Part shown: positions 1 through 55,488 of the stretch, piece by piece | Numbering within the stretch: position 1 is the first letter of the stretch | Layout of the letters: each line of letters opens with the position of its first letter | NCBI GenBank assembly: GCA_944323535.1 | Contig: CALUSW010000005.1 | Coordinates: 1 to 55,488, forward strand | Direction: 5' to 3' | Length of the DNA: 55,488 nucleotides | Origin: Candidatus Gastranaerophilales bacterium | Lineage (GTDB): Bacteria; Cyanobacteriota; Vampirovibrionia; Gastranaerophilales; Gastranaerophilaceae | The notes under the pieces: generated by a model | Databases searched by the model: none | What the model was told of the DNA's origin: nothing | The model's input: only the letters and a program-made list of their open reading frames with translations | Program-made: the position numbers and the translations under genes

Positions 1-51
1 CTCAAAATTGTATGAATAAATTGTTAATATTAATAACTTAGAGATTTATTC

Positions 52-66
52 CATGATAAAATCATG
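52..66. promoter_or_regulatory. Palindrome just before the toxin start codon
   Basis: CATGAT and ATCATG form perfect 6-bp arms around an AAA loop, ending two bases before the ATG of the zeta-toxin-like gene. It could be an operator for an autoregulated toxin-antitoxin pair or a small hairpin that limits ribosome access. The function is inferred from position and symmetry only. Confidence 0.35.
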
Positions 67-68
67 TT

Positions 69-680
69 ATGCATTATAAAGATAAAGTATTATATATAAT
101 TGCAGGTGCAAATGGAAGTGGTAAAAGTACTCTTGCAGAAGTTCTTTTGAAAGAAAAAAATTTAGCATTTCTAAATGCTGATGAAATCGCAAAAGAAATT
201 GCTCCAAATGCAATTAATAGCGTTCCTATATCGGCAGGCAAAGAGTATTTTAAAAGGTTAGCCGAATTTTTCAAAGAAAACCTATCTTTTGCGGTAGAAT
301 CAACTCTTTCAGGTAATAATATTACAAGAATAATAAATAAGGCGGAAAGTCAAAATTACAAAACTATTTTAGTCTATTCTTTCTTACAAAGTTGCACAGC
401 ATGTATTAAAAGAGTAAAAACCCGTGTTAAAAATGGCGGGCATGATGTTCCCGAAGAAGATATTATTCGTAGATATTACAAAAGCCTTGTTAAATTTTGG
501 GATGAATACCGTCTACAAGTTGACGATTGGACATTGTTTTATAATGGATATGACTATGCACCTGTGGTTGTGTCTTTTGGTAAAAAAGATAAATATGATA
601 TAATTAATAAAGAGAAACAAGAATTATTTTATAACATATACAAAATTGCAAAGGATGAAATACACGTTAATGACAGATAA
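69..680 (+). CDS. Zeta-toxin-family P-loop kinase
   Basis: This 203-residue protein has a Walker A motif, GANGSGKST, at about residues 13-21, followed by NADEIAKEI, where the Asp-Glu matches the zeta-toxin/UDP-N-acetylglucosamine kinase family, and ESTLSG near residue 77, the family's substrate-side motif. Family members phosphorylate UDP-GlcNAc or similar small molecules and either poison cell-wall synthesis as toxins or act as stand-alone kinases. The length is typical of the short chromosomal zeta-like proteins. The ATG follows a 15-nt palindrome and has no strong ribosome binding site. A small ORF overlaps its 3' end and may be a partner. The fold assignment is solid; toxicity is inference. 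Confidence 0.75.
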   Translation: MHYKDKVLYIIAGANGSGKSTLAEVLLKEKNLAFLNADEIAKEIAPNAINSVPISAGKEYFKRLAEFFKENLSFAVESTLSGNNITRIINKAESQNYKTILVYSFLQSCTACIKRVKTRVKNGGHDVPEEDIIRRYYKSLVKFWDEYRLQVDDWTLFYNGYDYAPVVVSFGKKDKYDIINKEKQELFYNIYKIAKDEIHVNDR

Positions 681-867
681 GGATGCTTTAGAATTATTGA
701 ATATGTTTACAACAGCTGCACAAATTGCAAAATCAAGAAATAAATTTGAGCATACCTTAAATCTGAATGAAAATGATTTAAATGAGTTATTCCAAAAAGC
801 TTTCCCTTTTATGAAAGATAATGTAAACAAGCAATGCATTATAAAGAATTTGTTGGCAAATAATTAA
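655..867 (+). CDS. Small protein overlapping the zeta-like kinase gene
   Basis: A protein of about 70 residues whose start lies inside the end of the kinase gene. ATG codons at 655 and 670 and a TTG at 646 are all possible starts; none has a well spaced ribosome binding site, though AAAGG sits at 650-654. The product is charged and helical in character (ALELLNMFTTAAQIAKSR) with no domain I recognise. The overlap implies translational coupling, and the pairing suggests an antitoxin or accessory subunit. Antitoxins usually precede zeta toxins, so the order is atypical. Confidence 0.5.
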   Translation: MKYTLMTDKDALELLNMFTTAAQIAKSRNKFEHTLNLNENDLNELFQKAFPFMKDNVNKQCIIKNLLANN

Positions 868-1078
868 TTTATTTCGTCTTGCGGTTGTAAAAGCATCACA
901 CAGTATAATTTTATGTTCCACTTGGTTTAATTATTTTCTACACTTCAAATCCTCTCGGCAAACCGATTACCCAAAATAATCATACCATCTGCCCTACGCA
1001 AGACACTCACTTTGCTGCACCTGCAATATAAAAAAGAGTTTGGCTAAATCGCCAAAACCTTACAATAATAAATAAAAG

Positions 1079-1096
1079 AAGAACTCCTCAGGTGGG
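1079..1096. repeat. Direct repeat copy of the tRNA-Asn 3' end (distal)
   Basis: These 18 bases (AAGAACTCCTCAGGTGGG) are identical to 1302-1319, which covers the 3' end of tRNA-Asn plus five flanking bases. The arrangement resembles an attachment-site pair left by integration at a tRNA 3' end, or a truncated tRNA duplicate. No integrase is present in the window. Confidence 0.6.
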
Positions 1097-1133
1097 TCCG
1101 TCTTGAAATTTTTGCGTTAAACAGCATTTCGCA

Positions 1134-1170
1134 TTTTGTTTTTCAGAAACTTTGTTTCTGAAAAACAAAA
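1134..1170. repeat. Perfect 17-bp inverted repeat with 3-nt loop
   Basis: The left arm at 1134-1150 pairs perfectly with the right arm at 1154-1170 around TTT. There is no long U tract right after the stem on either strand, so it is a weak terminator candidate. A similar hairpin (GTAAAAACT, TTC, AGTTTTTAC) occurs at 41453-41473. Confidence 0.6.
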
Positions 1171-1301
1171 CTGCTCCAGCCTCTGCAAAAATTTCGCTCG
1201 AACCTTTGACAAAGCTCCGCTTTGTGAGGTTCTCTTCCCACAATAAAAACATATACAATATACAGCAAAATGCTCAATCCCCAATACCAATAAAGAAAAT
1301 A

Positions 1302-1378
<77 letters not shown>

Positions 1379-1556
1379 ATATCTACATCTCTTATATTAT
1401 CAAAAAAAATATTATTGTAAATAGTTTTAGTAATTTTTAATGTAATTCATTTTGAAATTATCAATTATTACTAATAATATTGTGCTAAAAAATTGAAAAT
1501 GATAAAATCAAAGTACAGATATGTTCTGGAGGAGGGGAGAAAATCTTTTATAACAT

Positions 1557-1790
1557 ATGAAATATAAAGGAATTTTATTTAATGGTTTGTATATTATTTC
1601 ATGCTTAATTGTTTTAGATTTTATTGTTCCAAAATGCGCTTATGCATATTTAGACCCTAATACAGGAAGTATGGTGCTTCAAATGATAATTGCTGCAATT
1701 GCAGCATTGGGACTTTCTTTTAAAGTTTGGAAAGATAAGTTTTTATCTTTTATAAAAACAGTTATAAAAGGCAGAAAAAATGGAAATTGA
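1557..1790 (+). CDS. Small membrane protein with YLDPNTGS motif
   Basis: This 77-residue protein has an N-terminal hydrophobic segment (about residues 8-27) ending near AYA, then YLDPNTGSMVLQ, a second hydrophobic helix (about 42-56) and a basic tail. Small proteins with a YLDPGTGS-like motif, often beside sulfatase or polysaccharide genes, occur in several phyla; their function is unknown to me. A purine-rich GGAGGAGGGGAG lies 17 nt before the ATG, farther than usual. The stop overlaps the start of the methyltransferase gene by 11 nt, so the two are likely co-translated. Confidence 0.75.
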   Translation: MKYKGILFNGLYIISCLIVLDFIVPKCAYAYLDPNTGSMVLQMIIAAIAALGLSFKVWKDKFLSFIKTVIKGRKNGN

Positions 1791-3120
1791 ACCTTCTTCT
1801 TTTAAAGACCCTTGTGCTTTTGTTTACATAGAAAACGGAAATTTATTCAGAAGGTTTTCTAAAAATTATATACCTGTCTATCAAAAATTCATAAACAGCG
1901 GTCTATATGAAAGACTTATAAAAGAAAATTTAATTATTCCTCACGAAGAAATATCATCAGACACCATAAAACCGGAAAAGGTTTTTATTTCTTATCCATG
2001 GGAATGGTGTTTTTCTCAATTAAAAGATGCCGCACTTGCCGTTCTCAAAATCCAGAATATAGCTCTGGATTATGATATGACTCTTAAAGACGCTAACTGC
2101 TTTAATATGCAGTTTTATAATAACAAACCCGTATTGATAGATACAAGTTCTTTTGAAAATTATACGGAAGGAGAACCATGGACTCCGTATAAACAATTTT
2201 GTGAAAACTTTCTCGCACCTCTTGCCCTTGCTGCTTATAAAGATATTTGTCTTTCTTCTTTACTTCTTTTAAATATTAACGGAGTTCCGCTGGAGCTTAC
2301 ATCTAAACTTCTTCCTTTATCATCAAAATTTAATCTTAATTTATTTACTCATATTCATCTTCACAGCAGACTGCAAAATAAGTATTCCGATAAAACAAAA
2401 CAAATAAACAAAATGTTTATTTCAAAATTACAATTAAAAAGTATTATAGATAACCTTATTAAATCAGTTGAAAATATTAAATTAAAAAATGCGGCAACGC
2501 AGTGGGAAAATTACTATACTTTTACAAATTACGAAGAAAAAAGTTTTCAGTTAAAGAAAAATATTATTAATAATTACAAGAACATAATTCGTCCGGAATT
2601 TGTTCTTGATTTCGGCAGTAATACCGGAGTATTTTCGAGAATATTTTCTGAAGAAAATATTAAAGTTCTGGCATTAGATTTTGACAGGCTTGCAGTAGAA
2701 AAAAACTATCTTCGGTCAAAGGAGTTAAAAGAAACAAATATTTTCCCCATGGTATTTGATATTGTAAACCCTTCTCCCGCGTTAGGCTGGGCAAATCAGG
2801 AACGAAAAACTTTACCTGACAGGGTTTTAAATGCTGATTTAATACTTTCTCTTGCTTTAATTCATCATTTAAGATTTACATATAATATACCTTTTTATAA
2901 AATTGCAGAATATTTCAGCGGCATTGCCGAATATTTGATTATTGAATTTGTTGATAAAAAAGACTCACAGGTTCAAAAAATGCTTTTAAACAGAAAAGAT
3001 GTTTTTGATGATTATTATGAAGAAAATTTTGAAACGGAATTTAATAAATTCTACAATATTAAAGATAAAAATAGAATTATCGGAACAGAGCGTACATTAT
3101 ATTTAATGAAGAGAAAATAA
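1780..3120 (+). CDS. SAM-dependent methyltransferase with N-terminal kinase-loop-like region
   Basis: A 446-residue protein. The C-terminal half carries a class I methyltransferase motif, VLDFGSNTGVFSR at about residues 275-287, followed by LALDFD and an ALIHHL segment. The N-terminal 200 residues contain LKDANCFNMQF followed by PVLIDTSSF, which resembles the catalytic and metal loops of kinase-fold proteins; this is a visual match only. It overlaps the small YLDPNTGS gene by 11 nt and is followed after 3 nt by the membrane sulfatase, so the three probably form one operon acting on a surface polymer. The methyl acceptor cannot be read from sequence. Confidence 0.78.
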   Translation: MEIEPSSFKDPCAFVYIENGNLFRRFSKNYIPVYQKFINSGLYERLIKENLIIPHEEISSDTIKPEKVFISYPWEWCFSQLKDAALAVLKIQNIALDYDMTLKDANCFNMQFYNNKPVLIDTSSFENYTEGEPWTPYKQFCENFLAPLALAAYKDICLSSLLLLNINGVPLELTSKLLPLSSKFNLNLFTHIHLHSRLQNKYSDKTKQINKMFISKLQLKSIIDNLIKSVENIKLKNAATQWENYYTFTNYEEKSFQLKKNIINNYKNIIRPEFVLDFGSNTGVFSRIFSEENIKVLALDFDRLAVEKNYLRSKELKETNIFPMVFDIVNPSPALGWANQERKTLPDRVLNADLILSLALIHHLRFTYNIPFYKIAEYFSGIAEYLIIEFVDKKDSQVQKMLLNRKDVFDDYYEENFETEFNKFYNIKDKNRIIGTERTLYLMKRK

Positions 3121-3123
3121 CCG

Positions 3124-4908
3124 ATGGAGAAAAAAAGATTATCACTTTTAATAATGCTTTGTTTTGTATTTATTTTATTTTGTAACTTTATTCAAAATAA
3201 ATTTTGTTTTAGAGCAAATGTTGCATTGCCTGTAAAAGAAATATCAAAAGTCTGCGGTTTCAATTTTGTTAACCGTTCATGTCATAGTACTATTAATCTG
3301 CATAACTTATCCGGTCTTAAAGGTCAAGTAATTATTGATAAAATAGTAGATCATAATATTTTCATATTTTCTTTTAAAATTATTACTTTAATATTATTAA
3401 TCTGTCTTTGTATATTTTTAATAAGAAAATTCAAATGCTTTTATCCCGATTTTAAAACGTCGAAATTTCTGATTTTTACTTTCTCTCTGTTATCTGTCTA
3501 TAAATTCATTTATTTATATTTTAATAATATAACAACCGTACCGTTTTATTTTATATTGGTTATAATATCCGCGGGCAGTATAATTTATTTTGTTATATAT
3601 AAAATCTTGGATTTTTGTTTAAAAGATAAATCTCTTTCTATAATTATTGCATTAATAGTTACGGTATTTTTATATAATATCAGCTTATTAAAAACAGAAA
3701 TATTGGCTTTAAGTTCGCTGCTTTTAGTGTTATTTAGCCTTATATTTTGTATAAACAGGGTTATATTAATAAAATACTTAAAAACGTTTACATGTATATT
3801 GCTTTGTATAGGTTTATGCAGCGGTTCTTATAAACTCATAAAATCAATTGATTTTTCGAAAAAAAATGAAATAAAATTATCGGAATATAAATTGGGTAAA
3901 CAACCGTCCCGAGATATCTATATAATAGTTCTGGATATGTATGCCGGCTCTGATACATTAAAGTATTACGGATATGATAATTCGCCGTTTATTAATATGT
4001 TAAAAGAAAAAGGATTTGTTGTTTATGATAATATGGAAAGCAGCTATAATAAAACTCTTGCAACTTTTTCTTCTGTATTAAACTTAAAATATTTAAAAGA
4101 TATAAATTATAATACGATATCAGAGGCAGTTAATAATGCTGAATTATTTAAACTCGCAAAACAATCAGGATACCAGATCTATTATTTAAATTCATGTCCT
4201 TTAGAATTAAAAATAAACGAAAAATTTATTGACTATTCATATAACTATAATTTCTATATATTTCACAGTGTATTGTCTTTATTTCTTGATAACACAATAT
4301 TTAAAAAGGCATTATACATAGTAAACAGAGATAACCCGATACAAAATTCTTTGGACATAATCAACAAGATTATATATGACGAACATATCACAAATAAAAA
4401 AAAGAAAAAATTTGTTTTTGCGCATTTATATATGCCTCATGAACCATTTTTATATGATGAATTCGGACAAAAAGCAGATAACAGCCCTGACTATATAAAT
4501 AAAATAATAATAAATAAACCAAAATACATCAGCTTCCTAAAATATGCAAATAAAAAAGTATTATCTGTTATTGATAAAATTATGCACTCGGAAAAAGAAA
4601 AACCCGTAATTATTATTATGGGCGACCATGGTGCAAGAACTCTCAGATATGTAAGAAAAGACAAAGACCATATGGATGAAGTATCAAAGTATCACAGGTA
4701 TAATTTCAACACAATACTGGCATATTATAATCCGGATTATAATAAAGGCTATTATAAAAAATCAGATTGTCTTTTAAATTTCTTTATAAATTTTACCAAT
4801 GAAAATTTTGGAACAAATATAAAAAATTTACCCGATGAAAAATTTTACATATATATGGATTCACCTATAGATAAAATAAATGAAATTCAAGGCGAAAAAG
4901 TTTATTAG
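3124..4908 (+). CDS. Multi-pass membrane sulfatase/phosphoethanolamine-transferase-like protein
   Basis: A 594-residue protein. Residues 1 to about 245 hold several hydrophobic helices. The rest is an alkaline-phosphatase-superfamily domain facing outward: IIVLDMYAG gives the first metal Asp, KTLATFSS supplies a candidate Thr/Ser nucleophile, FAHLYMPHEPF provides His ligands and IIIMGDHGAR is the classic second metal site. Relatives release or transfer phosphoglycerol, phosphoethanolamine or sulfate groups on lipids and glycans. It follows the methyltransferase by 3 nt. Its stop lies 2 nt from the stop of the convergent radical SAM gene, leaving no room for a terminator. Confidence 0.82.
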   Translation: MEKKRLSLLIMLCFVFILFCNFIQNKFCFRANVALPVKEISKVCGFNFVNRSCHSTINLHNLSGLKGQVIIDKIVDHNIFIFSFKIITLILLICLCIFLIRKFKCFYPDFKTSKFLIFTFSLLSVYKFIYLYFNNITTVPFYFILVIISAGSIIYFVIYKILDFCLKDKSLSIIIALIVTVFLYNISLLKTEILALSSLLLVLFSLIFCINRVILIKYLKTFTCILLCIGLCSGSYKLIKSIDFSKKNEIKLSEYKLGKQPSRDIYIIVLDMYAGSDTLKYYGYDNSPFINMLKEKGFVVYDNMESSYNKTLATFSSVLNLKYLKDINYNTISEAVNNAELFKLAKQSGYQIYYLNSCPLELKINEKFIDYSYNYNFYIFHSVLSLFLDNTIFKKALYIVNRDNPIQNSLDIINKIIYDEHITNKKKKKFVFAHLYMPHEPFLYDEFGQKADNSPDYINKIIINKPKYISFLKYANKKVLSVIDKIMHSEKEKPVIIIMGDHGARTLRYVRKDKDHMDEVSKYHRYNFNTILAYYNPDYNKGYYKKSDCLLNFFINFTNENFGTNIKNLPDEKFYIYMDSPIDKINEIQGEKVY

Positions 4909-4910
4909 AA

Positions 4911-5891
4911 TTAATGAGAAAATTTCAATTTATTTTCTATTAATTGTATTCTGTCAAAAGCATCTGTTATAATCCCTTTTTCATTACCCAGATTTTTTGC
5001 ATATAGAAATAAATCATATATTTGCTTTAAAACATTCAAATTTTGGTTTTCTCTTATAAAGAAGGATATTTCAAGGTCTATACAAGTATATTTTATTCCT
5101 GCATCAAAATTATGTTCTATAAAAGCCGAGAGCTCTTTTTTTGAATTGTTTATCCCGGGAATGATTATATATTTTGTTTTAACCAGTGAATCCTCTTTTT
5201 GTACTTTTGCATATTTTTTTATATTTTTCCATACAACGGAATGTTTATCAGTCAATTTTATTCTTTTATATGTTTCCCTGCTGCCTGAATCTGTTGAGAT
5301 AAGAATATTTACAAGTCCTTTTTTTAGTCCTTTTTCTATATATTTATTGTATTTAATTGCATTTGTAAGTACTCTTACCGTTGATATATTATTTTTAATT
5401 AATAATTTTAGTGTTTTATCGAAGTCACTTGTAATTGTTGGTTCTCCGCCGGCAATCGTAATATCAGCGGGAGTTCTTAAATAATTATTTTTTATCAAAT
5501 CTTTTATTACAGGATAAATTTTATATTCTTTTTTATGCAACGACTCTTTTCTGTCACAGTAAATACAAGAAGCATTACACTTAATCCAGTTATTAATATT
5601 TATTGTATTAATATAATTTTCGTTTTCCCATTTTTGCTTTTTCAAATAAATACAACCTTTACACTGCGGAACAGTATCTCCTTGTCTTTGTATATTTCTT
5701 AATTTATTTGTTATCCGAAAAAATGTATCCCAATTTATTTTTTCACCTTTATAATCAGGGAAAATAATAACTTTACTTCCTAAAGATTCTTTACTTATAC
5801 GGCAGCATAAATTTATAGACTCTATTTGAGCATCAAATCCATGCTCTATAATATTGCAGCTTACATATTCTTCTTTCCGGTTATAATCCAT
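4911..5891 (-). CDS. Class I radical SAM protein with N-terminal Cys-rich domain
   Basis: A 326-residue protein counted from the ATG at 5891; a TTG at 5939 would add 16 residues with no family support. The N-terminal domain carries C12, C29-C30 and C77-x2-C80, candidate ligands of an auxiliary iron-sulfur cluster. The radical SAM site follows as C105-x3-C109-x2-C112 (CNASCIYC), then AGGEPT for SAM binding. The later YKRIK and YIIIPGINN motifs recur in the class I paralogues at 17-38 kb. It lies about 11 kb from that cluster and converges on the sulfatase gene. The substrate is unknown. Confidence 0.85.
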   Translation of the reverse strand: MDYNRKEEYVSCNIIEHGFDAQIESINLCCRISKESLGSKVIIFPDYKGEKINWDTFFRITNKLRNIQRQGDTVPQCKGCIYLKKQKWENENYINTININNWIKCNASCIYCDRKESLHKKEYKIYPVIKDLIKNNYLRTPADITIAGGEPTITSDFDKTLKLLIKNNISTVRVLTNAIKYNKYIEKGLKKGLVNILISTDSGSRETYKRIKLTDKHSVVWKNIKKYAKVQKEDSLVKTKYIIIPGINNSKKELSAFIEHNFDAGIKYTCIDLEISFFIRENQNLNVLKQIYDLFLYAKNLGNEKGIITDAFDRIQLIENKLKFSH

Positions 5892-6013
5892 AGATTTAGG
5901 CTTTGTCCTAAAATTCCTTTGCGTTAATACAAGCCGCAATTTTACTGTGCAGCCGTTTGTTTTTGACTTTGTCTGACCGGCTTTACATATCCGGAATTTT
6001 GTTAAGTAACAAA

Positions 6014-6086
6014 AGCTGATGAAGGGAATCGAACCCTTGACCTATTGATTACGAATCAATTGCTCTACCGGCTGAGCTACATCAGC
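6014..6086 (-). tRNA. tRNA-Thr (CGT)
   Basis: The reverse complement folds as a 73-nt tRNA: acceptor GCTGATG pairs with CATCAGC, D-arm GCTCAGCCGGTAGAGC, anticodon loop TTCGTAA with anticodon CGT, and T-loop GGTTCGATTCC. CCA is not encoded. It sits between the first radical SAM gene and the 972-residue protein, on the same strand as both. Confidence 0.93.
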
Positions 6087-6125
6087 ATATAAATATTTTA
6101 TAATAGAAATATTTTTTTGGACAGC

Positions 6126-9044
6126 TTATTTTTGATTTTGTTTGGTTAAAAGTTCCAATAAATTTGTAGAAGAAGAATCTTTTTTCAAAGTTAAATTTAC
6201 ATTAGGTAAAGCACTCTCTTTATTATTCTGTTTCTTTTCTTTTGGAATTCTGTCTTTTAATGGTTTCTTACCTGTTAATAATCTCATAAATTTAAAGTAT
6301 TTTCCCAGAAAACCTTCCCTGCTTTCATTTTTTTCTTCATTTTCCTGCAGCTCTTCAAAAGATTTTCTTCCGATAGGCATTCCGATAGATTTTCTTGTTA
6401 ACACTTCGGTTGTTAAAGTATTCGGTATTGCAACAGCTGCCATTCCTTTTAGTGAACTGTTATATGTAGATCTGAAAGTCGCATTGAACCAGTTAATAAA
6501 CAATGTTTGATAGAATAAAGCACTCAATCTTTGTATTATACGCTCATTTGCCGTTTCTTTTGCCCCTTCTTTATCTTCTCCGTTAGATTTTAACATTACC
6601 ATGTTATAATTATCAGCAACAAGAAATGCCGATGTTACCGCAGAAGATGCCAATTTAGACATCATTGCCAGATCTGTATTTTTATTGCTTGATTGGGTTA
6701 CACCGTTAAAGGATTTTTCGACGGCAGTATTAACATATTTCATAAGATCAATTTTCGCTTTTTCAAGCTTAGCTTTTGCTTTTTCGACTTCAGCTTTGGA
6801 ACTTCCCTTAGAAATGATATTTTTTAATGTTTCCTGTGCATTACGATAAGATCTTGTTTGTCTTTCAAGCTGATCCATAGCATTGGCGAAAATTACCTGG
6901 CTTATTTTCCCTGTTTTTGCTTGTTTTTCTCCAAATACCTCTGTTACCGCCTTATGAATTGATTTTTCGAATTTAGTCAATTCAGCTTTTCCTAAAGCAG
7001 CCTGCGCCGCTTTTTTCTCAACAGGAGAAACAGCAATTTTTATTAAAGAACTTGTAATTTTAAACGGTAATTTCATTGCCGACATTATAAATTTAAACGG
7101 CTGTGTTACAATATCAACAAACGGTTTAATTTTTGTCTCAATCTGGATAGGCGCTTCTTTCGCACTTTGTCCTATTGTTTCCGTCAAGATTTCCTGTAAA
7201 TCCTTCACCTGTTGTTCATTAAGATTAAGTTTTTTATTTTTTATAATTTCTATAGCTTTTTTTGCGGCAGCTTCGTATTTCTTTTCCGCAATTGCGCTTC
7301 CTTCAAGACCGATTGCCGTTGATACTGATTCTCTTATTTGCGTTATTTCTTTGTCTGTCGGAGATATTCCTTTTGCTTTTAATTTTTCTACAGATGATTG
7401 AATAATTTCGGGAATTTTTGATGACGATATTGAAGCTTTGTACATTTTTATAACACCGGAAGCTGTTTCCTTTCCGTATTTATCTTTTATAAATCTATGT
7501 CCTTCAGCTATTTCTTTACATCCTGCATCTTTAAGACTTTGCGCTACTTTATCAAATTCCTGATGTGTTATTTCAAAATCTTTGAATGCAAGCGGATCAT
7601 ATAATTTCTTTTTGCAGAATTTTCCAAAGTTCTGTATGCCTCTGACAATTTTGCTGTTTTTTGTATAAGAGCTGTTTTTCAGGAAACTTAAAATAAATCC
7701 TGCCGAAACCAGTATTGCAACACCGTTTTTAAATGTCTTAAAATTGATTAGCGCTTTTCTCGGTTCTGATTTTTTACTTTCTTCTTTTTTGTCAGTTTTA
7801 GTATTTTTTAGTGATTGGTCATTACTGCCGCGGAAATTTTTTATACCGTTGACATCCTGCTGCTTCGGATTATATCCGAATGATGATTTAAAACTTGTAA
7901 ATACTTTGGGTTCATCTTTATCGGATATCATAATTTGTTTTACTTGCTGAGATTTATTATCCTCTGTTTTCTTATTTCTAAAGAAATGTTTTTTCTCTTT
8001 TTTAGCTTTTTCAGCATCACGTCTGTTATATTCTTTTGCCTGCTCTTTATTAATAAAGAATATTGGTTTGCCTAATCGTTTTCTTGAGGTTATTTCAGAG
8101 AATAAAACTGTAGCTGCAGAAGTTAAAGGGGTAAACCAGGGAATAGTGTTAACCTGTTTCGTAAAGGCACCGAAAGTTAATAATTGTATGTATGCGGTTG
8201 TGAATACTCTTGATATTTCCTGCTGCTTTCTTTCTGTTGCTTCTTTTTTAGATTCTTCTTTTGTATCACCGCATAAAACAGACAGATTATAAGCATCATT
8301 AGCAAGGAAGGCAACCGGAATTAACCCGGTTATAATTCTGTTTAGAGGTCTTTCGTATGCGGTATTAAAATTACCTGTATGTTTATCAAAAAATTTATTG
8401 CTAACTTTATATAAACTTTCTTTTATATACTCGCTTGCTTCCTTAACTAATTGCTGTGCTTGAGGATTATCATCGGTTTTATTCAATTGCTGAAGCAGAT
8501 ATTCCGTAGAAATACCTTTTTCTTTTGCAAATTTAGCAACAACATCTTGAGTTTTGTCAAAAATTCCCTTAAGTGAATCTGTTTTGGCATCTAACTCATT
8601 TAATTTTCTTGGAATTCTTAAAATGGGCTTATTATAAATTCTTCTTGCACCTTCTTTTAAAGCAGGAACTGATTGAACTTTTTTCAGTACCCAGCTTACT
8701 GCATAAAGAGGAAGATTAACGAAAGGGAAAAGAACATTTTCAACAAGAGCTTGTCCGACTTTTTTTTCTCGAATAGAAAGAGCTCCTTGTTCTAATGAGA
8801 AACGAGAGCTCTTTTTAAGAATTTCTGAGGATGTTACTAATTTCCCTATTTTTTGTCCAAGTCTTTCACCTATATTGCCATAATGCTGAGAGAACACATT
8901 TAATATTTTTCTGTCTGCCTCCGTTATTAATGTAGCGGGGCCCTTAAAACTTACCGGTTTACAAGGCGGATGTTTATAAAAAGTTTTGCCGGTATTTTGT
9001 TTTTTACTTAAATTATTTATTTGTCCGGGGATAATTGTATTCAT
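6126..9044 (-). CDS. Large internally duplicated protein with VSFKG motif
   Basis: This 972-residue Lys-rich protein has no family I can name. VSFKG appears at residues 31-35 after a polar N-terminus without a signal peptide. There is a clear internal duplication: residues about 240-330 (AFLANDAYNLSVL, KKEATERKQQEISRVF, SEITSRKRLGKPI) match residues about 803-895 (AFLVADNYNMVML, KETANERIIQRLSALF, TEVLTRKSIGMPI). Between them are hydrophobic stretches near residues 430-450 and 650-690 and long charged helices. The ATG follows GAAGGAATTAAG, a good ribosome binding site. A membrane-associated structural role is possible but not shown. Confidence 0.7.
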   Translation of the reverse strand: MNTIIPGQINNLSKKQNTGKTFYKHPPCKPVSFKGPATLITEADRKILNVFSQHYGNIGERLGQKIGKLVTSSEILKKSSRFSLEQGALSIREKKVGQALVENVLFPFVNLPLYAVSWVLKKVQSVPALKEGARRIYNKPILRIPRKLNELDAKTDSLKGIFDKTQDVVAKFAKEKGISTEYLLQQLNKTDDNPQAQQLVKEASEYIKESLYKVSNKFFDKHTGNFNTAYERPLNRIITGLIPVAFLANDAYNLSVLCGDTKEESKKEATERKQQEISRVFTTAYIQLLTFGAFTKQVNTIPWFTPLTSAATVLFSEITSRKRLGKPIFFINKEQAKEYNRRDAEKAKKEKKHFFRNKKTEDNKSQQVKQIMISDKDEPKVFTSFKSSFGYNPKQQDVNGIKNFRGSNDQSLKNTKTDKKEESKKSEPRKALINFKTFKNGVAILVSAGFILSFLKNSSYTKNSKIVRGIQNFGKFCKKKLYDPLAFKDFEITHQEFDKVAQSLKDAGCKEIAEGHRFIKDKYGKETASGVIKMYKASISSSKIPEIIQSSVEKLKAKGISPTDKEITQIRESVSTAIGLEGSAIAEKKYEAAAKKAIEIIKNKKLNLNEQQVKDLQEILTETIGQSAKEAPIQIETKIKPFVDIVTQPFKFIMSAMKLPFKITSSLIKIAVSPVEKKAAQAALGKAELTKFEKSIHKAVTEVFGEKQAKTGKISQVIFANAMDQLERQTRSYRNAQETLKNIISKGSSKAEVEKAKAKLEKAKIDLMKYVNTAVEKSFNGVTQSSNKNTDLAMMSKLASSAVTSAFLVADNYNMVMLKSNGEDKEGAKETANERIIQRLSALFYQTLFINWFNATFRSTYNSSLKGMAAVAIPNTLTTEVLTRKSIGMPIGRKSFEELQENEEKNESREGFLGKYFKFMRLLTGKKPLKDRIPKEKKQNNKESALPNVNLTLKKDSSSTNLLELLTKQNQK

Positions 9045-9150
9045 CTTAATTCCTTCTATTCAATTGAAGATTTTCTCTCCTCATGCTCTAAAAATTCAAA
9101 AAGTTTTTTTTGCCATTTTATTGATAAAATGTAACATTTTATTTTTCCAT

Positions 9151-9900
9151 TTATTCAGGATATCTTGAAGTCGCTTTTAAAAGCATTCGGGCAAGTTTAT
9201 CAGCACCCTCAAACCCTCTGTTTTTTAATTTTTGGCTTGCTTGTTCGACATTATATTCTACAAATTTGTGATATATCTGAAATGTTGAATCATCATTGAT
9301 ATTTAATATGGCATAACAGGCATTATTTGATTCGCTGAACGGTCTGCCTACACTCCCGGCATTAATAACTGTCTGATTTGTATTTGTCTGATAACCGCAG
9401 GGCATATGCGTATGTCCGCAGAATATTATGTCTGCATCAGTATCTCTTATTATTTCTTCTATCTCTTCTATTTTCATATCAGGATAAATATTTTCGTTAT
9501 TTTTTCTTGGCGAACCATGGACAAGAAGTATTTTTATTCCTTGTATTTCAATATATTCTTGGGGAGCAAGACTCTTTAAGAATGCTTTATCTTCATCAGA
9601 AAGAATTTTACTGTCCGCAAGGTATGCACTTGCCATTACGGCATTTGCTTTCGCCAATTCATTGTATATATCAAAAGAAAATACAGACAACATGTTGTCT
9701 GTATTACCCTGAATTATATGAAAATCTTTTGTCTTAACTAAGTCTTGAATTTTATGGATAGTTTCGGAAGGTTCCGGGCCTGCCATTGCTATATCTCCAA
9801 GGCAGAATATCTTAAAACAGTTTTCTTTACTTATATCCTGAAGAACACTTTCTAAAGCATCCATATTTCCGTGTATATCCGAAATTACAGCTATTTTCAT
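9151..9900 (-). CDS. Calcineurin-like metallophosphoesterase (YfcE/MJ0936 type)
   Basis: A 249-residue protein with the full metallophosphoesterase set: ISDIHGNMDAL (residues 6-16), FCLGDIAMAGP, IIQGNTDNML, LVHGSPR and FCGHTHMPCG, followed by VINAGSVGRP. These supply the dinuclear metal ligands of the small cytosolic phosphodiesterases. The substrate is unknown; related enzymes cleave cyclic nucleotides or model phosphodiesters. The gene diverges from ispG over a 55-bp gap that must hold both promoters. Confidence 0.88.
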   Translation of the reverse strand: MKIAVISDIHGNMDALESVLQDISKENCFKIFCLGDIAMAGPEPSETIHKIQDLVKTKDFHIIQGNTDNMLSVFSFDIYNELAKANAVMASAYLADSKILSDEDKAFLKSLAPQEYIEIQGIKILLVHGSPRKNNENIYPDMKIEEIEEIIRDTDADIIFCGHTHMPCGYQTNTNQTVINAGSVGRPFSESNNACYAILNINDDSTFQIYHKFVEYNVEQASQKLKNRGFEGADKLARMLLKATSRYPE

Positions 9901-9955
9901 TTTGTATCCCTAACATGCTTTATGCTAATATTATTTTAACAGGAATAGGAAAATC

Positions 9956-11011
9956 ATGATACAAAGAAGAAAATCTAAACAAATTCAAATAGGCAATATA
10001 AAAATCGGTGCAAATGCGCCAATTTCAGTTCAATCAATGACAAATACGGATACACGAAATGTTGAAGAAACGTTAAAACAAATTTACAATTTAAAAGAAG
10101 CCGGATGCGAAATTGTAAGACTTGCAATATTAAATTCGGATGCTGCAGATGCAGTAAAAGAAATCAGGAAAAAATCTCCGGTTCCTCTGGTTGCCGATAT
10201 ACACTTTGATTATCGGCTGGCAATTCAATGTATAGAAAACGGTATTGACGCTTTACGATTAAACCCCGGAAATATAGGGAAAGAAGAAAATATAAAAAAA
10301 GTGGTTTCTCTTGCAAAAACCAACAACATTCCGATACGTATAGGCATTAATGCAGGTTCTCTTGAAAAAGATATTGAAAAAATGAATATACCGTTATCCG
10401 AAAAAATGGTTTTAAGTGCAATCAGACATATAAAAATTTTAGAAGATAATAATTTCGACAATATAAAAATTTCATTAAAATCCAGTGATGTATTAACAAC
10501 TATTGAAGCATACAGACTGATTGCCAAGAAGACGGAATATCCTCTTCATTTAGGTGTAACTGAAGCCGGTACATATACAGGCGGCATTGTAAAATCAGCA
10601 GTAGGGCTTGGTACTTTGCTGGCAGAAGGAATAGGCGATACAATAAGAGTTTCGCTTACGGATTCTCCGGTTGAAGAAGTTAAAGCAGGATATATGATTC
10701 TGAAATCTTTAGGATTAAGAAAAAAAGGAATAAATTTTATTTCCTGCCCTACCTGCGGCAGAACTCAAATTAATTTGATAGAACTGGCAAAAGAAGTTGA
10801 AAAAAGACTTGAAAATTTTGATAAACCTCTAACTATTGCAGTAATGGGATGCGCGGTAAATGGTCCGGGCGAAGCTAAACACGCGGATTACGGTATTGCC
10901 GGAGGAATAAATGAAGGATATATATTCAAAAAAGGCGAGATAATTAAAAGACTTCCTGAAGAAAAACTTGTAGATGAATTTGTAAATCTCATTCAAATAG
11001 AGAATGTATAA
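9956..11011 (+). CDS. ispG: 4-hydroxy-3-methylbut-2-enyl diphosphate synthase (IspG)
   Basis: This 351-residue protein is the penultimate enzyme of the MEP isoprenoid pathway, reducing the cyclic diphosphate MEcPP to HMBPP with a [4Fe-4S] cluster. It opens with RRKSKQIQIG and PISVQSMTNTDT, a typical IspG N-terminus. The cluster ligands sit in SCPTCGRTQ and VMGCAVNGPGEA near the C-terminus. The length fits the short bacterial form without the plant insertion. The start is supported by an AGGA motif eight bases before the ATG. IspH, the next enzyme, is encoded about 31 kb away. Confidence 0.97.
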   Translation: MIQRRKSKQIQIGNIKIGANAPISVQSMTNTDTRNVEETLKQIYNLKEAGCEIVRLAILNSDAADAVKEIRKKSPVPLVADIHFDYRLAIQCIENGIDALRLNPGNIGKEENIKKVVSLAKTNNIPIRIGINAGSLEKDIEKMNIPLSEKMVLSAIRHIKILEDNNFDNIKISLKSSDVLTTIEAYRLIAKKTEYPLHLGVTEAGTYTGGIVKSAVGLGTLLAEGIGDTIRVSLTDSPVEEVKAGYMILKSLGLRKKGINFISCPTCGRTQINLIELAKEVEKRLENFDKPLTIAVMGCAVNGPGEAKHADYGIAGGINEGYIFKKGEIIKRLPEEKLVDEFVNLIQIENV

Positions 11012-11069
11012 ATGTTGCATTCTCTGAGAAAATAGTCTATCATGTAATTAAAAAAGGGGATTTTATTCA

Positions 11070-11372
11070 ATGAAAAAGATATCTTTAGTTTTAGGAATTT
11101 TTCTGGCATCAGCATTGTCATCGCAGGCTTTTGTCGATAATCAATATATGACAACGGAACAATATCTTGTTAATACAGGCTATTCTGCAGAGATGTCCAG
11201 AATAATGGCTATTACAAATCAGGATCCATACAGAGAACCTTATAAAGAAGGTAAATCAATAAATGAACTTGCCAGAAGATTATACTGGTATATAGTACCC
11301 GGTCAAAATGCGGATCTTGATTTTTATAATCACAGCGGCAGTTTTAACGGCTGGAGTTATAAAGATTACTAA
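11070..11372 (+). CDS. Small secreted protein of unknown function
   Basis: A 100-residue protein with a clear signal peptide (MKKISLVLGIFLASALSSQA, cleavage expected after residue 20). The mature part is polar and aromatic-rich (ARRLYWYIVPGQNADLDFYN) with no family I recognise. The ATG is preceded by AAAAAGGGG. It follows ispG by 58 bp and ends at a strong bidirectional terminator. Presumably periplasmic or surface-associated. Confidence 0.75.
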   Translation: MKKISLVLGIFLASALSSQAFVDNQYMTTEQYLVNTGYSAEMSRIMAITNQDPYREPYKEGKSINELARRLYWYIVPGQNADLDFYNHSGSFNGWSYKDY

Positions 11373-11390
11373 TTTTAATTGTGATTGTAA

Positions 11391-11427
11391 AAAACAGGAG
11401 AAACAATTTATGTTTCTCCTGTTTTTT
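11391..11427. terminator. Bidirectional intrinsic terminator
   Basis: AAAACAGGAGAAAC pairs perfectly with GTTTCTCCTGTTTT around a 7-nt loop, with A and T tracts on the two sides. It lies between the convergent secreted-protein gene and the flavodiiron gene and can serve both. Confidence 0.85.
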
Positions 11428-11455
11428 AGCTTTAAATATAATCCGGTGTTAAAAA

Positions 11456-12640
11456 CTATACAAGACCAAGAACTTTATGTTTTATATAAATTTCTTCAGC
11501 CATTCTATCAAGTTTTTCATAATCTTCTTTTTTAGCTTTGCCCTTTACCAGTATAGGCTCAATAACATCCAATTTTAAAGGAGCTATCATTTCGGACATT
11601 TTACCGAATAGATTGCCGCCCCAGCCGTATGAACCTATAAATGATGCAATTTTAGCTTTCGGTCTTAAAATACTTGCAAGATAAACAGTATTATATGCTG
11701 CCGGATGAGGTCCCGCTAATACCATTGATGTACCTATAATAATGGTAGTTCCGTCGACCAGCGCAATTGCCAAATCACCTAAATTGTCATCCACAATATC
11801 ATGTTTGTAGCTATTAATACCTTTTTCTTTTAGCTTTTCCGCCAGATAATCTATCATTTCTTTTGTTGATTGATACATTGAAACATAAGGAAGCAATACC
11901 AGATTTTTTCCTTTTTCTCCTGCCCAGTCTTCATATAAATCCAGAATATAAGAAGGATTCTTATGAATAGGACCATGACTTGGCAAAATCATTTCTACAT
12001 TCAAATCTTTTAATTGTTTTACATATTTTCTGCATACGAGGCTAAACGGCATCATAATTTCAGCAAAATATTTTTTTGCACTTTTTTCAAGTTCTTTGGA
12101 AGGAACCGCAAAAACATCATCAAATATATAATGAGCACCGAGAAAATCACAGGTAAAAACGGCATTATCTTCCTTAAGCAATGTAAACATTGTATCAGGC
12201 CAGTGAACACCGGGGGCAATTAAAAATTTTAATGTCTTATTTCCTAAAGATAATTCTTCATTATTTGTAATCACCTTTATCTTGCTTTCTGGAACTAACA
12301 ACATTTCCTTTAAGTTGCCCGCACAAACCGCATTTGTTACAACAATTGCTTCAGGAAATTTCTCCAGCATTGCGGGAATACTTCCCGAATGATCCTGTTC
12401 ACCGTGGTTTGCAATTATATAATCTACTTTTGTAATTCCGTTTTCATCAAAAGATTTAATATATTCTTGTGTAAACTTGGGATACATTGTATCTATAACA
12501 GCGGTTTTTTCACTGCCTTTTATAATATATGAATTATAACTTGTTCCGTTATCAAGAGGAATTAACTCATCAAATATCAGCCGGTCTTTATCGTTCATTC
12601 CTGCATATAATATGTCTTCTTTTATTTTTTTATAAGTCAT
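11456..12640 (-). CDS. Flavodiiron protein (rubredoxin-dependent O2/NO reductase)
   Basis: A 394-residue cytosolic enzyme that reduces oxygen to water, or nitric oxide to nitrous oxide. The N-terminal metallo-beta-lactamase-like domain carries the diiron ligands: ANHGEQDHSG, PGVHWPDT, FTCDFLGAHY and LPSHGPIH. The flavodoxin-like domain begins near residue 245 (VLLPYVSMYQSTKEM). I chose the ATG at 12640 because GGGAGAGGTG lies just upstream; the longer frame opens with a GTG at 12667 that has no support. Its electron donor, a rubredoxin, is encoded upstream, separated only by a repeat element, and a PerR-like regulator precedes both. Confidence 0.94.
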   Translation of the reverse strand: MTYKKIKEDILYAGMNDKDRLIFDELIPLDNGTSYNSYIIKGSEKTAVIDTMYPKFTQEYIKSFDENGITKVDYIIANHGEQDHSGSIPAMLEKFPEAIVVTNAVCAGNLKEMLLVPESKIKVITNNEELSLGNKTLKFLIAPGVHWPDTMFTLLKEDNAVFTCDFLGAHYIFDDVFAVPSKELEKSAKKYFAEIMMPFSLVCRKYVKQLKDLNVEMILPSHGPIHKNPSYILDLYEDWAGEKGKNLVLLPYVSMYQSTKEMIDYLAEKLKEKGINSYKHDIVDDNLGDLAIALVDGTTIIIGTSMVLAGPHPAAYNTVYLASILRPKAKIASFIGSYGWGGNLFGKMSEMIAPLKLDVIEPILVKGKAKKEDYEKLDRMAEEIYIKHKVLGLV

Positions 12641-12673
12641 AGCTGCACCTCTCCCAACTTTACACAAGATTTT

Positions 12674-12796
12674 ATATAATCTAGTGTCGTATTAAAGTGA
12701 AAATTCAACATTTCCACTTTAATACTCACCTTTTCAATACGCCGCTCTCAAAATTTCACTCACGCCGCTGGCTTATCGTGAAATTTTGTTCGGACA
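12674..12796. repeat. Two-hairpin intergenic repeat, copy 1 (short form)
   Basis: This 123-bp element is nearly identical to 41047-41258 apart from an 89-bp block missing here. It holds two perfect 11-bp inverted repeats: GTATTAAAGTG with CACTTTAATAC, and CAAAATTTCAC with GTGAAATTTTG. It fills almost the whole gap between rubredoxin and the flavodiiron gene and ends four bases from the rubredoxin stop. No transposase is encoded, so it is MITE-like or a structured non-coding element. Confidence 0.85.
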
Positions 12797-12799
12797 TTA

Positions 12800-12940
12800 T
12801 TATTGCTGTTTCTCAAACATGTCCTTGCCTACACCGCATAAAGGACATACATAATCATCAGGTAAATCTTCAAATGCAATATTGTTGTTTTCAGCAGGTT
12901 CATAAACATAATGACAAACCGTACAAATGTAATTTTCCAT
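12800..12940 (-). CDS. Rubredoxin
   Basis: A 46-residue protein, easily missed because of its size. It contains the two rubredoxin iron-binding knuckles, [10 protein letters not shown] at residues 4-13 and [13 protein letters not shown] at residues 30-42; the four Cys (6, 9, 32, 35) bind one iron. The fold-typical [10 protein letters not shown] is intact. The ATG has AAGGAG seven bases upstream. As the electron carrier to flavodiiron protein it fits the next gene downstream. Upstream lies the PerR/Fur-like regulator on the same strand. Confidence 0.95.
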
Positions 12941-12978
12941 AAATCGTCTCCTTTTTTCTTTTTCATAAAGAGAATAAC

Positions 12979-12984
12979 ATTATA
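12979..12984 (-). promoter_or_regulatory. Candidate -10 box for rubredoxin
   Basis: A perfect TATAAT on the minus strand lies about 40 bp before the rubredoxin start. Just upstream is an AT-rich TTATAAAGAATAATT (minus strand, around 12997-13012) that loosely resembles a Per box, about 10 of 15 positions. I see no good -35. It suggests a promoter separate from the regulator gene, possibly controlled by it. Confidence 0.4.
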
Positions 12985-13018
12985 AAGCAAAGTATTCAAT
13001 TATTCTTTATAACAATTG

Positions 13019-13405
13019 TTACTGTTCGTTTTTACAATCACGGCATAATCCGTGAAAAACTATATCATAACCGGTTATAATAAATCCTGTTTGTTTTTGT
13101 ACGTTTTGTACAATATCAGGTGCCGCATCCGCATCTATATCAAAGATTTTTCTGCATTTATCGCACATAAAATGGTAGTGGACATGTGTGTTGTGGTCAA
13201 AATGCTCGGCAGCTTCAAGCCCCTCAATTCTTTTTATTATTCCGGAATCGGCAAGTTTACTTAAGTTTCTGTATACCGTTGCTATACCTACATTTGAATC
13301 CGGATGTTCTTTTCTTATGATTTCCAATAATCTTTCTGCTGTTGGATGAACCGCATTTCTACTTAATGTGTCTAATATAATTTCACGTTGTCTTGAGTAA
13401 TTCAT
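13019..13405 (-). CDS. Fur/PerR-family metalloregulator
   Basis: A 128-residue protein with the Fur-family layout: N-terminal winged helix (RQREIILDTLSRNAVHPTAERLLEIIRK, split here by function into DNA-binding helices), the GIATVYRNLSKLADSGII recognition region, then HNTHVHYHFMCDKCRKIFDI and a final CRDCK that forms a structural zinc site. Residues fit PerR (peroxide sensing) better than Fur because the neighbours are oxygen-defence genes; the sequence alone does not settle this. It is likely to repress rubredoxin and flavodiiron protein, which follow on the same strand. Confidence 0.9.
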   Translation of the reverse strand: MNYSRQREIILDTLSRNAVHPTAERLLEIIRKEHPDSNVGIATVYRNLSKLADSGIIKRIEGLEAAEHFDHNTHVHYHFMCDKCRKIFDIDADAAPDIVQNVQKQTGFIITGYDIVFHGLCRDCKNEQ

Positions 13406-13481
13406 ATATAATTGATACCTGTTATCATTTTATGCTAAACCAATTATGAAATAAATTATTAATAAAAGCACTATTATTTTA

Positions 13482-13500
13482 ACAAATTATTAAAATTTGT
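13482..13500. promoter_or_regulatory. Inverted repeat in the divergent regulatory gap
   Basis: ACAAATT and AATTTGT form perfect 7-bp arms around ATTAA, between the divergent PerR-like gene and the EF-hand protein gene. An operator for the regulator is possible. The sequence is not a clear Fur or Per box. Confidence 0.35.
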
Positions 13501-13559
13501 AACATATATTAAAGTTTTTATTTATTTGTTTCGATAAATATAAAAAAAGGAAGGTAAGT

Positions 13560-15791
13560 ATGAATTTCGAAATGCTGAAAATTGGATTTATAAGCTATCT
13601 TGAGGAAAAAACAGCCCAAAGAGATGAAAATGAGCAGCTTTATGAAAATCCGGATATTAGTATTTTTATGTACAGTGATGAATTCAAAAATTATCTTGTT
13701 GACGAAATAGGCGCTGATTCTTCCATTTTTTCAAAAAGCATTACGGATATAATGCAAATGGATTTTGAAAACGGGAAACTAGTTGAAAGAAAAACCGAAA
13801 CAAATGCTGATTCCTTTGAGAAAGAGGAATCTGAAAATGATGATTTTATGGTAAATGTTCTAAATGAGGCATTACAGGATGAAAATGTAATAATGGCGCT
13901 GGATACAGATAAAAGCGGCGGATTAAATAAAGAAGAAGTAGATACCTTTTTAACCGGACTTGCCGAAACTAATGAAAATGGAGAAATTAATTTTGATAAC
14001 CTTGCTCAATCAGTCCAGAATATACAGCAGGAAATGGGCAGCGAGAATGAAAATTCCATGGCTGAAAGCAGTTCCAATATAATAAACAGACTGCTTGAAA
14101 AAGTATACGAAAATAAAACGGCATTAAAAGCTCTAGACATAGATGGCGATGGAGAATTAAGCGATGAAGAAAAAACTAAATTTGAAGAGTTTATAAAAGG
14201 CTATGACGGAAATTCGGATGAGTTAACCGAAGCTGATATTAAGCGTGCCTTTGATGATATTATGGAAGGCAAATTTTCTTATGAAGCAGATTTAACAGAA
14301 AAAGCCGAACAAATTGATGAAGAAACGGAGGCTGAACTTGAAGAAAAAGCGGAAGCAGCGCAAAGCGGAGCTTCTACAGGCGGAACAACAGGAACTTCCG
14401 GAACTTCTTCAACAGGCGGTGTTTCTTCAACCGGTGCTACTACAGGCAGCAGTAATTCTTTCTCAAATTCTAATTCTGTAGAACCGAAAAGTCTCGAAAA
14501 CATGACACTGGAAGAGCTTGAAAGTGAAAGAACATCAAGACAGAATGAAGTAAATGAAGCCAGACAGGGAATTAATGATGTTTATTCAGGTGAAAACGAT
14601 GCGGTTAAATCAGCTCAGGATGATTATGACAGTACTAAAGAAGCATACGATGCAGCCGTAGAAAATGATGATAAAATATCAGATGATTTAAAAGAAAGAA
14701 GAAATGAAAATCTTGATGCTATTGAAGCTCAACAATCAGTTGTTGATAATTTGAAAATTAATATTAATGATCAGGAAGCTAAAATATCTGATCAGCAAGC
14801 TGTTGTAGCCGAAGATGAATCAAACCTGAGTGCTCTGGAATCCGCCCGTTCGGCATTGAACTCACAATCCTCGGATGACCCGGATAAACAGGCTGAAATA
14901 GACGCTAAAAAAGCCGAACTTGATGCAGCCATTCAAGAAGCGGAAGATAAACTTGAGGAAGATGAAGGAACCCTCGAGTCCTATGAAAATGAATTAACAG
15001 AGCTGGAAGAACAACTCACGGAGGAAGAGTCTGCATTGGCTGATCTGGAAACAGAAAGGGCGGAAATTGAAGAAGAAATATCTCTTAATTGTTCTAAAGA
15101 GACAAAAGATGCAATGAAAAACTTCAATGAAGCTAAAGAAAATGTTACAAAAGTTAAAGAATCCGAATTAAAGACAGCACAGAGCACTCTTACGGAAGCT
15201 CAGAGTGCACTTGATGAAGTAAATAATCAAATTAATATTAAAAAAGCAGAACAAACTGAAAAAGAAAATTCAGTGAGTGATTTTGATTTTGATTTTGAAC
15301 TTACATTGTCGGATGAGCAGGAATATGCTCTGGAGTTATTTAAAGAAAATTGGGAAGAAAATAAAGATAAATATGAAGCGGTAGAAGAAGCTACAGGAAT
15401 GCCGGCTGAACTTGTTGCAGCAATTCACTGGAGAGAAAGCGGCGGTAATTTTGATACATATCTTCATAACGGGCAGCCTCTCGGACAAACAACAACAGCA
15501 GTTCCCAAAGGAATATATTTTGAAGATTGGACAGAAGCGGCAATTGATGCAGTTACAAATTACGGAACAGATTTATCAACTATAGATCCGAATGATATTG
15601 AAACTTATTATAATTATGCAGAACACTATAACGGAATGGGATATGCAAATAAAGGACTTCCCTCTCCCTATGTATGGGCAGGTACAAGTAATTATACGTC
15701 CGGGAAATATGTCGCTGACGGAGTATTTGACCCGAATTATGTTGATCAACAACTGGGTGTTGCAGTAATGCTTCAGGCATTGTTAGAATAA
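13560..15791 (+). CDS. EF-hand, coiled-coil and lysozyme-like domain protein
   Basis: A 743-residue acidic protein. Two EF-hand loops are complete: D115-D117-S119-G121-N123-E126 and D193-D195-D197-E199-S201-E204. A Gly/Ser/Thr linker spans about 270-305. A long Glu/Ala/Lys coiled coil follows to about 580. The C-terminal 140 residues contain ELVAAIHWRESGGNF and YLHNGQPLG, a lysozyme-like muramidase arrangement with Glu626 as the probable acid. There is no signal peptide, so export would need another route, or the enzyme acts on phage-like or internal targets. The start has GGAAGG upstream and a terminator follows directly. Confidence 0.8.
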   Translation: MNFEMLKIGFISYLEEKTAQRDENEQLYENPDISIFMYSDEFKNYLVDEIGADSSIFSKSITDIMQMDFENGKLVERKTETNADSFEKEESENDDFMVNVLNEALQDENVIMALDTDKSGGLNKEEVDTFLTGLAETNENGEINFDNLAQSVQNIQQEMGSENENSMAESSSNIINRLLEKVYENKTALKALDIDGDGELSDEEKTKFEEFIKGYDGNSDELTEADIKRAFDDIMEGKFSYEADLTEKAEQIDEETEAELEEKAEAAQSGASTGGTTGTSGTSSTGGVSSTGATTGSSNSFSNSNSVEPKSLENMTLEELESERTSRQNEVNEARQGINDVYSGENDAVKSAQDDYDSTKEAYDAAVENDDKISDDLKERRNENLDAIEAQQSVVDNLKININDQEAKISDQQAVVAEDESNLSALESARSALNSQSSDDPDKQAEIDAKKAELDAAIQEAEDKLEEDEGTLESYENELTELEEQLTEEESALADLETERAEIEEEISLNCSKETKDAMKNFNEAKENVTKVKESELKTAQSTLTEAQSALDEVNNQINIKKAEQTEKENSVSDFDFDFELTLSDEQEYALELFKENWEENKDKYEAVEEATGMPAELVAAIHWRESGGNFDTYLHNGQPLGQTTTAVPKGIYFEDWTEAAIDAVTNYGTDLSTIDPNDIETYYNYAEHYNGMGYANKGLPSPYVWAGTSNYTSGKYVADGVFDPNYVDQQLGVAVMLQALLE

Positions 15792-15817
15792 AGGACGGCT
15801 ATTTGCCGTTCTTTTTA
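15791..15817 (+). terminator. Intrinsic terminator after the EF-hand protein
   Basis: AAGGACGGC pairs with GCCGTTCTT (one G-T pair) around TATTT and runs into a T tract. It begins at the last base of the stop codon. Confidence 0.85.
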
Positions 15818-15911
15818 TATTTCTTTGTAGAAAGATCAAACAATTTAAATCATTTTCATTTTTTGATATAATATTTGTATTAAAGGTTTTGTTTTGGATG
15901 GAAAATAAAAA

Positions 15912-16931
15912 ATGAAAAGGGCGCTTATAACCGGAGTTACCGGACAAGACGGAAGTTATCTTGCAGAATTACTGCTGGAAAAAGGCTATGAGGTTTTTGG
16001 TCTGGTTAGAATGTCCTCTGTTAATAATTTATCCAGATTGAATAATATATTAAATAATAATAAATTTCATATTCTGCATGGTGATATGACTGATGAAGCA
16101 AGTTTGTATCGGGCTGTTGAAGAAGCATGTCCGGATGAAATTTACAATCTTGCGGCACAGTCGCATGTAGGACTTTCTTCAAATTATTCTGAATATACAA
16201 CAAATGTTAATGCTCTGGGTGTTTTGCGTCTTATAAATGTATTAATTAATTTGAAAATATCAGAAAAAATCAAAATGTATCAGGCTCTTACTTCGGATAT
16301 ATTTGGTAATGTAGAAGATGATATTTTAAACGAAAATACACAAATTAAACCGATTAATCCTTATGCCTGCGCTAAAGCATATGCATTCTGGCTTACAAGA
16401 AGTTATCGCGAAAGGGGAATGTTTATTTCCAACGGTATAGCATTTGCCCATGAATCGGAAAGACGTCCTGAAATTTTTGTTACAAGAAAAATAACAAAGG
16501 CTGCAGTAAGAATAAAATTAGGAAAACAAGAAAAGTTATCTCTCGGTAATTTATCTGTAAGAAGAGACTGGGGACATGCAAAAGATTATGTAAAAGGCAT
16601 GTGGCTTACATTGCAGCAGGATAAACCGGATGATTTTGTTTTTGCAACGGGTATAACTACAAGTTTAAGAGAATTATGTGCAAAAGCATTTAAACTTGTA
16701 GATATCGATTTGCAGTTTGTTGGAAAAGACGTAGAAGAAAAAGCATTTGATAAAAAAACAGGCAAGCTGATAATTGATATTGACCCGAGATTTTCAAGAA
16801 AACTTGAAAAATTAAATCCTGTCGGTGATTTTTCCAAAGCAAAACAAATTCTAGGCTGGCAGCCTTCTTTCACAATTGATGATATTATTAAAGAAATGAT
16901 AGCAAGAGATTTATTGGAAGAAAAAATCTAG
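15912..16931 (+). CDS. GDP-mannose 4,6-dehydratase-like protein
   Basis: A 339-residue short-chain dehydrogenase-fold protein that should turn GDP-mannose into GDP-4-keto-6-deoxymannose. GVTGQDGSYLAELL is the NADP-binding loop specific to this family, and NLSVRRDWGHAKDYVKGMW is its substrate-side signature. The catalytic Tyr and Lys are present in NPYACAKAYAFW. The usual TSE triad reads TSD here (ALTSDIFGN), and HESERRG reads HESERRP, so the substrate or rate may differ. It starts the glycan/radical SAM region and could feed the DegT aminotransferase at 27.7 kb to give a perosamine-like sugar. Confidence 0.88.
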   Translation: MKRALITGVTGQDGSYLAELLLEKGYEVFGLVRMSSVNNLSRLNNILNNNKFHILHGDMTDEASLYRAVEEACPDEIYNLAAQSHVGLSSNYSEYTTNVNALGVLRLINVLINLKISEKIKMYQALTSDIFGNVEDDILNENTQIKPINPYACAKAYAFWLTRSYRERGMFISNGIAFAHESERRPEIFVTRKITKAAVRIKLGKQEKLSLGNLSVRRDWGHAKDYVKGMWLTLQQDKPDDFVFATGITTSLRELCAKAFKLVDIDLQFVGKDVEEKAFDKKTGKLIIDIDPRFSRKLEKLNPVGDFSKAKQILGWQPSFTIDDIIKEMIARDLLEEKI

Positions 16932-16938
16932 TTTTTAT

Positions 16939-17928
16939 TTAAATTTTTAATGCATATTTATTTATTATAAACTCTGTTCTGGACCATACATTTAACACAA
17001 TATTTTTTTCTTCACATGCTTTTTTGAAATACAAATATAAATCACCGTAATGAGCGGGCAGCGGTTTTTCATCCAGATTTGTAAACATTGCCCATTTATT
17101 ATCTATTGTAAATTCAACAATTTTTATTCCAATATCACTCATTAAGTCAATAAATTTTTGTATTTCTTCAATATTATCATTTATATGTTCAACCACTATG
17201 TATTTAACTATTATAGGCGGATTTTCTCTTCCTTTTGCATATTTTCTTAAGTTATTAACAGAATCATTAAATTTATCCACTCTTTTTAATTTTTTATATA
17301 CTTCAGGAGTAGCACAGTCCAAAGCTGTAAAAAGTTCAACTTTATTTAAGTCCATAAGTTTATTTATAATAGGCTGATATACAATATTGTTTGTCAAAAT
17401 ATGAAAAGTCTTGACCCCGTTTTTCAGAAATTCTTTAACCATTGGCTCAAATTCTTTGAGAACAGAAATATCACCGCCCTGAATACATGCTGTTAGATTT
17501 CTTCTGTCCAATAGTTCTTGTTTATATAATTGCTTTATTAAAGGAACAATATCATAATATTCGCTTTTTTCTGCTTTATAAGTTATTTTACCTTTTGAGT
17601 CAAGCATTCTTGCGCAATATATACATCCGCAATTGCATTGTGTCCAGTGGCTTATATTAATCATATTAAATACGGGTGAAATTCTATCTTCAGGTTTTCT
17701 TTCTCTGAGGAAAAAACAACCCTTGCATGGAGAATTGTTAATATTTTCTTCCGTAAGCATATTAAATGCATCTTGTTTTATTTTTTTAAAAGCTTCCCAG
17801 TCTATTTTTTGACCTCTGTATGCTTCATAATATACTGGACCAATCTGTCCGGAACAGCAAGACATTATCCTGTCATGAAAACAAGATAATACATTATTTA
17901 ATTCATCGCAAAAATATTGTTTCCCCAT
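16939..17928 (-). CDS. Class I radical SAM protein, QGG variant
   Basis: A 329-residue member of the local family. The N-terminal domain carries C7, C24-C25 and C68-x2-C71. The radical SAM cluster is C98-x3-C102-x2-C105 and includes an additional C100 (QCNCGCIYC). The usual GGE motif reads QGGDIS, a feature shared with the genes at 30757 and 31807, as is the CC-xxx-GP stretch after the second Cys pair. The conserved YKKLKRVDKF and VKYIVVEHINDN follow. It is 11 nt downstream of the next radical SAM gene on the same strand, with AGGA before its ATG, and it converges on gmd at 7 nt. Confidence 0.86.
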   Translation of the reverse strand: MGKQYFCDELNNVLSCFHDRIMSCCSGQIGPVYYEAYRGQKIDWEAFKKIKQDAFNMLTEENINNSPCKGCFFLRERKPEDRISPVFNMINISHWTQCNCGCIYCARMLDSKGKITYKAEKSEYYDIVPLIKQLYKQELLDRRNLTACIQGGDISVLKEFEPMVKEFLKNGVKTFHILTNNIVYQPIINKLMDLNKVELFTALDCATPEVYKKLKRVDKFNDSVNNLRKYAKGRENPPIIVKYIVVEHINDNIEEIQKFIDLMSDIGIKIVEFTIDNKWAMFTNLDEKPLPAHYGDLYLYFKKACEEKNIVLNVWSRTEFIINKYALKI

Positions 17929-17939
17929 TATAGTCCTGC

Positions 17940-18950
17940 CTATAAATTAAGTACCAATGCTCTGTCATAAAATTCAAAAGCAATATTTTCATCAATACAT
18001 CTTTGTCTTATATACCTCAATAAATCCTTCACATATTCAGGTACTTCACCGCACTGACGGACAAACCATTTTTCTTCTATATCTGCTATCAAATATTTAA
18101 CCTCCAGCTGCTTAACGCATAAATCAAACCACTTATCTATTTCTTCTTTTGTATCGTTAACATTTGGTATAATAATATATTTAACACCCAGATCAACAGG
18201 ATTTGCTTTATTTGCCGCAAGTGCATATTTTTTTATGTTTGAACAAACATCCTTAAATTTATCAACTTTTTTCACTTTTTTAAATATTTCTCCGGAACCG
18301 GCATCAAGAGAAATAACAACTTTTATCTCAACATCTTTTCTTTCAAGTATTTTAGCAGTCATTTTACTGAATTTAATACCGTTTGTATACAGAGCAAAAT
18401 ATTTATTGCCGTACTTGGTAAAAATATTAATAATATCATCAAAACTTTTTAGAATAGTCGGCTCTCCCATAGCAAAAGATACATGTGCCTGAGGTGCTTT
18501 TTCAAGATTATATATTTTCTTTTCAAGAATTTCTTTAAATAAAGGGAATATATCATAGCCTTTAACTGTTCTGTGTTCTGCTATTTCCTGAAAAGAAAAG
18601 CAATAAATACAATTAGCATTGCATTCATTTGAATGCCCTATCCACAACATATCAAGGTAATTATCAAAGTCGGATAAGAATTGTTCGTCCGAATTCTCAT
18701 CAAATTCTTCAATCCAATGACAGCCTTTACAAAATGCAGGAATATCACCATCTCTCATATTCTTAACAAGAGTATTTTTTATCTCAAAAACTTTATTCCA
18801 ATCAACTTTATCTTTTGGTCCTTTGTATGGAATTATATAATTATTATTTCTTTCGGAAGGAGAATGAATGGATAAATGACAATGTCTGAAGCAGTCATAG
18901 TGTATATACAAACCATGTGCCAGATATCTGCATCTATACATTTTTCCCAT
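17940..18950 (-). CDS. Class I radical SAM protein
   Basis: A 336-residue protein. It has C7, C20, C24 (followed by His instead of the second Cys) and an AFCKGC pair in the N-terminal domain, then CNANCIYC as the radical SAM cluster site and AMGEPT in place of GGEP. FKKVKKVDKF and VKYIIIPNVNDT match the paralogues. The start is well supported by AGAGG seven bases before the ATG. It precedes the QGG variant at 16939 by 11 nt, an apparent two-gene operon that pairs two subtypes. Substrate unknown. Confidence 0.86.
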   Translation of the reverse strand: MGKMYRCRYLAHGLYIHYDCFRHCHLSIHSPSERNNNYIIPYKGPKDKVDWNKVFEIKNTLVKNMRDGDIPAFCKGCHWIEEFDENSDEQFLSDFDNYLDMLWIGHSNECNANCIYCFSFQEIAEHRTVKGYDIFPLFKEILEKKIYNLEKAPQAHVSFAMGEPTILKSFDDIINIFTKYGNKYFALYTNGIKFSKMTAKILERKDVEIKVVISLDAGSGEIFKKVKKVDKFKDVCSNIKKYALAANKANPVDLGVKYIIIPNVNDTKEEIDKWFDLCVKQLEVKYLIADIEEKWFVRQCGEVPEYVKDLLRYIRQRCIDENIAFEFYDRALVLNL

Positions 18951-19066
18951 AAAAACCTCTAATTACTATTCCTTTTAAATTATATCACAATAAAAGTAAT
19001 ATAATTGACGGCTTATGTTTATTAATTTATAATGAAACAATTAAGAGTTTGTTATGGAAATTTATA

Positions 19067-20620
19067 ATGGATAATAAGAAAATAAGTTCTTACTTATTAA
19101 ATTGTGTTATTTTATTTTTTATTTTTATTCTTTTAATATTTAGTATGAAATATTCGGTCATTGCAAATGATGATATGCTGGATTATATTATTAACCATAG
19201 AATAGTTTATCACGGAAGATTTTTTACCCATGCAATACAAATATTCTTTATTAAATATATTCCCGAAATTTTATCAATTCATGTTCAGGATTTTGCATTC
19301 ATATCACAGGCAGTATTGAAATCAGGCTTAATTGTATTTTTATTAAATGTAATTTCTCTCTCTTTTTTCCGGTTTGAAAATAAAAGAATTTTTTTACCTT
19401 TAATTAATATATTTAGTTTTTTATTATTCTTTGCTTTCATATTTAAACTTAAATTTATGTTTGGTATTGAAACATCAGCTTTCTTCTTTGGCTATGTTTT
19501 TACCATACCGGTTTTTATGCTTTTATGGTTTATGCTGTCTGATATATATGTAAAAAATGAGGTTGTATCAGGTAGAAAACTAATAACTTTTAATATATTA
19601 GTGATTTTAAATGCTATGTCTAATGAAGAATACTTTTTTGTAACTTTATTTTTACTTTTTTGCTTTTTATTGCATTTAAAATCTATTCATTCAAAATTTA
19701 CAAAAAATGTTGTAATATTAATGATTATTTTAATTATTGCAGGAATTATTATATTCGTATCTAATAAAGGATTTAGTGATATTGTTAGCGGTTATAATTT
19801 ATCTTATAACTTTGGGTTCTCAAAAAAAGAAATATTTGATTTTCTATATGTATACACAAATAAATTGATTTATACAGTATTATTTTTATGGATTCCTTTA
19901 ATTTTCGGAGTTCTGGCAATTATTAATGCTAAAACAGAGACAGGACAAAGAAAAAAAATATTGTTATTCCTGTTATATTCATTTTTAGGATTTTTCTTGT
20001 TCTTTGCTGTTTTATATTTTCTGGGACCGTCGTTTACTTATGAAAATTATGCGGAATATTACTTGTTTCCGAGATACTGGATATTACATCCGGGATTATT
20101 GTTATGCTATTATTCTTTCTTAATTGCAGCAAATTTATATGTTGCCGGATATTTGTTCTATATTAAACAAAATAAATATTACACTACTTTGATATTAATA
20201 TTTGTATTATTATCTTCCGGTTTTATATGCAAAAATATTAAATGGATTAAATTTTCTTCAAAAAATAAACGCCAGACCTTATATATACTTGATAAACTTT
20301 CTGTTTTCTACTTCAGACAGGGAAAGCCTGCTATTTTGCCTGCCGATAATATTGATCTCATTCTACCTTTATATAACAATAATATGCCAAAAGATTTGCA
20401 AGATAAAACAGGTCAGGCTTATAAAAATAAAATTTATAAAGGTTATATGTATTTATTATATATTTATATTACGTACAAGGTTAATCCAAAATACGGAATG
20501 TCTTTTAAAAGTCAAAAAGAAGCTCTGGATGCGTTTTACAAAAATGGAGGAAGATTCAAAAGCGGAGAATTGAAAAAGCTGAATTTTTCATATATAAAAA
20601 ATGGTTTGAAGAGAAATTAA
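19067..20620 (+). CDS. Multi-pass membrane protein, possible surface-glycan transferase
   Basis: A protein of about 517 residues with roughly ten hydrophobic helices in the first 390 residues and a soluble tail. The loop after the first helix (ANDDMLDYIINHRIVYHGRF) has the acidic pair and length seen in GT-C glycosyltransferases and DUF6056-type proteins; this is a layout match. The C-terminal tail (ALDAFYKNGGRF then ELKKLNFSYIK) is homologous to the tail of the larger protein at 25311. I chose ATG 19067; TTG at 19049 with TAAGAG upstream is an alternative start. It is followed after 20 nt by a radical SAM gene on the same strand. Confidence 0.7.
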   Translation: MDNKKISSYLLNCVILFFIFILLIFSMKYSVIANDDMLDYIINHRIVYHGRFFTHAIQIFFIKYIPEILSIHVQDFAFISQAVLKSGLIVFLLNVISLSFFRFENKRIFLPLINIFSFLLFFAFIFKLKFMFGIETSAFFFGYVFTIPVFMLLWFMLSDIYVKNEVVSGRKLITFNILVILNAMSNEEYFFVTLFLLFCFLLHLKSIHSKFTKNVVILMIILIIAGIIIFVSNKGFSDIVSGYNLSYNFGFSKKEIFDFLYVYTNKLIYTVLFLWIPLIFGVLAIINAKTETGQRKKILLFLLYSFLGFFLFFAVLYFLGPSFTYENYAEYYLFPRYWILHPGLLLCYYSFLIAANLYVAGYLFYIKQNKYYTTLILIFVLLSSGFICKNIKWIKFSSKNKRQTLYILDKLSVFYFRQGKPAILPADNIDLILPLYNNNMPKDLQDKTGQAYKNKIYKGYMYLLYIYITYKVNPKYGMSFKSQKEALDAFYKNGGRFKSGELKKLNFSYIKNGLKRN

Positions 20621-20640
20621 GCTGGTGGTAATATTTTTTT

Positions 20641-22080
20641 ATGAAATATAAAAGCTGCAGATTGTTAGAACACGGAATTTATTTTTATTTGGACCCCGGT
20701 ACGCAAAAATTGTGTGTTGGACATTGCTGTAATAGTGACAATCTTGATTATAATGACAGATTATATTTATATTTTGACCTGAAAAATGAAATTTTAAGCT
20801 GGGATTACATTTTTAGCGAAAAACGAAAACTAAGAGAAAATGCAAAAAGAGGAATTTATCCGTCTCAGTGCGAAGGTTGTTTTGAACTTACGCAGCGTGA
20901 TTGGGATAATGATGACTATATAAACCATTTTACAGCAGGTCATATTATGAAATGCAATTCAAGGTGCATATATTGTCCTACAGGCAGAATTCCGGAATGG
21001 CATAACAAAGAGCAGGATGTTAATATAAAACCTATTATTCAAGAGCTCCTTGACAAAAACTTACTGCGTTTTAACGGTTCTTTGAGATTTGTCGGCGGTG
21101 AGCCTACTTTAATGAAAGAATTTGACTGGCTTGTAGAATTGTTTTCTCAAAATAATGTACCTGAAATATATGTACCTACCTCTGCAATACGATTATCAAA
21201 AAGTCTTTGCAGAGCACTTGAGAAAGTTGACAGTGCAGCTGTTGTTACAAGTATTGACTCAGGCACAAAAGAAACTTTTGAAAAAATTAAGGGTACAAAA
21301 TTTTACAATATTGTTATTAATAATATGGAAACTTATCTAAAACATTCAAGGAAGAAAAATTTTGTAATACCTAAATTTATACTGTTTACAAATTATAATG
21401 ATACAGCTCAGGAAGTAAATAAATGGCTTTGTAACTGCAGAAAATCAGGATTTGTTGAAGTTCAGTTTGATTCAGAACACAGTGTTTCTTCCTCTGAACA
21501 CTGCGAAAATAAAAAATATGTAAACAGAACTCTTAAAATGCTTAAATACACGGAACTTCTCGCAGAAAAATATAATATTAAAGTTACTTCATTTCTTGCA
21601 TTTATGAACAGGGCAAATAGAATCTATGAGAAACAAAAGTTATTTTTTTATGAGCATAAAGATAGTTTTATTGATTTATATATAGATTCAAATGTTAATG
21701 ATATAGATACTGCAAAATACTATAAAGACTTGTATATAAAAAGTAACGACTTTTCTACAGATATTATAAAAAATCAAATAGATAAGCTTGTGCAGGAAGA
21801 GAAGTTCTCTCATAAACGCCGTGTTTTTATAAAGATAGCAAATCCTATGGAAGAAAATCTAAGCAAAAAATTAATGCTGCTTTTACGGCTTGGTTTTGAT
21901 TTTAATATCCAAATTGAAAATTATGTAGAATCGGACATAATCGATGAAATAATAAAAACGAGTTTTTCTGATATTACATATTTAAAAAATAGAAATATTT
22001 TAGATTTCTTTAAAGTACGCAAATTAAAAGCAAAATACGATAATATGATAAAACTTTCCAAAGTGAATTTTGGGCAATAA
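20641..22080 (+). CDS. Class I radical SAM protein with extra C-terminal domain
   Basis: At 479 residues this is about 140 longer than its paralogues. The shared part has C6, C25, C29-C30 and SQCEGC, then CNSRCIYC and GGEPTLM, with FEKIKGTKF and PKFILFTNYND further on. The extension, from about residue 345, is a soluble alpha/beta-like segment without added Cys and without a family I recognise (YIDSNVNDIDTAKYY, KIANPMEENLSKK). It lies in the same direction as the membrane protein 20 nt upstream, so the two may act together. It converges on the next radical SAM gene at 3 nt. Confidence 0.85.
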   Translation: MKYKSCRLLEHGIYFYLDPGTQKLCVGHCCNSDNLDYNDRLYLYFDLKNEILSWDYIFSEKRKLRENAKRGIYPSQCEGCFELTQRDWDNDDYINHFTAGHIMKCNSRCIYCPTGRIPEWHNKEQDVNIKPIIQELLDKNLLRFNGSLRFVGGEPTLMKEFDWLVELFSQNNVPEIYVPTSAIRLSKSLCRALEKVDSAAVVTSIDSGTKETFEKIKGTKFYNIVINNMETYLKHSRKKNFVIPKFILFTNYNDTAQEVNKWLCNCRKSGFVEVQFDSEHSVSSSEHCENKKYVNRTLKMLKYTELLAEKYNIKVTSFLAFMNRANRIYEKQKLFFYEHKDSFIDLYIDSNVNDIDTAKYYKDLYIKSNDFSTDIIKNQIDKLVQEEKFSHKRRVFIKIANPMEENLSKKLMLLLRLGFDFNIQIENYVESDIIDEIIKTSFSDITYLKNRNILDFFKVRKLKAKYDNMIKLSKVNFGQ

Positions 22081-22083
22081 AAA

Positions 22084-23115
22084 TTAAGATTTTTTATTTC
22101 CTAATAAAAAATGAAGTTCTGATTTTAATCTGGTAAACGTAGAAATTTTTCTGCAATTATAAACTTTATTCTCAACAATTGCATCTGCCCAGGGTTCTGC
22201 CTGAAGCTCAAACCCTGCTTTTTCCGCCTGCTCTTTAAAATATTTATATGCTTTTATAACGGAAGCCTCGATTACCTGATTTGAGGTGGTACTCATTTTA
22301 CTTTCGACGTGGTTTACGGCTCTTGCAACAGTTTTAACACCTGCTATTTTACAAAAATTAAAAAATGCGTCAATTTCTTTTTTATTGTCATTTACATTAG
22401 GGAAAATGATATATTTAACTTTGATACGGTTTGATTTATCTCCGGCATCTTCTATGTATTTTTTTATAGTTGATGTAACTTCATCAAATTTATCAACACG
22501 TTTTATTTTTTTGTAGGATTCTTTAAAACCGCAATCAAGCGAAATACATATCATATTATGGTTATCCGCTTTCAGCATTTCACTTATAACAGGCTCATAT
22601 TTTATTCCGTTTGAAAGCACTTCAAGACGGCAGTTTTGTTTTAATAACAGTTTTACAATTGCAGGAAATTCTTCCAGCATAGTCGGCTCTCCGCCCATAA
22701 ATGCTACAAAAGTATCTGATGTAAGCCTGCCTTCTTTTATAAGTTTTTCTATTATCGGAAGAGCATCATAATCATCACTTTTTTTTATGCCGTTATGAAA
22801 ATCAGAATGTACAGAGCAGTAAAAACAAGCCGCATTACAATGCCTCCAGTTAAAAACCGTTATTTTATGAATTTTGCCGTCAAATTCTTTCCAGTCTTTT
22901 TCTTCGAGAATAGGGCATTGTTTGCAGCGTTCAGGAATTATTCCGTTTTTCATTCCTTTAATTATTTTTAAACGCCGCTGTTCATTTTTATCAAATGCAT
23001 TTTCTTCTTTATATGAAATATATTCAGGACCTTCCCATACCTCATTACAATACTTAAACCCGCTGAAACTGAGGTCTATACTTCCGAGAATATGGTCACA
23101 GCATTTATATTTCAT
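22084..23115 (-). CDS. Class I radical SAM protein
   Basis: A 343-residue protein with C5-C6, C23 and ERCKQC in the N-terminal domain, where the CC pair sits early and the later site is a single Cys. CNAACFYC is the radical SAM cluster site, followed by MGGEPTM. YKKIKRVDKFDEV and VKYIIFPNVNDN are the family motifs. The start has AGGAG eight bases upstream. It is convergent with the 479-residue paralogue, their stops being 3 nt apart. Upstream is a 371-bp gap before tRNA-Val. Confidence 0.86.
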   Translation of the reverse strand: MKYKCCDHILGSIDLSFSGFKYCNEVWEGPEYISYKEENAFDKNEQRRLKIIKGMKNGIIPERCKQCPILEEKDWKEFDGKIHKITVFNWRHCNAACFYCSVHSDFHNGIKKSDDYDALPIIEKLIKEGRLTSDTFVAFMGGEPTMLEEFPAIVKLLLKQNCRLEVLSNGIKYEPVISEMLKADNHNMICISLDCGFKESYKKIKRVDKFDEVTSTIKKYIEDAGDKSNRIKVKYIIFPNVNDNKKEIDAFFNFCKIAGVKTVARAVNHVESKMSTTSNQVIEASVIKAYKYFKEQAEKAGFELQAEPWADAIVENKVYNCRKISTFTRLKSELHFLLGNKKS

Positions 23116-23446
23116 TTATTACTCCTATCCTTAATTTTTCTTAGCGGCATTTTAAAAAGCTGATTGCTAACAGAAGCTATAATGCTGCGAGAGGCAAGAA
23201 GCCGTTCAATGCCAGAAACCAAACCGGATTACAACTAAACTGCAAGATAAACCGGCAGTAAGCTGCAGCACCGGATTAATTATATAATAACAGGCAAATA
23301 AGGTTTTAACAAATTCCAATTTTATGCTTATTACAATAAAGATAAGTTGATTTTCAAAAAAACATTTACATGAAAAATGATTTTCTTTAGTAAATATATA
23401 TGCATTTTTATTAAAACAAACAATAATTTTCTAATTTAAAAAACTA
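23116..23446. other. Gene-free stretch upstream of tRNA-Val
   Basis: I find no gene here. The first 180 bases are less AT-rich than the surroundings and repeat ACCGG (near 23223, 23251 and 23270), twice as ACCGGATTA, which suggests an untranslated leader of the minus-strand radical SAM gene or a decayed sequence. It does not match a riboswitch or small RNA I know. Confidence 0.4.
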
Positions 23447-23477
23447 TTGACTAAAAATTTTTATCAGGTAATATAAT
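23447..23477 (+). promoter_or_regulatory. Candidate promoter for tRNA-Val
   Basis: TTGACT at 23447-23452 and a perfect TATAAT at 23472-23477 are separated by 19 bp, slightly long. The tRNA begins nine bases after the -10 box. Confidence 0.6.
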
Positions 23478-23486
23478 AATTGCTGA

Positions 23487-23562
23487 GGGCGTTTAGCTCA
23501 GTTGGTAGAGCGCCTCCCTTACAAGGAGGATGTCAGGAGTTCAAGTCTCTTAACGCCCACCA
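23487..23562 (+). tRNA. tRNA-Val (TAC)
   Basis: A 76-nt tRNA with CCA encoded. Acceptor GGGCGTT pairs with AACGCCC, D-arm GCTCAGTTGGTAGAGC, anticodon stem CCTCC with loop CTTACAA giving anticodon TAC, and T-loop AGTTCAAGTCT. The other two tRNAs in the window do not encode CCA. Confidence 0.94.
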
Positions 23563-23563
23563 T

Positions 23564-23590
23564 AAAAAAGAGGGGAATCCCTCTTTTTTA
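23564..23590 (+). terminator. Intrinsic terminator after tRNA-Val
   Basis: AAAAAAGAGGG pairs with CCCTCTTTTTT around GAAT, with the T tract in the stem. It lies two bases after the tRNA. Confidence 0.85.
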
Positions 23591-23614
23591 TTATTTAAAA
23601 TTTACGGGTGGAAT

Positions 23615-24319
23615 ATGAAGCATTTAGTAGTTATACCTACTTATAATGAATCAGAAAACATAGAAAATCTTATTAACAGAATATTTGAGCTGTATAAAGA
23701 TATAAATGTTCTTGTTGTTGATGATTCTTCACCGGACAATACATCAGGTATCGTAAGAAACCTGCAGCAAAAATATGCAAATTTATATCTGCTTGTGCAA
23801 AAAGGAAAACAAGGACTTGCCAATGCATATATAAACGGTTTTAAATGGGGAATGAATAACGGATTTGATTTATTTACTTCCTGTGACGGTGACTTTTCAC
23901 ATAATCCTGTATATATAGAACAACTTGTAAAAAAGATAGAAGAAGGATACGATATAGCATCAGGCTCCAGATATATAAAAGGCGGCGGAACAACGGAAAA
24001 AAATTTTTTTAGAAATTTTATTTCAATCGGCGGTAATATATGGGCTGATTTTATCTTAAGAACAAAAATGAAGGATATTTTAGAAGGATACAGCACATAC
24101 ACAAGAGAGGCGCTTGAGAAAATAGACCTTGATTCCATAACGGCTAAAGGATATATCTTTCAGGCAGAAATGAAATATAAAGCTTTTATACAGGGATTAA
24201 AAATAGTTGAAGTGCCCATCCTTTTTGAAACCAGAACAACAGGTAAATCAAAAATGGATTTATCTATAATCTTTGAAGCTCTTTTTTCTGTTGTAAAACT
24301 CAGATTTAAGAACAAATAA
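23615..24319 (+). CDS. Polyprenol-phosphate (dolichol-type) glycosyltransferase, GT2 DPM1-like
   Basis: This 234-residue protein starts at the ATG at 23615, which has GGGTGG upstream; a longer open frame runs back through the tRNA and is not real. VVIPTYNESENI is the GT2 nucleotide-binding start, VVDDSSPDNT the family's DxSxD region, and SCDGDFSHNP the metal-binding DxD-like motif. The later GSRYIKGGG and FQAEMKY are typical of dolichol-phosphate mannosyltransferases. It should move mannose or glucose from a nucleotide sugar to a lipid carrier at the inner membrane face, supplying GT-C enzymes such as its multi-pass neighbours may be. No membrane anchor is present. Confidence 0.9.
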   Translation: MKHLVVIPTYNESENIENLINRIFELYKDINVLVVDDSSPDNTSGIVRNLQQKYANLYLLVQKGKQGLANAYINGFKWGMNNGFDLFTSCDGDFSHNPVYIEQLVKKIEEGYDIASGSRYIKGGGTTEKNFFRNFISIGGNIWADFILRTKMKDILEGYSTYTREALEKIDLDSITAKGYIFQAEMKYKAFIQGLKIVEVPILFETRTTGKSKMDLSIIFEALFSVVKLRFKNK

Positions 24320-24338
24320 TTATGCAGACTATACCAAT

Positions 24339-25289
24339 CTATTTATTTAGTTCTTTTGCAATTTCCGGTGCTAATACATCCCATACTTTTTCACTTGGAT
24401 GTCCGTCACCTTCTATACGATATTTCTGATCCGATATAGAAATATTATTTCTTAAAGATAATTCATCAGCATCAATTACATTTATTCCTTGCTCTTGGAG
24501 TTCATACCATCTGGGTGATGTAAGAAATTCCAAGCCATGGTCGTTATCTGCAAATAGAATTACGATAAAAATTATATTGGAATTTATTTCTTTTAAATCC
24601 TGATTTAGTTTAACAATATGTTCCTTGACCAAATCGAATTTACTATCAAAAGATGCAAAAATCTGCCAATATAATTTATTTAAATACTGATAAATATATG
24701 TTCTCTCAAATAGAGTATATTTATGAGGGACAAGAATACCATCTTTGTTAATATCAAAAACAGGCCATACATATGGTTCTTGATAATAACCGTTAGAATA
24801 AGTCTTTATTCTCCAAATATGTTCTCCCGTTATAAGCAAGACAGCATATTTACTGTTTTCTATTTCATCATCATAGTCACTGCTTTCTACCTGAAATAAT
24901 GCATGTTGAAGACCGCCTCCCGGTATTGAAATATTATAGACAGGTGCCTTCATTATTTTTGATAATTTTGCTCCTAATGTTTGTTCCGGTGTCAATCTTT
25001 CTCCATACATATATTCACATCCCAAAAGTATTACACCCGGATTCTTATATTCCGTTCCAAATGCAGGTCTTAATTTTATAGAATTTTTATTTCCTTTAAA
25101 ACGCAATTTTTTCCATAATTTAAAATTAAACGGTTTTTTTATCATGTAAAATCTACCGGAATTAACTGTATTATCTTGTTTTGGACATAGAATCTTATAA
25201 GCTATAATATTTGAAACTATAAAAACAATTAATAAAAATATTAATAAACTAATAACTGTAATTATTGTTATTTTTATATTTTTATTCAT
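24339..25289 (-). CDS. Membrane-anchored SGNH-hydrolase-like protein
   Basis: This 316-residue protein has one N-terminal helix (about 7-30), then an extracytoplasmic domain with an SGNH layout: VILLGCEYMYGERL at block I, YNISIPGGGLQHAL at block II and GDGHPSEKVWDVLAP at block V. The nucleophilic Ser expected after GD in block I is absent (GCEY), so it may be inactive, use another residue or bind glycan. It is the last of four minus-strand genes from the cupin at 29.2 kb, 21 nt after the TPR membrane protein, consistent with a role in surface sugar modification. Confidence 0.72.
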   Translation of the reverse strand: MNKNIKITIITVISLLIFLLIVFIVSNIIAYKILCPKQDNTVNSGRFYMIKKPFNFKLWKKLRFKGNKNSIKLRPAFGTEYKNPGVILLGCEYMYGERLTPEQTLGAKLSKIMKAPVYNISIPGGGLQHALFQVESSDYDDEIENSKYAVLLITGEHIWRIKTYSNGYYQEPYVWPVFDINKDGILVPHKYTLFERTYIYQYLNKLYWQIFASFDSKFDLVKEHIVKLNQDLKEINSNIIFIVILFADNDHGLEFLTSPRWYELQEQGINVIDADELSLRNNISISDQKYRIEGDGHPSEKVWDVLAPEIAKELNK

Positions 25290-25310
25290 TTAAATTCTCC
25301 AATCTATGAG

Positions 25311-27629
25311 TTAATTATACGGATTATATACATTTTGTTCAAGTTCTTGCTTTAAATGTAATATTTCTTGTTTTTCATCAATATTATATTTCTCGGCCTT
25401 TAATATATCTGCATAAGCACTTTTGTAATCATTTAACCGCATTTTTGCCAGAGCTCTAAGCTTATAATTTACATTATATCCGTTTAATACTTCATCTTCA
25501 TTAATGCATTCAATTACTTTTTGATAATCTTGTATCTCATAGTATAAATTTGCCATATCATTATAAAATGTTTTCTTTGTTCCCAACTCATTATAGTAAG
25601 GAAAAATTTCCGCTAATTCTTTATATTGTTCCAATGCTTCAACTTTTTGAGAATTTTCTATATATGTATTTGCAAGTCTTTTTCTTATTTCAATCGAATA
25701 AGGAGAGTTTTTTATAAAATCGGAATAATCTTTTATCGCTTTATCATAATCGTTCTTGCCAAAATAACTTTCTGCTCTTAATAATAAATATTGATTATAA
25801 TAATTGCTATCGGAAAGATTTATTGATTTTGTATAATCGGTAATTGCTTTTTCGTATTTTTCATCCGAATTATAATAGCGCCCTCTTGCTGCATATAAAT
25901 AGTTTTTATTTTCATTATTTTTGATAAGTGCATTTAATTCTTTTAGGGATAGTTCTTGCTTAAATTTCTTTTTCAAGTATGAAAAATTAGTTTTTTTAAG
26001 TTCTTCTTTTGTAAAAGTTCCGCCTCTTCTCTCAAATTCCTTCAAAGCAACTTCGTCATCAACAAAGATTATTCCTTCAAGTTTTATACCATATGTATAA
26101 TACAAATAAAATAAATAATCATTATCGAAATAATTTTCATCTTCAATTAAATATGAAAATACTCTTGACTTTTTGGCGTTTAACTCTTCATTTATTATAT
26201 TTACCATTTTTCCCCGAATAAAAGAATCTGCATCATAACATCTGGGACGGTATAAAAATAGAAAGGAAGCGTATTTTGCATAAGCTGATATAGGAAGCAG
26301 TGCTATTCCGTCATATTTATTATATAACAATGAAATCTTATCTGTTATATATGCTGTTTCCCTAATATCTTCTGCATAAATCTGCTGATATTTATATTCA
26401 TATTTAATTTCATTAAAATTTAAAAAAATTATCGAGTACAAAGAGAATATTAATAATAGACTGTATAAAAAAGAGACTCTAATCTTATTATAGAAATATA
26501 TAATGTATCCAAAATAAAAAAGTAAAATTAAAAGTAATATTTTAAAATATAAAATTCTAAACGGAACATGATTTAACCAAAAATTATATCTGTATACTTC
26601 GCATTCCCCTCCTATTATTAAAAAGAGGAAAAATATAAATATACTAAATACCAGTGTAAGTGATAATAAAACTACTTTTTTGTTGTCTTTCTTCTCATCT
26701 CTTATAAGAAAAACAAATATACTTAATAAAACTATTATTATTAAGAACCAAATATTTTCATTAAAATAATCTTGCATAAACGGAAGAAAAATCTCTTTTA
26801 TCGATAAAAAAGAATTTTCTACATGTGATTCATATCCTGCAATTTTTCCCGAGAAATATCCTGATAAACCAAAATGACAAAGACTTGAAATTATTAAAAT
26901 AAATGTATTTGAAAAAAGAAAAAACAGTTTTTGCTTATTTTCCAAGTTACGTTCTTTATATATATAGGACAAAAATGACGAAATAAGAATAATAAATACA
27001 ACTGATACAAATGCCAGCATTTCGAATGAAACACCAAGTAAAAAAGCATTTATAAGATAAAATATTTTCTCATAATTATTTTCAATCTTATAAAATATGC
27101 ATTTTATTATAGAATATAAGAAAATTACAAAAAAGATAAAATTAAACAGATGATCGTAAAAAGTAACAGTTTCAGCTAATGAAGAGAAATAAAACATATA
27201 CATGTCTTCATTAATCAAAGGAATTACTGATATTATTATAAATATAGCAGGATATAATAAGAAAAAAGATTTCTTTTTAAAAATCGATTCCTTCTTTTTA
27301 GAGAAAAAATAAAATATCTTCAAACTGAATAAGGACATTATGCTTAAAAACAATGCATTAAAAAAAGGAATAAGAGTATTAGTTAAGTCATTTGGATGTA
27401 CATTTAGAATATTAGGAATATAGACAACAAAAGCAGCCACAATAAATCTTGAAACAAATCTCGCAGCATTAAAAAATGCAGAAAAATCAGCAGTATATTC
27501 AAATGGATAGAAATGATCATGACCAGTTAAAACATCATAATGAAGATACATAAAAATAAGATAAAAACATGAAATAAAACTTAATATATTTAATAAAAAG
27601 AAAAAATGTTTATAAAAAAAAGATTTCAT
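25311..27629 (-). CDS. Multi-pass membrane protein fused to TPR repeats
   Basis: A 772-residue protein from the ATG at 27629, which has GAAGGG at good spacing; a TTG 78 bases earlier has no such support. About ten hydrophobic helices precede residue 400, starting with a loop (LTGHDHFYPFEYTADF) comparable to that in the protein at 19067. The bridging tail (ALKEFERRGGTF, ELKKTNFSYLKK) is homologous to the end of that protein. The last 190 residues are about five TPRs (YEKAITDYTKSINL, YDKAIKDYSDFI). TPRs would bind partner proteins. The topology suggests a surface-glycan transferase or flippase-like role. Confidence 0.75.
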   Translation of the reverse strand: MKSFFYKHFFFLLNILSFISCFYLIFMYLHYDVLTGHDHFYPFEYTADFSAFFNAARFVSRFIVAAFVVYIPNILNVHPNDLTNTLIPFFNALFLSIMSLFSLKIFYFFSKKKESIFKKKSFFLLYPAIFIIISVIPLINEDMYMFYFSSLAETVTFYDHLFNFIFFVIFLYSIIKCIFYKIENNYEKIFYLINAFLLGVSFEMLAFVSVVFIILISSFLSYIYKERNLENKQKLFFLFSNTFILIISSLCHFGLSGYFSGKIAGYESHVENSFLSIKEIFLPFMQDYFNENIWFLIIIVLLSIFVFLIRDEKKDNKKVVLLSLTLVFSIFIFFLFLIIGGECEVYRYNFWLNHVPFRILYFKILLLILLFYFGYIIYFYNKIRVSFLYSLLLIFSLYSIIFLNFNEIKYEYKYQQIYAEDIRETAYITDKISLLYNKYDGIALLPISAYAKYASFLFLYRPRCYDADSFIRGKMVNIINEELNAKKSRVFSYLIEDENYFDNDYLFYLYYTYGIKLEGIIFVDDEVALKEFERRGGTFTKEELKKTNFSYLKKKFKQELSLKELNALIKNNENKNYLYAARGRYYNSDEKYEKAITDYTKSINLSDSNYYNQYLLLRAESYFGKNDYDKAIKDYSDFIKNSPYSIEIRKRLANTYIENSQKVEALEQYKELAEIFPYYNELGTKKTFYNDMANLYYEIQDYQKVIECINEDEVLNGYNVNYKLRALAKMRLNDYKSAYADILKAEKYNIDEKQEILHLKQELEQNVYNPYN

Positions 27630-27719
27630 AATTTCCCTTCGAAATCGCTCTTCAGAAATTATATGATATAAAAGAAATAAAATAAAAAATGTAACGTTAT
27701 GCAACAATAAAATAAAAGT

Positions 27720-28841
27720 TTAAAACAATCTTTTAATTTTTTTTGAAATATACTCTATTTTTTCATCCGTCAAGTTTAATCCTGTCGGGATATAAAATCC
27801 TCTCTCATATAATTTTTCACTAACCGGACGTTTTATATTATCTAAAATACCGAGTTTCTTCAAAACAGGCTGTTTATGAAGAGGAAAGAAAAAAGGTCTT
27901 GTTTCTGTATTTTCACCCGCAAGCTTATTAATGGCTGTCTTTGCATTAAATTTTACATCATCATTTAATACAATACCAAAAATCCAGTAATGGTTTTTTG
28001 CATATTCAGTCTGCGATATAGACAGATGAGCAGGAATATTTTTTAATAATTTTTGATATAAATTTCCTATATGCTGTTTTATACAAATTGTTCTGTCCAG
28101 TTTTTCAAACTGTGCATATGCAACTGCCGCTTGAAGATTTGACATTCGTAAATTCCAGCCCAAATCATTATGGACAAATTTATCTTTAGTAAAACATAAA
28201 TTCTTATAATAATTAATTTTGTTATACAAATTTTCCTCGGAAGTTAAAACAATACCACCTTCACCGCATGCAATATGCTTATTTGTAAAGAATGAAAATG
28301 TTGCAATATCACCAAAACTTCCGCATTTATTGCCATAATATGTTTGCCCGTGCGCCTGAGCTGCATCTTCTATTATTTTGAGATTATATTTTTTTGCTAT
28401 TTCTAAAACCGGTTTTACATTTGACGGAAGTCCATATATATGGACAATTATAATTGCTTTTGTTTTATTTGTAACAGCTTCTTCGATTTTATTTGTATCA
28501 ATATTCCAGGTATTATCTTCAGCATCGACAAAAACAGGTTTTAGCTTGTTATATATGCAGCTTTGAGCAGATGAAATAATATTAAAAGAAGGAACAATAA
28601 TTTCACTATTATCTTCCCATTTATATACAGCCTTCATAGCTCTTAGAGAAACATCAAGAGCAGAACTTCCGTTTGTTACGCAGCTGCCGAATTTTTGACC
28701 GCAAAAGACAGAAAATTCCTGCTCCAGTTTTTTTACAAAAGGCCCGTTAGATCCAAGCCAGCCTGTTTCTATGCATTCTTCCAGATATTTTTTTTCATTA
28801 CCGTCTAAAAGCGGTGCAAATACGGGAATAAATTCACTCAT
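27720..28841 (-). CDS. DegT/DnrJ/EryC1-family sugar aminotransferase
   Basis: A 373-residue PLP enzyme that adds an amino group to a nucleotide-linked keto sugar. It shows the family marks: ETGWLGSNGPFVKKLE at the start, GSSALDVSL for phosphate binding, IIEDAAQAHG with the PLP-nitrogen Asp159 and TFSFFTNKHIACGEGG with Lys188 as the Schiff-base lysine. It overlaps the cupin gene by 8 nt, so the two are translated together. With the GMD-like dehydratase at 15.9 kb it could form GDP-perosamine (GDP-4-amino-4,6-dideoxymannose); with other precursors the product would differ. The family is secure, the substrate is inference. Confidence 0.9.
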   Translation of the reverse strand: MSEFIPVFAPLLDGNEKKYLEECIETGWLGSNGPFVKKLEQEFSVFCGQKFGSCVTNGSSALDVSLRAMKAVYKWEDNSEIIVPSFNIISSAQSCIYNKLKPVFVDAEDNTWNIDTNKIEEAVTNKTKAIIIVHIYGLPSNVKPVLEIAKKYNLKIIEDAAQAHGQTYYGNKCGSFGDIATFSFFTNKHIACGEGGIVLTSEENLYNKINYYKNLCFTKDKFVHNDLGWNLRMSNLQAAVAYAQFEKLDRTICIKQHIGNLYQKLLKNIPAHLSISQTEYAKNHYWIFGIVLNDDVKFNAKTAINKLAGENTETRPFFFPLHKQPVLKKLGILDNIKRPVSEKLYERGFYIPTGLNLTDEKIEYISKKIKRLF

Positions 28842-29265
28842 TTATAATAACCCTATCATCTGATATTTCATCAAAACGGACTTTATCCTGTTCCCCTAAA
28901 TAAGGACCCTGCTTAACTTCTATCATGCTGACATCTTCCAGGCATTTTAACCCGTGCCCGCCGTATGGCAGAAACGCGATATCACCGGCTTCTAATATGG
29001 TGCTTTCAAGATATTCTTTATCTTGCGAATATAAATCAAGTCTTAATTTGCCTTTTTTTATAATAAGAACTTCCTGTGTATAATAAACTTTTCGTTCAAT
29101 AACATTATGGACATGCGCTTTTATAACCGTATTTTTAGGATGTTTCATATAAGCCAGCTGCCAGCTGCTGTCATTCTCAGTAAAAAATTTTATTCCGTCA
29201 TTTTCATAGGAATTTTTTATTATTAAAGCTATCTGCTTGTCTTTATGGAAAAAAGTTTTTATCAT
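28834..29265 (-). CDS. Cupin-domain protein of sugar biosynthesis context
   Basis: This 143-residue single-domain cupin has VIKAHVHNVIERKVYYTQEVLIIKKG split over motif 1 (H-x-H then E and K) and AGDIAFLPYGGHGLK as motif 2. Cupins beside DegT enzymes are often sugar ketoisomerases or epimerases of the FdtA/WbbJ-neighbour kind; here the neighbouring gene and 8-nt overlap support a nucleotide-sugar role. The catalytic set of FdtA is not obvious, so a binding or sensor role remains possible. It is the first gene of the minus-strand cassette. Confidence 0.7.
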   Translation of the reverse strand: MIKTFFHKDKQIALIIKNSYENDGIKFFTENDSSWQLAYMKHPKNTVIKAHVHNVIERKVYYTQEVLIIKKGKLRLDLYSQDKEYLESTILEAGDIAFLPYGGHGLKCLEDVSMIEVKQGPYLGEQDKVRFDEISDDRVIINE

Positions 29266-29371
29266 ATATATATTCTAACAAAAAATAAAAAAACTGAAAA
29301 ATTACATATTAACCATTTAACAAGATTTGTTATAATATTAATAATATCAGATTTTATGATTAGTTGGTCAG

Positions 29372-30754
29372 ATGAAAATATTATTTGTAATACCCAATTT
29401 TGATTCTTATGTTATAGCGCCGCCATTAGGCGTTTTATACTTGTCTTCATATGCAAAAAAATATTGCAATGCCGAAGTAAAAATTATAGATGCACTGCGT
29501 GATAACTTAAATACAAAACAAATTACAAATATAGCATTGGAATATAATCCGGATATTATAGGCATCCACTGTTTAACCGCTTTTTATAAACAAACCGTTG
29601 ATATATGCAGAAGCTTAAAACAGGCAGGATTTAAAGTCCTTATAGGCGGTGTACATCCGACTTTTATGCCTTATACCACTTTAAAAGACAGCGGCGCTGA
29701 CTTTGTTGTTTGCGGTGAAGGGGAAATTCCTCTTTTAAGATTATGTGAAAATAATTTAAATCATAAAAATATTCAAGGTGTATATGACTTAGAATCACTG
29801 AAAGATGATGACACACAAATTGACGGCACCCCTGTTTTAAAAGCGGAAACGGTTAAAGATTTAGATACAATTCCAATGCCGGATTGGCTGCAGCTTCCGC
29901 CAGCTTCTTATCCGCATTCTCCGCATGCTGTAATAGCAAGGGGAAATCCAATCGGCATTGTTATGACATCAAGAGGCTGCCCTTCCAGATGTACATTTTG
30001 TTCTTCAAACAATTTTTATAAGGGAATAAGACAAAGATCCGTAGAAAACGTAATAGAAGAGGTTAAATTTCAGATTGAACATCTCGGAATACAGGAACTT
30101 CAATTTACGGATGATAATTTGACGCTTAGACGCGAATATATAATTAATTTATGTAATGCTCTTCTGGAAAATAATATTAAAATTGACTGGTCTACTCCAA
30201 ACGGAGTACGGGCTGATAAAGTAGATAAAGAAGTTCTTGCTCTGATGAAAAAATCAGGGTGCTATTTAATTGATTTCGGTATTGAATCCGCAAATAACCA
30301 AATTCTTAAAAATATAAGAAAAGGTGAAACAATTGAACAAATAGATATGGCAATAAATCTGGCGCATGAAGCGGGTATGATAACACAGGGAAATTTTATT
30401 TTCGGACTTCCCGGAGAGACAAAAGAAACAATAAAAGAAACAATAGACTATGCCGTAAACAGTAAACTTGACCGAGCAGGATTCTTTGCTTTAAGACTTC
30501 TTCCCGGTTCTGATTTATCAAAACAAATGAAAGAAAAATATCAGTTAGATTATAATAATACTTTTATATCAAAACCTGACTGGCTGCCTGAAAATTTAAC
30601 TAAAGAAGATATTTTAAGAACAATTCAAAAAGTATACTGGAAATTTTATTTCAGACCAAAAAGATTATGGAACTTATTAAATGATATACCCGTATCTCAG
30701 ACAAAATATATAATTAAATGTATGATAAATTACCATTTATTTAAATTATGGTAA
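29372..30754 (+). CDS. B12-binding-domain radical SAM protein
   Basis: A 460-residue class B radical SAM protein. The N-terminal Rossmann-like cobalamin-binding domain has PPLGVLYLSSYAKKY, IIGIHCLTAF and LIGGVHPTFMP, but I do not see the DxHxxG base-off motif. The radical SAM cluster is CPSRCTFC after MTSRGC, and FTDDNLTL marks the next strand. Relatives are methyltransferases, cyclases or lipid-modifying enzymes such as those acting on hopanoids. It is unlike the other local radical SAM genes. A TATAAT at 29331-29336 may be its promoter. It converges at 2 nt on the next radical SAM gene. Confidence 0.9.
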   Translation: MKILFVIPNFDSYVIAPPLGVLYLSSYAKKYCNAEVKIIDALRDNLNTKQITNIALEYNPDIIGIHCLTAFYKQTVDICRSLKQAGFKVLIGGVHPTFMPYTTLKDSGADFVVCGEGEIPLLRLCENNLNHKNIQGVYDLESLKDDDTQIDGTPVLKAETVKDLDTIPMPDWLQLPPASYPHSPHAVIARGNPIGIVMTSRGCPSRCTFCSSNNFYKGIRQRSVENVIEEVKFQIEHLGIQELQFTDDNLTLRREYIINLCNALLENNIKIDWSTPNGVRADKVDKEVLALMKKSGCYLIDFGIESANNQILKNIRKGETIEQIDMAINLAHEAGMITQGNFIFGLPGETKETIKETIDYAVNSKLDRAGFFALRLLPGSDLSKQMKEKYQLDYNNTFISKPDWLPENLTKEDILRTIQKVYWKFYFRPKRLWNLLNDIPVSQTKYIIKCMINYHLFKLW

Positions 30755-30756
30755 AT

Positions 30757-31752
30757 TTATCTCTTAGAATATCCTTGTTTTAATACTTGTTTTGTATAAG
30801 GGGGAATTCCAAGATCTATATGGTATTCTTTGCAGAATTCTTCCGCATAACGGATAATATCATAGTAGTGTTTTGGGATAGTAAAATCCCCGTCAATGAT
30901 ATCTCTATAGTCAATATCAACTACAATAATCTTGATATTAATATCAAGCATTTTATTCATAAATTTTTTAAATTCTTCAAGATTATCATTATAACCATGA
31001 ACTATAATATATTTAATAATAATCGAATCATTTCCGGCTGCAGAAATATAGCGTTTTAGGTTTTCTATCGATTTATCGAATTTATCAACCTGCTTTATTT
31101 TTAAATAAGTTTCCCTGCAGCCCGAATCAAGCGCGGTGCATAATTCTCCTTTTTTCATTACAAGAAGTTTTTCTATAACAGGCAGGTAAACAATATTATT
31201 TGTAGGAATATATATAGTTCCGACACCTCTGTTTAAAAATGTTTTTATAATCTCTTCATGATTTTTAAGGCAAGATATATTGCCGCCCTGAAAATCTATG
31301 TATAATTTTTCTTTATCAATTAGATTATTATCATAAAGTTCATTTATAAATTTCAAAACATCAAATAATACAGGTTTATTTTCATCTTCTTTTATTTTTT
31401 CATGCGTTCTGTTTCCCTGAGTACAATATATACAAGCACAATTACACTGAGTATAATGATTCAAAGTTATTTTATTAATCCTGAAATCAGATACTTCTTT
31501 ATATTCTGTAAGATGAACACATCCATTGCATTCCGCCGGAATTTTTCCGTCTTTCAGCATTTTTATATATTGTTTCTTTGCTTCTATAAAACCCGTTATA
31601 GAGTTTTTTTCGGATAATTTACTTACAAAAGCAGGTCCGATATTAGCGCTGCAGCATGGCTCAAGTGCATCTCTGCAGGAAAAATGCAGATGATTGTTCA
31701 TCAAAGGGCACATATATGATTTTTTATTTTTTTTAAAGTCGAAGAATTTCAT
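30757..31752 (-). CDS. Class I radical SAM protein, QGG variant
   Basis: A 331-residue protein with a lengthened N-terminus (about eight extra residues, Lys-rich) then C15, C26, C33-C34 and AECNGC. The radical SAM cluster is CNCACIYC, with an extra Cys between the first two ligands, and QGGNIS replaces GGEP. CC-SANIGP matches the CC-xxx-GP form of the two other QGG variants. YLKIKQVDKF and IKYIIVHGYNDN follow. It is convergent at 2 nt with the B12-binding gene and divergent from the QGG variant at 31807 across 54 bp. Confidence 0.86.
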   Translation of the reverse strand: MKFFDFKKNKKSYMCPLMNNHLHFSCRDALEPCCSANIGPAFVSKLSEKNSITGFIEAKKQYIKMLKDGKIPAECNGCVHLTEYKEVSDFRINKITLNHYTQCNCACIYCTQGNRTHEKIKEDENKPVLFDVLKFINELYDNNLIDKEKLYIDFQGGNISCLKNHEEIIKTFLNRGVGTIYIPTNNIVYLPVIEKLLVMKKGELCTALDSGCRETYLKIKQVDKFDKSIENLKRYISAAGNDSIIIKYIIVHGYNDNLEEFKKFMNKMLDINIKIIVVDIDYRDIIDGDFTIPKHYYDIIRYAEEFCKEYHIDLGIPPYTKQVLKQGYSKR

Positions 31753-31794
31753 AGATTTCTTTCTTTGCTATATTATATAATATCAGAAATTTAG

Positions 31795-31800
31795 TATAAT
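31795..31800 (+). promoter_or_regulatory. Candidate -10 box of a leaderless transcript
   Basis: A perfect TATAAT ends six bases before the ATG at 31807, so transcription would begin at or beside the start codon. I see no ribosome binding site and no clear -35 box. Confidence 0.4.
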
Positions 31801-31806
31801 AATTGT

Positions 31807-32799
31807 ATGAAAAAAAGATATTACTGCAAAAGATTAAATGAAACATTAAACTTTGACGCACTTAAAGTTTTTTACTGCTGTGCAACAAGAACCGGACCTT
31901 CCATTGACATTCCGAAACCGGATAAAATTAAAGACATAATTACAAAAAGAAATAAACTTATAAGAATGCTGGATAAAGGTATTATTCCGGAAGAATGCAG
32001 CGGCTGTTTTGATCTTAAGGAACAGGAAAACCCGAAGCCTCTTATATTAAGTGCATTTTCAAAACTGCCAAAGGCAAATTTAATTATAGTAAAACACTTT
32101 AAACAATGCGACTGCAGCTGTATATATTGCTGCGAGCAATATCTTTCAGGCAGAAAAATTGTTCTCAAGTCAAAAAAAAGCGATTATTACGATCTTCTTC
32201 CTATAATTAAAGAAATGTATAAGCAGAATATTATTGATAAAAAAGAACTGGATGTCCATTTTCAGGGAGGCAATGTTTCTGTTCTGGACGAATTTGAAGA
32301 TCTGGTAAATATATTTATCGAAAACGGCGTCAAAAGAATTGAAATTGCAACAAACGGTATAAAATATCTTCCAATTGTTGAGGAAATCTGCCGCAAAACC
32401 TTTGTAGATATTAATATCTCCATTGACTGCGGAACAAAAGAAACTTTTAAAAAAATAAAAACCGTAGATAAATTTGAAGAAGTAAAAGAAAATATAAAAA
32501 AATATGCTAAACTTCCGCTTCTTTTAAGATTAAAATATATTCTTGTAAGAGGTGTTAATGATAATATTCAAGAGCTTACAAATTATATTGACCTTATGAA
32601 AGAAACAGGGGTTAAAAATTCAGAATTAATGATTGACCAGTGTGACAGCGAGTTTATCCAAAACGGAGAATTCAAAATTCCGAATTACTATTATGATTTA
32701 TTTGATTTTTATCAGAGAAAATGCAAAGAAAACAATATTGAAGCAAATATTTGGGAATATATAAGAGAAATTTTAAATAAAGGCTCATTTTTTAAATAA
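31807..32799 (+). CDS. Class I radical SAM protein, QGG variant
   Basis: A 330-residue protein with C7, C24-C25 followed by ATRTGP, EECSGC, and a Cys-rich radical SAM site CDCSCIYCC with two extra Cys. QGGNVS replaces GGEP. FKKIKTVDKF and LKYILVRGVNDN complete the class I pattern. It diverges from the QGG variant at 30757 and overlaps the end of the class II gene at 32785 by 15 nt on the other strand. It may be translated from a leaderless mRNA. Confidence 0.86.
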   Translation: MKKRYYCKRLNETLNFDALKVFYCCATRTGPSIDIPKPDKIKDIITKRNKLIRMLDKGIIPEECSGCFDLKEQENPKPLILSAFSKLPKANLIIVKHFKQCDCSCIYCCEQYLSGRKIVLKSKKSDYYDLLPIIKEMYKQNIIDKKELDVHFQGGNVSVLDEFEDLVNIFIENGVKRIEIATNGIKYLPIVEEICRKTFVDINISIDCGTKETFKKIKTVDKFEEVKENIKKYAKLPLLLRLKYILVRGVNDNIQELTNYIDLMKETGVKNSELMIDQCDSEFIQNGEFKIPNYYYDLFDFYQRKCKENNIEANIWEYIREILNKGSFFK

Positions 32800-33804
32800 A
32801 GTTTTTAAGATTTCGGGTAATTTTTTCCTTACCGGCTGCAGTTTTAACAAATACTCATTAACGCTGCAGTTATCATCTTTAAATATCGGATCTTTTAATA
32901 ATTTAACAAGTTTATTATATTCAGGATGCGACGGAAGAGAAACATCCAGTTCTTTTCTTAATTTTTCGGAGTTTATCTGTTCATGGTAGTTAATAAAAAA
33001 TGCTTTTGCCCTCATTTTTTTTGCAAATTTGACAAATTCTTTCATTTCTTTATAATTATACGCTGTTACAACAAAATTTAATTGAAGGTTCTGCAATAAT
33101 CCTTTGTTCTTTAATTCTGACAGGTATTCTACATTTTTAATGAGGGCATTAAAGTTTCCGTTTTCAACGAGCTTATTATATGTTTTTTCTGTGATTGCGT
33201 GCATGGAAATTGTAACAGTATACATTTTTTCAGTTAAAGATAATTTCTCAATCATTTCCTTTGTAAAAAGAATCCCGTTTGATATTATTTTAAATTTTAT
33301 ATCAGGATTAATCCGCACAATTTTTTTAACTATTTCAACAGAATGCCTGCTCGCGAATAATTCTCCTGCAGAATTTAGTTCAACAAATTCTGCTTGTTTT
33401 AAAACAGGAAAGAATATTCTGTCAAAATTTTCTTCTATTCTTTTTTCTTTTTCACGGTTATATTCTTCTTCTTCTTTATTTTTTTCATTGCGGCAAAAAA
33501 TACATCTTACATTGCACCTTCTGTCATAGCTGAATTCTATTTGCTTCGGATATTCACTTGTAAGGCTTGGAGTCATTTCATATTTATAAGGCTCACATAC
33601 CTCAAGATTGCAATACTTATAATTATTTTCAATAAACTGTTTTCTGAACTCTTTTGCCTTTTCTCCGTTCCAAATCTCATCAAACGTATTTTCAAAGATA
33701 TTGCCGAAAGAATAAAAATTAGTCCAATAACAGCAGCAGCAATATACTTCGCCTGTATTTTGTATTTGAATACTATAAAATGGGTGCCTGCAAATTTTAT
33801 TCAT
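32785..33804 (-). CDS. Class II radical SAM protein with N-terminal SPASM/twitch-like domain
   Basis: A 339-residue protein. The first 75 residues look like a SPASM/twitch domain, normally at the C-terminus: C5, IQNTGEVYCC with C22-C25, SFGNIFENTFDEIWNG and C65/C70. The radical SAM cluster follows at C97-x3-C101-x2-C104 (CNVRCIFC). The GGE-like motif reads SAGELFAS. No ribosome binding site is visible, but TATAGT lies about 10 bases before the ATG. It overlaps the class I gene on the other strand by 15 nt and lies 40 nt after the Tat-like radical SAM gene on its own strand. Confidence 0.86.
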   Translation of the reverse strand: MNKICRHPFYSIQIQNTGEVYCCCCYWTNFYSFGNIFENTFDEIWNGEKAKEFRKQFIENNYKYCNLEVCEPYKYEMTPSLTSEYPKQIEFSYDRRCNVRCIFCRNEKNKEEEEYNREKEKRIEENFDRIFFPVLKQAEFVELNSAGELFASRHSVEIVKKIVRINPDIKFKIISNGILFTKEMIEKLSLTEKMYTVTISMHAITEKTYNKLVENGNFNALIKNVEYLSELKNKGLLQNLQLNFVVTAYNYKEMKEFVKFAKKMRAKAFFINYHEQINSEKLRKELDVSLPSHPEYNKLVKLLKDPIFKDDNCSVNEYLLKLQPVRKKLPEILKTLFKK

Positions 33805-33844
33805 AAATAGATACTATAACAATCTTTGTATTAAAGCAAAATAT

Positions 33845-34807
33845 TTATGTCCACTCTGTTATTTCTCTTTTTGAGAATCCCCACTCTAACGGTTCTCCGC
33901 CATAACAAGTATTATGACATTGTTTACAATACCTGCAGAGCGGTTTTGGGGTACTTAAAAAATCATCAATTTCTTTTATGTCATTTACATCTGCAATTTT
34001 AATATAATCTTCTTTTGTTATCGGTATATCAACTTTAAAATATTCAATAAAAGCTTTGATATATGCATGCACATAACAATAATATATGTTCCCGCGAGCG
34101 TATACATTAATACCTCTATGAGGACAAGTAAATCTTTTGGCAATATAGTTTTGTGTGCCTTTTAAATCAAGAATATTTTGGCTCCAATCAAAACCTTCAG
34201 TTTCATTATAATTTTCATCTATTACTTCTCTCGTTTTTAAACTATATAACTTGTTAGATTTTACAATATCATAATGATATTTAAATCCATATTTCTTCGC
34301 TTTTTCTTCTATTACTTCCATATTAAAATCTACAGGATACTTTGTAATTCCAAAATCCATATTTGAAGTCTTTACCACATCCCAAAAATCATCGCTCATT
34401 TTATCTAATAAGATTCCGTTTGTTAGTATAGTTTTTTCGGAATTTGGAAATAATTCAACTGATTTATTAATAATTTTTGTTAAGTCAGGATTTAATAAAG
34501 GCTCACCGCCCATAAAAGCAAATGAAATTTCTCTATCCGGTGCAAGTTCCTTTATTTTTTCCATATCCTTTGAAAATTGTTCATAAGTAACAAATTCTTC
34601 TTTTGCTAATGGTGCATATACATCACAATTTTTACAATTTAAATTACAATGAGAGGATACTGCAACAGTTAGTCCTCCTAATCCATTAATTTCATAAAAA
34701 TCTTCTTTTTTAAATAAATTTTCCTGTTTATTTTTATTTGAAAAATGTCCCAGAGCGAACCCTGCAAATAGACAGGATGCCCCGCATAAAAAATCTCTTC
34801 TTTTCAT
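33845..34807 (-). CDS. Radical SAM/SPASM protein with Tat-like N-terminus
   Basis: This 320-residue protein begins MKRRDFLCGASCLFAGFALG: a twin-Arg RRDFL and a hydrophobic stretch, resembling a Tat signal but without a clear AxA cleavage site. The core is conventional, CNLNCKNC then MGGEPLLNP, and the C-terminus has CPHRGINVYARGNIYYCYVH and CRYCKQCHNTC, a SPASM-like Cys set. Exported radical SAM enzymes are unexpected because they need SAM and reductant. The start is firm (GAAGGGG before ATG). It precedes the class II gene at 32785 by 40 nt, so the pair may be co-expressed. Confidence 0.84.
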   Translation of the reverse strand: MKRRDFLCGASCLFAGFALGHFSNKNKQENLFKKEDFYEINGLGGLTVAVSSHCNLNCKNCDVYAPLAKEEFVTYEQFSKDMEKIKELAPDREISFAFMGGEPLLNPDLTKIINKSVELFPNSEKTILTNGILLDKMSDDFWDVVKTSNMDFGITKYPVDFNMEVIEEKAKKYGFKYHYDIVKSNKLYSLKTREVIDENYNETEGFDWSQNILDLKGTQNYIAKRFTCPHRGINVYARGNIYYCYVHAYIKAFIEYFKVDIPITKEDYIKIADVNDIKEIDDFLSTPKPLCRYCKQCHNTCYGGEPLEWGFSKREITEWT

Positions 34808-34936
34808 AATTCCCCTTCATCATTATCGTATATAAGTCTAAAATATTATATGTTTCTATTAAAAGGCAATATTAATATATTAAAGTTATTATATGATTTT
34901 ATGTTATACTTAAACTATTAATAATGGAGAAATATT

Positions 34937-35926
34937 TTGAAATATTTGAGCTGTTCTAACATACAAAACGGATTGAGATTTGAATATAACAGTATTAAGC
35001 TTTGTTGTTTTATGGGAACAAATACTCCGGAACCGCTTTATGTAAAGAAAGATTTCTACGGAGAAAAGCTTAATTGGAAGGAACTTCTTGAGAATATAAA
35101 TACAATCCGCGAAAATCAAAAAAAAGGAATTACAGATTCACACTGTATAGGCTGTTTCGGGCTTCAGGAACAGGACTGGGATGATAATACAAAATTTAAA
35201 TGGATTCAAATAGCACACTGGGCAGATTGTAATTGTTATTGTACATATTGCTATCGTTATCAAAATGAATTCGAGAAACCAAAAAAACGTTACAAAATCA
35301 TGCCGATTATTAAAGAACTTGATAAAATGGGGCTGTTGGATTATAACGGAGAGCTGGCATACTCCGGAGGTGAGCCTGCAAGCTTAAGAGAATTTGATGA
35401 TATAACAAACTTTTTCCTTAAAAAAGGCGAAAAACTTATCATGGTGCATACTAATGCCATAAAACCCGTTAAGTCTGTTCTAAAAGGACTGCCATCCGAT
35501 ACAATGTCTGTTACGGTCAGTGTAGACTGCGGCGACCGAGAAAAATTTAAACAGATTAAACGCATAGATGCATATAATAAAGTTATAGATACACTAAAAA
35601 AATATGTTAAGGCACAAGGAAATAATAAAAAAATGGTTCGCTCAAAATATATTATTATTCCGAATGTCAATGACACAAAACAGGATATTGATAAGTGGAT
35701 TGAAGAAACATTAAAGATAGGCATTGAGCAGGTAATTGTGGATTTTGAAGCAGATTGGCTGGCAAGAAATTCTGATAATATTCCGCCTCATATCGATGAA
35801 ATATTTAATTATCTTGTAGAAACAACGCAAAATAGAGGGTTAAATCTTGAATATTACGGTGTTGCGAACCAGTACAGAGCGTTAAAACATCCGGAAGGAT
35901 TAAACTACGGGCTTCATCAAGAATAG
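34937..35926 (+). CDS. Class I radical SAM protein
   Basis: A 329-residue protein starting with TTG at 34937, backed by GGAGA six bases upstream and by alignment with paralogues that begin MKYxSC. It has C6, C23-C24, DSHCIGC and CNCYCTYC, which holds an extra Cys as in the QGG variants, yet keeps SGGEPA. FKQIKRIDAY and SKYIIIPNVNDT are class I motifs. It stands divergent from the Tat-like gene and faces the class II operon at 36-39 kb. Confidence 0.86.
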   Translation: MKYLSCSNIQNGLRFEYNSIKLCCFMGTNTPEPLYVKKDFYGEKLNWKELLENINTIRENQKKGITDSHCIGCFGLQEQDWDDNTKFKWIQIAHWADCNCYCTYCYRYQNEFEKPKKRYKIMPIIKELDKMGLLDYNGELAYSGGEPASLREFDDITNFFLKKGEKLIMVHTNAIKPVKSVLKGLPSDTMSVTVSVDCGDREKFKQIKRIDAYNKVIDTLKKYVKAQGNNKKMVRSKYIIIPNVNDTKQDIDKWIEETLKIGIEQVIVDFEADWLARNSDNIPPHIDEIFNYLVETTQNRGLNLEYYGVANQYRALKHPEGLNYGLHQE

Positions 35927-36043
35927 AATTTTATCGACTATCTTGCTTTTCTTCCACTCGAATAAAATATCGACTGAGTCTTAATGTTTTTTCGGCTCTT
36001 TCTGTTCGCTATCTTATCTTCGAATATTAGGATTTCCGTTTTC

Positions 36044-37066
36044 TTAAAATTTATTCTTCAGCTTGTCCAGAAAAGTTACAGGTTTTAAACCGGTAAAATA
36101 GTCAAGACCCTGAATAACAATATCTTTTGATTCTTTTATATCTTTATTTTGAAAAGTTTTTACAAGCTTATTATAATCAGGATGTTTTCTATCCTGAATA
36201 TTTATTTTCTTATATATTTCTTCACAGTCCTTAGAACAATCAAGACCTAAAAGTCTTACTTTTGCATCCAGAGAACGGGCAAAATTAATAATATCTTTAA
36301 TTTCTTTATAATTTATACTTGTAACCGTAAAGTGGATTTCAAATCTTTCTATCTTTCCTGCTTTTTTTAAAGAAGATAAATATTTGATGTTTTCAATAGT
36401 TTTTTTATAATTTCCGCCTCTTACAATTTTGTTATATGTTGATTCTTGCATAGCATGTAAAGAAACAGTTAACATAGAAATTCTATCTGTCAGATTAAGT
36501 TTTTCTATATTTTCTTTTGTACATTGAATACCGTTAGTTATGATTTCAAACTTAACATTCGGAAATTTATCCGCTATATTTTTTATTAAATCACGTGATA
36601 TTTTGCTTGCAAAAACTTCTCCTACAGCATTTGTTTTCACATATTTTGCATTTTCCAGCCACGGAGTCAGTATTTCAACCAGTTTATCTTCTTTATCCTT
36701 TGGAATAAGAGAAGTTACTTTATGGTTTTCACTGCGGCAAAATATACATTTTACATCACAAAACTCATCCAAACCAAGAAGTATTCTCTCGGGCGGTTCT
36801 GAAATGAGTTTAGGTTCTTTATCACTAATTTTTTGAAGTATCTCAAGATTCTGGCAGCCGGGACAGAGAGAAAAATCATTATCATACAATTTTTGTCTGA
36901 ATTCTTTTGCTCTTTCGCCGTTCCATATTTCATCAAAAGATTGTTCAAAAATATTACCGAAAGAATAACTCTTAATCCAGCCGCAGCTGCAAGGATAAAC
37001 ATTGCCGTAAGGCATAATCTCAGCCAGAATATAAGGATTGGGGCAATAAATATGTTTATCTGCCAT
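36044..37066 (-). CDS. Class II radical SAM protein with N-terminal SPASM/twitch-like domain
   Basis: A 340-residue protein from the ATG at 37066, which has GGAAG eight bases upstream overlapping the stop of the preceding gene; the frame extends to 37087 without support. C8, C26/C28, SFGNIFEQSFDEIWNG and C68-x2-C71 form the N-terminal domain, then CDVKCIFC and VGEVFAS. SLHAMQESTYNKIVRGG matches the other class II members closely. It is the third gene of a minus-strand set of class II, class I, class II, implying that both classes work in one process. Confidence 0.87.
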   Translation of the reverse strand: MADKHIYCPNPYILAEIMPYGNVYPCSCGWIKSYSFGNIFEQSFDEIWNGERAKEFRQKLYDNDFSLCPGCQNLEILQKISDKEPKLISEPPERILLGLDEFCDVKCIFCRSENHKVTSLIPKDKEDKLVEILTPWLENAKYVKTNAVGEVFASKISRDLIKNIADKFPNVKFEIITNGIQCTKENIEKLNLTDRISMLTVSLHAMQESTYNKIVRGGNYKKTIENIKYLSSLKKAGKIERFEIHFTVTSINYKEIKDIINFARSLDAKVRLLGLDCSKDCEEIYKKINIQDRKHPDYNKLVKTFQNKDIKESKDIVIQGLDYFTGLKPVTFLDKLKNKF

Positions 37067-37070
37067 AAAA

Positions 37071-38054
37071 TTATCTTCCGTTATCAATATATCTTATAAC
37101 TTCAGTATAACCGCAGGTTGTAAGAATTTCTCTGTAGGATAAATTGCACTTATGTTTATGTACATAATCAACAATAATATCAATATATTCCTTAACATTT
37201 TCAGGAAGATATTTGTTCTTTTCATACCAGTGATGTTCAAGTTCAAGCTGAATATTGGTTATACCTAAATCTTCAACCACTTTGAGCCATGCTTGAACTT
37301 CTTCAAGATTATCATTATAACCCGGTACAAAAATGTATTTTAAACCGATTAAACTTGCCTGAATTGGATTTAATCCTTTTTTATATTTCTTTATATTATT
37401 AATAACCTTTTTAAAATAATCGGCATTTTTTATTTTTTTATATGTTTCTCTTGTTCCGGCATCTATAGAAATCGTAATTGCGACTCTGTTTTTTTCAAGT
37501 CCCTTCTTAATCCATTTAGAATAATCAACAGCAGCAGAATTAATCATTATGAAAATATTGGTTTTTTCAAGGAAAAACTTCATTAAATCAGGAAATTCTT
37601 TTAATATTGTGGGTTCGCCGCCTGTAATATTAACATTTCCTTCATTACTTAGCATTCCCTGTTTTAAGGCATCCTGCAATACAGGAAGGATTTTCCATGG
37701 CTTTAATGAATTCAAATATTTCTTTTGATCATGTGTATGACAATATATGCAATCAAGATAACAATTTTCCCAGTGGTTGATTAAAATATATTTCAACTGC
37801 ATTGAACCGTCCCAGTCTTTAACCTGAAGACTCGGACATCCCACACAAATCGGAGGGATATCATTTTTAGCAAATCTGTCGCGGTATTCCTGTTTTATTT
37901 GCCTGATTTTATCCCAGTCAAATAACTCTCCTTTATAATCTTCTATAATTTTTATTGCTTCAAATTTCATACACATTGAATAACTGCACAAAACCGCAGC
38001 ATCTCTTATAAAGCACATACCGTTTTCCACAAATTCACAAGATAAATATCCCAT
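37071..38054 (-). CDS. Class I radical SAM protein
   Basis: A 327-residue protein with C6, C14, C23 and C28 (the CC pair is replaced by C-S) and PPICVGC, then CYLDCIYC and TGGEPTI. YKKIKNADYF and LKYIFVPGYNDN are class I motifs. It sits between two class II genes on the same strand: 38 nt after the one at 38093 and just upstream of the one at 36044, whose ribosome binding site overlaps its stop codon. This tight order argues for co-translation. Confidence 0.86.
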   Translation of the reverse strand: MGYLSCEFVENGMCFIRDAAVLCSYSMCMKFEAIKIIEDYKGELFDWDKIRQIKQEYRDRFAKNDIPPICVGCPSLQVKDWDGSMQLKYILINHWENCYLDCIYCHTHDQKKYLNSLKPWKILPVLQDALKQGMLSNEGNVNITGGEPTILKEFPDLMKFFLEKTNIFIMINSAAVDYSKWIKKGLEKNRVAITISIDAGTRETYKKIKNADYFKKVINNIKKYKKGLNPIQASLIGLKYIFVPGYNDNLEEVQAWLKVVEDLGITNIQLELEHHWYEKNKYLPENVKEYIDIIVDYVHKHKCNLSYREILTTCGYTEVIRYIDNGR

Positions 38055-38092
38055 CTCATAACCTCATAAACTATTGATAAAAATATTATATA

Positions 38093-39106
38093 TTAAAAAT
38101 TAGATTTATTAAATTTATTTTTTAACGACTGAATAAAGCTGATTGGTTTCATATTAAGCATACAATCATTAATAGTGCAGCGCCCGGAGTGAAATATCGG
38201 ATTTTTAAGCACCCGTACAAAATTATTATATTCAGGGTGTTTTTCATCAAAAATATTAAGCTTTTTATAAACATCTTCATTAGTTTCAAGTTTTAAAAGT
38301 TCAAGAAACCCGACCGTAGCACCGTATTTTTCCGCCATTTTAATATATGCAGCCATTTCTTTATAATTATATGCATTAACGACAAAGTTAAATATAAAGT
38401 TTGCCAGTTTTCCTTCTTTCTTAAGATTTGATAAGAATTCAAGATTTTTTATAACTCTGTCAAAATCACCGCCGATAACAAGTTTATCATATGTTTTTTT
38501 GTTTACGGCATGTAATGATATTGTAACGGATAGAAGTTTATTAATTATCCCGAGCTCAGTCAGATTATTTTCATCACATAATATTCCGTTTGAAATAAGT
38601 GAAAATTTTATGTCCGGATAAATTTCAGAAATCCGTTTTATAAGTTTTCTTGAATGCGGACTGAAAAGACATTCTCCGACACCTGAAAGAACGACATTTT
38701 GCGCATTTTCAAGCATATCCGATATAATTTCATCCATATTTTCGTTAAAGTATGATAAATCCTGTTTCTGGTGGCAGCTTCTGCAGAAAATACATTTTAC
38801 ATTACAGGTTGCGTCATAGCAAAATATAAAAGTCTTTGGTTTTGCGGCTGTTTCCGAAGGAATGACATTATGAGAACAATCTTTAACACATAAATTAAGA
38901 TCGCATATATTGTAATTATCGTTAATAAACTGTCTTCTGAATTCTTTTGCTTTTTCCCCATTCCATATCTCGTCAAAAGATTGTTCATATATATTGCCGA
39001 AAGAAAAAGACCTGCACCACGGCGGACAACATACATATACATCCCCCTGCATGCTTATTTGAGCGGATTCAAACGGATATGTACATATTGCATATTTTTC
39101 TGTCAT
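38093..39106 (-). CDS. Class II radical SAM protein with N-terminal SPASM/twitch-like domain
   Basis: A 337-residue protein from the ATG at 39106; GGCAGGA lies just upstream, and the longer frame begins with a TTG at 39124. C8, C26-C27, C31, SFGNIYEQSFDEIWNG, then C68-type Cys pairs (NICDLNLCVKDC) form the N-terminal domain. CNVKCIFC is the radical SAM site and GVGECLFS the GGE equivalent. SLHAVNKKTYDKLVIGG matches the other class II genes. It leads the three-gene minus-strand operon that ends the radical SAM region. Confidence 0.87.
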   Translation of the reverse strand: MTEKYAICTYPFESAQISMQGDVYVCCPPWCRSFSFGNIYEQSFDEIWNGEKAKEFRRQFINDNYNICDLNLCVKDCSHNVIPSETAAKPKTFIFCYDATCNVKCIFCRSCHQKQDLSYFNENMDEIISDMLENAQNVVLSGVGECLFSPHSRKLIKRISEIYPDIKFSLISNGILCDENNLTELGIINKLLSVTISLHAVNKKTYDKLVIGGDFDRVIKNLEFLSNLKKEGKLANFIFNFVVNAYNYKEMAAYIKMAEKYGATVGFLELLKLETNEDVYKKLNIFDEKHPEYNNFVRVLKNPIFHSGRCTINDCMLNMKPISFIQSLKNKFNKSNF

Positions 39107-39242
39107 TTTTCCTGCCTTATACAAATTCTATAATAAAACATATAACCATGTCCATTTAGTGATTATATTAAAGATAAATAATTAAGAGATAAGGAAACGA
39201 AACGGAAACAGTAGAAAAACACTAAACAATCAGATAAAAATA

Positions 39243-39491
39243 TTAAGATTTACGAAAATCTAAATCTGATTCATTAAAATCAAAAAAAGCAGATTCCGGA
39301 ACATTAAGAACTTCGTTTAATTTAAAAAGAAGCTTTAAGCTCAACCCTCTTTTTGCGGTTTCTATTTTAGCCAAATGTTCTCTTGAAACATTTAACAATT
39401 CCGAAAGTTCATTTTGGGAATAGCCCTTTTCCTTTCTTATACGGGCTATATTTCTTCCCAGTAATCTTAATTTTTCGTTCTCTTGCAACAT
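39243..39491 (-). CDS. XRE-family helix-turn-helix regulator
   Basis: An 82-residue single-domain regulator: LGRNIARIRKEKGYSQNEL then LLNVSREHLAKIETAKRG, a standard HTH_3 motif, with a short acidic tail. The ATG at 39491 lies within the left arm of a perfect inverted repeat (39488-39527). The longer frame starts with a TTG at 39509, inside the spacer. There is no obvious ribosome binding site. It is the first gene beyond the radical SAM cluster and is transcribed toward it, so it may control the adjacent operon as well as itself; that is inference. Confidence 0.85.
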   Translation of the reverse strand: MLQENEKLRLLGRNIARIRKEKGYSQNELSELLNVSREHLAKIETAKRGLSLKLLFKLNEVLNVPESAFFDFNESDLDFRKS

Positions 39492-39527
39492 ACAAATATT
39501 TTTAAACAATTATTGATATTTGTATGT
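39488..39527. promoter_or_regulatory. Perfect 12-bp inverted repeat over the XRE gene start
   Basis: ACATACAAATAT (39488-39499) and ATATTTGTATGT (39516-39527) are exact reverse complements with a 16-base spacer. The arms overlap the start codon and the region just upstream of the XRE gene. This is a probable operator for a dimeric or tetrameric regulator, most simply the XRE protein itself. Confidence 0.65.
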
Positions 39528-39710
39528 AGTCCTTTTGAGAACATTTTGTATTGTTTTTTATTTAATAGTAATATGTATTTTTGAAAAATTGTGAATATGA
39601 ATAAATTCACTTTGAACTTGTTTTCACTATTGCAAAAGATAATTTCATATAAAAAACTAAAAAATAATAAGCATTGTACTCAAAAAATATTAAAAAATAT
39701 ATTTTTAATG

Positions 39711-39716
39711 TATAAT
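39711..39716 (+). promoter_or_regulatory. Candidate -10 box for the 89-residue protein
   Basis: A perfect TATAAT lies 22 bases before the ATG at 39738. The -35 region is AT-rich without a clear match. Confidence 0.45.
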
Positions 39717-39737
39717 CTATTAAACAGGAGATTAAAT

Positions 39738-40007
39738 ATGATAAATTGCCAATGTTCTCCGGCAAGACAGCAATATCTTGTCAGAACAAACGAACTGAAA
39801 TCTGATAATATGCCTTTAACCTCAAATGATTATTTGAATATAGGTTACATGGCAGGAAGATTTGGAATTAATCTTCAAAATCCAAATGAACAAAATCCTA
39901 TAAAATATAGCGATAATGGACTCATATTTGATATTAATTCCTGCACTTCAGGTTTATTTGAAAATAATCTCAAAGCGCAAGGAGTAAAATTTGACAGACT
40001 GGCTTAA
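39738..40007 (+). CDS. Small protein coupled to the EEP-family gene
   Basis: An 89-residue protein with AGGAG well spaced before the ATG at 39738. The upstream part of the same open frame (from 39591) lies before the promoter and is not real. The product starts MINCQCSPARQQYLVRTNEL and contains a Gly/Asn-rich middle and one late Cys. I recognise no domain or signal peptide. Its 3' end overlaps the start of the next gene by 17 nt. As a short Cys-containing protein close to a radical SAM cluster it is a weak candidate for a modification substrate. Confidence 0.65.
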   Translation: MINCQCSPARQQYLVRTNELKSDNMPLTSNDYLNIGYMAGRFGINLQNPNEQNPIKYSDNGLIFDINSCTSGLFENNLKAQGVKFDRLA

Positions 40008-40965
40008 GAAATTTAACCTGTTTTTTACTAAAAGGATAATTTTACTTTTTATCATTTTTGCGGTTATAAATATTCTTGCTCACCTGCCGGTTTTAAATTT
40101 GTATGTTGACATAATGTCGCATTTTAAACTGCAGTATTATTATATTTCTTTTCTTTTTATAGCTGCATTTATTTATCTTTGTTTCTTTAACAGGAAATTT
40201 ATTTTTTTATTCTGTCTATCTGTTTTAATATGTCTGATAAATTTTATTGAAATAAACAAATATTATTACAATAGTGATAAAACGAGTTCCGGTCAGGGAA
40301 TAAAAATATCTTTGTTTAATGTATATACTGCAAACAGAAATTTTAATTCGGTTTTAGACGAGATAAAAGTAAATAATCCTGATATCGTAATATTACAGGA
40401 AACAGATAAATTATGGCTTGAAAATGTAAGTATTTTGAAAGAACAGTATCCTTATTATAAAGAACAAGCAAGAGAGGATAATTTCGGAATAGCCCTATAT
40501 TCAAAAATTAAATTTATATTCTCAGATACGGAGGAATGGACAGAGTATTTACTTCCCGTAATAAGAGCAGATTTTGATTATAAAAATTCAACATTAAGTC
40601 TTTACTGCGTACATACATTGCCTCCGGCAAATAAAGAATATATAAATACAAGAAATGAAATGCTTAATCAAATAAATTCGATAATTATTAAAAATAAAGA
40701 TAAAAATATAATTATTGCAGGCGACTTAAATACTACCGTTTATTCTTATGCATATAAAAAATTCATAGCTTCAACAAAAATAACTGATGCTCAAACAAAA
40801 AAAGGAATAAAAGACGGAACATGGTCAACAGTATATATTCCGTTTTTCAGGCTGCCATTGGAACATATACTTGTAACTGATAAAATAAAAATTAATTCGT
40901 ACAAACTCGGAAAAAACATAGGCAGCGACCATTTCCCCGTCCACGCTTACATAGATATAAAATAA
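39991..40965 (+). CDS. Membrane-anchored endonuclease/exonuclease/phosphatase-family protein
   Basis: A 324-residue protein. Three hydrophobic helices fill residues 13 to about 85, then an EEP domain: FNVYTANRN, PDIVILQETD (catalytic Glu), IIIAGDLNTT (Asp-Leu-Asn) and GSDHFPVHAYI (Asp-His pair). Family members hydrolyse phosphodiesters in nucleic acids, sphingomyelin or inositol phosphates; the membrane helices suggest an outward or lipid-side substrate. The TTG start at 39991 is supported by AAGGAG seven bases upstream inside the preceding gene, so the two are translationally coupled. Confidence 0.85.
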   Translation: MTDWLKKFNLFFTKRIILLFIIFAVINILAHLPVLNLYVDIMSHFKLQYYYISFLFIAAFIYLCFFNRKFIFLFCLSVLICLINFIEINKYYYNSDKTSSGQGIKISLFNVYTANRNFNSVLDEIKVNNPDIVILQETDKLWLENVSILKEQYPYYKEQAREDNFGIALYSKIKFIFSDTEEWTEYLLPVIRADFDYKNSTLSLYCVHTLPPANKEYINTRNEMLNQINSIIIKNKDKNIIIAGDLNTTVYSYAYKKFIASTKITDAQTKKGIKDGTWSTVYIPFFRLPLEHILVTDKIKINSYKLGKNIGSDHFPVHAYIDIK

Positions 40966-41046
40966 CCGGTCAGCAAAACATTACCAAGCAATAAAAATGA
41001 TTTTAGAAAAAATTAGCAAATAAGAAAAACTTAATTAGTCATTATG

Positions 41047-41258
41047 ATATAATCCAGTGTCGTATTAAAGTGAAAATTCAACATTTCCACTTTAATACTC
41101 ACCTGCTTGGTTGCTCGCATTAAACGGGTTTTCGCCCTGCTCGTCTTGCTCCTCGCAAGCCGACACGGCTGCACCCTCTGCTCGCAATCCGCTTTTCAAT
41201 ACGTCGCTCTCAAAATTTCACTCACGCCGCCGGCTTATCGTGAAATTTTGTTCGGACA
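41047..41258. repeat. Two-hairpin intergenic repeat, copy 2 (long form)
   Basis: This 212-bp element matches 12674-12796 almost base for base on both sides of an 89-bp insert (about 41104-41192). Both perfect 11-bp inverted repeats are kept. The insert is GC-richer and has its own short stem (CTTGC, GCAAG). It lies between the EEP gene and ispH. The apparent open frame at 41107-41352 is a by-product. Confidence 0.85.
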
Positions 41259-41648
41259 GGCTTATATTTCAGTTTGCACTAAAAATAACATAAAGCATCT
41301 CCCCGAACTCGTTTCGGAATCTTACCGGTTGAAAACGAAAGCATTAAGCTGAAAAATGCTGTTTTTTTTGTAAAAACAAGCTCACACAAAATTTTTAAGA
41401 TGCTGAAACAGTCTTGAATTTTCCTTACGGCTCAGGCAATCTGCTACATTCCGTAAAAACTTTCAGTTTTTACTTCATTTCACCTGCCTCTCGCCTTTTC
41501 AGCATTTCGCTTCGCTTCAGCTTACGGAAAATCCGCAGTTCAGCATGACAGGTTAATTGGTTATTGTAATGATATTTTGTTCATGTTATAAGTTTATTAC
41601 TGCGGAAGATAAATATTCTGCTAGTTCAACGAATGGAAGTTTAGAACA
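41259..41648. other. Structured gene-free stretch before ispH
   Basis: No gene is visible. AGCATT (41340-41345) and AATGCT (41355-41360) form a stem followed by a T tract, a possible terminator on the plus strand. GTAAAAACT and AGTTTTTAC make a perfect 9-bp hairpin at 41453-41473. The phrase CAGCATTTCGC occurs here and also near 1122-1132, hinting at a shared family of non-coding elements. GGAAG at 41635-41639 is the probable ribosome binding site of ispH. Confidence 0.5.
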
Positions 41649-42515
41649 CTGAAAAAAAATATAAAACTGGCTCAATGTGCAGGCTTTTGTTACGGAGTCA
41701 AAAGAGCGGTCGAAACGACAAAAAAAATAAAAATTGAAAATGCATCAAAAAAGGTATGGGTATTAGGCGAGCTTATACACAATTCTCATGTTATTAAAGA
41801 ACTTGAGGAACTTGGTATAATGACTGTTGATGAGCTTCCTGAAAATGAAAGCGGAATTTGTATTGTAAGAAGCCATGGAATGGCTCCTCAAAAAATTAAA
41901 GAAATATCTGATAAAGGGTTCGAAGTCGTTGATTTAACTTGTCTTGACGTAAAGAAAGTACAGCAAAAGGCTGTACAGCTCGCGCAAGAAGGTTTTCTTG
42001 TTTTAATTCTCGGGAAACCCGAACATCCTGAAGTCGTTGCAATTAATGCAAATGCTAGAATATATTCTGACAATGTATATGTCATTCCTGATTTAGATAC
42101 ATTAAAAAATATTGAGGAGAAAATAAAATCTCATAAAAGAGCAGGCGTCGTTATTCAGACAACCCAAAAACTTGAGTTTCTGGAAGAAGTAGTAGATTAT
42201 TTAATTCCTCTGTCAAATGAATTAAAAGTATTTAATACAATTTGCAAATCGACCTCAATGCGCCAGCAAGAAGCAAGAGAACTTGCTAAAAATTCCGACT
42301 TGATGATAGTTGTCGGAAGTAAACAAAGCGCAAATACAACTCATCTGGCTGAAATTTTATCAGGAATAACAAAAACAATACATATAGAAACACAAACTGA
42401 TTTGACGGGATATCAAGATTTAATAGAAAAAGCCCAAAATATAGGTGTAACAGCCGGAGCTTCCACTCCCGAAAATATAATAAAAAGTGTAATAGAATCG
42501 ATAGAAAAAATATAA
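41649..42515 (+). CDS. ispH: 4-hydroxy-3-methylbut-2-enyl diphosphate reductase (IspH), CTG start
   Basis: A 288-residue protein and the last enzyme of the MEP pathway, reducing HMBPP to IPP and DMAPP with a [4Fe-4S] cluster. The conserved N-terminus KLAQCAGFCYGVKRAVE is encoded upstream of the first ATG (41820), so a start there would lose the first cluster Cys. The frame opens after a TAG at 41622 and contains no ATG, GTG or TTG; CTG at 41649, with GGAAG nine bases earlier, is the best start. The other ligands are in VDLTCLDV and NTICKST; GELIHNSHV and RSHG hold substrate His residues. rpsA follows after 16 nt. Confidence 0.9.
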   Translation: MKKNIKLAQCAGFCYGVKRAVETTKKIKIENASKKVWVLGELIHNSHVIKELEELGIMTVDELPENESGICIVRSHGMAPQKIKEISDKGFEVVDLTCLDVKKVQQKAVQLAQEGFLVLILGKPEHPEVVAINANARIYSDNVYVIPDLDTLKNIEEKIKSHKRAGVVIQTTQKLEFLEEVVDYLIPLSNELKVFNTICKSTSMRQQEARELAKNSDLMIVVGSKQSANTTHLAEILSGITKTIHIETQTDLTGYQDLIEKAQNIGVTAGASTPENIIKSVIESIEKI

Positions 42516-42531
42516 GAAAGGAAAAAATAAA

Positions 42532-43611
42532 ATGGCAAACACAATTAACGAACAGGACGAATTCGTCAGATTACTTGAAGAAAGCTATAATTACAAATTT
42601 TCTGTAGCCGATGTAGTAAAAGGAATAGTAATAAAACAGGAAAATGACGGTTTTCTTGTAGATATCGGCGCTAAAACGGAAGCTTTCCTTCCAAACAGAG
42701 AGATAACAAATAATCAGGTAGATGATAAAAATTATTCCGATTATCTTGCTATTAATGATGTAAAAGAATTTTACATATTAAAAGAAGAAGGTGACGATGA
42801 AGACGGAAGAATAGTTTTATCATTGAAAAAATTATCTTGCGCAAAAGCATGGCAGGAACTTCAAAATGCTAAGTATAGCAATGAGACAATAACTGCAAAA
42901 GTTGTATTAATAGTTCGAGGCGGCGTTATAGTCGAAGTTTCGGATTTGAGAGGATTTGTTCCGGCAAGTCAGTTAAGAACAGGTGCTCCTTTTGACGGTT
43001 TAATCGGACAGGACATTGAAGTTAAAGTATTGGAAGCTGATGCAAAAAGAAATAAATTAATTCTTTCTCAAAGGCAAGCCGTAGCCGAACAAAGAGAACA
43101 GGTTGTTGACGAAATTATATCAAATCTTGAGGTCGGCTCTGTTGTTAAAGGCGAAGTTGTAAGAATTGCTGATTTCGGTGCTTTCATTGATATTAACGGA
43201 GTTGACGGTTTATTGCCCATCTCGGAAATCTCCTGGCAGAGAATTAAACATCCTTCTGATGTCATATCTTTAGGTCAGGAATTAGAAGTTAAGATTTTAA
43301 AAATCGATACGGATATGAAACGTATCAGCTTAAGTTTAAAGAGAATGGGCGATAATCCATGGGAATCAATTGAAAATGAATTCCAGGAAGGACAAGTCAT
43401 AAAAGGCACCGTTAATAAAGTTACTTCATTCGGAGCATTTATAAACATATACCCCGGAGTTGAAGCTTTATTGCCTTCTTCAGAAATGGAGCCTGCTAAT
43501 GCAAATCCTTTTAATATATACAATGTCGGGGATGAAGTTGAAGTATTAATAAAGAAATTTACCCCGCAAGAACACAGAATTGCATTGAGCGTTAAAGATA
43601 TTCAAAAATAA
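42532..43611 (+). CDS. rpsA: 30S ribosomal protein S1
   Basis: A 359-residue protein with four S1 (OB-fold) repeats: about residues 20-95 (VVKGIVIKQENDGFLVDIG), 110-175, 190-260 (GSVVKGEVVRIADFGAFIDI) and 277-347 (GQVIKGTVNKVTSFGAFINI). It helps mRNA bind the small subunit. Four repeats are fewer than the six of E. coli. It lies 16 nt after ispH, an arrangement known from several bacteria, and has GAAAGGAAA before its ATG. A strong terminator follows. Confidence 0.95.
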   Translation: MANTINEQDEFVRLLEESYNYKFSVADVVKGIVIKQENDGFLVDIGAKTEAFLPNREITNNQVDDKNYSDYLAINDVKEFYILKEEGDDEDGRIVLSLKKLSCAKAWQELQNAKYSNETITAKVVLIVRGGVIVEVSDLRGFVPASQLRTGAPFDGLIGQDIEVKVLEADAKRNKLILSQRQAVAEQREQVVDEIISNLEVGSVVKGEVVRIADFGAFIDINGVDGLLPISEISWQRIKHPSDVISLGQELEVKILKIDTDMKRISLSLKRMGDNPWESIENEFQEGQVIKGTVNKVTSFGAFINIYPGVEALLPSSEMEPANANPFNIYNVGDEVEVLIKKFTPQEHRIALSVKDIQK

Positions 43612-43626
43612 TTATTGTTTAATAAG

Positions 43627-43659
43627 ACAGGAGGCTTAAAATTAAGCTTCCTGTTTTTT
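43627..43659 (+). terminator. Intrinsic terminator after rpsA
   Basis: ACAGGAGGCTTA pairs with TAAGCTTCCTGT (one G-T pair) around AAAT and runs into six T residues. It lies 15 nt after the rpsA stop. Confidence 0.85.
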
Positions 43660-43747
43660 CTTAAAAAAAATTTACAAATAATTCCAAAATAGCAACTTAT
43701 AATATTGAGATGTTTTTACCGGTTTAAGAAAAGTAAGGACAAGAAAA

Positions 43748-44104
43748 ATGAATGTATCAAAAGTAGACTCTGGAAGTGCGACTCAAAAAGGAAAAACAAT
43801 AGGAACTATTGCCGGTTTAGGCGGCAGACTTGCGTATGTAGCAAAAAAAGAAGGAAAAGACATTTTTGTTAATGCCGGCAAAGAAGCTGTAGAAAAGGGA
43901 TTAAGTTCAAAACTCGGAGTTGCCGTAAAAGCCGGAGCCGTTGGTCTTGTTGCTGCAGGTTTTGCACTTGGCGGCAGACTAATAGGCGCTGCAATAGGAA
44001 AACTTATTGATAATCATAATGCTAAAAAACAAAGAGAAATTATTTTAAATGAATTAATGGCTGAATCTTTAAAAGATATTGAAACACCTAAAACAGATGA
44101 ATAA
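43748..44104 (+). CDS. Small Gly/Ala-rich protein, possibly membrane-associated
   Basis: A 118-residue protein with glycine-zipper-like stretches: IGTIAGLGGRLAYVAKK near residue 18, and AVKAGAVGLVAAGFALGG then LIGAAIGKLI at about 57-86. The C-terminus is charged and helical (KKQREIILNELMAESLK). There is no signal peptide and no family I can name. AAGGAC precedes the ATG. It stands alone between the rpsA terminator and a terminator-like hairpin shared with uvrA. Confidence 0.65.
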   Translation: MNVSKVDSGSATQKGKTIGTIAGLGGRLAYVAKKEGKDIFVNAGKEAVEKGLSSKLGVAVKAGAVGLVAAGFALGGRLIGAAIGKLIDNHNAKKQREIILNELMAESLKDIETPKTDE

Positions 44105-44161
44105 CATACAATCCGCTATCGGATTAAAATTAAAATTTCAATTTGAAATGCCATAAAACAG

Positions 44162-44190
44162 AAAGAAACATGAATAATGTTTCTTTTTAT
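44162..44190. terminator. Intrinsic terminator between the glycine-rich gene and uvrA
   Basis: AAAGAAACAT pairs perfectly with ATGTTTCTTT around GAATA, followed by a T tract at 44184-44188. It serves the plus-strand gene; on the minus strand it overlaps the end of uvrA. Confidence 0.75.
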
Positions 44191-47015
44191 TTTAATATCT
44201 TTTTAAGATACATTCCCGTATACGAGTTTTTACATTTGGCAACTTCTTCCGGAGTACCTTCCGCAACAATAGTACCTCCTTCATCTCCGCCCTGAGGACC
44301 AAGATCTATTATATAATCTGCTGTTTTTATCAAATCAAGATTATGCTCGATTATAAGAATTGTATTACCTGCATCAGCCAGCTTATTTATTATTTTTATT
44401 AATTTATCAAGATCATACCAGTGAAGACCAACTGTAGGCTCATCGAGAAGATAAAGGGTTTTGCCCGTAGCACGTTTGTTAAGCTCGCTTGCAAGCTTAA
44501 TTCTTTGGGCTTCTCCGCCTGACAAAGTTGTTGCACTCTGCCCGAGCTTCATATATCCTAAACCCACATCATTTAATGTTTGAAGCCGTGATTTAATCTT
44601 CGGAATATTTTCAAAAAAGTCCAGAGCTTCAGCAATACTCATTTCAAGGACTTCGGAAATATTTTTACCTTTATATTTAACTTCAAGAGTTTCTCTGTTA
44701 TATCTTTGTCCCTTACATACGTTGCACTTTATATATACATCCGAAAGAAAATTCATTTCAATTCTGGTTAAACCGTCGCCTTTGCATGCTTCGCATCTTC
44801 CGCCTTTTACGTTAAAACTGAATCTGCCGGGTTTATAACCTCTTACTTTAGCCTCCTGAGTATTGGCATATAGTTCTCTTATATATGTAAATACATCGGT
44901 ATAGGTTGCGGGGTTTGATCTCGGAGTTCTTCCTATCGGGGATTGGTCTATACAAATAACTTTATCTATATTCTCAAAACCGTTTATTATGCCTACTCCC
45001 TGGGGTTTTGGTTTATTGCTGTTTAACTTGTGCAATGAATATTCGTATATTATATCCTGCATCAATGTTGATTTCCCGCTGCCGGAAACACCTGTAAGAG
45101 TCACAACTTTGCCAAGAGGAATTTTAACATCGATATTCTTTAAATTATTTTTATGTGCATTCTTCACTTCAAGAAAAAATCCGTTTCCTTCTCTGCGTTT
45201 TCTGGGTATCGGAATAATTTTCTCTCCGCTCAGATACTGCCCCGTCAATGATTTTTTAGTATTTATAATATCTTCCAGCGTGCCTTTGGCTATAATTTTC
45301 CCGCCGTTAATTCCTGCATATGGTCCTATATCTACAATATAGTCGGCGCTTCTTATTGTGTCTTCATCATGTTCAACAACAATTAATGTATTTCCGAGAT
45401 TTCGCAAACGTATAAGTGTTTTAATAAGCATATCATTATTATATTGATGCAGGCCGATTGAAGGTTCATCAAGTACATATAATACCCCCGAAAGACCGCT
45501 CCCTATTTGAGTGGCAAGCCTTATTCGCTGAGCCTCGCCGCCAGAAAGTGTACCTGACATTCTTGCTAAATTCAAATAACCTAACCCGACATCCAGCATA
45601 AATTTTAATCTGGCGCGAATTTCTTCAAGAATTTGTTTCGCTATTGTTAATTTATAATCATCAAGCTCAAGATACAGGTCAGAAAAAAACTTATAAGCTT
45701 CCTTTATGGAAAGACAGGTTACTTCATATATATTTTTACCGGCAATTGTAACGGCAAGCGGAAATGGTTTTAGTCTTGCGCCTTTGCAATCATTACATGG
45801 TATCTGTGACATATATTCCTGTATGTAATCTCTTGTTTCTTCGGAAGTTGTTTCATTATACTTACTCATAAAATAAGGTATTACACCTGTAAACGGACGC
45901 AATTGTGTTATATATCTCGTACCGCCGAATTCTTTAAATCTTAACTTTACACATTCCTTGCCGCTTCCGTATAAAATTATATTTTGCGCTTCTTCACTTA
46001 AATTTTCAAACGGAGTATTCATATCGATATTAAAGTGATTAGCGACGGAAGTAAGAATATCGGTATAATAGGAATTCCCTGTTTTTGCCCACGGATATAT
46101 TGCCCCTGCTTTTAGTGATTTTGTTCTGTCAGGGATTAAAAGATTAGGATCCATTTCGTAATGAGCGCCAAGACCTCCGCAGGTCGGGCATGCTCCGTAT
46201 GGACTGTTAAAACTGAATATTCTCGGTGCAAGTTCTTCAAAACTTAAATTACAATTCGGGCAGGCAAGTTTTTCCGAAAATATCATTTCACTTCCGCCGA
46301 TAACATCAACTATTAAAAGACCGTCTGCTTTTTCAAGTGCAATTTGCGCGCTGTCTGTAAGTCTTGATTTAGCACTTTCTTTTATAACAAGCCTGTCTAC
46401 TACTACTTCTATTGTATGTTTTTGAGTCTTATTAAGCTCAATTTCATCTTCGTCCAAATTATAAATCTGTCCGTCAATTCTTACTCTGATAAAGCCTTCT
46501 TGTTTTAACTCTTCTATAAGGTTTATAAATTCGCCTTTTTTCCCTCTTATTACAGGCGCTATAATTTGAATTTTTGTACCTTCAGGGAGTGTATATATTT
46601 TATCTATAATTTCATCAATAGACTGCGGAGCAATTTCACAGCCGCATTCGGGGCAGTGAGGAATACCTACTCTTGCAAATAATAATCTTAAATAATCATA
46701 AATTTCCGTAACGGTTCCCACAGTAGAGCGCGGATTATTGCTTGTTGATTTCTGATCTATTGATATGGCAGGCGAAAGCCCTTCTATGCTTTCAACATCC
46801 GGTTTATCTAACTGTCCCAGAAATTGCCTTGCATAGTTAGAAAGACTTTCCACATATCGTCTTTGACCTTCGGCAAAAATTGTATCAAATGCCAGCGAGC
46901 TTTTACCCGAACCGGATATCCCCGTAAAAACAATTAATTCATTTTTCGGAAGTTCAAGGCTTACATTTTTTAAATTATGCTGATTTGCTTTTCTGATTAT
47001 AATTTTATCATTCAT
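44187..47015 (-). CDS. uvrA: UvrABC excinuclease subunit A
   Basis: A 942-residue protein from the ATG at 47015; the frame extends to a TTG at 47036. It detects DNA damage for nucleotide excision repair. It has both ABC ATPase modules: GISGSGKSSLAFDT with SGGEAQRIRLATQIGSGL, and GVSGSGKSTLMQD with SGGEAQRIKLASEL. Three zinc sites are seen in CPECGCEI, CPNCNLSF/ACPTCGGLG and CEACKGDG/KCNVCKGQ. DEPSIGLHQ and DEPTVGLHW are the Walker B regions. No ribosome binding site stands out. smpB lies 82 bp upstream on the same strand. Confidence 0.97.
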   Translation of the reverse strand: MNDKIIIRKANQHNLKNVSLELPKNELIVFTGISGSGKSSLAFDTIFAEGQRRYVESLSNYARQFLGQLDKPDVESIEGLSPAISIDQKSTSNNPRSTVGTVTEIYDYLRLLFARVGIPHCPECGCEIAPQSIDEIIDKIYTLPEGTKIQIIAPVIRGKKGEFINLIEELKQEGFIRVRIDGQIYNLDEDEIELNKTQKHTIEVVVDRLVIKESAKSRLTDSAQIALEKADGLLIVDVIGGSEMIFSEKLACPNCNLSFEELAPRIFSFNSPYGACPTCGGLGAHYEMDPNLLIPDRTKSLKAGAIYPWAKTGNSYYTDILTSVANHFNIDMNTPFENLSEEAQNIILYGSGKECVKLRFKEFGGTRYITQLRPFTGVIPYFMSKYNETTSEETRDYIQEYMSQIPCNDCKGARLKPFPLAVTIAGKNIYEVTCLSIKEAYKFFSDLYLELDDYKLTIAKQILEEIRARLKFMLDVGLGYLNLARMSGTLSGGEAQRIRLATQIGSGLSGVLYVLDEPSIGLHQYNNDMLIKTLIRLRNLGNTLIVVEHDEDTIRSADYIVDIGPYAGINGGKIIAKGTLEDIINTKKSLTGQYLSGEKIIPIPRKRREGNGFFLEVKNAHKNNLKNIDVKIPLGKVVTLTGVSGSGKSTLMQDIIYEYSLHKLNSNKPKPQGVGIINGFENIDKVICIDQSPIGRTPRSNPATYTDVFTYIRELYANTQEAKVRGYKPGRFSFNVKGGRCEACKGDGLTRIEMNFLSDVYIKCNVCKGQRYNRETLEVKYKGKNISEVLEMSIAEALDFFENIPKIKSRLQTLNDVGLGYMKLGQSATTLSGGEAQRIKLASELNKRATGKTLYLLDEPTVGLHWYDLDKLIKIINKLADAGNTILIIEHNLDLIKTADYIIDLGPQGGDEGGTIVAEGTPEEVAKCKNSYTGMYLKKILK

Positions 47016-47097
47016 AACAACAATATTATTGCACAAAATAAAATTGTCCCGAAGAAAATTTTAATCACGTTCCGGAGGGAATTTATCAGGATAGTAT

Positions 47098-47550
47098 TTA
47101 TCTTTTGGTTTTGACAATTCTGTCTATATCCCGCTCTTGAGCCTTCTTTGCCAGATCATCGCGCTTATCATACAGTTTTTTACCTTTTGCAAGCGCTATT
47201 TCAACTTTTGCCCATCCGTTTTCAAGATAAAGTTCAAGCGGCACTATTGCATATCCGTCTTTTTTTATTTTTCCGATTAATTTTTCTATTTCTCTTTTAT
47301 TTAATAATAATTTTCTTGTCCGCTTTTCTTCATGGTTATATCGATTTCCCTGCTCATAAAGACTGATATGGCAGTTATAAAGAAAAACCTCAAAATCTTC
47401 TATTTTTACAAAACTGTCTTTTAAATTAACGGCGCCCTTTCTTACCGATTTTATTTCAGTACCTGTTAATACCATTCCTGCATTATATTTGTCAAAAATA
47501 TGGTATTCGTGAAATGCTTTTCTGTTTGTTGTTATAATCTTTCTGCCCAT
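47098..47550 (-). CDS. smpB: SsrA-binding protein SmpB
   Basis: A 150-residue partner of tmRNA in rescuing stalled ribosomes. NRKAFHEYHIFDKYNAGMVLTGTEIKS is the standard N-terminus, split here into the EYHI and LTGTEIKS motifs; YNHEEKRTRKLLL and the ALAKGKKLYDKRD tail that binds the tmRNA body are intact, as is a basic C-terminus. It follows a small unknown gene by 7 nt. tmRNA itself is not in this window. Confidence 0.96.
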   Translation of the reverse strand: MGRKIITTNRKAFHEYHIFDKYNAGMVLTGTEIKSVRKGAVNLKDSFVKIEDFEVFLYNCHISLYEQGNRYNHEEKRTRKLLLNKREIEKLIGKIKKDGYAIVPLELYLENGWAKVEIALAKGKKLYDKRDDLAKKAQERDIDRIVKTKR

Positions 47551-47557
47551 AGAAAAA

Positions 47558-47875
47558 TTATAACATCTTTATTTCATTTTTTATAACCCGCATATATAAT
47601 TGAAATATTAATTTATTTCTTATTTTTGATGGATTTATTTGTTCTAAATCCCAAACTTTTAAATATTCGGTTATTTTTTTATACTTTGCCAAATTATCCT
47701 TTTGCCAGACAATAGCAGATAGAGAATATAAAATATAATCTTTGAAATAAATTTTATCAATTATCAATTTTCCTGCTTCCTTCTCCGGTCTTATATTATA
47801 GGAATATAAATCTGTTATACTTTTTAGCTTTTTTATTTCATCTAAGTCCGGATAATTTTTATTTTCTATATTCAT
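47558..47875 (-). CDS. Hypothetical protein upstream of smpB
   Basis: A 105-residue protein, basic and helical, with no recognised family: it opens MNIENKNYPDLDEIKKLK and contains YFKDYILYSLSAIVWQKD. It lies 7 nt before smpB and 37 nt after another small gene on the same strand, so the three may be one transcript. No signal or membrane segment. Confidence 0.6.
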   Translation of the reverse strand: MNIENKNYPDLDEIKKLKSITDLYSYNIRPEKEAGKLIIDKIYFKDYILYSLSAIVWQKDNLAKYKKITEYLKVWDLEQINPSKIRNKLIFQLYMRVIKNEIKML

Positions 47876-47912
47876 TTCAGCTTAGTATTCTCATAATTCC
47901 AATCAGTATGAT

Positions 47913-48221
47913 TTAATAAGAACTATCATTTCTAAACCTTTTTAAACGATTAAAATAATAGTCAACCTTACGCTCTTTTATAATTCTGCAAATTCTTTTC
48001 TCAGCTTTAACAAAATAAGGAATATCCATAATTCCGGTTGTTTCTTCATATTCTTTATAAAGTCTTATTAATATGTCTTTTAATATATAAATCTTTTCAT
48101 ATTTTGATAAGAACAAATTGTCCATAAAATCCTTAATCGTAAGAAAATTAGTTCTGGCTGACGATTTTTTTGCATATTTTTTTTCACAAAAATTAATAAG
48201 ACGCAAGTGTCTTTCTTTCAT
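47913..48221 (-). CDS. Hypothetical basic protein divergent from an XRE gene
   Basis: A 102-residue protein from the ATG at 48221, which has AAGGAG at good spacing; a GTG at 48230 would add three residues. It is Lys/Arg-rich and helical (RLINFCEKKYAKKS, RLYKEYEETTG). It shares a 200-bp intergenic region with the XRE regulator at 48421 that holds three or more palindromes, so its expression is probably under that regulator. The role is unknown; the arrangement resembles a small phage-like or defence regulatory unit. Confidence 0.6.
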   Translation of the reverse strand: MKERHLRLINFCEKKYAKKSSARTNFLTIKDFMDNLFLSKYEKIYILKDILIRLYKEYEETTGIMDIPYFVKAEKRICRIIKERKVDYYFNRLKRFRNDSSY

Positions 48222-48321
48222 ACTTCCCACTCCTTATTTACTTTTGTAACTTCCGTTCAAGTAATATACCAAAAGTAGTGCAATAAAATGTAAATTGTAG
48301 TATAATACTATCAGTTGGAAT

Positions 48322-48399
48322 TACAATATATTGTATCTTTTGAATATAATATTACAATATATTGTAAAATAATACAATATGTATTACATAATAATGTAA
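48322..48399. promoter_or_regulatory. Three evenly spaced palindromic operators
   Basis: TACAATATATTGTA at 48322-48335, TTACAATATATTGTAA at 48352-48367 and TTACATAATAATGTAA at 48384-48399 have centres at 48328.5, 48359.5 and 48391.5, that is 31 and 32 bp apart, about three helical turns. A fourth palindrome (TAGTATAATACTA, 48298-48310) lies just upstream and contains a TATAAT. The array sits between the divergent XRE gene and a small gene and is probably bound cooperatively by the XRE protein. Confidence 0.75.
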
Positions 48400-48420
48400 C
48401 AAACATTAAGAGAAACTATT

Positions 48421-48843
48421 ATGAGTATTGGACAAAGAATTAAAGAACTAAGAAAAATTTTGCATCTTTCGGCAGGTGATTTTGCAATAAAATTACAAAT
48501 TCCGGTAAGAACAATAGGAAGCTACGAACGGGATGAGGTCCCGCCGGGTCCCAAATTCCTAAGTGCTCTTATTAAAAATTTTCAGGTTAATATAAACTGG
48601 CTTCTTTCAGGTAAAGGAACTATGTTTATTTCTAAGAGAACAGAACTTGAATTAAACTATATTGCAAAATTACAGGCAAAATTCAAAATGACGGAAAAAG
48701 AATTGTCCGGACTTCTTGATGTATTGGATTCCGAAGCCAGCAGAGATATGGTTTTGAAGTTCATAGAAATCAAAAAAGGCAACAAAGATGCATTAGACAG
48801 TCTTATATGTAATCTGCAGGGAATTCAGGCTATATATAATTAA
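48421..48843 (+). CDS. XRE-family regulator, phage-repressor-like
   Basis: A 140-residue protein: IGQRIKELRKILHLSAGDFAI is the first part of an HTH_3 domain and IPVRTIGSYERDEVPPG the recognition part, followed by INWLLSGKGTMF, the phrase typical of phage-repressor-like regulators. The C-terminal half (TELELNYIAKLQAKFKMTEKELSG region, helical) probably dimerises; it lacks a LexA-type peptidase. Three palindromes lie directly upstream. AAGAGAAA before the ATG is a weak ribosome binding site. Confidence 0.87.
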   Translation: MSIGQRIKELRKILHLSAGDFAIKLQIPVRTIGSYERDEVPPGPKFLSALIKNFQVNINWLLSGKGTMFISKRTELELNYIAKLQAKFKMTEKELSGLLDVLDSEASRDMVLKFIEIKKGNKDALDSLICNLQGIQAIYN

Positions 48844-48851
48844 ACAAAAAA

Positions 48852-51146
48852 TTATTCCGCATCAACCGGTTCTTTTAGAATTGACCGGACAGCTTCTTTT
48901 GCCTTTTCTTTTAAATTTTCGTTAATATCCGGTAAAGAAGAAAGCTGCCTTAAAACATCAACCGTTCTTCTGAATACTCTTACTATATCGCCTTCAGATG
49001 AATCTGTCTGTTTTGCTATATCTTCCCAGGGAGTTTCAAGTATCCACTGTTCAATAAGCGGAGAATAATAAGAATTTATATACATAGGTGTATTAATATC
49101 AAAATTACGCTGTTCTATAGCTATTCTTTTTCTTATTTCTTTAATCTTATTTAAAGCTTTTCTTGTATTTTTACTTACGGGTTGGTTTGGGTATACATCG
49201 CTTCTTAAATCCTCAGTAACAAGAGCACATACTACCGAAGCAAGTTCATACGGCTGAAGTTCATCTAAAATACCTTTCAATATTATTTCAGACAAAAACA
49301 ATTCGTTTTCCGCTCTTATCATTGAACAGACAACACCCTTTTCTAAAGGCGTTTCATCTTTTAAATATCCGAATTTTTCTAATATCTCTTTATGCGCCAG
49401 AAATTTATTCCAGTATATATCTTTTTGATGTTCAATATTTTTGCATAAATCTTTATATCTTTTTTCATATCTGTTTATAATTTCAAGATTTTTTATGTGC
49501 TTTTTATAGCCGCGGCATATCTCACAATTATATTTTTGCATTAAATTTCTTATTTCTTTTGTTTTATTTGAATATTCATTAACTTCCGGCGCATTTTTCT
49601 GCCCTTTTTGTTTTGCCTGGCGCAAGAGAGTTTTTGTAAGTTTTCTAAACACAATAAATTTATCTTTTAATTTATTGAACTCAATAAAATCTTCATTTGT
49701 ATGATTAAACGGGCATTTTTCCTGTTTCAATTTATTTATTGTTTTTTCATATTCCATCTGCTGTAAAATCATTGGTTTTAATCTGTCGGTAGAAGAGAAA
49801 TAACCAAAACTTTTCAGAATTAATTCTTTTGCCTGTTCAAGCTCAAGATTTTGCAGAAGATTTAATACCATTGAATAACTTGGGGAAAATCTGCTCTCTA
49901 ACGGATTTGCAGAACTTTTTACAAGCTCTGCCACTTCTTCAGGAGATTGGAACTGGGTTCCCATAACAACAACATTCCCGATTTTATCCATCCCGCGTCG
50001 TCCGGCACGGCCAGACATTTGAAGAAATTCATTTGCCGTTAACATGCGATGTCCGGAATCCGTTCTTTTGCTTATAGCAGATATTACGGTTGTTCTTGCG
50101 GGCATGTTAATTCCTGCGGCAAGTGTTTCCGTTGCAAATACAACCTTTATTAAACCTTTTTGAAACAGTCTTTCAACAAGAAGTTTCCACGCCGGCAATA
50201 ATCCGGCATGATGAGAAGCTATTCCGTTATAAAGATATTCAAGATTTTTATTATTTTCCAAATATACATGGTCTTTTAAAAAATCATGTATTTCAAGCCT
50301 TATCTGTTTTGCTTCTTCCTGTGTTATTAAATTTAAGTCTGCACATTTTTCCATATTCTCATCACATTTTTTACGGGAAAAAGTAAAGAATATAGCAGGC
50401 AGCATATCTTTCTTTTTAAGCACGTTAATAACATTCTTTACGTTATTTTGTTTTTTTGCCTGACGTGAATACAAATTAACTTTTTTCTCAGGTTTTATTT
50501 TTTTATTTAATCTGCCTTCAGGCGTAAGCAAAGGAAGAATATCAAACGGCTTCGACGAATCAAAATAATAATGCCTTAAAGGTACGGGGCGAAAATCGGT
50601 ATATATAAGTTCGGTTTGTGAATGCACTGTATTTATCCAGTCGCATAATTGTTTTGAGTTTGCTATTGTTGCGCTTAATGCAATAATTTGAATGTTAGAA
50701 GGGCAGTAAATGATACTTTCTTCCCAGACCGTCCCTCTTTGTTCATCATTCATATAATGCACTTCATCAAGTACAACATATTTAACACCGCGCAGATTAT
50801 CTTTTAAAGCGCCGAAATTTGTATTATACAGCATATTTCTGAATACTTCCGTTGTCATAACAACAACAGGAGCTTCACGGTTTATGGAAGTGTCGCCGGT
50901 TAAAAGCCCTACATTTCCTTCACCGTATTTTTTGCCGAAATCATAAAATTTTTGATTGGAAAGAGCTTTTAAAGGTGTTGTATAAAATACTCTTGTATTT
51001 TCTTCAAGTGCTTTATGTATTGCATGCTCGGCAATACAGGTTTTTCCTGCACCCGTAGGCGCACATACAACTATACTCTTTGAGTTATCAATACACTCAA
51101 CTGCTTCTTTCTGGAAATCATCAAGTTCAAAATCAAATTTATACAA
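48852..51146 (-). CDS. Ski2/Mtr4-like DEVH-box RNA helicase
   Basis: A 764-residue superfamily 2 helicase. Walker A is APTGAGKT (about residues 31-38), Walker B is DEVHYMND, motif III is LSATI, and motif VI is MSGRAGRRGMD. ASHHAGLLP and FATETLAAGINMPART are motifs shared with Ski2/Mtr4 proteins. The C-terminal 180 residues resemble a DSHCT domain. Such helicases unwind structured RNA during decay or ribosome maturation and are also found in cyanobacteria and chloroplasts. It lies 3 nt after the DAHP synthase gene, ending a four-gene operon. Confidence 0.92.
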   Translation of the reverse strand: MYKFDFELDDFQKEAVECIDNSKSIVVCAPTGAGKTCIAEHAIHKALEENTRVFYTTPLKALSNQKFYDFGKKYGEGNVGLLTGDTSINREAPVVVMTTEVFRNMLYNTNFGALKDNLRGVKYVVLDEVHYMNDEQRGTVWEESIIYCPSNIQIIALSATIANSKQLCDWINTVHSQTELIYTDFRPVPLRHYYFDSSKPFDILPLLTPEGRLNKKIKPEKKVNLYSRQAKKQNNVKNVINVLKKKDMLPAIFFTFSRKKCDENMEKCADLNLITQEEAKQIRLEIHDFLKDHVYLENNKNLEYLYNGIASHHAGLLPAWKLLVERLFQKGLIKVVFATETLAAGINMPARTTVISAISKRTDSGHRMLTANEFLQMSGRAGRRGMDKIGNVVVMGTQFQSPEEVAELVKSSANPLESRFSPSYSMVLNLLQNLELEQAKELILKSFGYFSSTDRLKPMILQQMEYEKTINKLKQEKCPFNHTNEDFIEFNKLKDKFIVFRKLTKTLLRQAKQKGQKNAPEVNEYSNKTKEIRNLMQKYNCEICRGYKKHIKNLEIINRYEKRYKDLCKNIEHQKDIYWNKFLAHKEILEKFGYLKDETPLEKGVVCSMIRAENELFLSEIILKGILDELQPYELASVVCALVTEDLRSDVYPNQPVSKNTRKALNKIKEIRKRIAIEQRNFDINTPMYINSYYSPLIEQWILETPWEDIAKQTDSSEGDIVRVFRRTVDVLRQLSSLPDINENLKEKAKEAVRSILKEPVDAE

Positions 51147-51149
51147 TTC

Positions 51150-52196
51150 TTATACCTGACTCATCATATGCTTATTATCATAATCAATTCTTCCTATAAG
51201 TTTATTCAAACGTTTTGCGACGTCCTTAAACATAGGAATATTTAAACTTTGTGCACCGTCAGAAGATGCATTTTCTGGGTCGTGATGAACCTCCATCATA
51301 ACTCCGTTTGCTCCTACAATAAGACCCGCTTTTGCCATAGGCTCAATTAAATATCTTCTGCCCGTTCCATGACTCGGATCTACAATTACGGGAAGGTGAG
51401 AATATTTTTTAATAACAGGTATTGCCGCAATATCAAGAGTATTTCTTGTATAACTGTTATCAACCCCTTTTATACCGCGCTCGCATAATATAACTTTATC
51501 GTTTCCGTTATACATAATATGTTCTGCGGCAAGCAAAAATTCTCTTATTGTAGCTGCGGGACCTCTTTTTAGTATAACGGGTTTATTGCATTTGCCTACA
51601 GCTTTTAACAGTTTGAAGTTTTGCATATTTCTTGCGCCTATTTGAATTACATCCGCATAATTACAAACCAAATCAATATCCATAGTATCCATAAGCTCCG
51701 TTACAACAAGAAGCCCTGTTCTTTCTCTTGCAATAGCCAGATATTCAAGCGCTTTTTCCTCAAGTCCCTGAAAGTCGTAAGGTGATGTCCTCGGCTTAAA
51801 CGCACCGCCCCTTAAGAAATGACAGCCCATTTCTTTTGCTGCATCGGCGACCCTTAATAAACCGTCTAAATCCTGTTCAACACAGCAAGGACCTACCATT
51901 AATACAGGTTTTTCAAGTCCTCCTATTCTTACTCCGTTTGAAAATTCAATAATTGTATCATCTTGTTTGCTTTCTCTTGACGCCAGTTTATATGGTTCTT
52001 GTATAAGTTTAACGCTTCTTACTCCTTCATAAGATTGGAAAGCATGCGGCTCTATAAGTCTTTTATCACCGATTGCGGCAATAACAGTCATTACATCGCC
52101 TTCATTTAGTACTATTTTAAAACCTTTGTTTCTTAATGCCTTTACAACTGTATCTATTTGTTCTCTTGTTGCAGAAGGTTCCATTATTATTATCAT
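51150..52196 (-). CDS. 3-deoxy-7-phosphoheptulonate (DAHP) synthase
   Basis: A 348-residue enzyme of the beta subtype that condenses PEP and erythrose 4-phosphate, the first step of the shikimate pathway. An N-terminal ferredoxin-like domain of about 70 residues (IDTVVKALRNKGFKIVL) is followed by the barrel with GPCCVEQ, RGGAFKPRTSPYDFQG, QIGARNMQNF, KRGPAATI and VDPSHGTGRR, which provide metal and substrate ligands. There is no chorismate mutase fusion. It lies 14 nt after the nucleotidyltransferase and 3 nt before the helicase. Confidence 0.95.
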   Translation of the reverse strand: MIIIMEPSATREQIDTVVKALRNKGFKIVLNEGDVMTVIAAIGDKRLIEPHAFQSYEGVRSVKLIQEPYKLASRESKQDDTIIEFSNGVRIGGLEKPVLMVGPCCVEQDLDGLLRVADAAKEMGCHFLRGGAFKPRTSPYDFQGLEEKALEYLAIARERTGLLVVTELMDTMDIDLVCNYADVIQIGARNMQNFKLLKAVGKCNKPVILKRGPAATIREFLLAAEHIMYNGNDKVILCERGIKGVDNSYTRNTLDIAAIPVIKKYSHLPVIVDPSHGTGRRYLIEPMAKAGLIVGANGVMMEVHHDPENASSDGAQSLNIPMFKDVAKRLNKLIGRIDYDNKHMMSQV

Positions 52197-52210
52197 TTAA
52201 TTTTCCTCTC

Positions 52211-53227
52211 TTATAAAAATACTTTGTTTTTTTCTTCTACCTGCGTTTTAAAAACCACTTCATTGTAAACGGATTTTTCAATAATAATATCGGATAATAT
52301 AATCGAATTTTCTATTTTTACGTCATCGCCGACTTTAACATTATCCCACAAAATAGAATTTTTTATCAGGCTGTTTCTGCCGACAGAACAGTTATTTCCT
52401 ATTATACATCTGCCTGAAATTCTGCTTGCAATATTTTTTGTAAAGTTGCTGCCTTCAATATATTCCGCATCCCTTGTTTTTATAACTTCGGGGGTAAATA
52501 TTTTTATTTTATTTTGAATTAAATCCATATTTGACCGTTTATATTGCGATAACGAGCCTATATCCGACCAATATCCGTTCATTTTAAATGTGTTAATTTT
52601 CAAACCGCTTTTTAAAACGGATGGAAATACATTTTTTGCAAAATCATAAAAAGTATTTTCCGGAATAAAATCAAAAATCTTGTAATTAAAAATATAAATT
52701 CCGGTATTTGCAAGATTAGATTTTGCTTCTTCTATCGAAGGTTTTTCCTGAAAACTGTGAACAAAACCCTTATCATCAGGAACAATTATTCCGTATTTTG
52801 ATACTTCCTGATGTTCAACCTCCTTCATCACAATAGTAGCTATTGCCTTAGATCTGATATGTGATAAATAAGCTTCTTCTATATTTAAATCAGTTAAACC
52901 GTCACCCGACATAACAATAAAATCTTTATCCTCATCAAAGAAAAACCGGCATTTTCTAAGTCCGCCCGCCGTACCTGACAGTTCTTTTTCCTTTATAAAT
53001 TGCATATTAACATCAAAATTAGAATTCTTATAATGATTTTGTATATCTTCTGCTCTGTAATATGTATTTGCAATAATATTTTTAATATTAAACGATAATA
53101 AATGACCGACTAATATATCCATTGCCGGAATATTTGCCAGAGGTACCAGCGGTTTCGGTACAATACTGGACATAGGCTCCAACCTTGAGCCTACACCTGC
53201 CGCCATTATCATTGCTTTTTCTATCAT
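52211..53227 (-). CDS. Sugar-phosphate nucleotidyltransferase (GMP/GDP-mannose type)
   Basis: A 338-residue protein from the ATG at 53227, which has GGAAGG five bases upstream; the frame runs to 53254. IMAAGVGSRLEPMSSIVPKP is the nucleotide-binding signature and VMSGDGLTDLN the metal-binding region. The C-terminus has left-handed beta-helix repeats (IIGNNCSVGRNSLI, VKVGDDVKIENSII). Relatives make GDP-mannose or similar sugars, so it could supply the GMD-like enzyme at 15.9 kb. It lies 28 nt after ffh in a four-gene operon. The nucleotide specificity is inferred. Confidence 0.86.
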   Translation of the reverse strand: MIEKAMIMAAGVGSRLEPMSSIVPKPLVPLANIPAMDILVGHLLSFNIKNIIANTYYRAEDIQNHYKNSNFDVNMQFIKEKELSGTAGGLRKCRFFFDEDKDFIVMSGDGLTDLNIEEAYLSHIRSKAIATIVMKEVEHQEVSKYGIIVPDDKGFVHSFQEKPSIEEAKSNLANTGIYIFNYKIFDFIPENTFYDFAKNVFPSVLKSGLKINTFKMNGYWSDIGSLSQYKRSNMDLIQNKIKIFTPEVIKTRDAEYIEGSNFTKNIASRISGRCIIGNNCSVGRNSLIKNSILWDNVKVGDDVKIENSIILSDIIIEKSVYNEVVFKTQVEEKNKVFL

Positions 53228-53255
53228 ACAATCCTTCCCGCCCGTAATAATCAAA

Positions 53256-54617
53256 TTAAAAAGGGAAACGCTGACCGAAATTCTTCGGTATTTTTAGTTT
53301 TCCTTTTTTTACCTTCTGTTTTATATCCGAAAAGCCCTTCATCATTTTTCTCATCTGATCAAACTGTGAAATTATTTGATTTACTTCATGGATAGGAATT
53401 CCGCAGCCCGATGAAATTCTGCGTTTTCTTGATGTATTTATTAAAGAAGGATTTGCTCTCTCTTCCGGCGTCATGCTTGAAATAAATGATTCAATTCTTT
53501 TTAATTGTTTTTCGCCTTCTGAAGCTATTGTTTCCTTAGCATCACGATTAAGCCCAGGAATCGGAAGCATGCCGAGTATATTATCAATTGAACCGAACAT
53601 TTTCATTTGTTTTTGCATATTCAGAAAATCATTATAGGAAAATTCAGCCTTGAGCATTTTCTTTTCAAATTCTTTAGCCTGCTTTTCATCAAAAACTTCC
53701 TGTGCTTTTTCCACAAGTGATACAATATCACCCATTCCGAGAATTCTGTCGGCCATCCTTGACGGATGAAAATCATTAAGTGCATCAAGTTTTTCGCCTG
53801 TTCCCGTCAGCTTAACAGGTTTCCCCGCAGCCTGAACAACACTCAATGCCGCACCGCCCCTTGAATCACCGTCAAGTTTTGTCAGAACAATTCCGGTAAT
53901 ATCAAGCTGGGTATTAAAGTTTTCCGCAACACTTACTGCCTGCTGCCCGAGCATTGAATCTATAACAAGCAGTTTTTCCTGAGGATTGAATGCTCTGTCT
54001 ATCAGGATGAGTTCTGCCATCATCTCATTATCTATCTGGAGTCTTCCTGCCGTATCAATTATTACAACATTAAATCCGTTTGATTTTGCATATTCAATTG
54101 CGTCTGTTACAATCTTCTGTACATTTGTTGAACCTTCTAAAGTAAATACCGGCGTTTGAATTTGTTCGCCCAGTGTTTTCAACTGTAAAATTGCAGCCGG
54201 CCTGTATACATCGGCAGCAACAAGCAACGGATTTTTTCCTTCTTTTTTCAATTTAACGGCAAGTTTTGCGGCAGATGTTGTTTTACCCGATCCTTGAAGT
54301 CCTAACATCATTATAATTGAAGGATGTCCCGTCAGATTTAAAGGTGAGTTTTCATTTCCGAGTATTTTTACCAGCTCGTCATGAACTATTTTAACAAACT
54401 GCTGGGAAGGATTAACACCTTTTAAAACCTCTTCGCCTAGTGCCTTTTCTTTTAGAGAAGTCATAAAAATTTTAACAACTTTTAAGCTGACATCCGCATC
54501 AAGAAGTGCACGGCGAACCTCTCTTAATGCTTCTTGCATATTTTCTTCTGTCAAAGAGGCATTACCGGACGCTTTTCTTATAATTTCCTGCAGTTTATCC
54601 GAAAGATTATCAAACAT
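53256..54617 (-). CDS. ffh: Signal recognition particle protein Ffh
   Basis: A 453-residue GTPase that delivers nascent membrane proteins to the Sec machinery with 4.5S RNA. GLQGSGKTTS, DVYRPAA, DTAGR and TKLDGDSRGG are its G motifs, and SRKRRISSGCG with a Met-rich QFDQMRKMMKGF is the RNA- and signal-binding M domain. The N domain is standard. It is the first gene of the minus-strand operon and diverges from the pseudouridine synthase gene over a 112-bp gap. Confidence 0.97.
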   Translation of the reverse strand: MFDNLSDKLQEIIRKASGNASLTEENMQEALREVRRALLDADVSLKVVKIFMTSLKEKALGEEVLKGVNPSQQFVKIVHDELVKILGNENSPLNLTGHPSIIMMLGLQGSGKTTSAAKLAVKLKKEGKNPLLVAADVYRPAAILQLKTLGEQIQTPVFTLEGSTNVQKIVTDAIEYAKSNGFNVVIIDTAGRLQIDNEMMAELILIDRAFNPQEKLLVIDSMLGQQAVSVAENFNTQLDITGIVLTKLDGDSRGGAALSVVQAAGKPVKLTGTGEKLDALNDFHPSRMADRILGMGDIVSLVEKAQEVFDEKQAKEFEKKMLKAEFSYNDFLNMQKQMKMFGSIDNILGMLPIPGLNRDAKETIASEGEKQLKRIESFISSMTPEERANPSLINTSRKRRISSGCGIPIHEVNQIISQFDQMRKMMKGFSDIKQKVKKGKLKIPKNFGQRFPF

Positions 54618-54729
54618 AATAATAAAATTTTACTATAAAAATGTCCTTAAACGCCCTGTAATTAACAAATTGTTGCAGTTTGTAAAATACTTATTTCTAT
54701 TTTTATTCTTTATCCTGTATCATTAATAT

Positions 54730-55470
54730 ATGAAAAATCAAAAAGTAAGATTAAATAAATATATAGCCTCTTGCGGATTTTGCTCCCGCCGAAAAGCGGA
54801 TGAGTATATTGAAGCTGGGAAAGTAAAAGTTAACGGTGAAGTTATAACGGAACTTGGATTTATAATAAACACAAAAGATACGGTAGAAATTAATAACAAG
54901 ACTGTTAAGCCTGAAGTTCATACATATATAAGATATTACAAACCGGCGGGATATATCACTACCATGAATGATGAAAAAGGCAGAAAAACAATATATGATA
55001 TTCTGCCCGAAGAAGTTCGGCATTTAAAGCCTGTTGGCAGACTTGACAAAGATTCGACAGGACTTTTAATTCTTACAAATGACGGAGATTTTATAAATGA
55101 AATGGCTCATCCTGCCGTAAAAGTTCCGAAAATATACAGAGTTACAGCTCAAGGCAAATTGAATTTGAATGATTTAACCTTAATGGAAAAAGGAATAGAA
55201 ATTGAAAAGGGGCAGATTGCATATGCATATGCGCATATAGTAGATTTTGAAAACAAAAATACAATTCTTGAAATAATGCTTTATCAGGGATTAAACAGAC
55301 AAATAAGGAAAATGCTTGATTGTCTTGGACATCCTGTTATATCTTTAAAACGGTTAAGTATGGGACCTGTAGACTTGCAAGGCTTAAAAAAGGGACAGTT
55401 TAAATACCTTAAGCCAAAACAGGTTCAAGAAATAAGGAATTACCTAAAAAAATTAAAAAATAATACATAA
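54730..55470 (+). CDS. RluB/RsuA-family pseudouridine synthase
   Basis: A 246-residue protein. An N-terminal S4 RNA-binding domain (VRLNKYIASCGFCSRRKADEYI, within residues 4-25) precedes the catalytic domain, whose GRLDKDSTGLLILTND contains the catalytic Asp. LYQGLNRQIRKML near residue 195 is the family's closing motif. It probably modifies a uridine in 23S or 16S rRNA. The gene appears complete, ending 18 bases before the window edge. Confidence 0.93.
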   Translation: MKNQKVRLNKYIASCGFCSRRKADEYIEAGKVKVNGEVITELGFIINTKDTVEINNKTVKPEVHTYIRYYKPAGYITTMNDEKGRKTIYDILPEEVRHLKPVGRLDKDSTGLLILTNDGDFINEMAHPAVKVPKIYRVTAQGKLNLNDLTLMEKGIEIEKGQIAYAYAHIVDFENKNTILEIMLYQGLNRQIRKMLDCLGHPVISLKRLSMGPVDLQGLKKGQFKYLKPKQVQEIRNYLKKLKNNT

Positions 55471-55488
55471 TAAATATTATTACTATAT

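Follow-up and report, generated by a model that had tools for sequence, protein, structure and literature searches.

Which task could require 13 radical SAM (rSAM) genes within a block of about 22 kb? The host, Candidatus Gastranaerophilales bacterium, is a non-photosynthetic cyanobacterium of the gut. The window analysed here, a stretch of 55,488 nucleotides of its DNA, carries 13 rSAM genes at positions 16939–39124, and a 14th gene lies apart at 4911–5939. All 14 proteins match PF04055 (Radical_SAM) with 35.9–103.4 bits against the Pfam gathering cut-off of 29.5, which confirms the count made in the initial annotation. The whole genome has 75 Radical_SAM matches in 1.90 Mb, so about 0.9 would be expected per 22 kb. 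With 13 seen, the density of the array is indeed above chance and, as first noted, far above that of an ordinary chromosome.

The genes had been sorted by eye into nine of one architecture, three of a second and two unrelated types, and this grouping is correct by Pfam domain content and by the invariant cysteines of class I. Class I comprises the outlying gene (4911–5939, minus strand, PF04055 61.4 bits) and eight array genes, given here with their orthologue groups: w16939 (16939–17928, minus, 41.2 bits), w17940 (17940–18950, minus, 50.9 bits), w20641 (20641–22080, plus, 42.8 bits, with a C-terminal extension), w22084 (22084–23115, minus, 59.6 bits), w30757 (30757–31752, minus), w31807 (31807–32799, plus), w34937 (34937–35926, plus) and w37071 (37071–38054, minus). 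Class II consists of three minus-strand genes, at 32785–33804, 36044–37066 and 38093–39106, the last of which probably starts at 39106 and not at 39124. The remaining two encode a B12-binding rSAM protein resembling BchE and HpnJ below their cut-offs (29372–30754, plus, PF02310 and PF04055) and an rSAM/Fer4_12 protein (33845–34807, minus, PF04055 and PF13353), in which comparison of N-termini reveals a conserved twin-arginine-like start, MKRRDF. In the whole genome there are 31 class I and 7 class II genes, of which 9 and 3 locate in the window.

In SPASM/twitch rSAM enzymes, the auxiliary domain canonically follows the barrel. Classes I and II do not match this order, since a four-cysteine, SPASM/twitch-like domain precedes the rSAM barrel in both. 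All three class II proteins carry SPASM PF13186 above its cut-off ahead of PF04055 (residues 5–66 and 95–261 in 32785). In class I, the N-terminal four-cysteine domain is a putative auxiliary-cluster domain of the SPASM/twitch type. The class I proteins of the window share C6, C23, C70 and C73 besides the CxxxCxxC motif, and across 168 class I sequences the seven cysteines, Y223, N245 and K208 are invariant, except for two gaps at C6. An hhalign comparison of the two classes aligned both the N-terminal cysteine region and the barrel (97.9%). Three groups vary the GGE motif found otherwise: w16939 has QGGD, with GGD in 19 of 19 members; w30757 has QGGN, with GGN in 11 of 11; w31807 also has QGGN, with GGN in 14 members and GGD in one.

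The initial annotation would have been undermined by membership in a well characterised family with known substrates. We scanned the class I and II proteins except 37071, 38093, 20641 and 4911 against NCBIfam, and none of them reached the cut-off of any named family. The model sharing their layout is NF033640 (twitch domain-containing radical SAM protein), which likewise places the twitch domain N-terminal to the barrel; residues 14–322 of 36044 align to positions 4–346 of its 398. However, the scanned class II proteins reach 55.8–62 bits against a cut-off of 170, and class I matches, where they occur in the scanned proteins, are weak (for example, 26.2 bits for 30757). The prokaryotic viperin model NF038283 gives at most 54.7 bits against a cut-off of 180 among the scanned array proteins; as the PADLOC pVip hits likewise stay at or below 47 bits and cover the core only, a defence role was rejected. 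We judge that classes I and II form an undescribed type within the known radical SAM superfamily. They predominate among the rSAM proteins of these genomes, and current annotation would leave them as generic 'radical SAM protein' because no curated cut-off is reached among the families scanned.

The expansion itself is confined to one lineage. Between 11 and 42 class I copies occur in 20 of 22 relatives, and one or none elsewhere in our sample of the phylum, which strongly supports a multi-copy expansion limited to one genus. The array itself is absent from some congeners, those of the G008 and G019 types. The proposal of a lineage-specific expansion is thus upheld, with conserved, ancient orthologue groups. 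Each of the eight class I positions in the array forms a separate monophyletic group (support 99–100; 99 for w16939 and 100 for w17940), and paralogues share 26–32% identity where orthologues mostly share 61–91%. The most conserved group, w37071, keeps 84–91% identity in the arrays that were fetched; the one exception is a second copy in G014 (56%). Outside the lineage, a scan of a contig collection with patterns from one protein found only MoaA-like proteins. Single-protein queries found no class I relatives in viral contigs, phages or plasmids, and a mobile or phage origin was rejected on this ground.

Could the family have simply proliferated, selfishly or neutrally, with no common pathway? 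The wide range of copy number would fit, as would the scattered copies in unrelated contexts and the internal stop in 3 of the 31 class I matches of the host genome. We nevertheless regard this as very unlikely, because the array orthologues are highly identical and under purifying selection (dN/dS 0.02–0.19, and 0.02–0.05 for w37071, with dS near saturation), their seven cysteines are invariant, and the gene order of the array is kept across species.

The surroundings of the array first suggested sugars. A Gmd-like GDP-mannose 4,6-dehydratase (15912–16931, plus; PF16363; TIGR01472 403.5 bits, cut-off 415) adjoins it, and inside it lie a DegT/LegC-like sugar aminotransferase (27720–28841, minus; PF01041 328 bits; LegC the best family, below cut-off), a WbuC-like cupin (28834–29265, minus; TIGR04366 34.1 bits, cut-off 42) and a DPM1/AglJ-type polyprenyl-phosphate-sugar synthase-like protein (23612–24319, plus). 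The last had been called DPM1-like, and PF00535 (100 bits) bears out a GT2 enzyme, with AglJ the best NCBIfam model, below cut-off; the reading frame listed from 23480 overlaps tRNA-Val (23487–23562), so that the gene probably starts at 23612. A plasmid block of Brachyspira hyodysenteriae offers a parallel by neighbourhood alone: one rSAM gene beside glycosyltransferase and nucleotide-sugar epimerase genes, as opposed to an array (PMC4267127).

We notice that this argument from neighbours is weaker than it looked. Several species that retain classes I and II lack the Gmd, DegT, cupin and B12-rSAM genes in the array stretches fetched from them. Of the class I copies, the 22 that lie beyond the window sit mostly among housekeeping genes, and the host genome shows no enrichment of GT2 genes near class I/II (2 of 24 within 5 kb, P=0.74). 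Homologues scattered without glycan neighbours, named beforehand as evidence against a glycan role, are therefore what we see for the scattered copies and not for the array.

Two membrane proteins, first described as membrane transferase-like, match no glycosyltransferase family, even at E≤1. One (19067–20620, plus) is polytopic and GT-C-like by motif, having an invariant DD in the first loop and a conserved NE; the other (25311–27707, minus) was joined to the same family by iterated HMM and adds C-terminal TPRs, as seen by a TPR match. The family of 19067 has no meaningful match in Pfam, NCBIfam or the PDB and was seen in this genus only, among 38 genomes. In the host genome, 4 of 5 GT-C-like genes lie within 5 kb of class I/II (P=0.0006), with seeds taken from beside class I; of 20 further stretches in relatives, class I/II lies near two, as chance predicts. 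Given the biased seeds and the 2 of 20 independent stretches, we dropped these genes as class I partners.

At 24339–25289 (minus), motif alignment places an N-terminal transmembrane anchor before an SGNH-like domain. Most members of this anchored family show GCS...G close to the start and HP close to the end; the copy at 24339 has GCE in place of GCS. The family has no Pfam match, and in a PDB profile search it reaches SGNH esterases only at block I (E 1.3–2.7). The best PDB profile match, at E 0.003, is a designed protein. Like the GT-C assignment, the SGNH identity is putative, drawn from motifs with weak PDB matches only. By the positive-inside rule, the SGNH-like domain would face outward. 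According to the abstract of PMC12148441, SGNH proteins commonly serve polymer acylation; the anchor and the GCS...G and HP motifs resemble the PatB-type acyltransferases treated there, while the array family differs from them in its lack of a Pfam match and in its fusion to rSAM proteins in three species.

These fusions are what suggest the editing of an envelope polymer. Orthologues of the class II protein 38093 are fused to a transmembrane segment and an SGNH-like domain in G007 and G015 (L078:13293-15221 and L071:13332-15263), and probably also in G005, judging from the size of the protein (L098, 637 aa) and an SGNH hit in its frame. In sister genera, the single-copy homologue is fused to a WbbJ/WcaF-like O-acetyltransferase (LbH). 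Such rSAM-LbH fusions occur in g20 (for example L090:5568-7454), g18 and g31, with a weaker LbH score in g18, and the best domain matches are WbbJ (79 bits) and WcaF (66 bits). In G548 (g20), PGA_cap, rSAM and LbH form a single frame of 993 aa, and in other g20 genomes PGA_cap is a gene adjoining rSAM-LbH. The PGA_cap label is loose, as in NCBIfam the domain hits MslH, a lasso-peptide epimerase, with a score well short of the cut-off. A nucleotide-binding domain like that of PglD-type acetyltransferases at the N-terminus of the fused homologue found no search support and was rejected, and a PDB profile search with this family returned nothing useful. The original proposal, that the enzymes modify surface glycans, lipids or proteins, accordingly gains from fusions to enzymes of envelope-polymer acylation and capsule type and loses on the side of the neighbouring sugar genes.

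AlphaFold2 models of the class I protein 34937 and the class II protein 36044, the latter built from a longer start at 37087, are predicted rSAM barrels (pLDDT 89 and 87). Their structural matches include the nucleoside/sugar enzymes BlsE (Z 13.7, rmsd 4.0 over 223) and DesII (Z 13.4, rmsd 6.7 over 240), together with peptide maturases; in the class I model, the N-terminal domain falls outside most of these matches. The array enzymes have no sequence-level membership with BlsE or DesII, and such similarity does not imply function, since the barrel fold is common to all rSAM enzymes.

SPASM/twitch rSAM enzymes commonly modify peptides or proteins, and the targets could be of this kind, as RiPP precursors or as secreted or surface proteins encoded away from the array. 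The modelled barrels have SkfB, SuiB, PFL-AE, Mmp10 and anSME among their top Foldseek and VIA matches; like SkfB, SuiB, anSME and MoaA, the array enzymes combine a partial TIM barrel bearing CxxxCxxC with a Cys-rich auxiliary-cluster domain. They differ from these enzymes in their dozens of paralogues and in low sequence identity to the peptide maturases (13–18%). The PGA_cap neighbour resembles MslH too, and dozens of copies in many genomes of the genus look as if each had a target of its own. However, no NCBIfam maturase model reached its cut-off among the proteins scanned, and the domains fused to these enzymes are of the O-acetyltransferase, SGNH-like and PGA_cap kinds, with no peptidase or transporter among them. 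As first observed, no precursor peptide is visible among the packed genes: leaving the tRNA gap aside, the genes are at most 136 nt apart, with no convincing small ORF between them. A RiPP cluster was rejected on this basis, though precursors may be encoded elsewhere; a pattern that recurs at N-termini, F-[KGT]-[GA], was unconvincing, being present in 13 of 249 proteins and in varying contexts. Peptide or protein targets seem fairly unlikely to us.

A membrane lipid, such as an unusual lipid A or glycolipid, might instead be built or edited, with the B12-rSAM protein as methylase or cyclase. The top-scoring models for the product of 29372 are those of BchE, HpnJ, P-methyltransferase and lipid B12-rSAM proteins, none of which it matches above cut-off, and one class I copy (G000:C6:8195) lies near genes that, by sequence appearance, look like those for an ACP, a ketoacyl synthase and a short-chain dehydrogenase. 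Class I also matches tetraether synthase (7tol, E 3e-7), but over the rSAM core only, with MoaA nearly as close. The B12-rSAM gene is not found in several arrays, and the array sugar genes and the LbH fusion point to a glycan. We consider a lipid product improbable.

We favour, with belief and doubt about evenly balanced, an array of distinct rSAM enzymes that work at the inner face of the cytoplasmic membrane and tailor an envelope polymer; the likeliest target is a glycan, or a precursor of it linked to a lipid or a nucleotide. We count for it the rSAM identity, the invariant cysteines with Y223, N245 and K208, the modelled barrels with BlsE and DesII among their matches, the alignment of the two classes, the groups of low dN/dS, the fusions, the sugar genes in the array, and the parallels in PMC4267127 and PMC12148441. 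Counted against it are the lack of GT2 enrichment, the housekeeping surroundings of most scattered copies, the patchy sugar genes, the chance-level proximity of the further GT-C-like stretches, the motif-only SGNH and GT-C assignments, the loose PGA_cap label and equally good matches to SuiB, SkfB and PFL-AE. Glycan editing is partly supported, by the gene fusions; its chemistry and substrate we infer. Each enzyme would cleave SAM reductively and take a single hydrogen from an unactivated C-H position in the polymer. The electron may be handled by the auxiliary iron-sulfur cluster of the N-terminal domain, in an epimerisation, a dehydrogenation or similar, and paralogues would differ in the position or residue that they attack. 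Acylation or extension of the product might then fall to the LbH, SGNH-like and GT-C-like proteins. More tentatively, and with doubt prevailing, we speculate that about a dozen non-redundant radical enzymes edit a finished or lipid-linked envelope glycan position-specifically. Fusions would tie this editing physically to acylation by cytoplasmic (LbH) and membrane-anchored (SGNH-like) domains, and one gut-cyanobacterial genus would thereby have an unusual surface chemistry.

Sugar-acting rSAM enzymes are known mostly singly, from antibiotic and cofactor pathways. The inverted domain order of classes I and II offers a natural way to ask whether mechanism depends on where the auxiliary cluster sits. 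If the favoured reading is true, at least 11 distinct class I/II paralogues would constitute a natural set of C-H-editing enzymes for a cell-surface polymer, and the conserved array, together with the O-acetyltransferase and SGNH-like fusions, would offer a concrete route to the substrate in a gut lineage.

Pfam matches bear out the 13 radical SAM (rSAM) genes between 16939 and 39124, and the further one at 4911, that the initial annotation had read from motifs. Its grouping was also correct: nine genes, named by start coordinate, belong to class I (4911, 16939, 17940, 20641, 22084, 30757, 31807, 34937, 37071), three to class II (32785, 36044, 38093), and two are of other types (29372, B12-binding plus rSAM, and 33845). 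The array also contains Gmd, a LegC-like aminotransferase, a WbuC-like cupin and a DPM1-like GT2. Because the strand changes at 11 of its 19 junctions, compared with 8 of 25 in the rest of the window, the array is not one operon. Gastranaerophilales are a non-photosynthetic, gut-associated cyanobacterial lineage, and one class I query retrieved close relatives from Candidatus Gastranaerophilales MAGs, e.g. Candidatus Avigastranaerophilus faecigallinarum.

In class I, four invariant N-terminal cysteines (C6, C23, C70 and C73 in 34937) precede the CxxxCxxC barrel. Across 168 sequences from the genus and its sister genera, K208, Y223, N245 and all seven cysteines are retained, the sole exceptions being two gaps at C6. 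In class II, a SPASM match locates at the N-terminus, ahead of the barrel, and the profile-profile alignment of the two classes spans the N-terminal cysteine region and the barrel (97.9%). SPASM/twitch rSAM enzymes are a known kind; in those known to us, this domain is C-terminal to the barrel. The nearest named family sharing the N-terminal-domain-first order is NF033640, with class I and II scores far under its cut-off. Three class I groups (16939, 30757, 31807) replace the SAM-binding GGE with QGGD or QGGN, fixed across species. AlphaFold2 models are confident (pLDDT 89 for class I, 87 for class II). PFL-AE, SuiB, SkfB, BlsE and DesII are among the top structural matches of the class I barrel, which include many rSAM enzymes, and viperin and NifB lie near the top for class II. 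Since this barrel is common to the whole superfamily, the matches identify no substrate. That the enzymes modify peptides or proteins is the foremost alternative to a glycan substrate, though a distinctly less probable one.

Roughly ten or more species share the array's gene order, arranged in blocks that are inverted or shuffled. Array orthologues mostly share 61–91% identity, and paralogues 26–32%. A quick FastTree phylogeny (168 sequences) recovers each of the eight class I groups of the array as monophyletic, with support 99–100. Estimates of dN/dS for array orthologues are 0.02–0.19, which are rough because dS is near saturation; purifying selection is nonetheless clear. Taken together, these results indicate distinct retained enzymes, no fresh tandem copies, and we consider neutral proliferation of gene copies very unlikely.

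By profile searches, the window's own genome (1.90 Mb in 121 contigs) carries 31 class I and seven class II genes; six weaker class II matches are probably cross-matches. Of 22 relatives in the same genus, 20 carry 11–42 class I copies each; 15 genomes from six other families have one apiece at most. In a phylum-wide sample (292 genomes, 115 genera; at most seven matches scored per genome), strong matches outside the genus came from two sister genera within its family, a single one in each genome. Where class I is absent from a same-genus genome (two cases), Radical_SAM matches number 17–18; the remaining genomes have from 39 to 70 or more. In the window's genome, about 37 of the 75 matches belong to neither class; this already exceeds the total in the two genomes lacking the array, so expansion may extend to other rSAM types.

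We notice several further features of the region. The rSAM gene at 33845–34807 (-) starts with MKRRDFLCG, a twin-arginine-like signal retained in the orthologues seen, and its genome encodes TatC; export of an rSAM enzyme would, to our knowledge, be highly unusual. Its orthologue has an internal stop in one relative (G006, L066) and is apparently disrupted in another (G021, L067). The outlying class I gene 4911 adjoins a 972-aa protein with no Pfam match (6126–9044, -) and, directly, a Sulfatase-family membrane protein (PF00884; 3124–4908, +), possibly a phosphoethanolamine- or LtaS-like transferase. A dispersed repeat of ~125 bp recurs many times across the retrieved parts of the genome, most long copies being 97–99% identical; it lies at 12674–12803 and, interrupted, at 41047–41265, and in stretches L051, L055, L056, L057, L059, L060 and L065.

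In two genomes (G007, G015), the 38093 orthologue is joined to an SGNH-like domain via a hydrophobic segment resembling a TM helix, and in a third (G005), a class II protein of 637 aa has an SGNH-like match within its frame. In several cases, the single homologue of the sister genera carries a fused left-handed-helix (LbH) acetyltransferase, whose best NCBIfam matches are WbbJ and WcaF, both polysaccharide O-acetyltransferases. One 993-aa frame (G548, L126:421–3402, +) combines PGA_cap, a class I-type rSAM and an LbH acetyltransferase; in other genomes of sister genus g20, a PGA_cap gene adjoins the homologue. Within 38 genomes, the SGNH-like and GT-C-like (19067/25311) families occur in this genus only; both are putative labels assigned from motifs. 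The window's own SGNH-like copy has GCE where GCS is expected and may thus be inactive. Judged from sequence, the fusions and the array's sugar genes would favour an envelope polymer as substrate.

On the other hand, Gmd, the LegC-like aminotransferase, the WbuC-like cupin and the DPM1-like GT2 were not found in the fetched stretches of several species keeping class I/II, where they may lie elsewhere in the genome. In the window's genome, the 22 class I copies located beyond the window have mostly housekeeping neighbours, and there is no enrichment of GT2 genes around class I/II. An association of GT-C-like genes with class I/II in the window's genome was rejected as an ascertainment effect. 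Lipid editing by these enzymes seems improbable to us, ranking below peptide or protein modification.

Precedents exist for rSAM genes beside surface-glycan genes, in Brachyspira (PMC4267127) and in the capsule region of Campylobacter jejuni (PMC8743553). In the openly licensed literature we found no description of Gastranaerophilales rSAM genes along these lines, a weak negative; new here are the domain order, the genus-limited expansion, the conserved 13-gene array and the acyltransferase fusions. Enzyme class, cysteine sets, orthology and fusions are direct observations, and beyond them we give about an even chance that an envelope glycan, or a precursor of it, undergoes radical tailoring on the cytoplasmic side of the membrane. 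In such tailoring, the rSAM enzymes would abstract hydrogen from the envelope polymer, with an electron role for the N-terminal cluster; positions would be divided among the paralogues, and the product would then be acylated.
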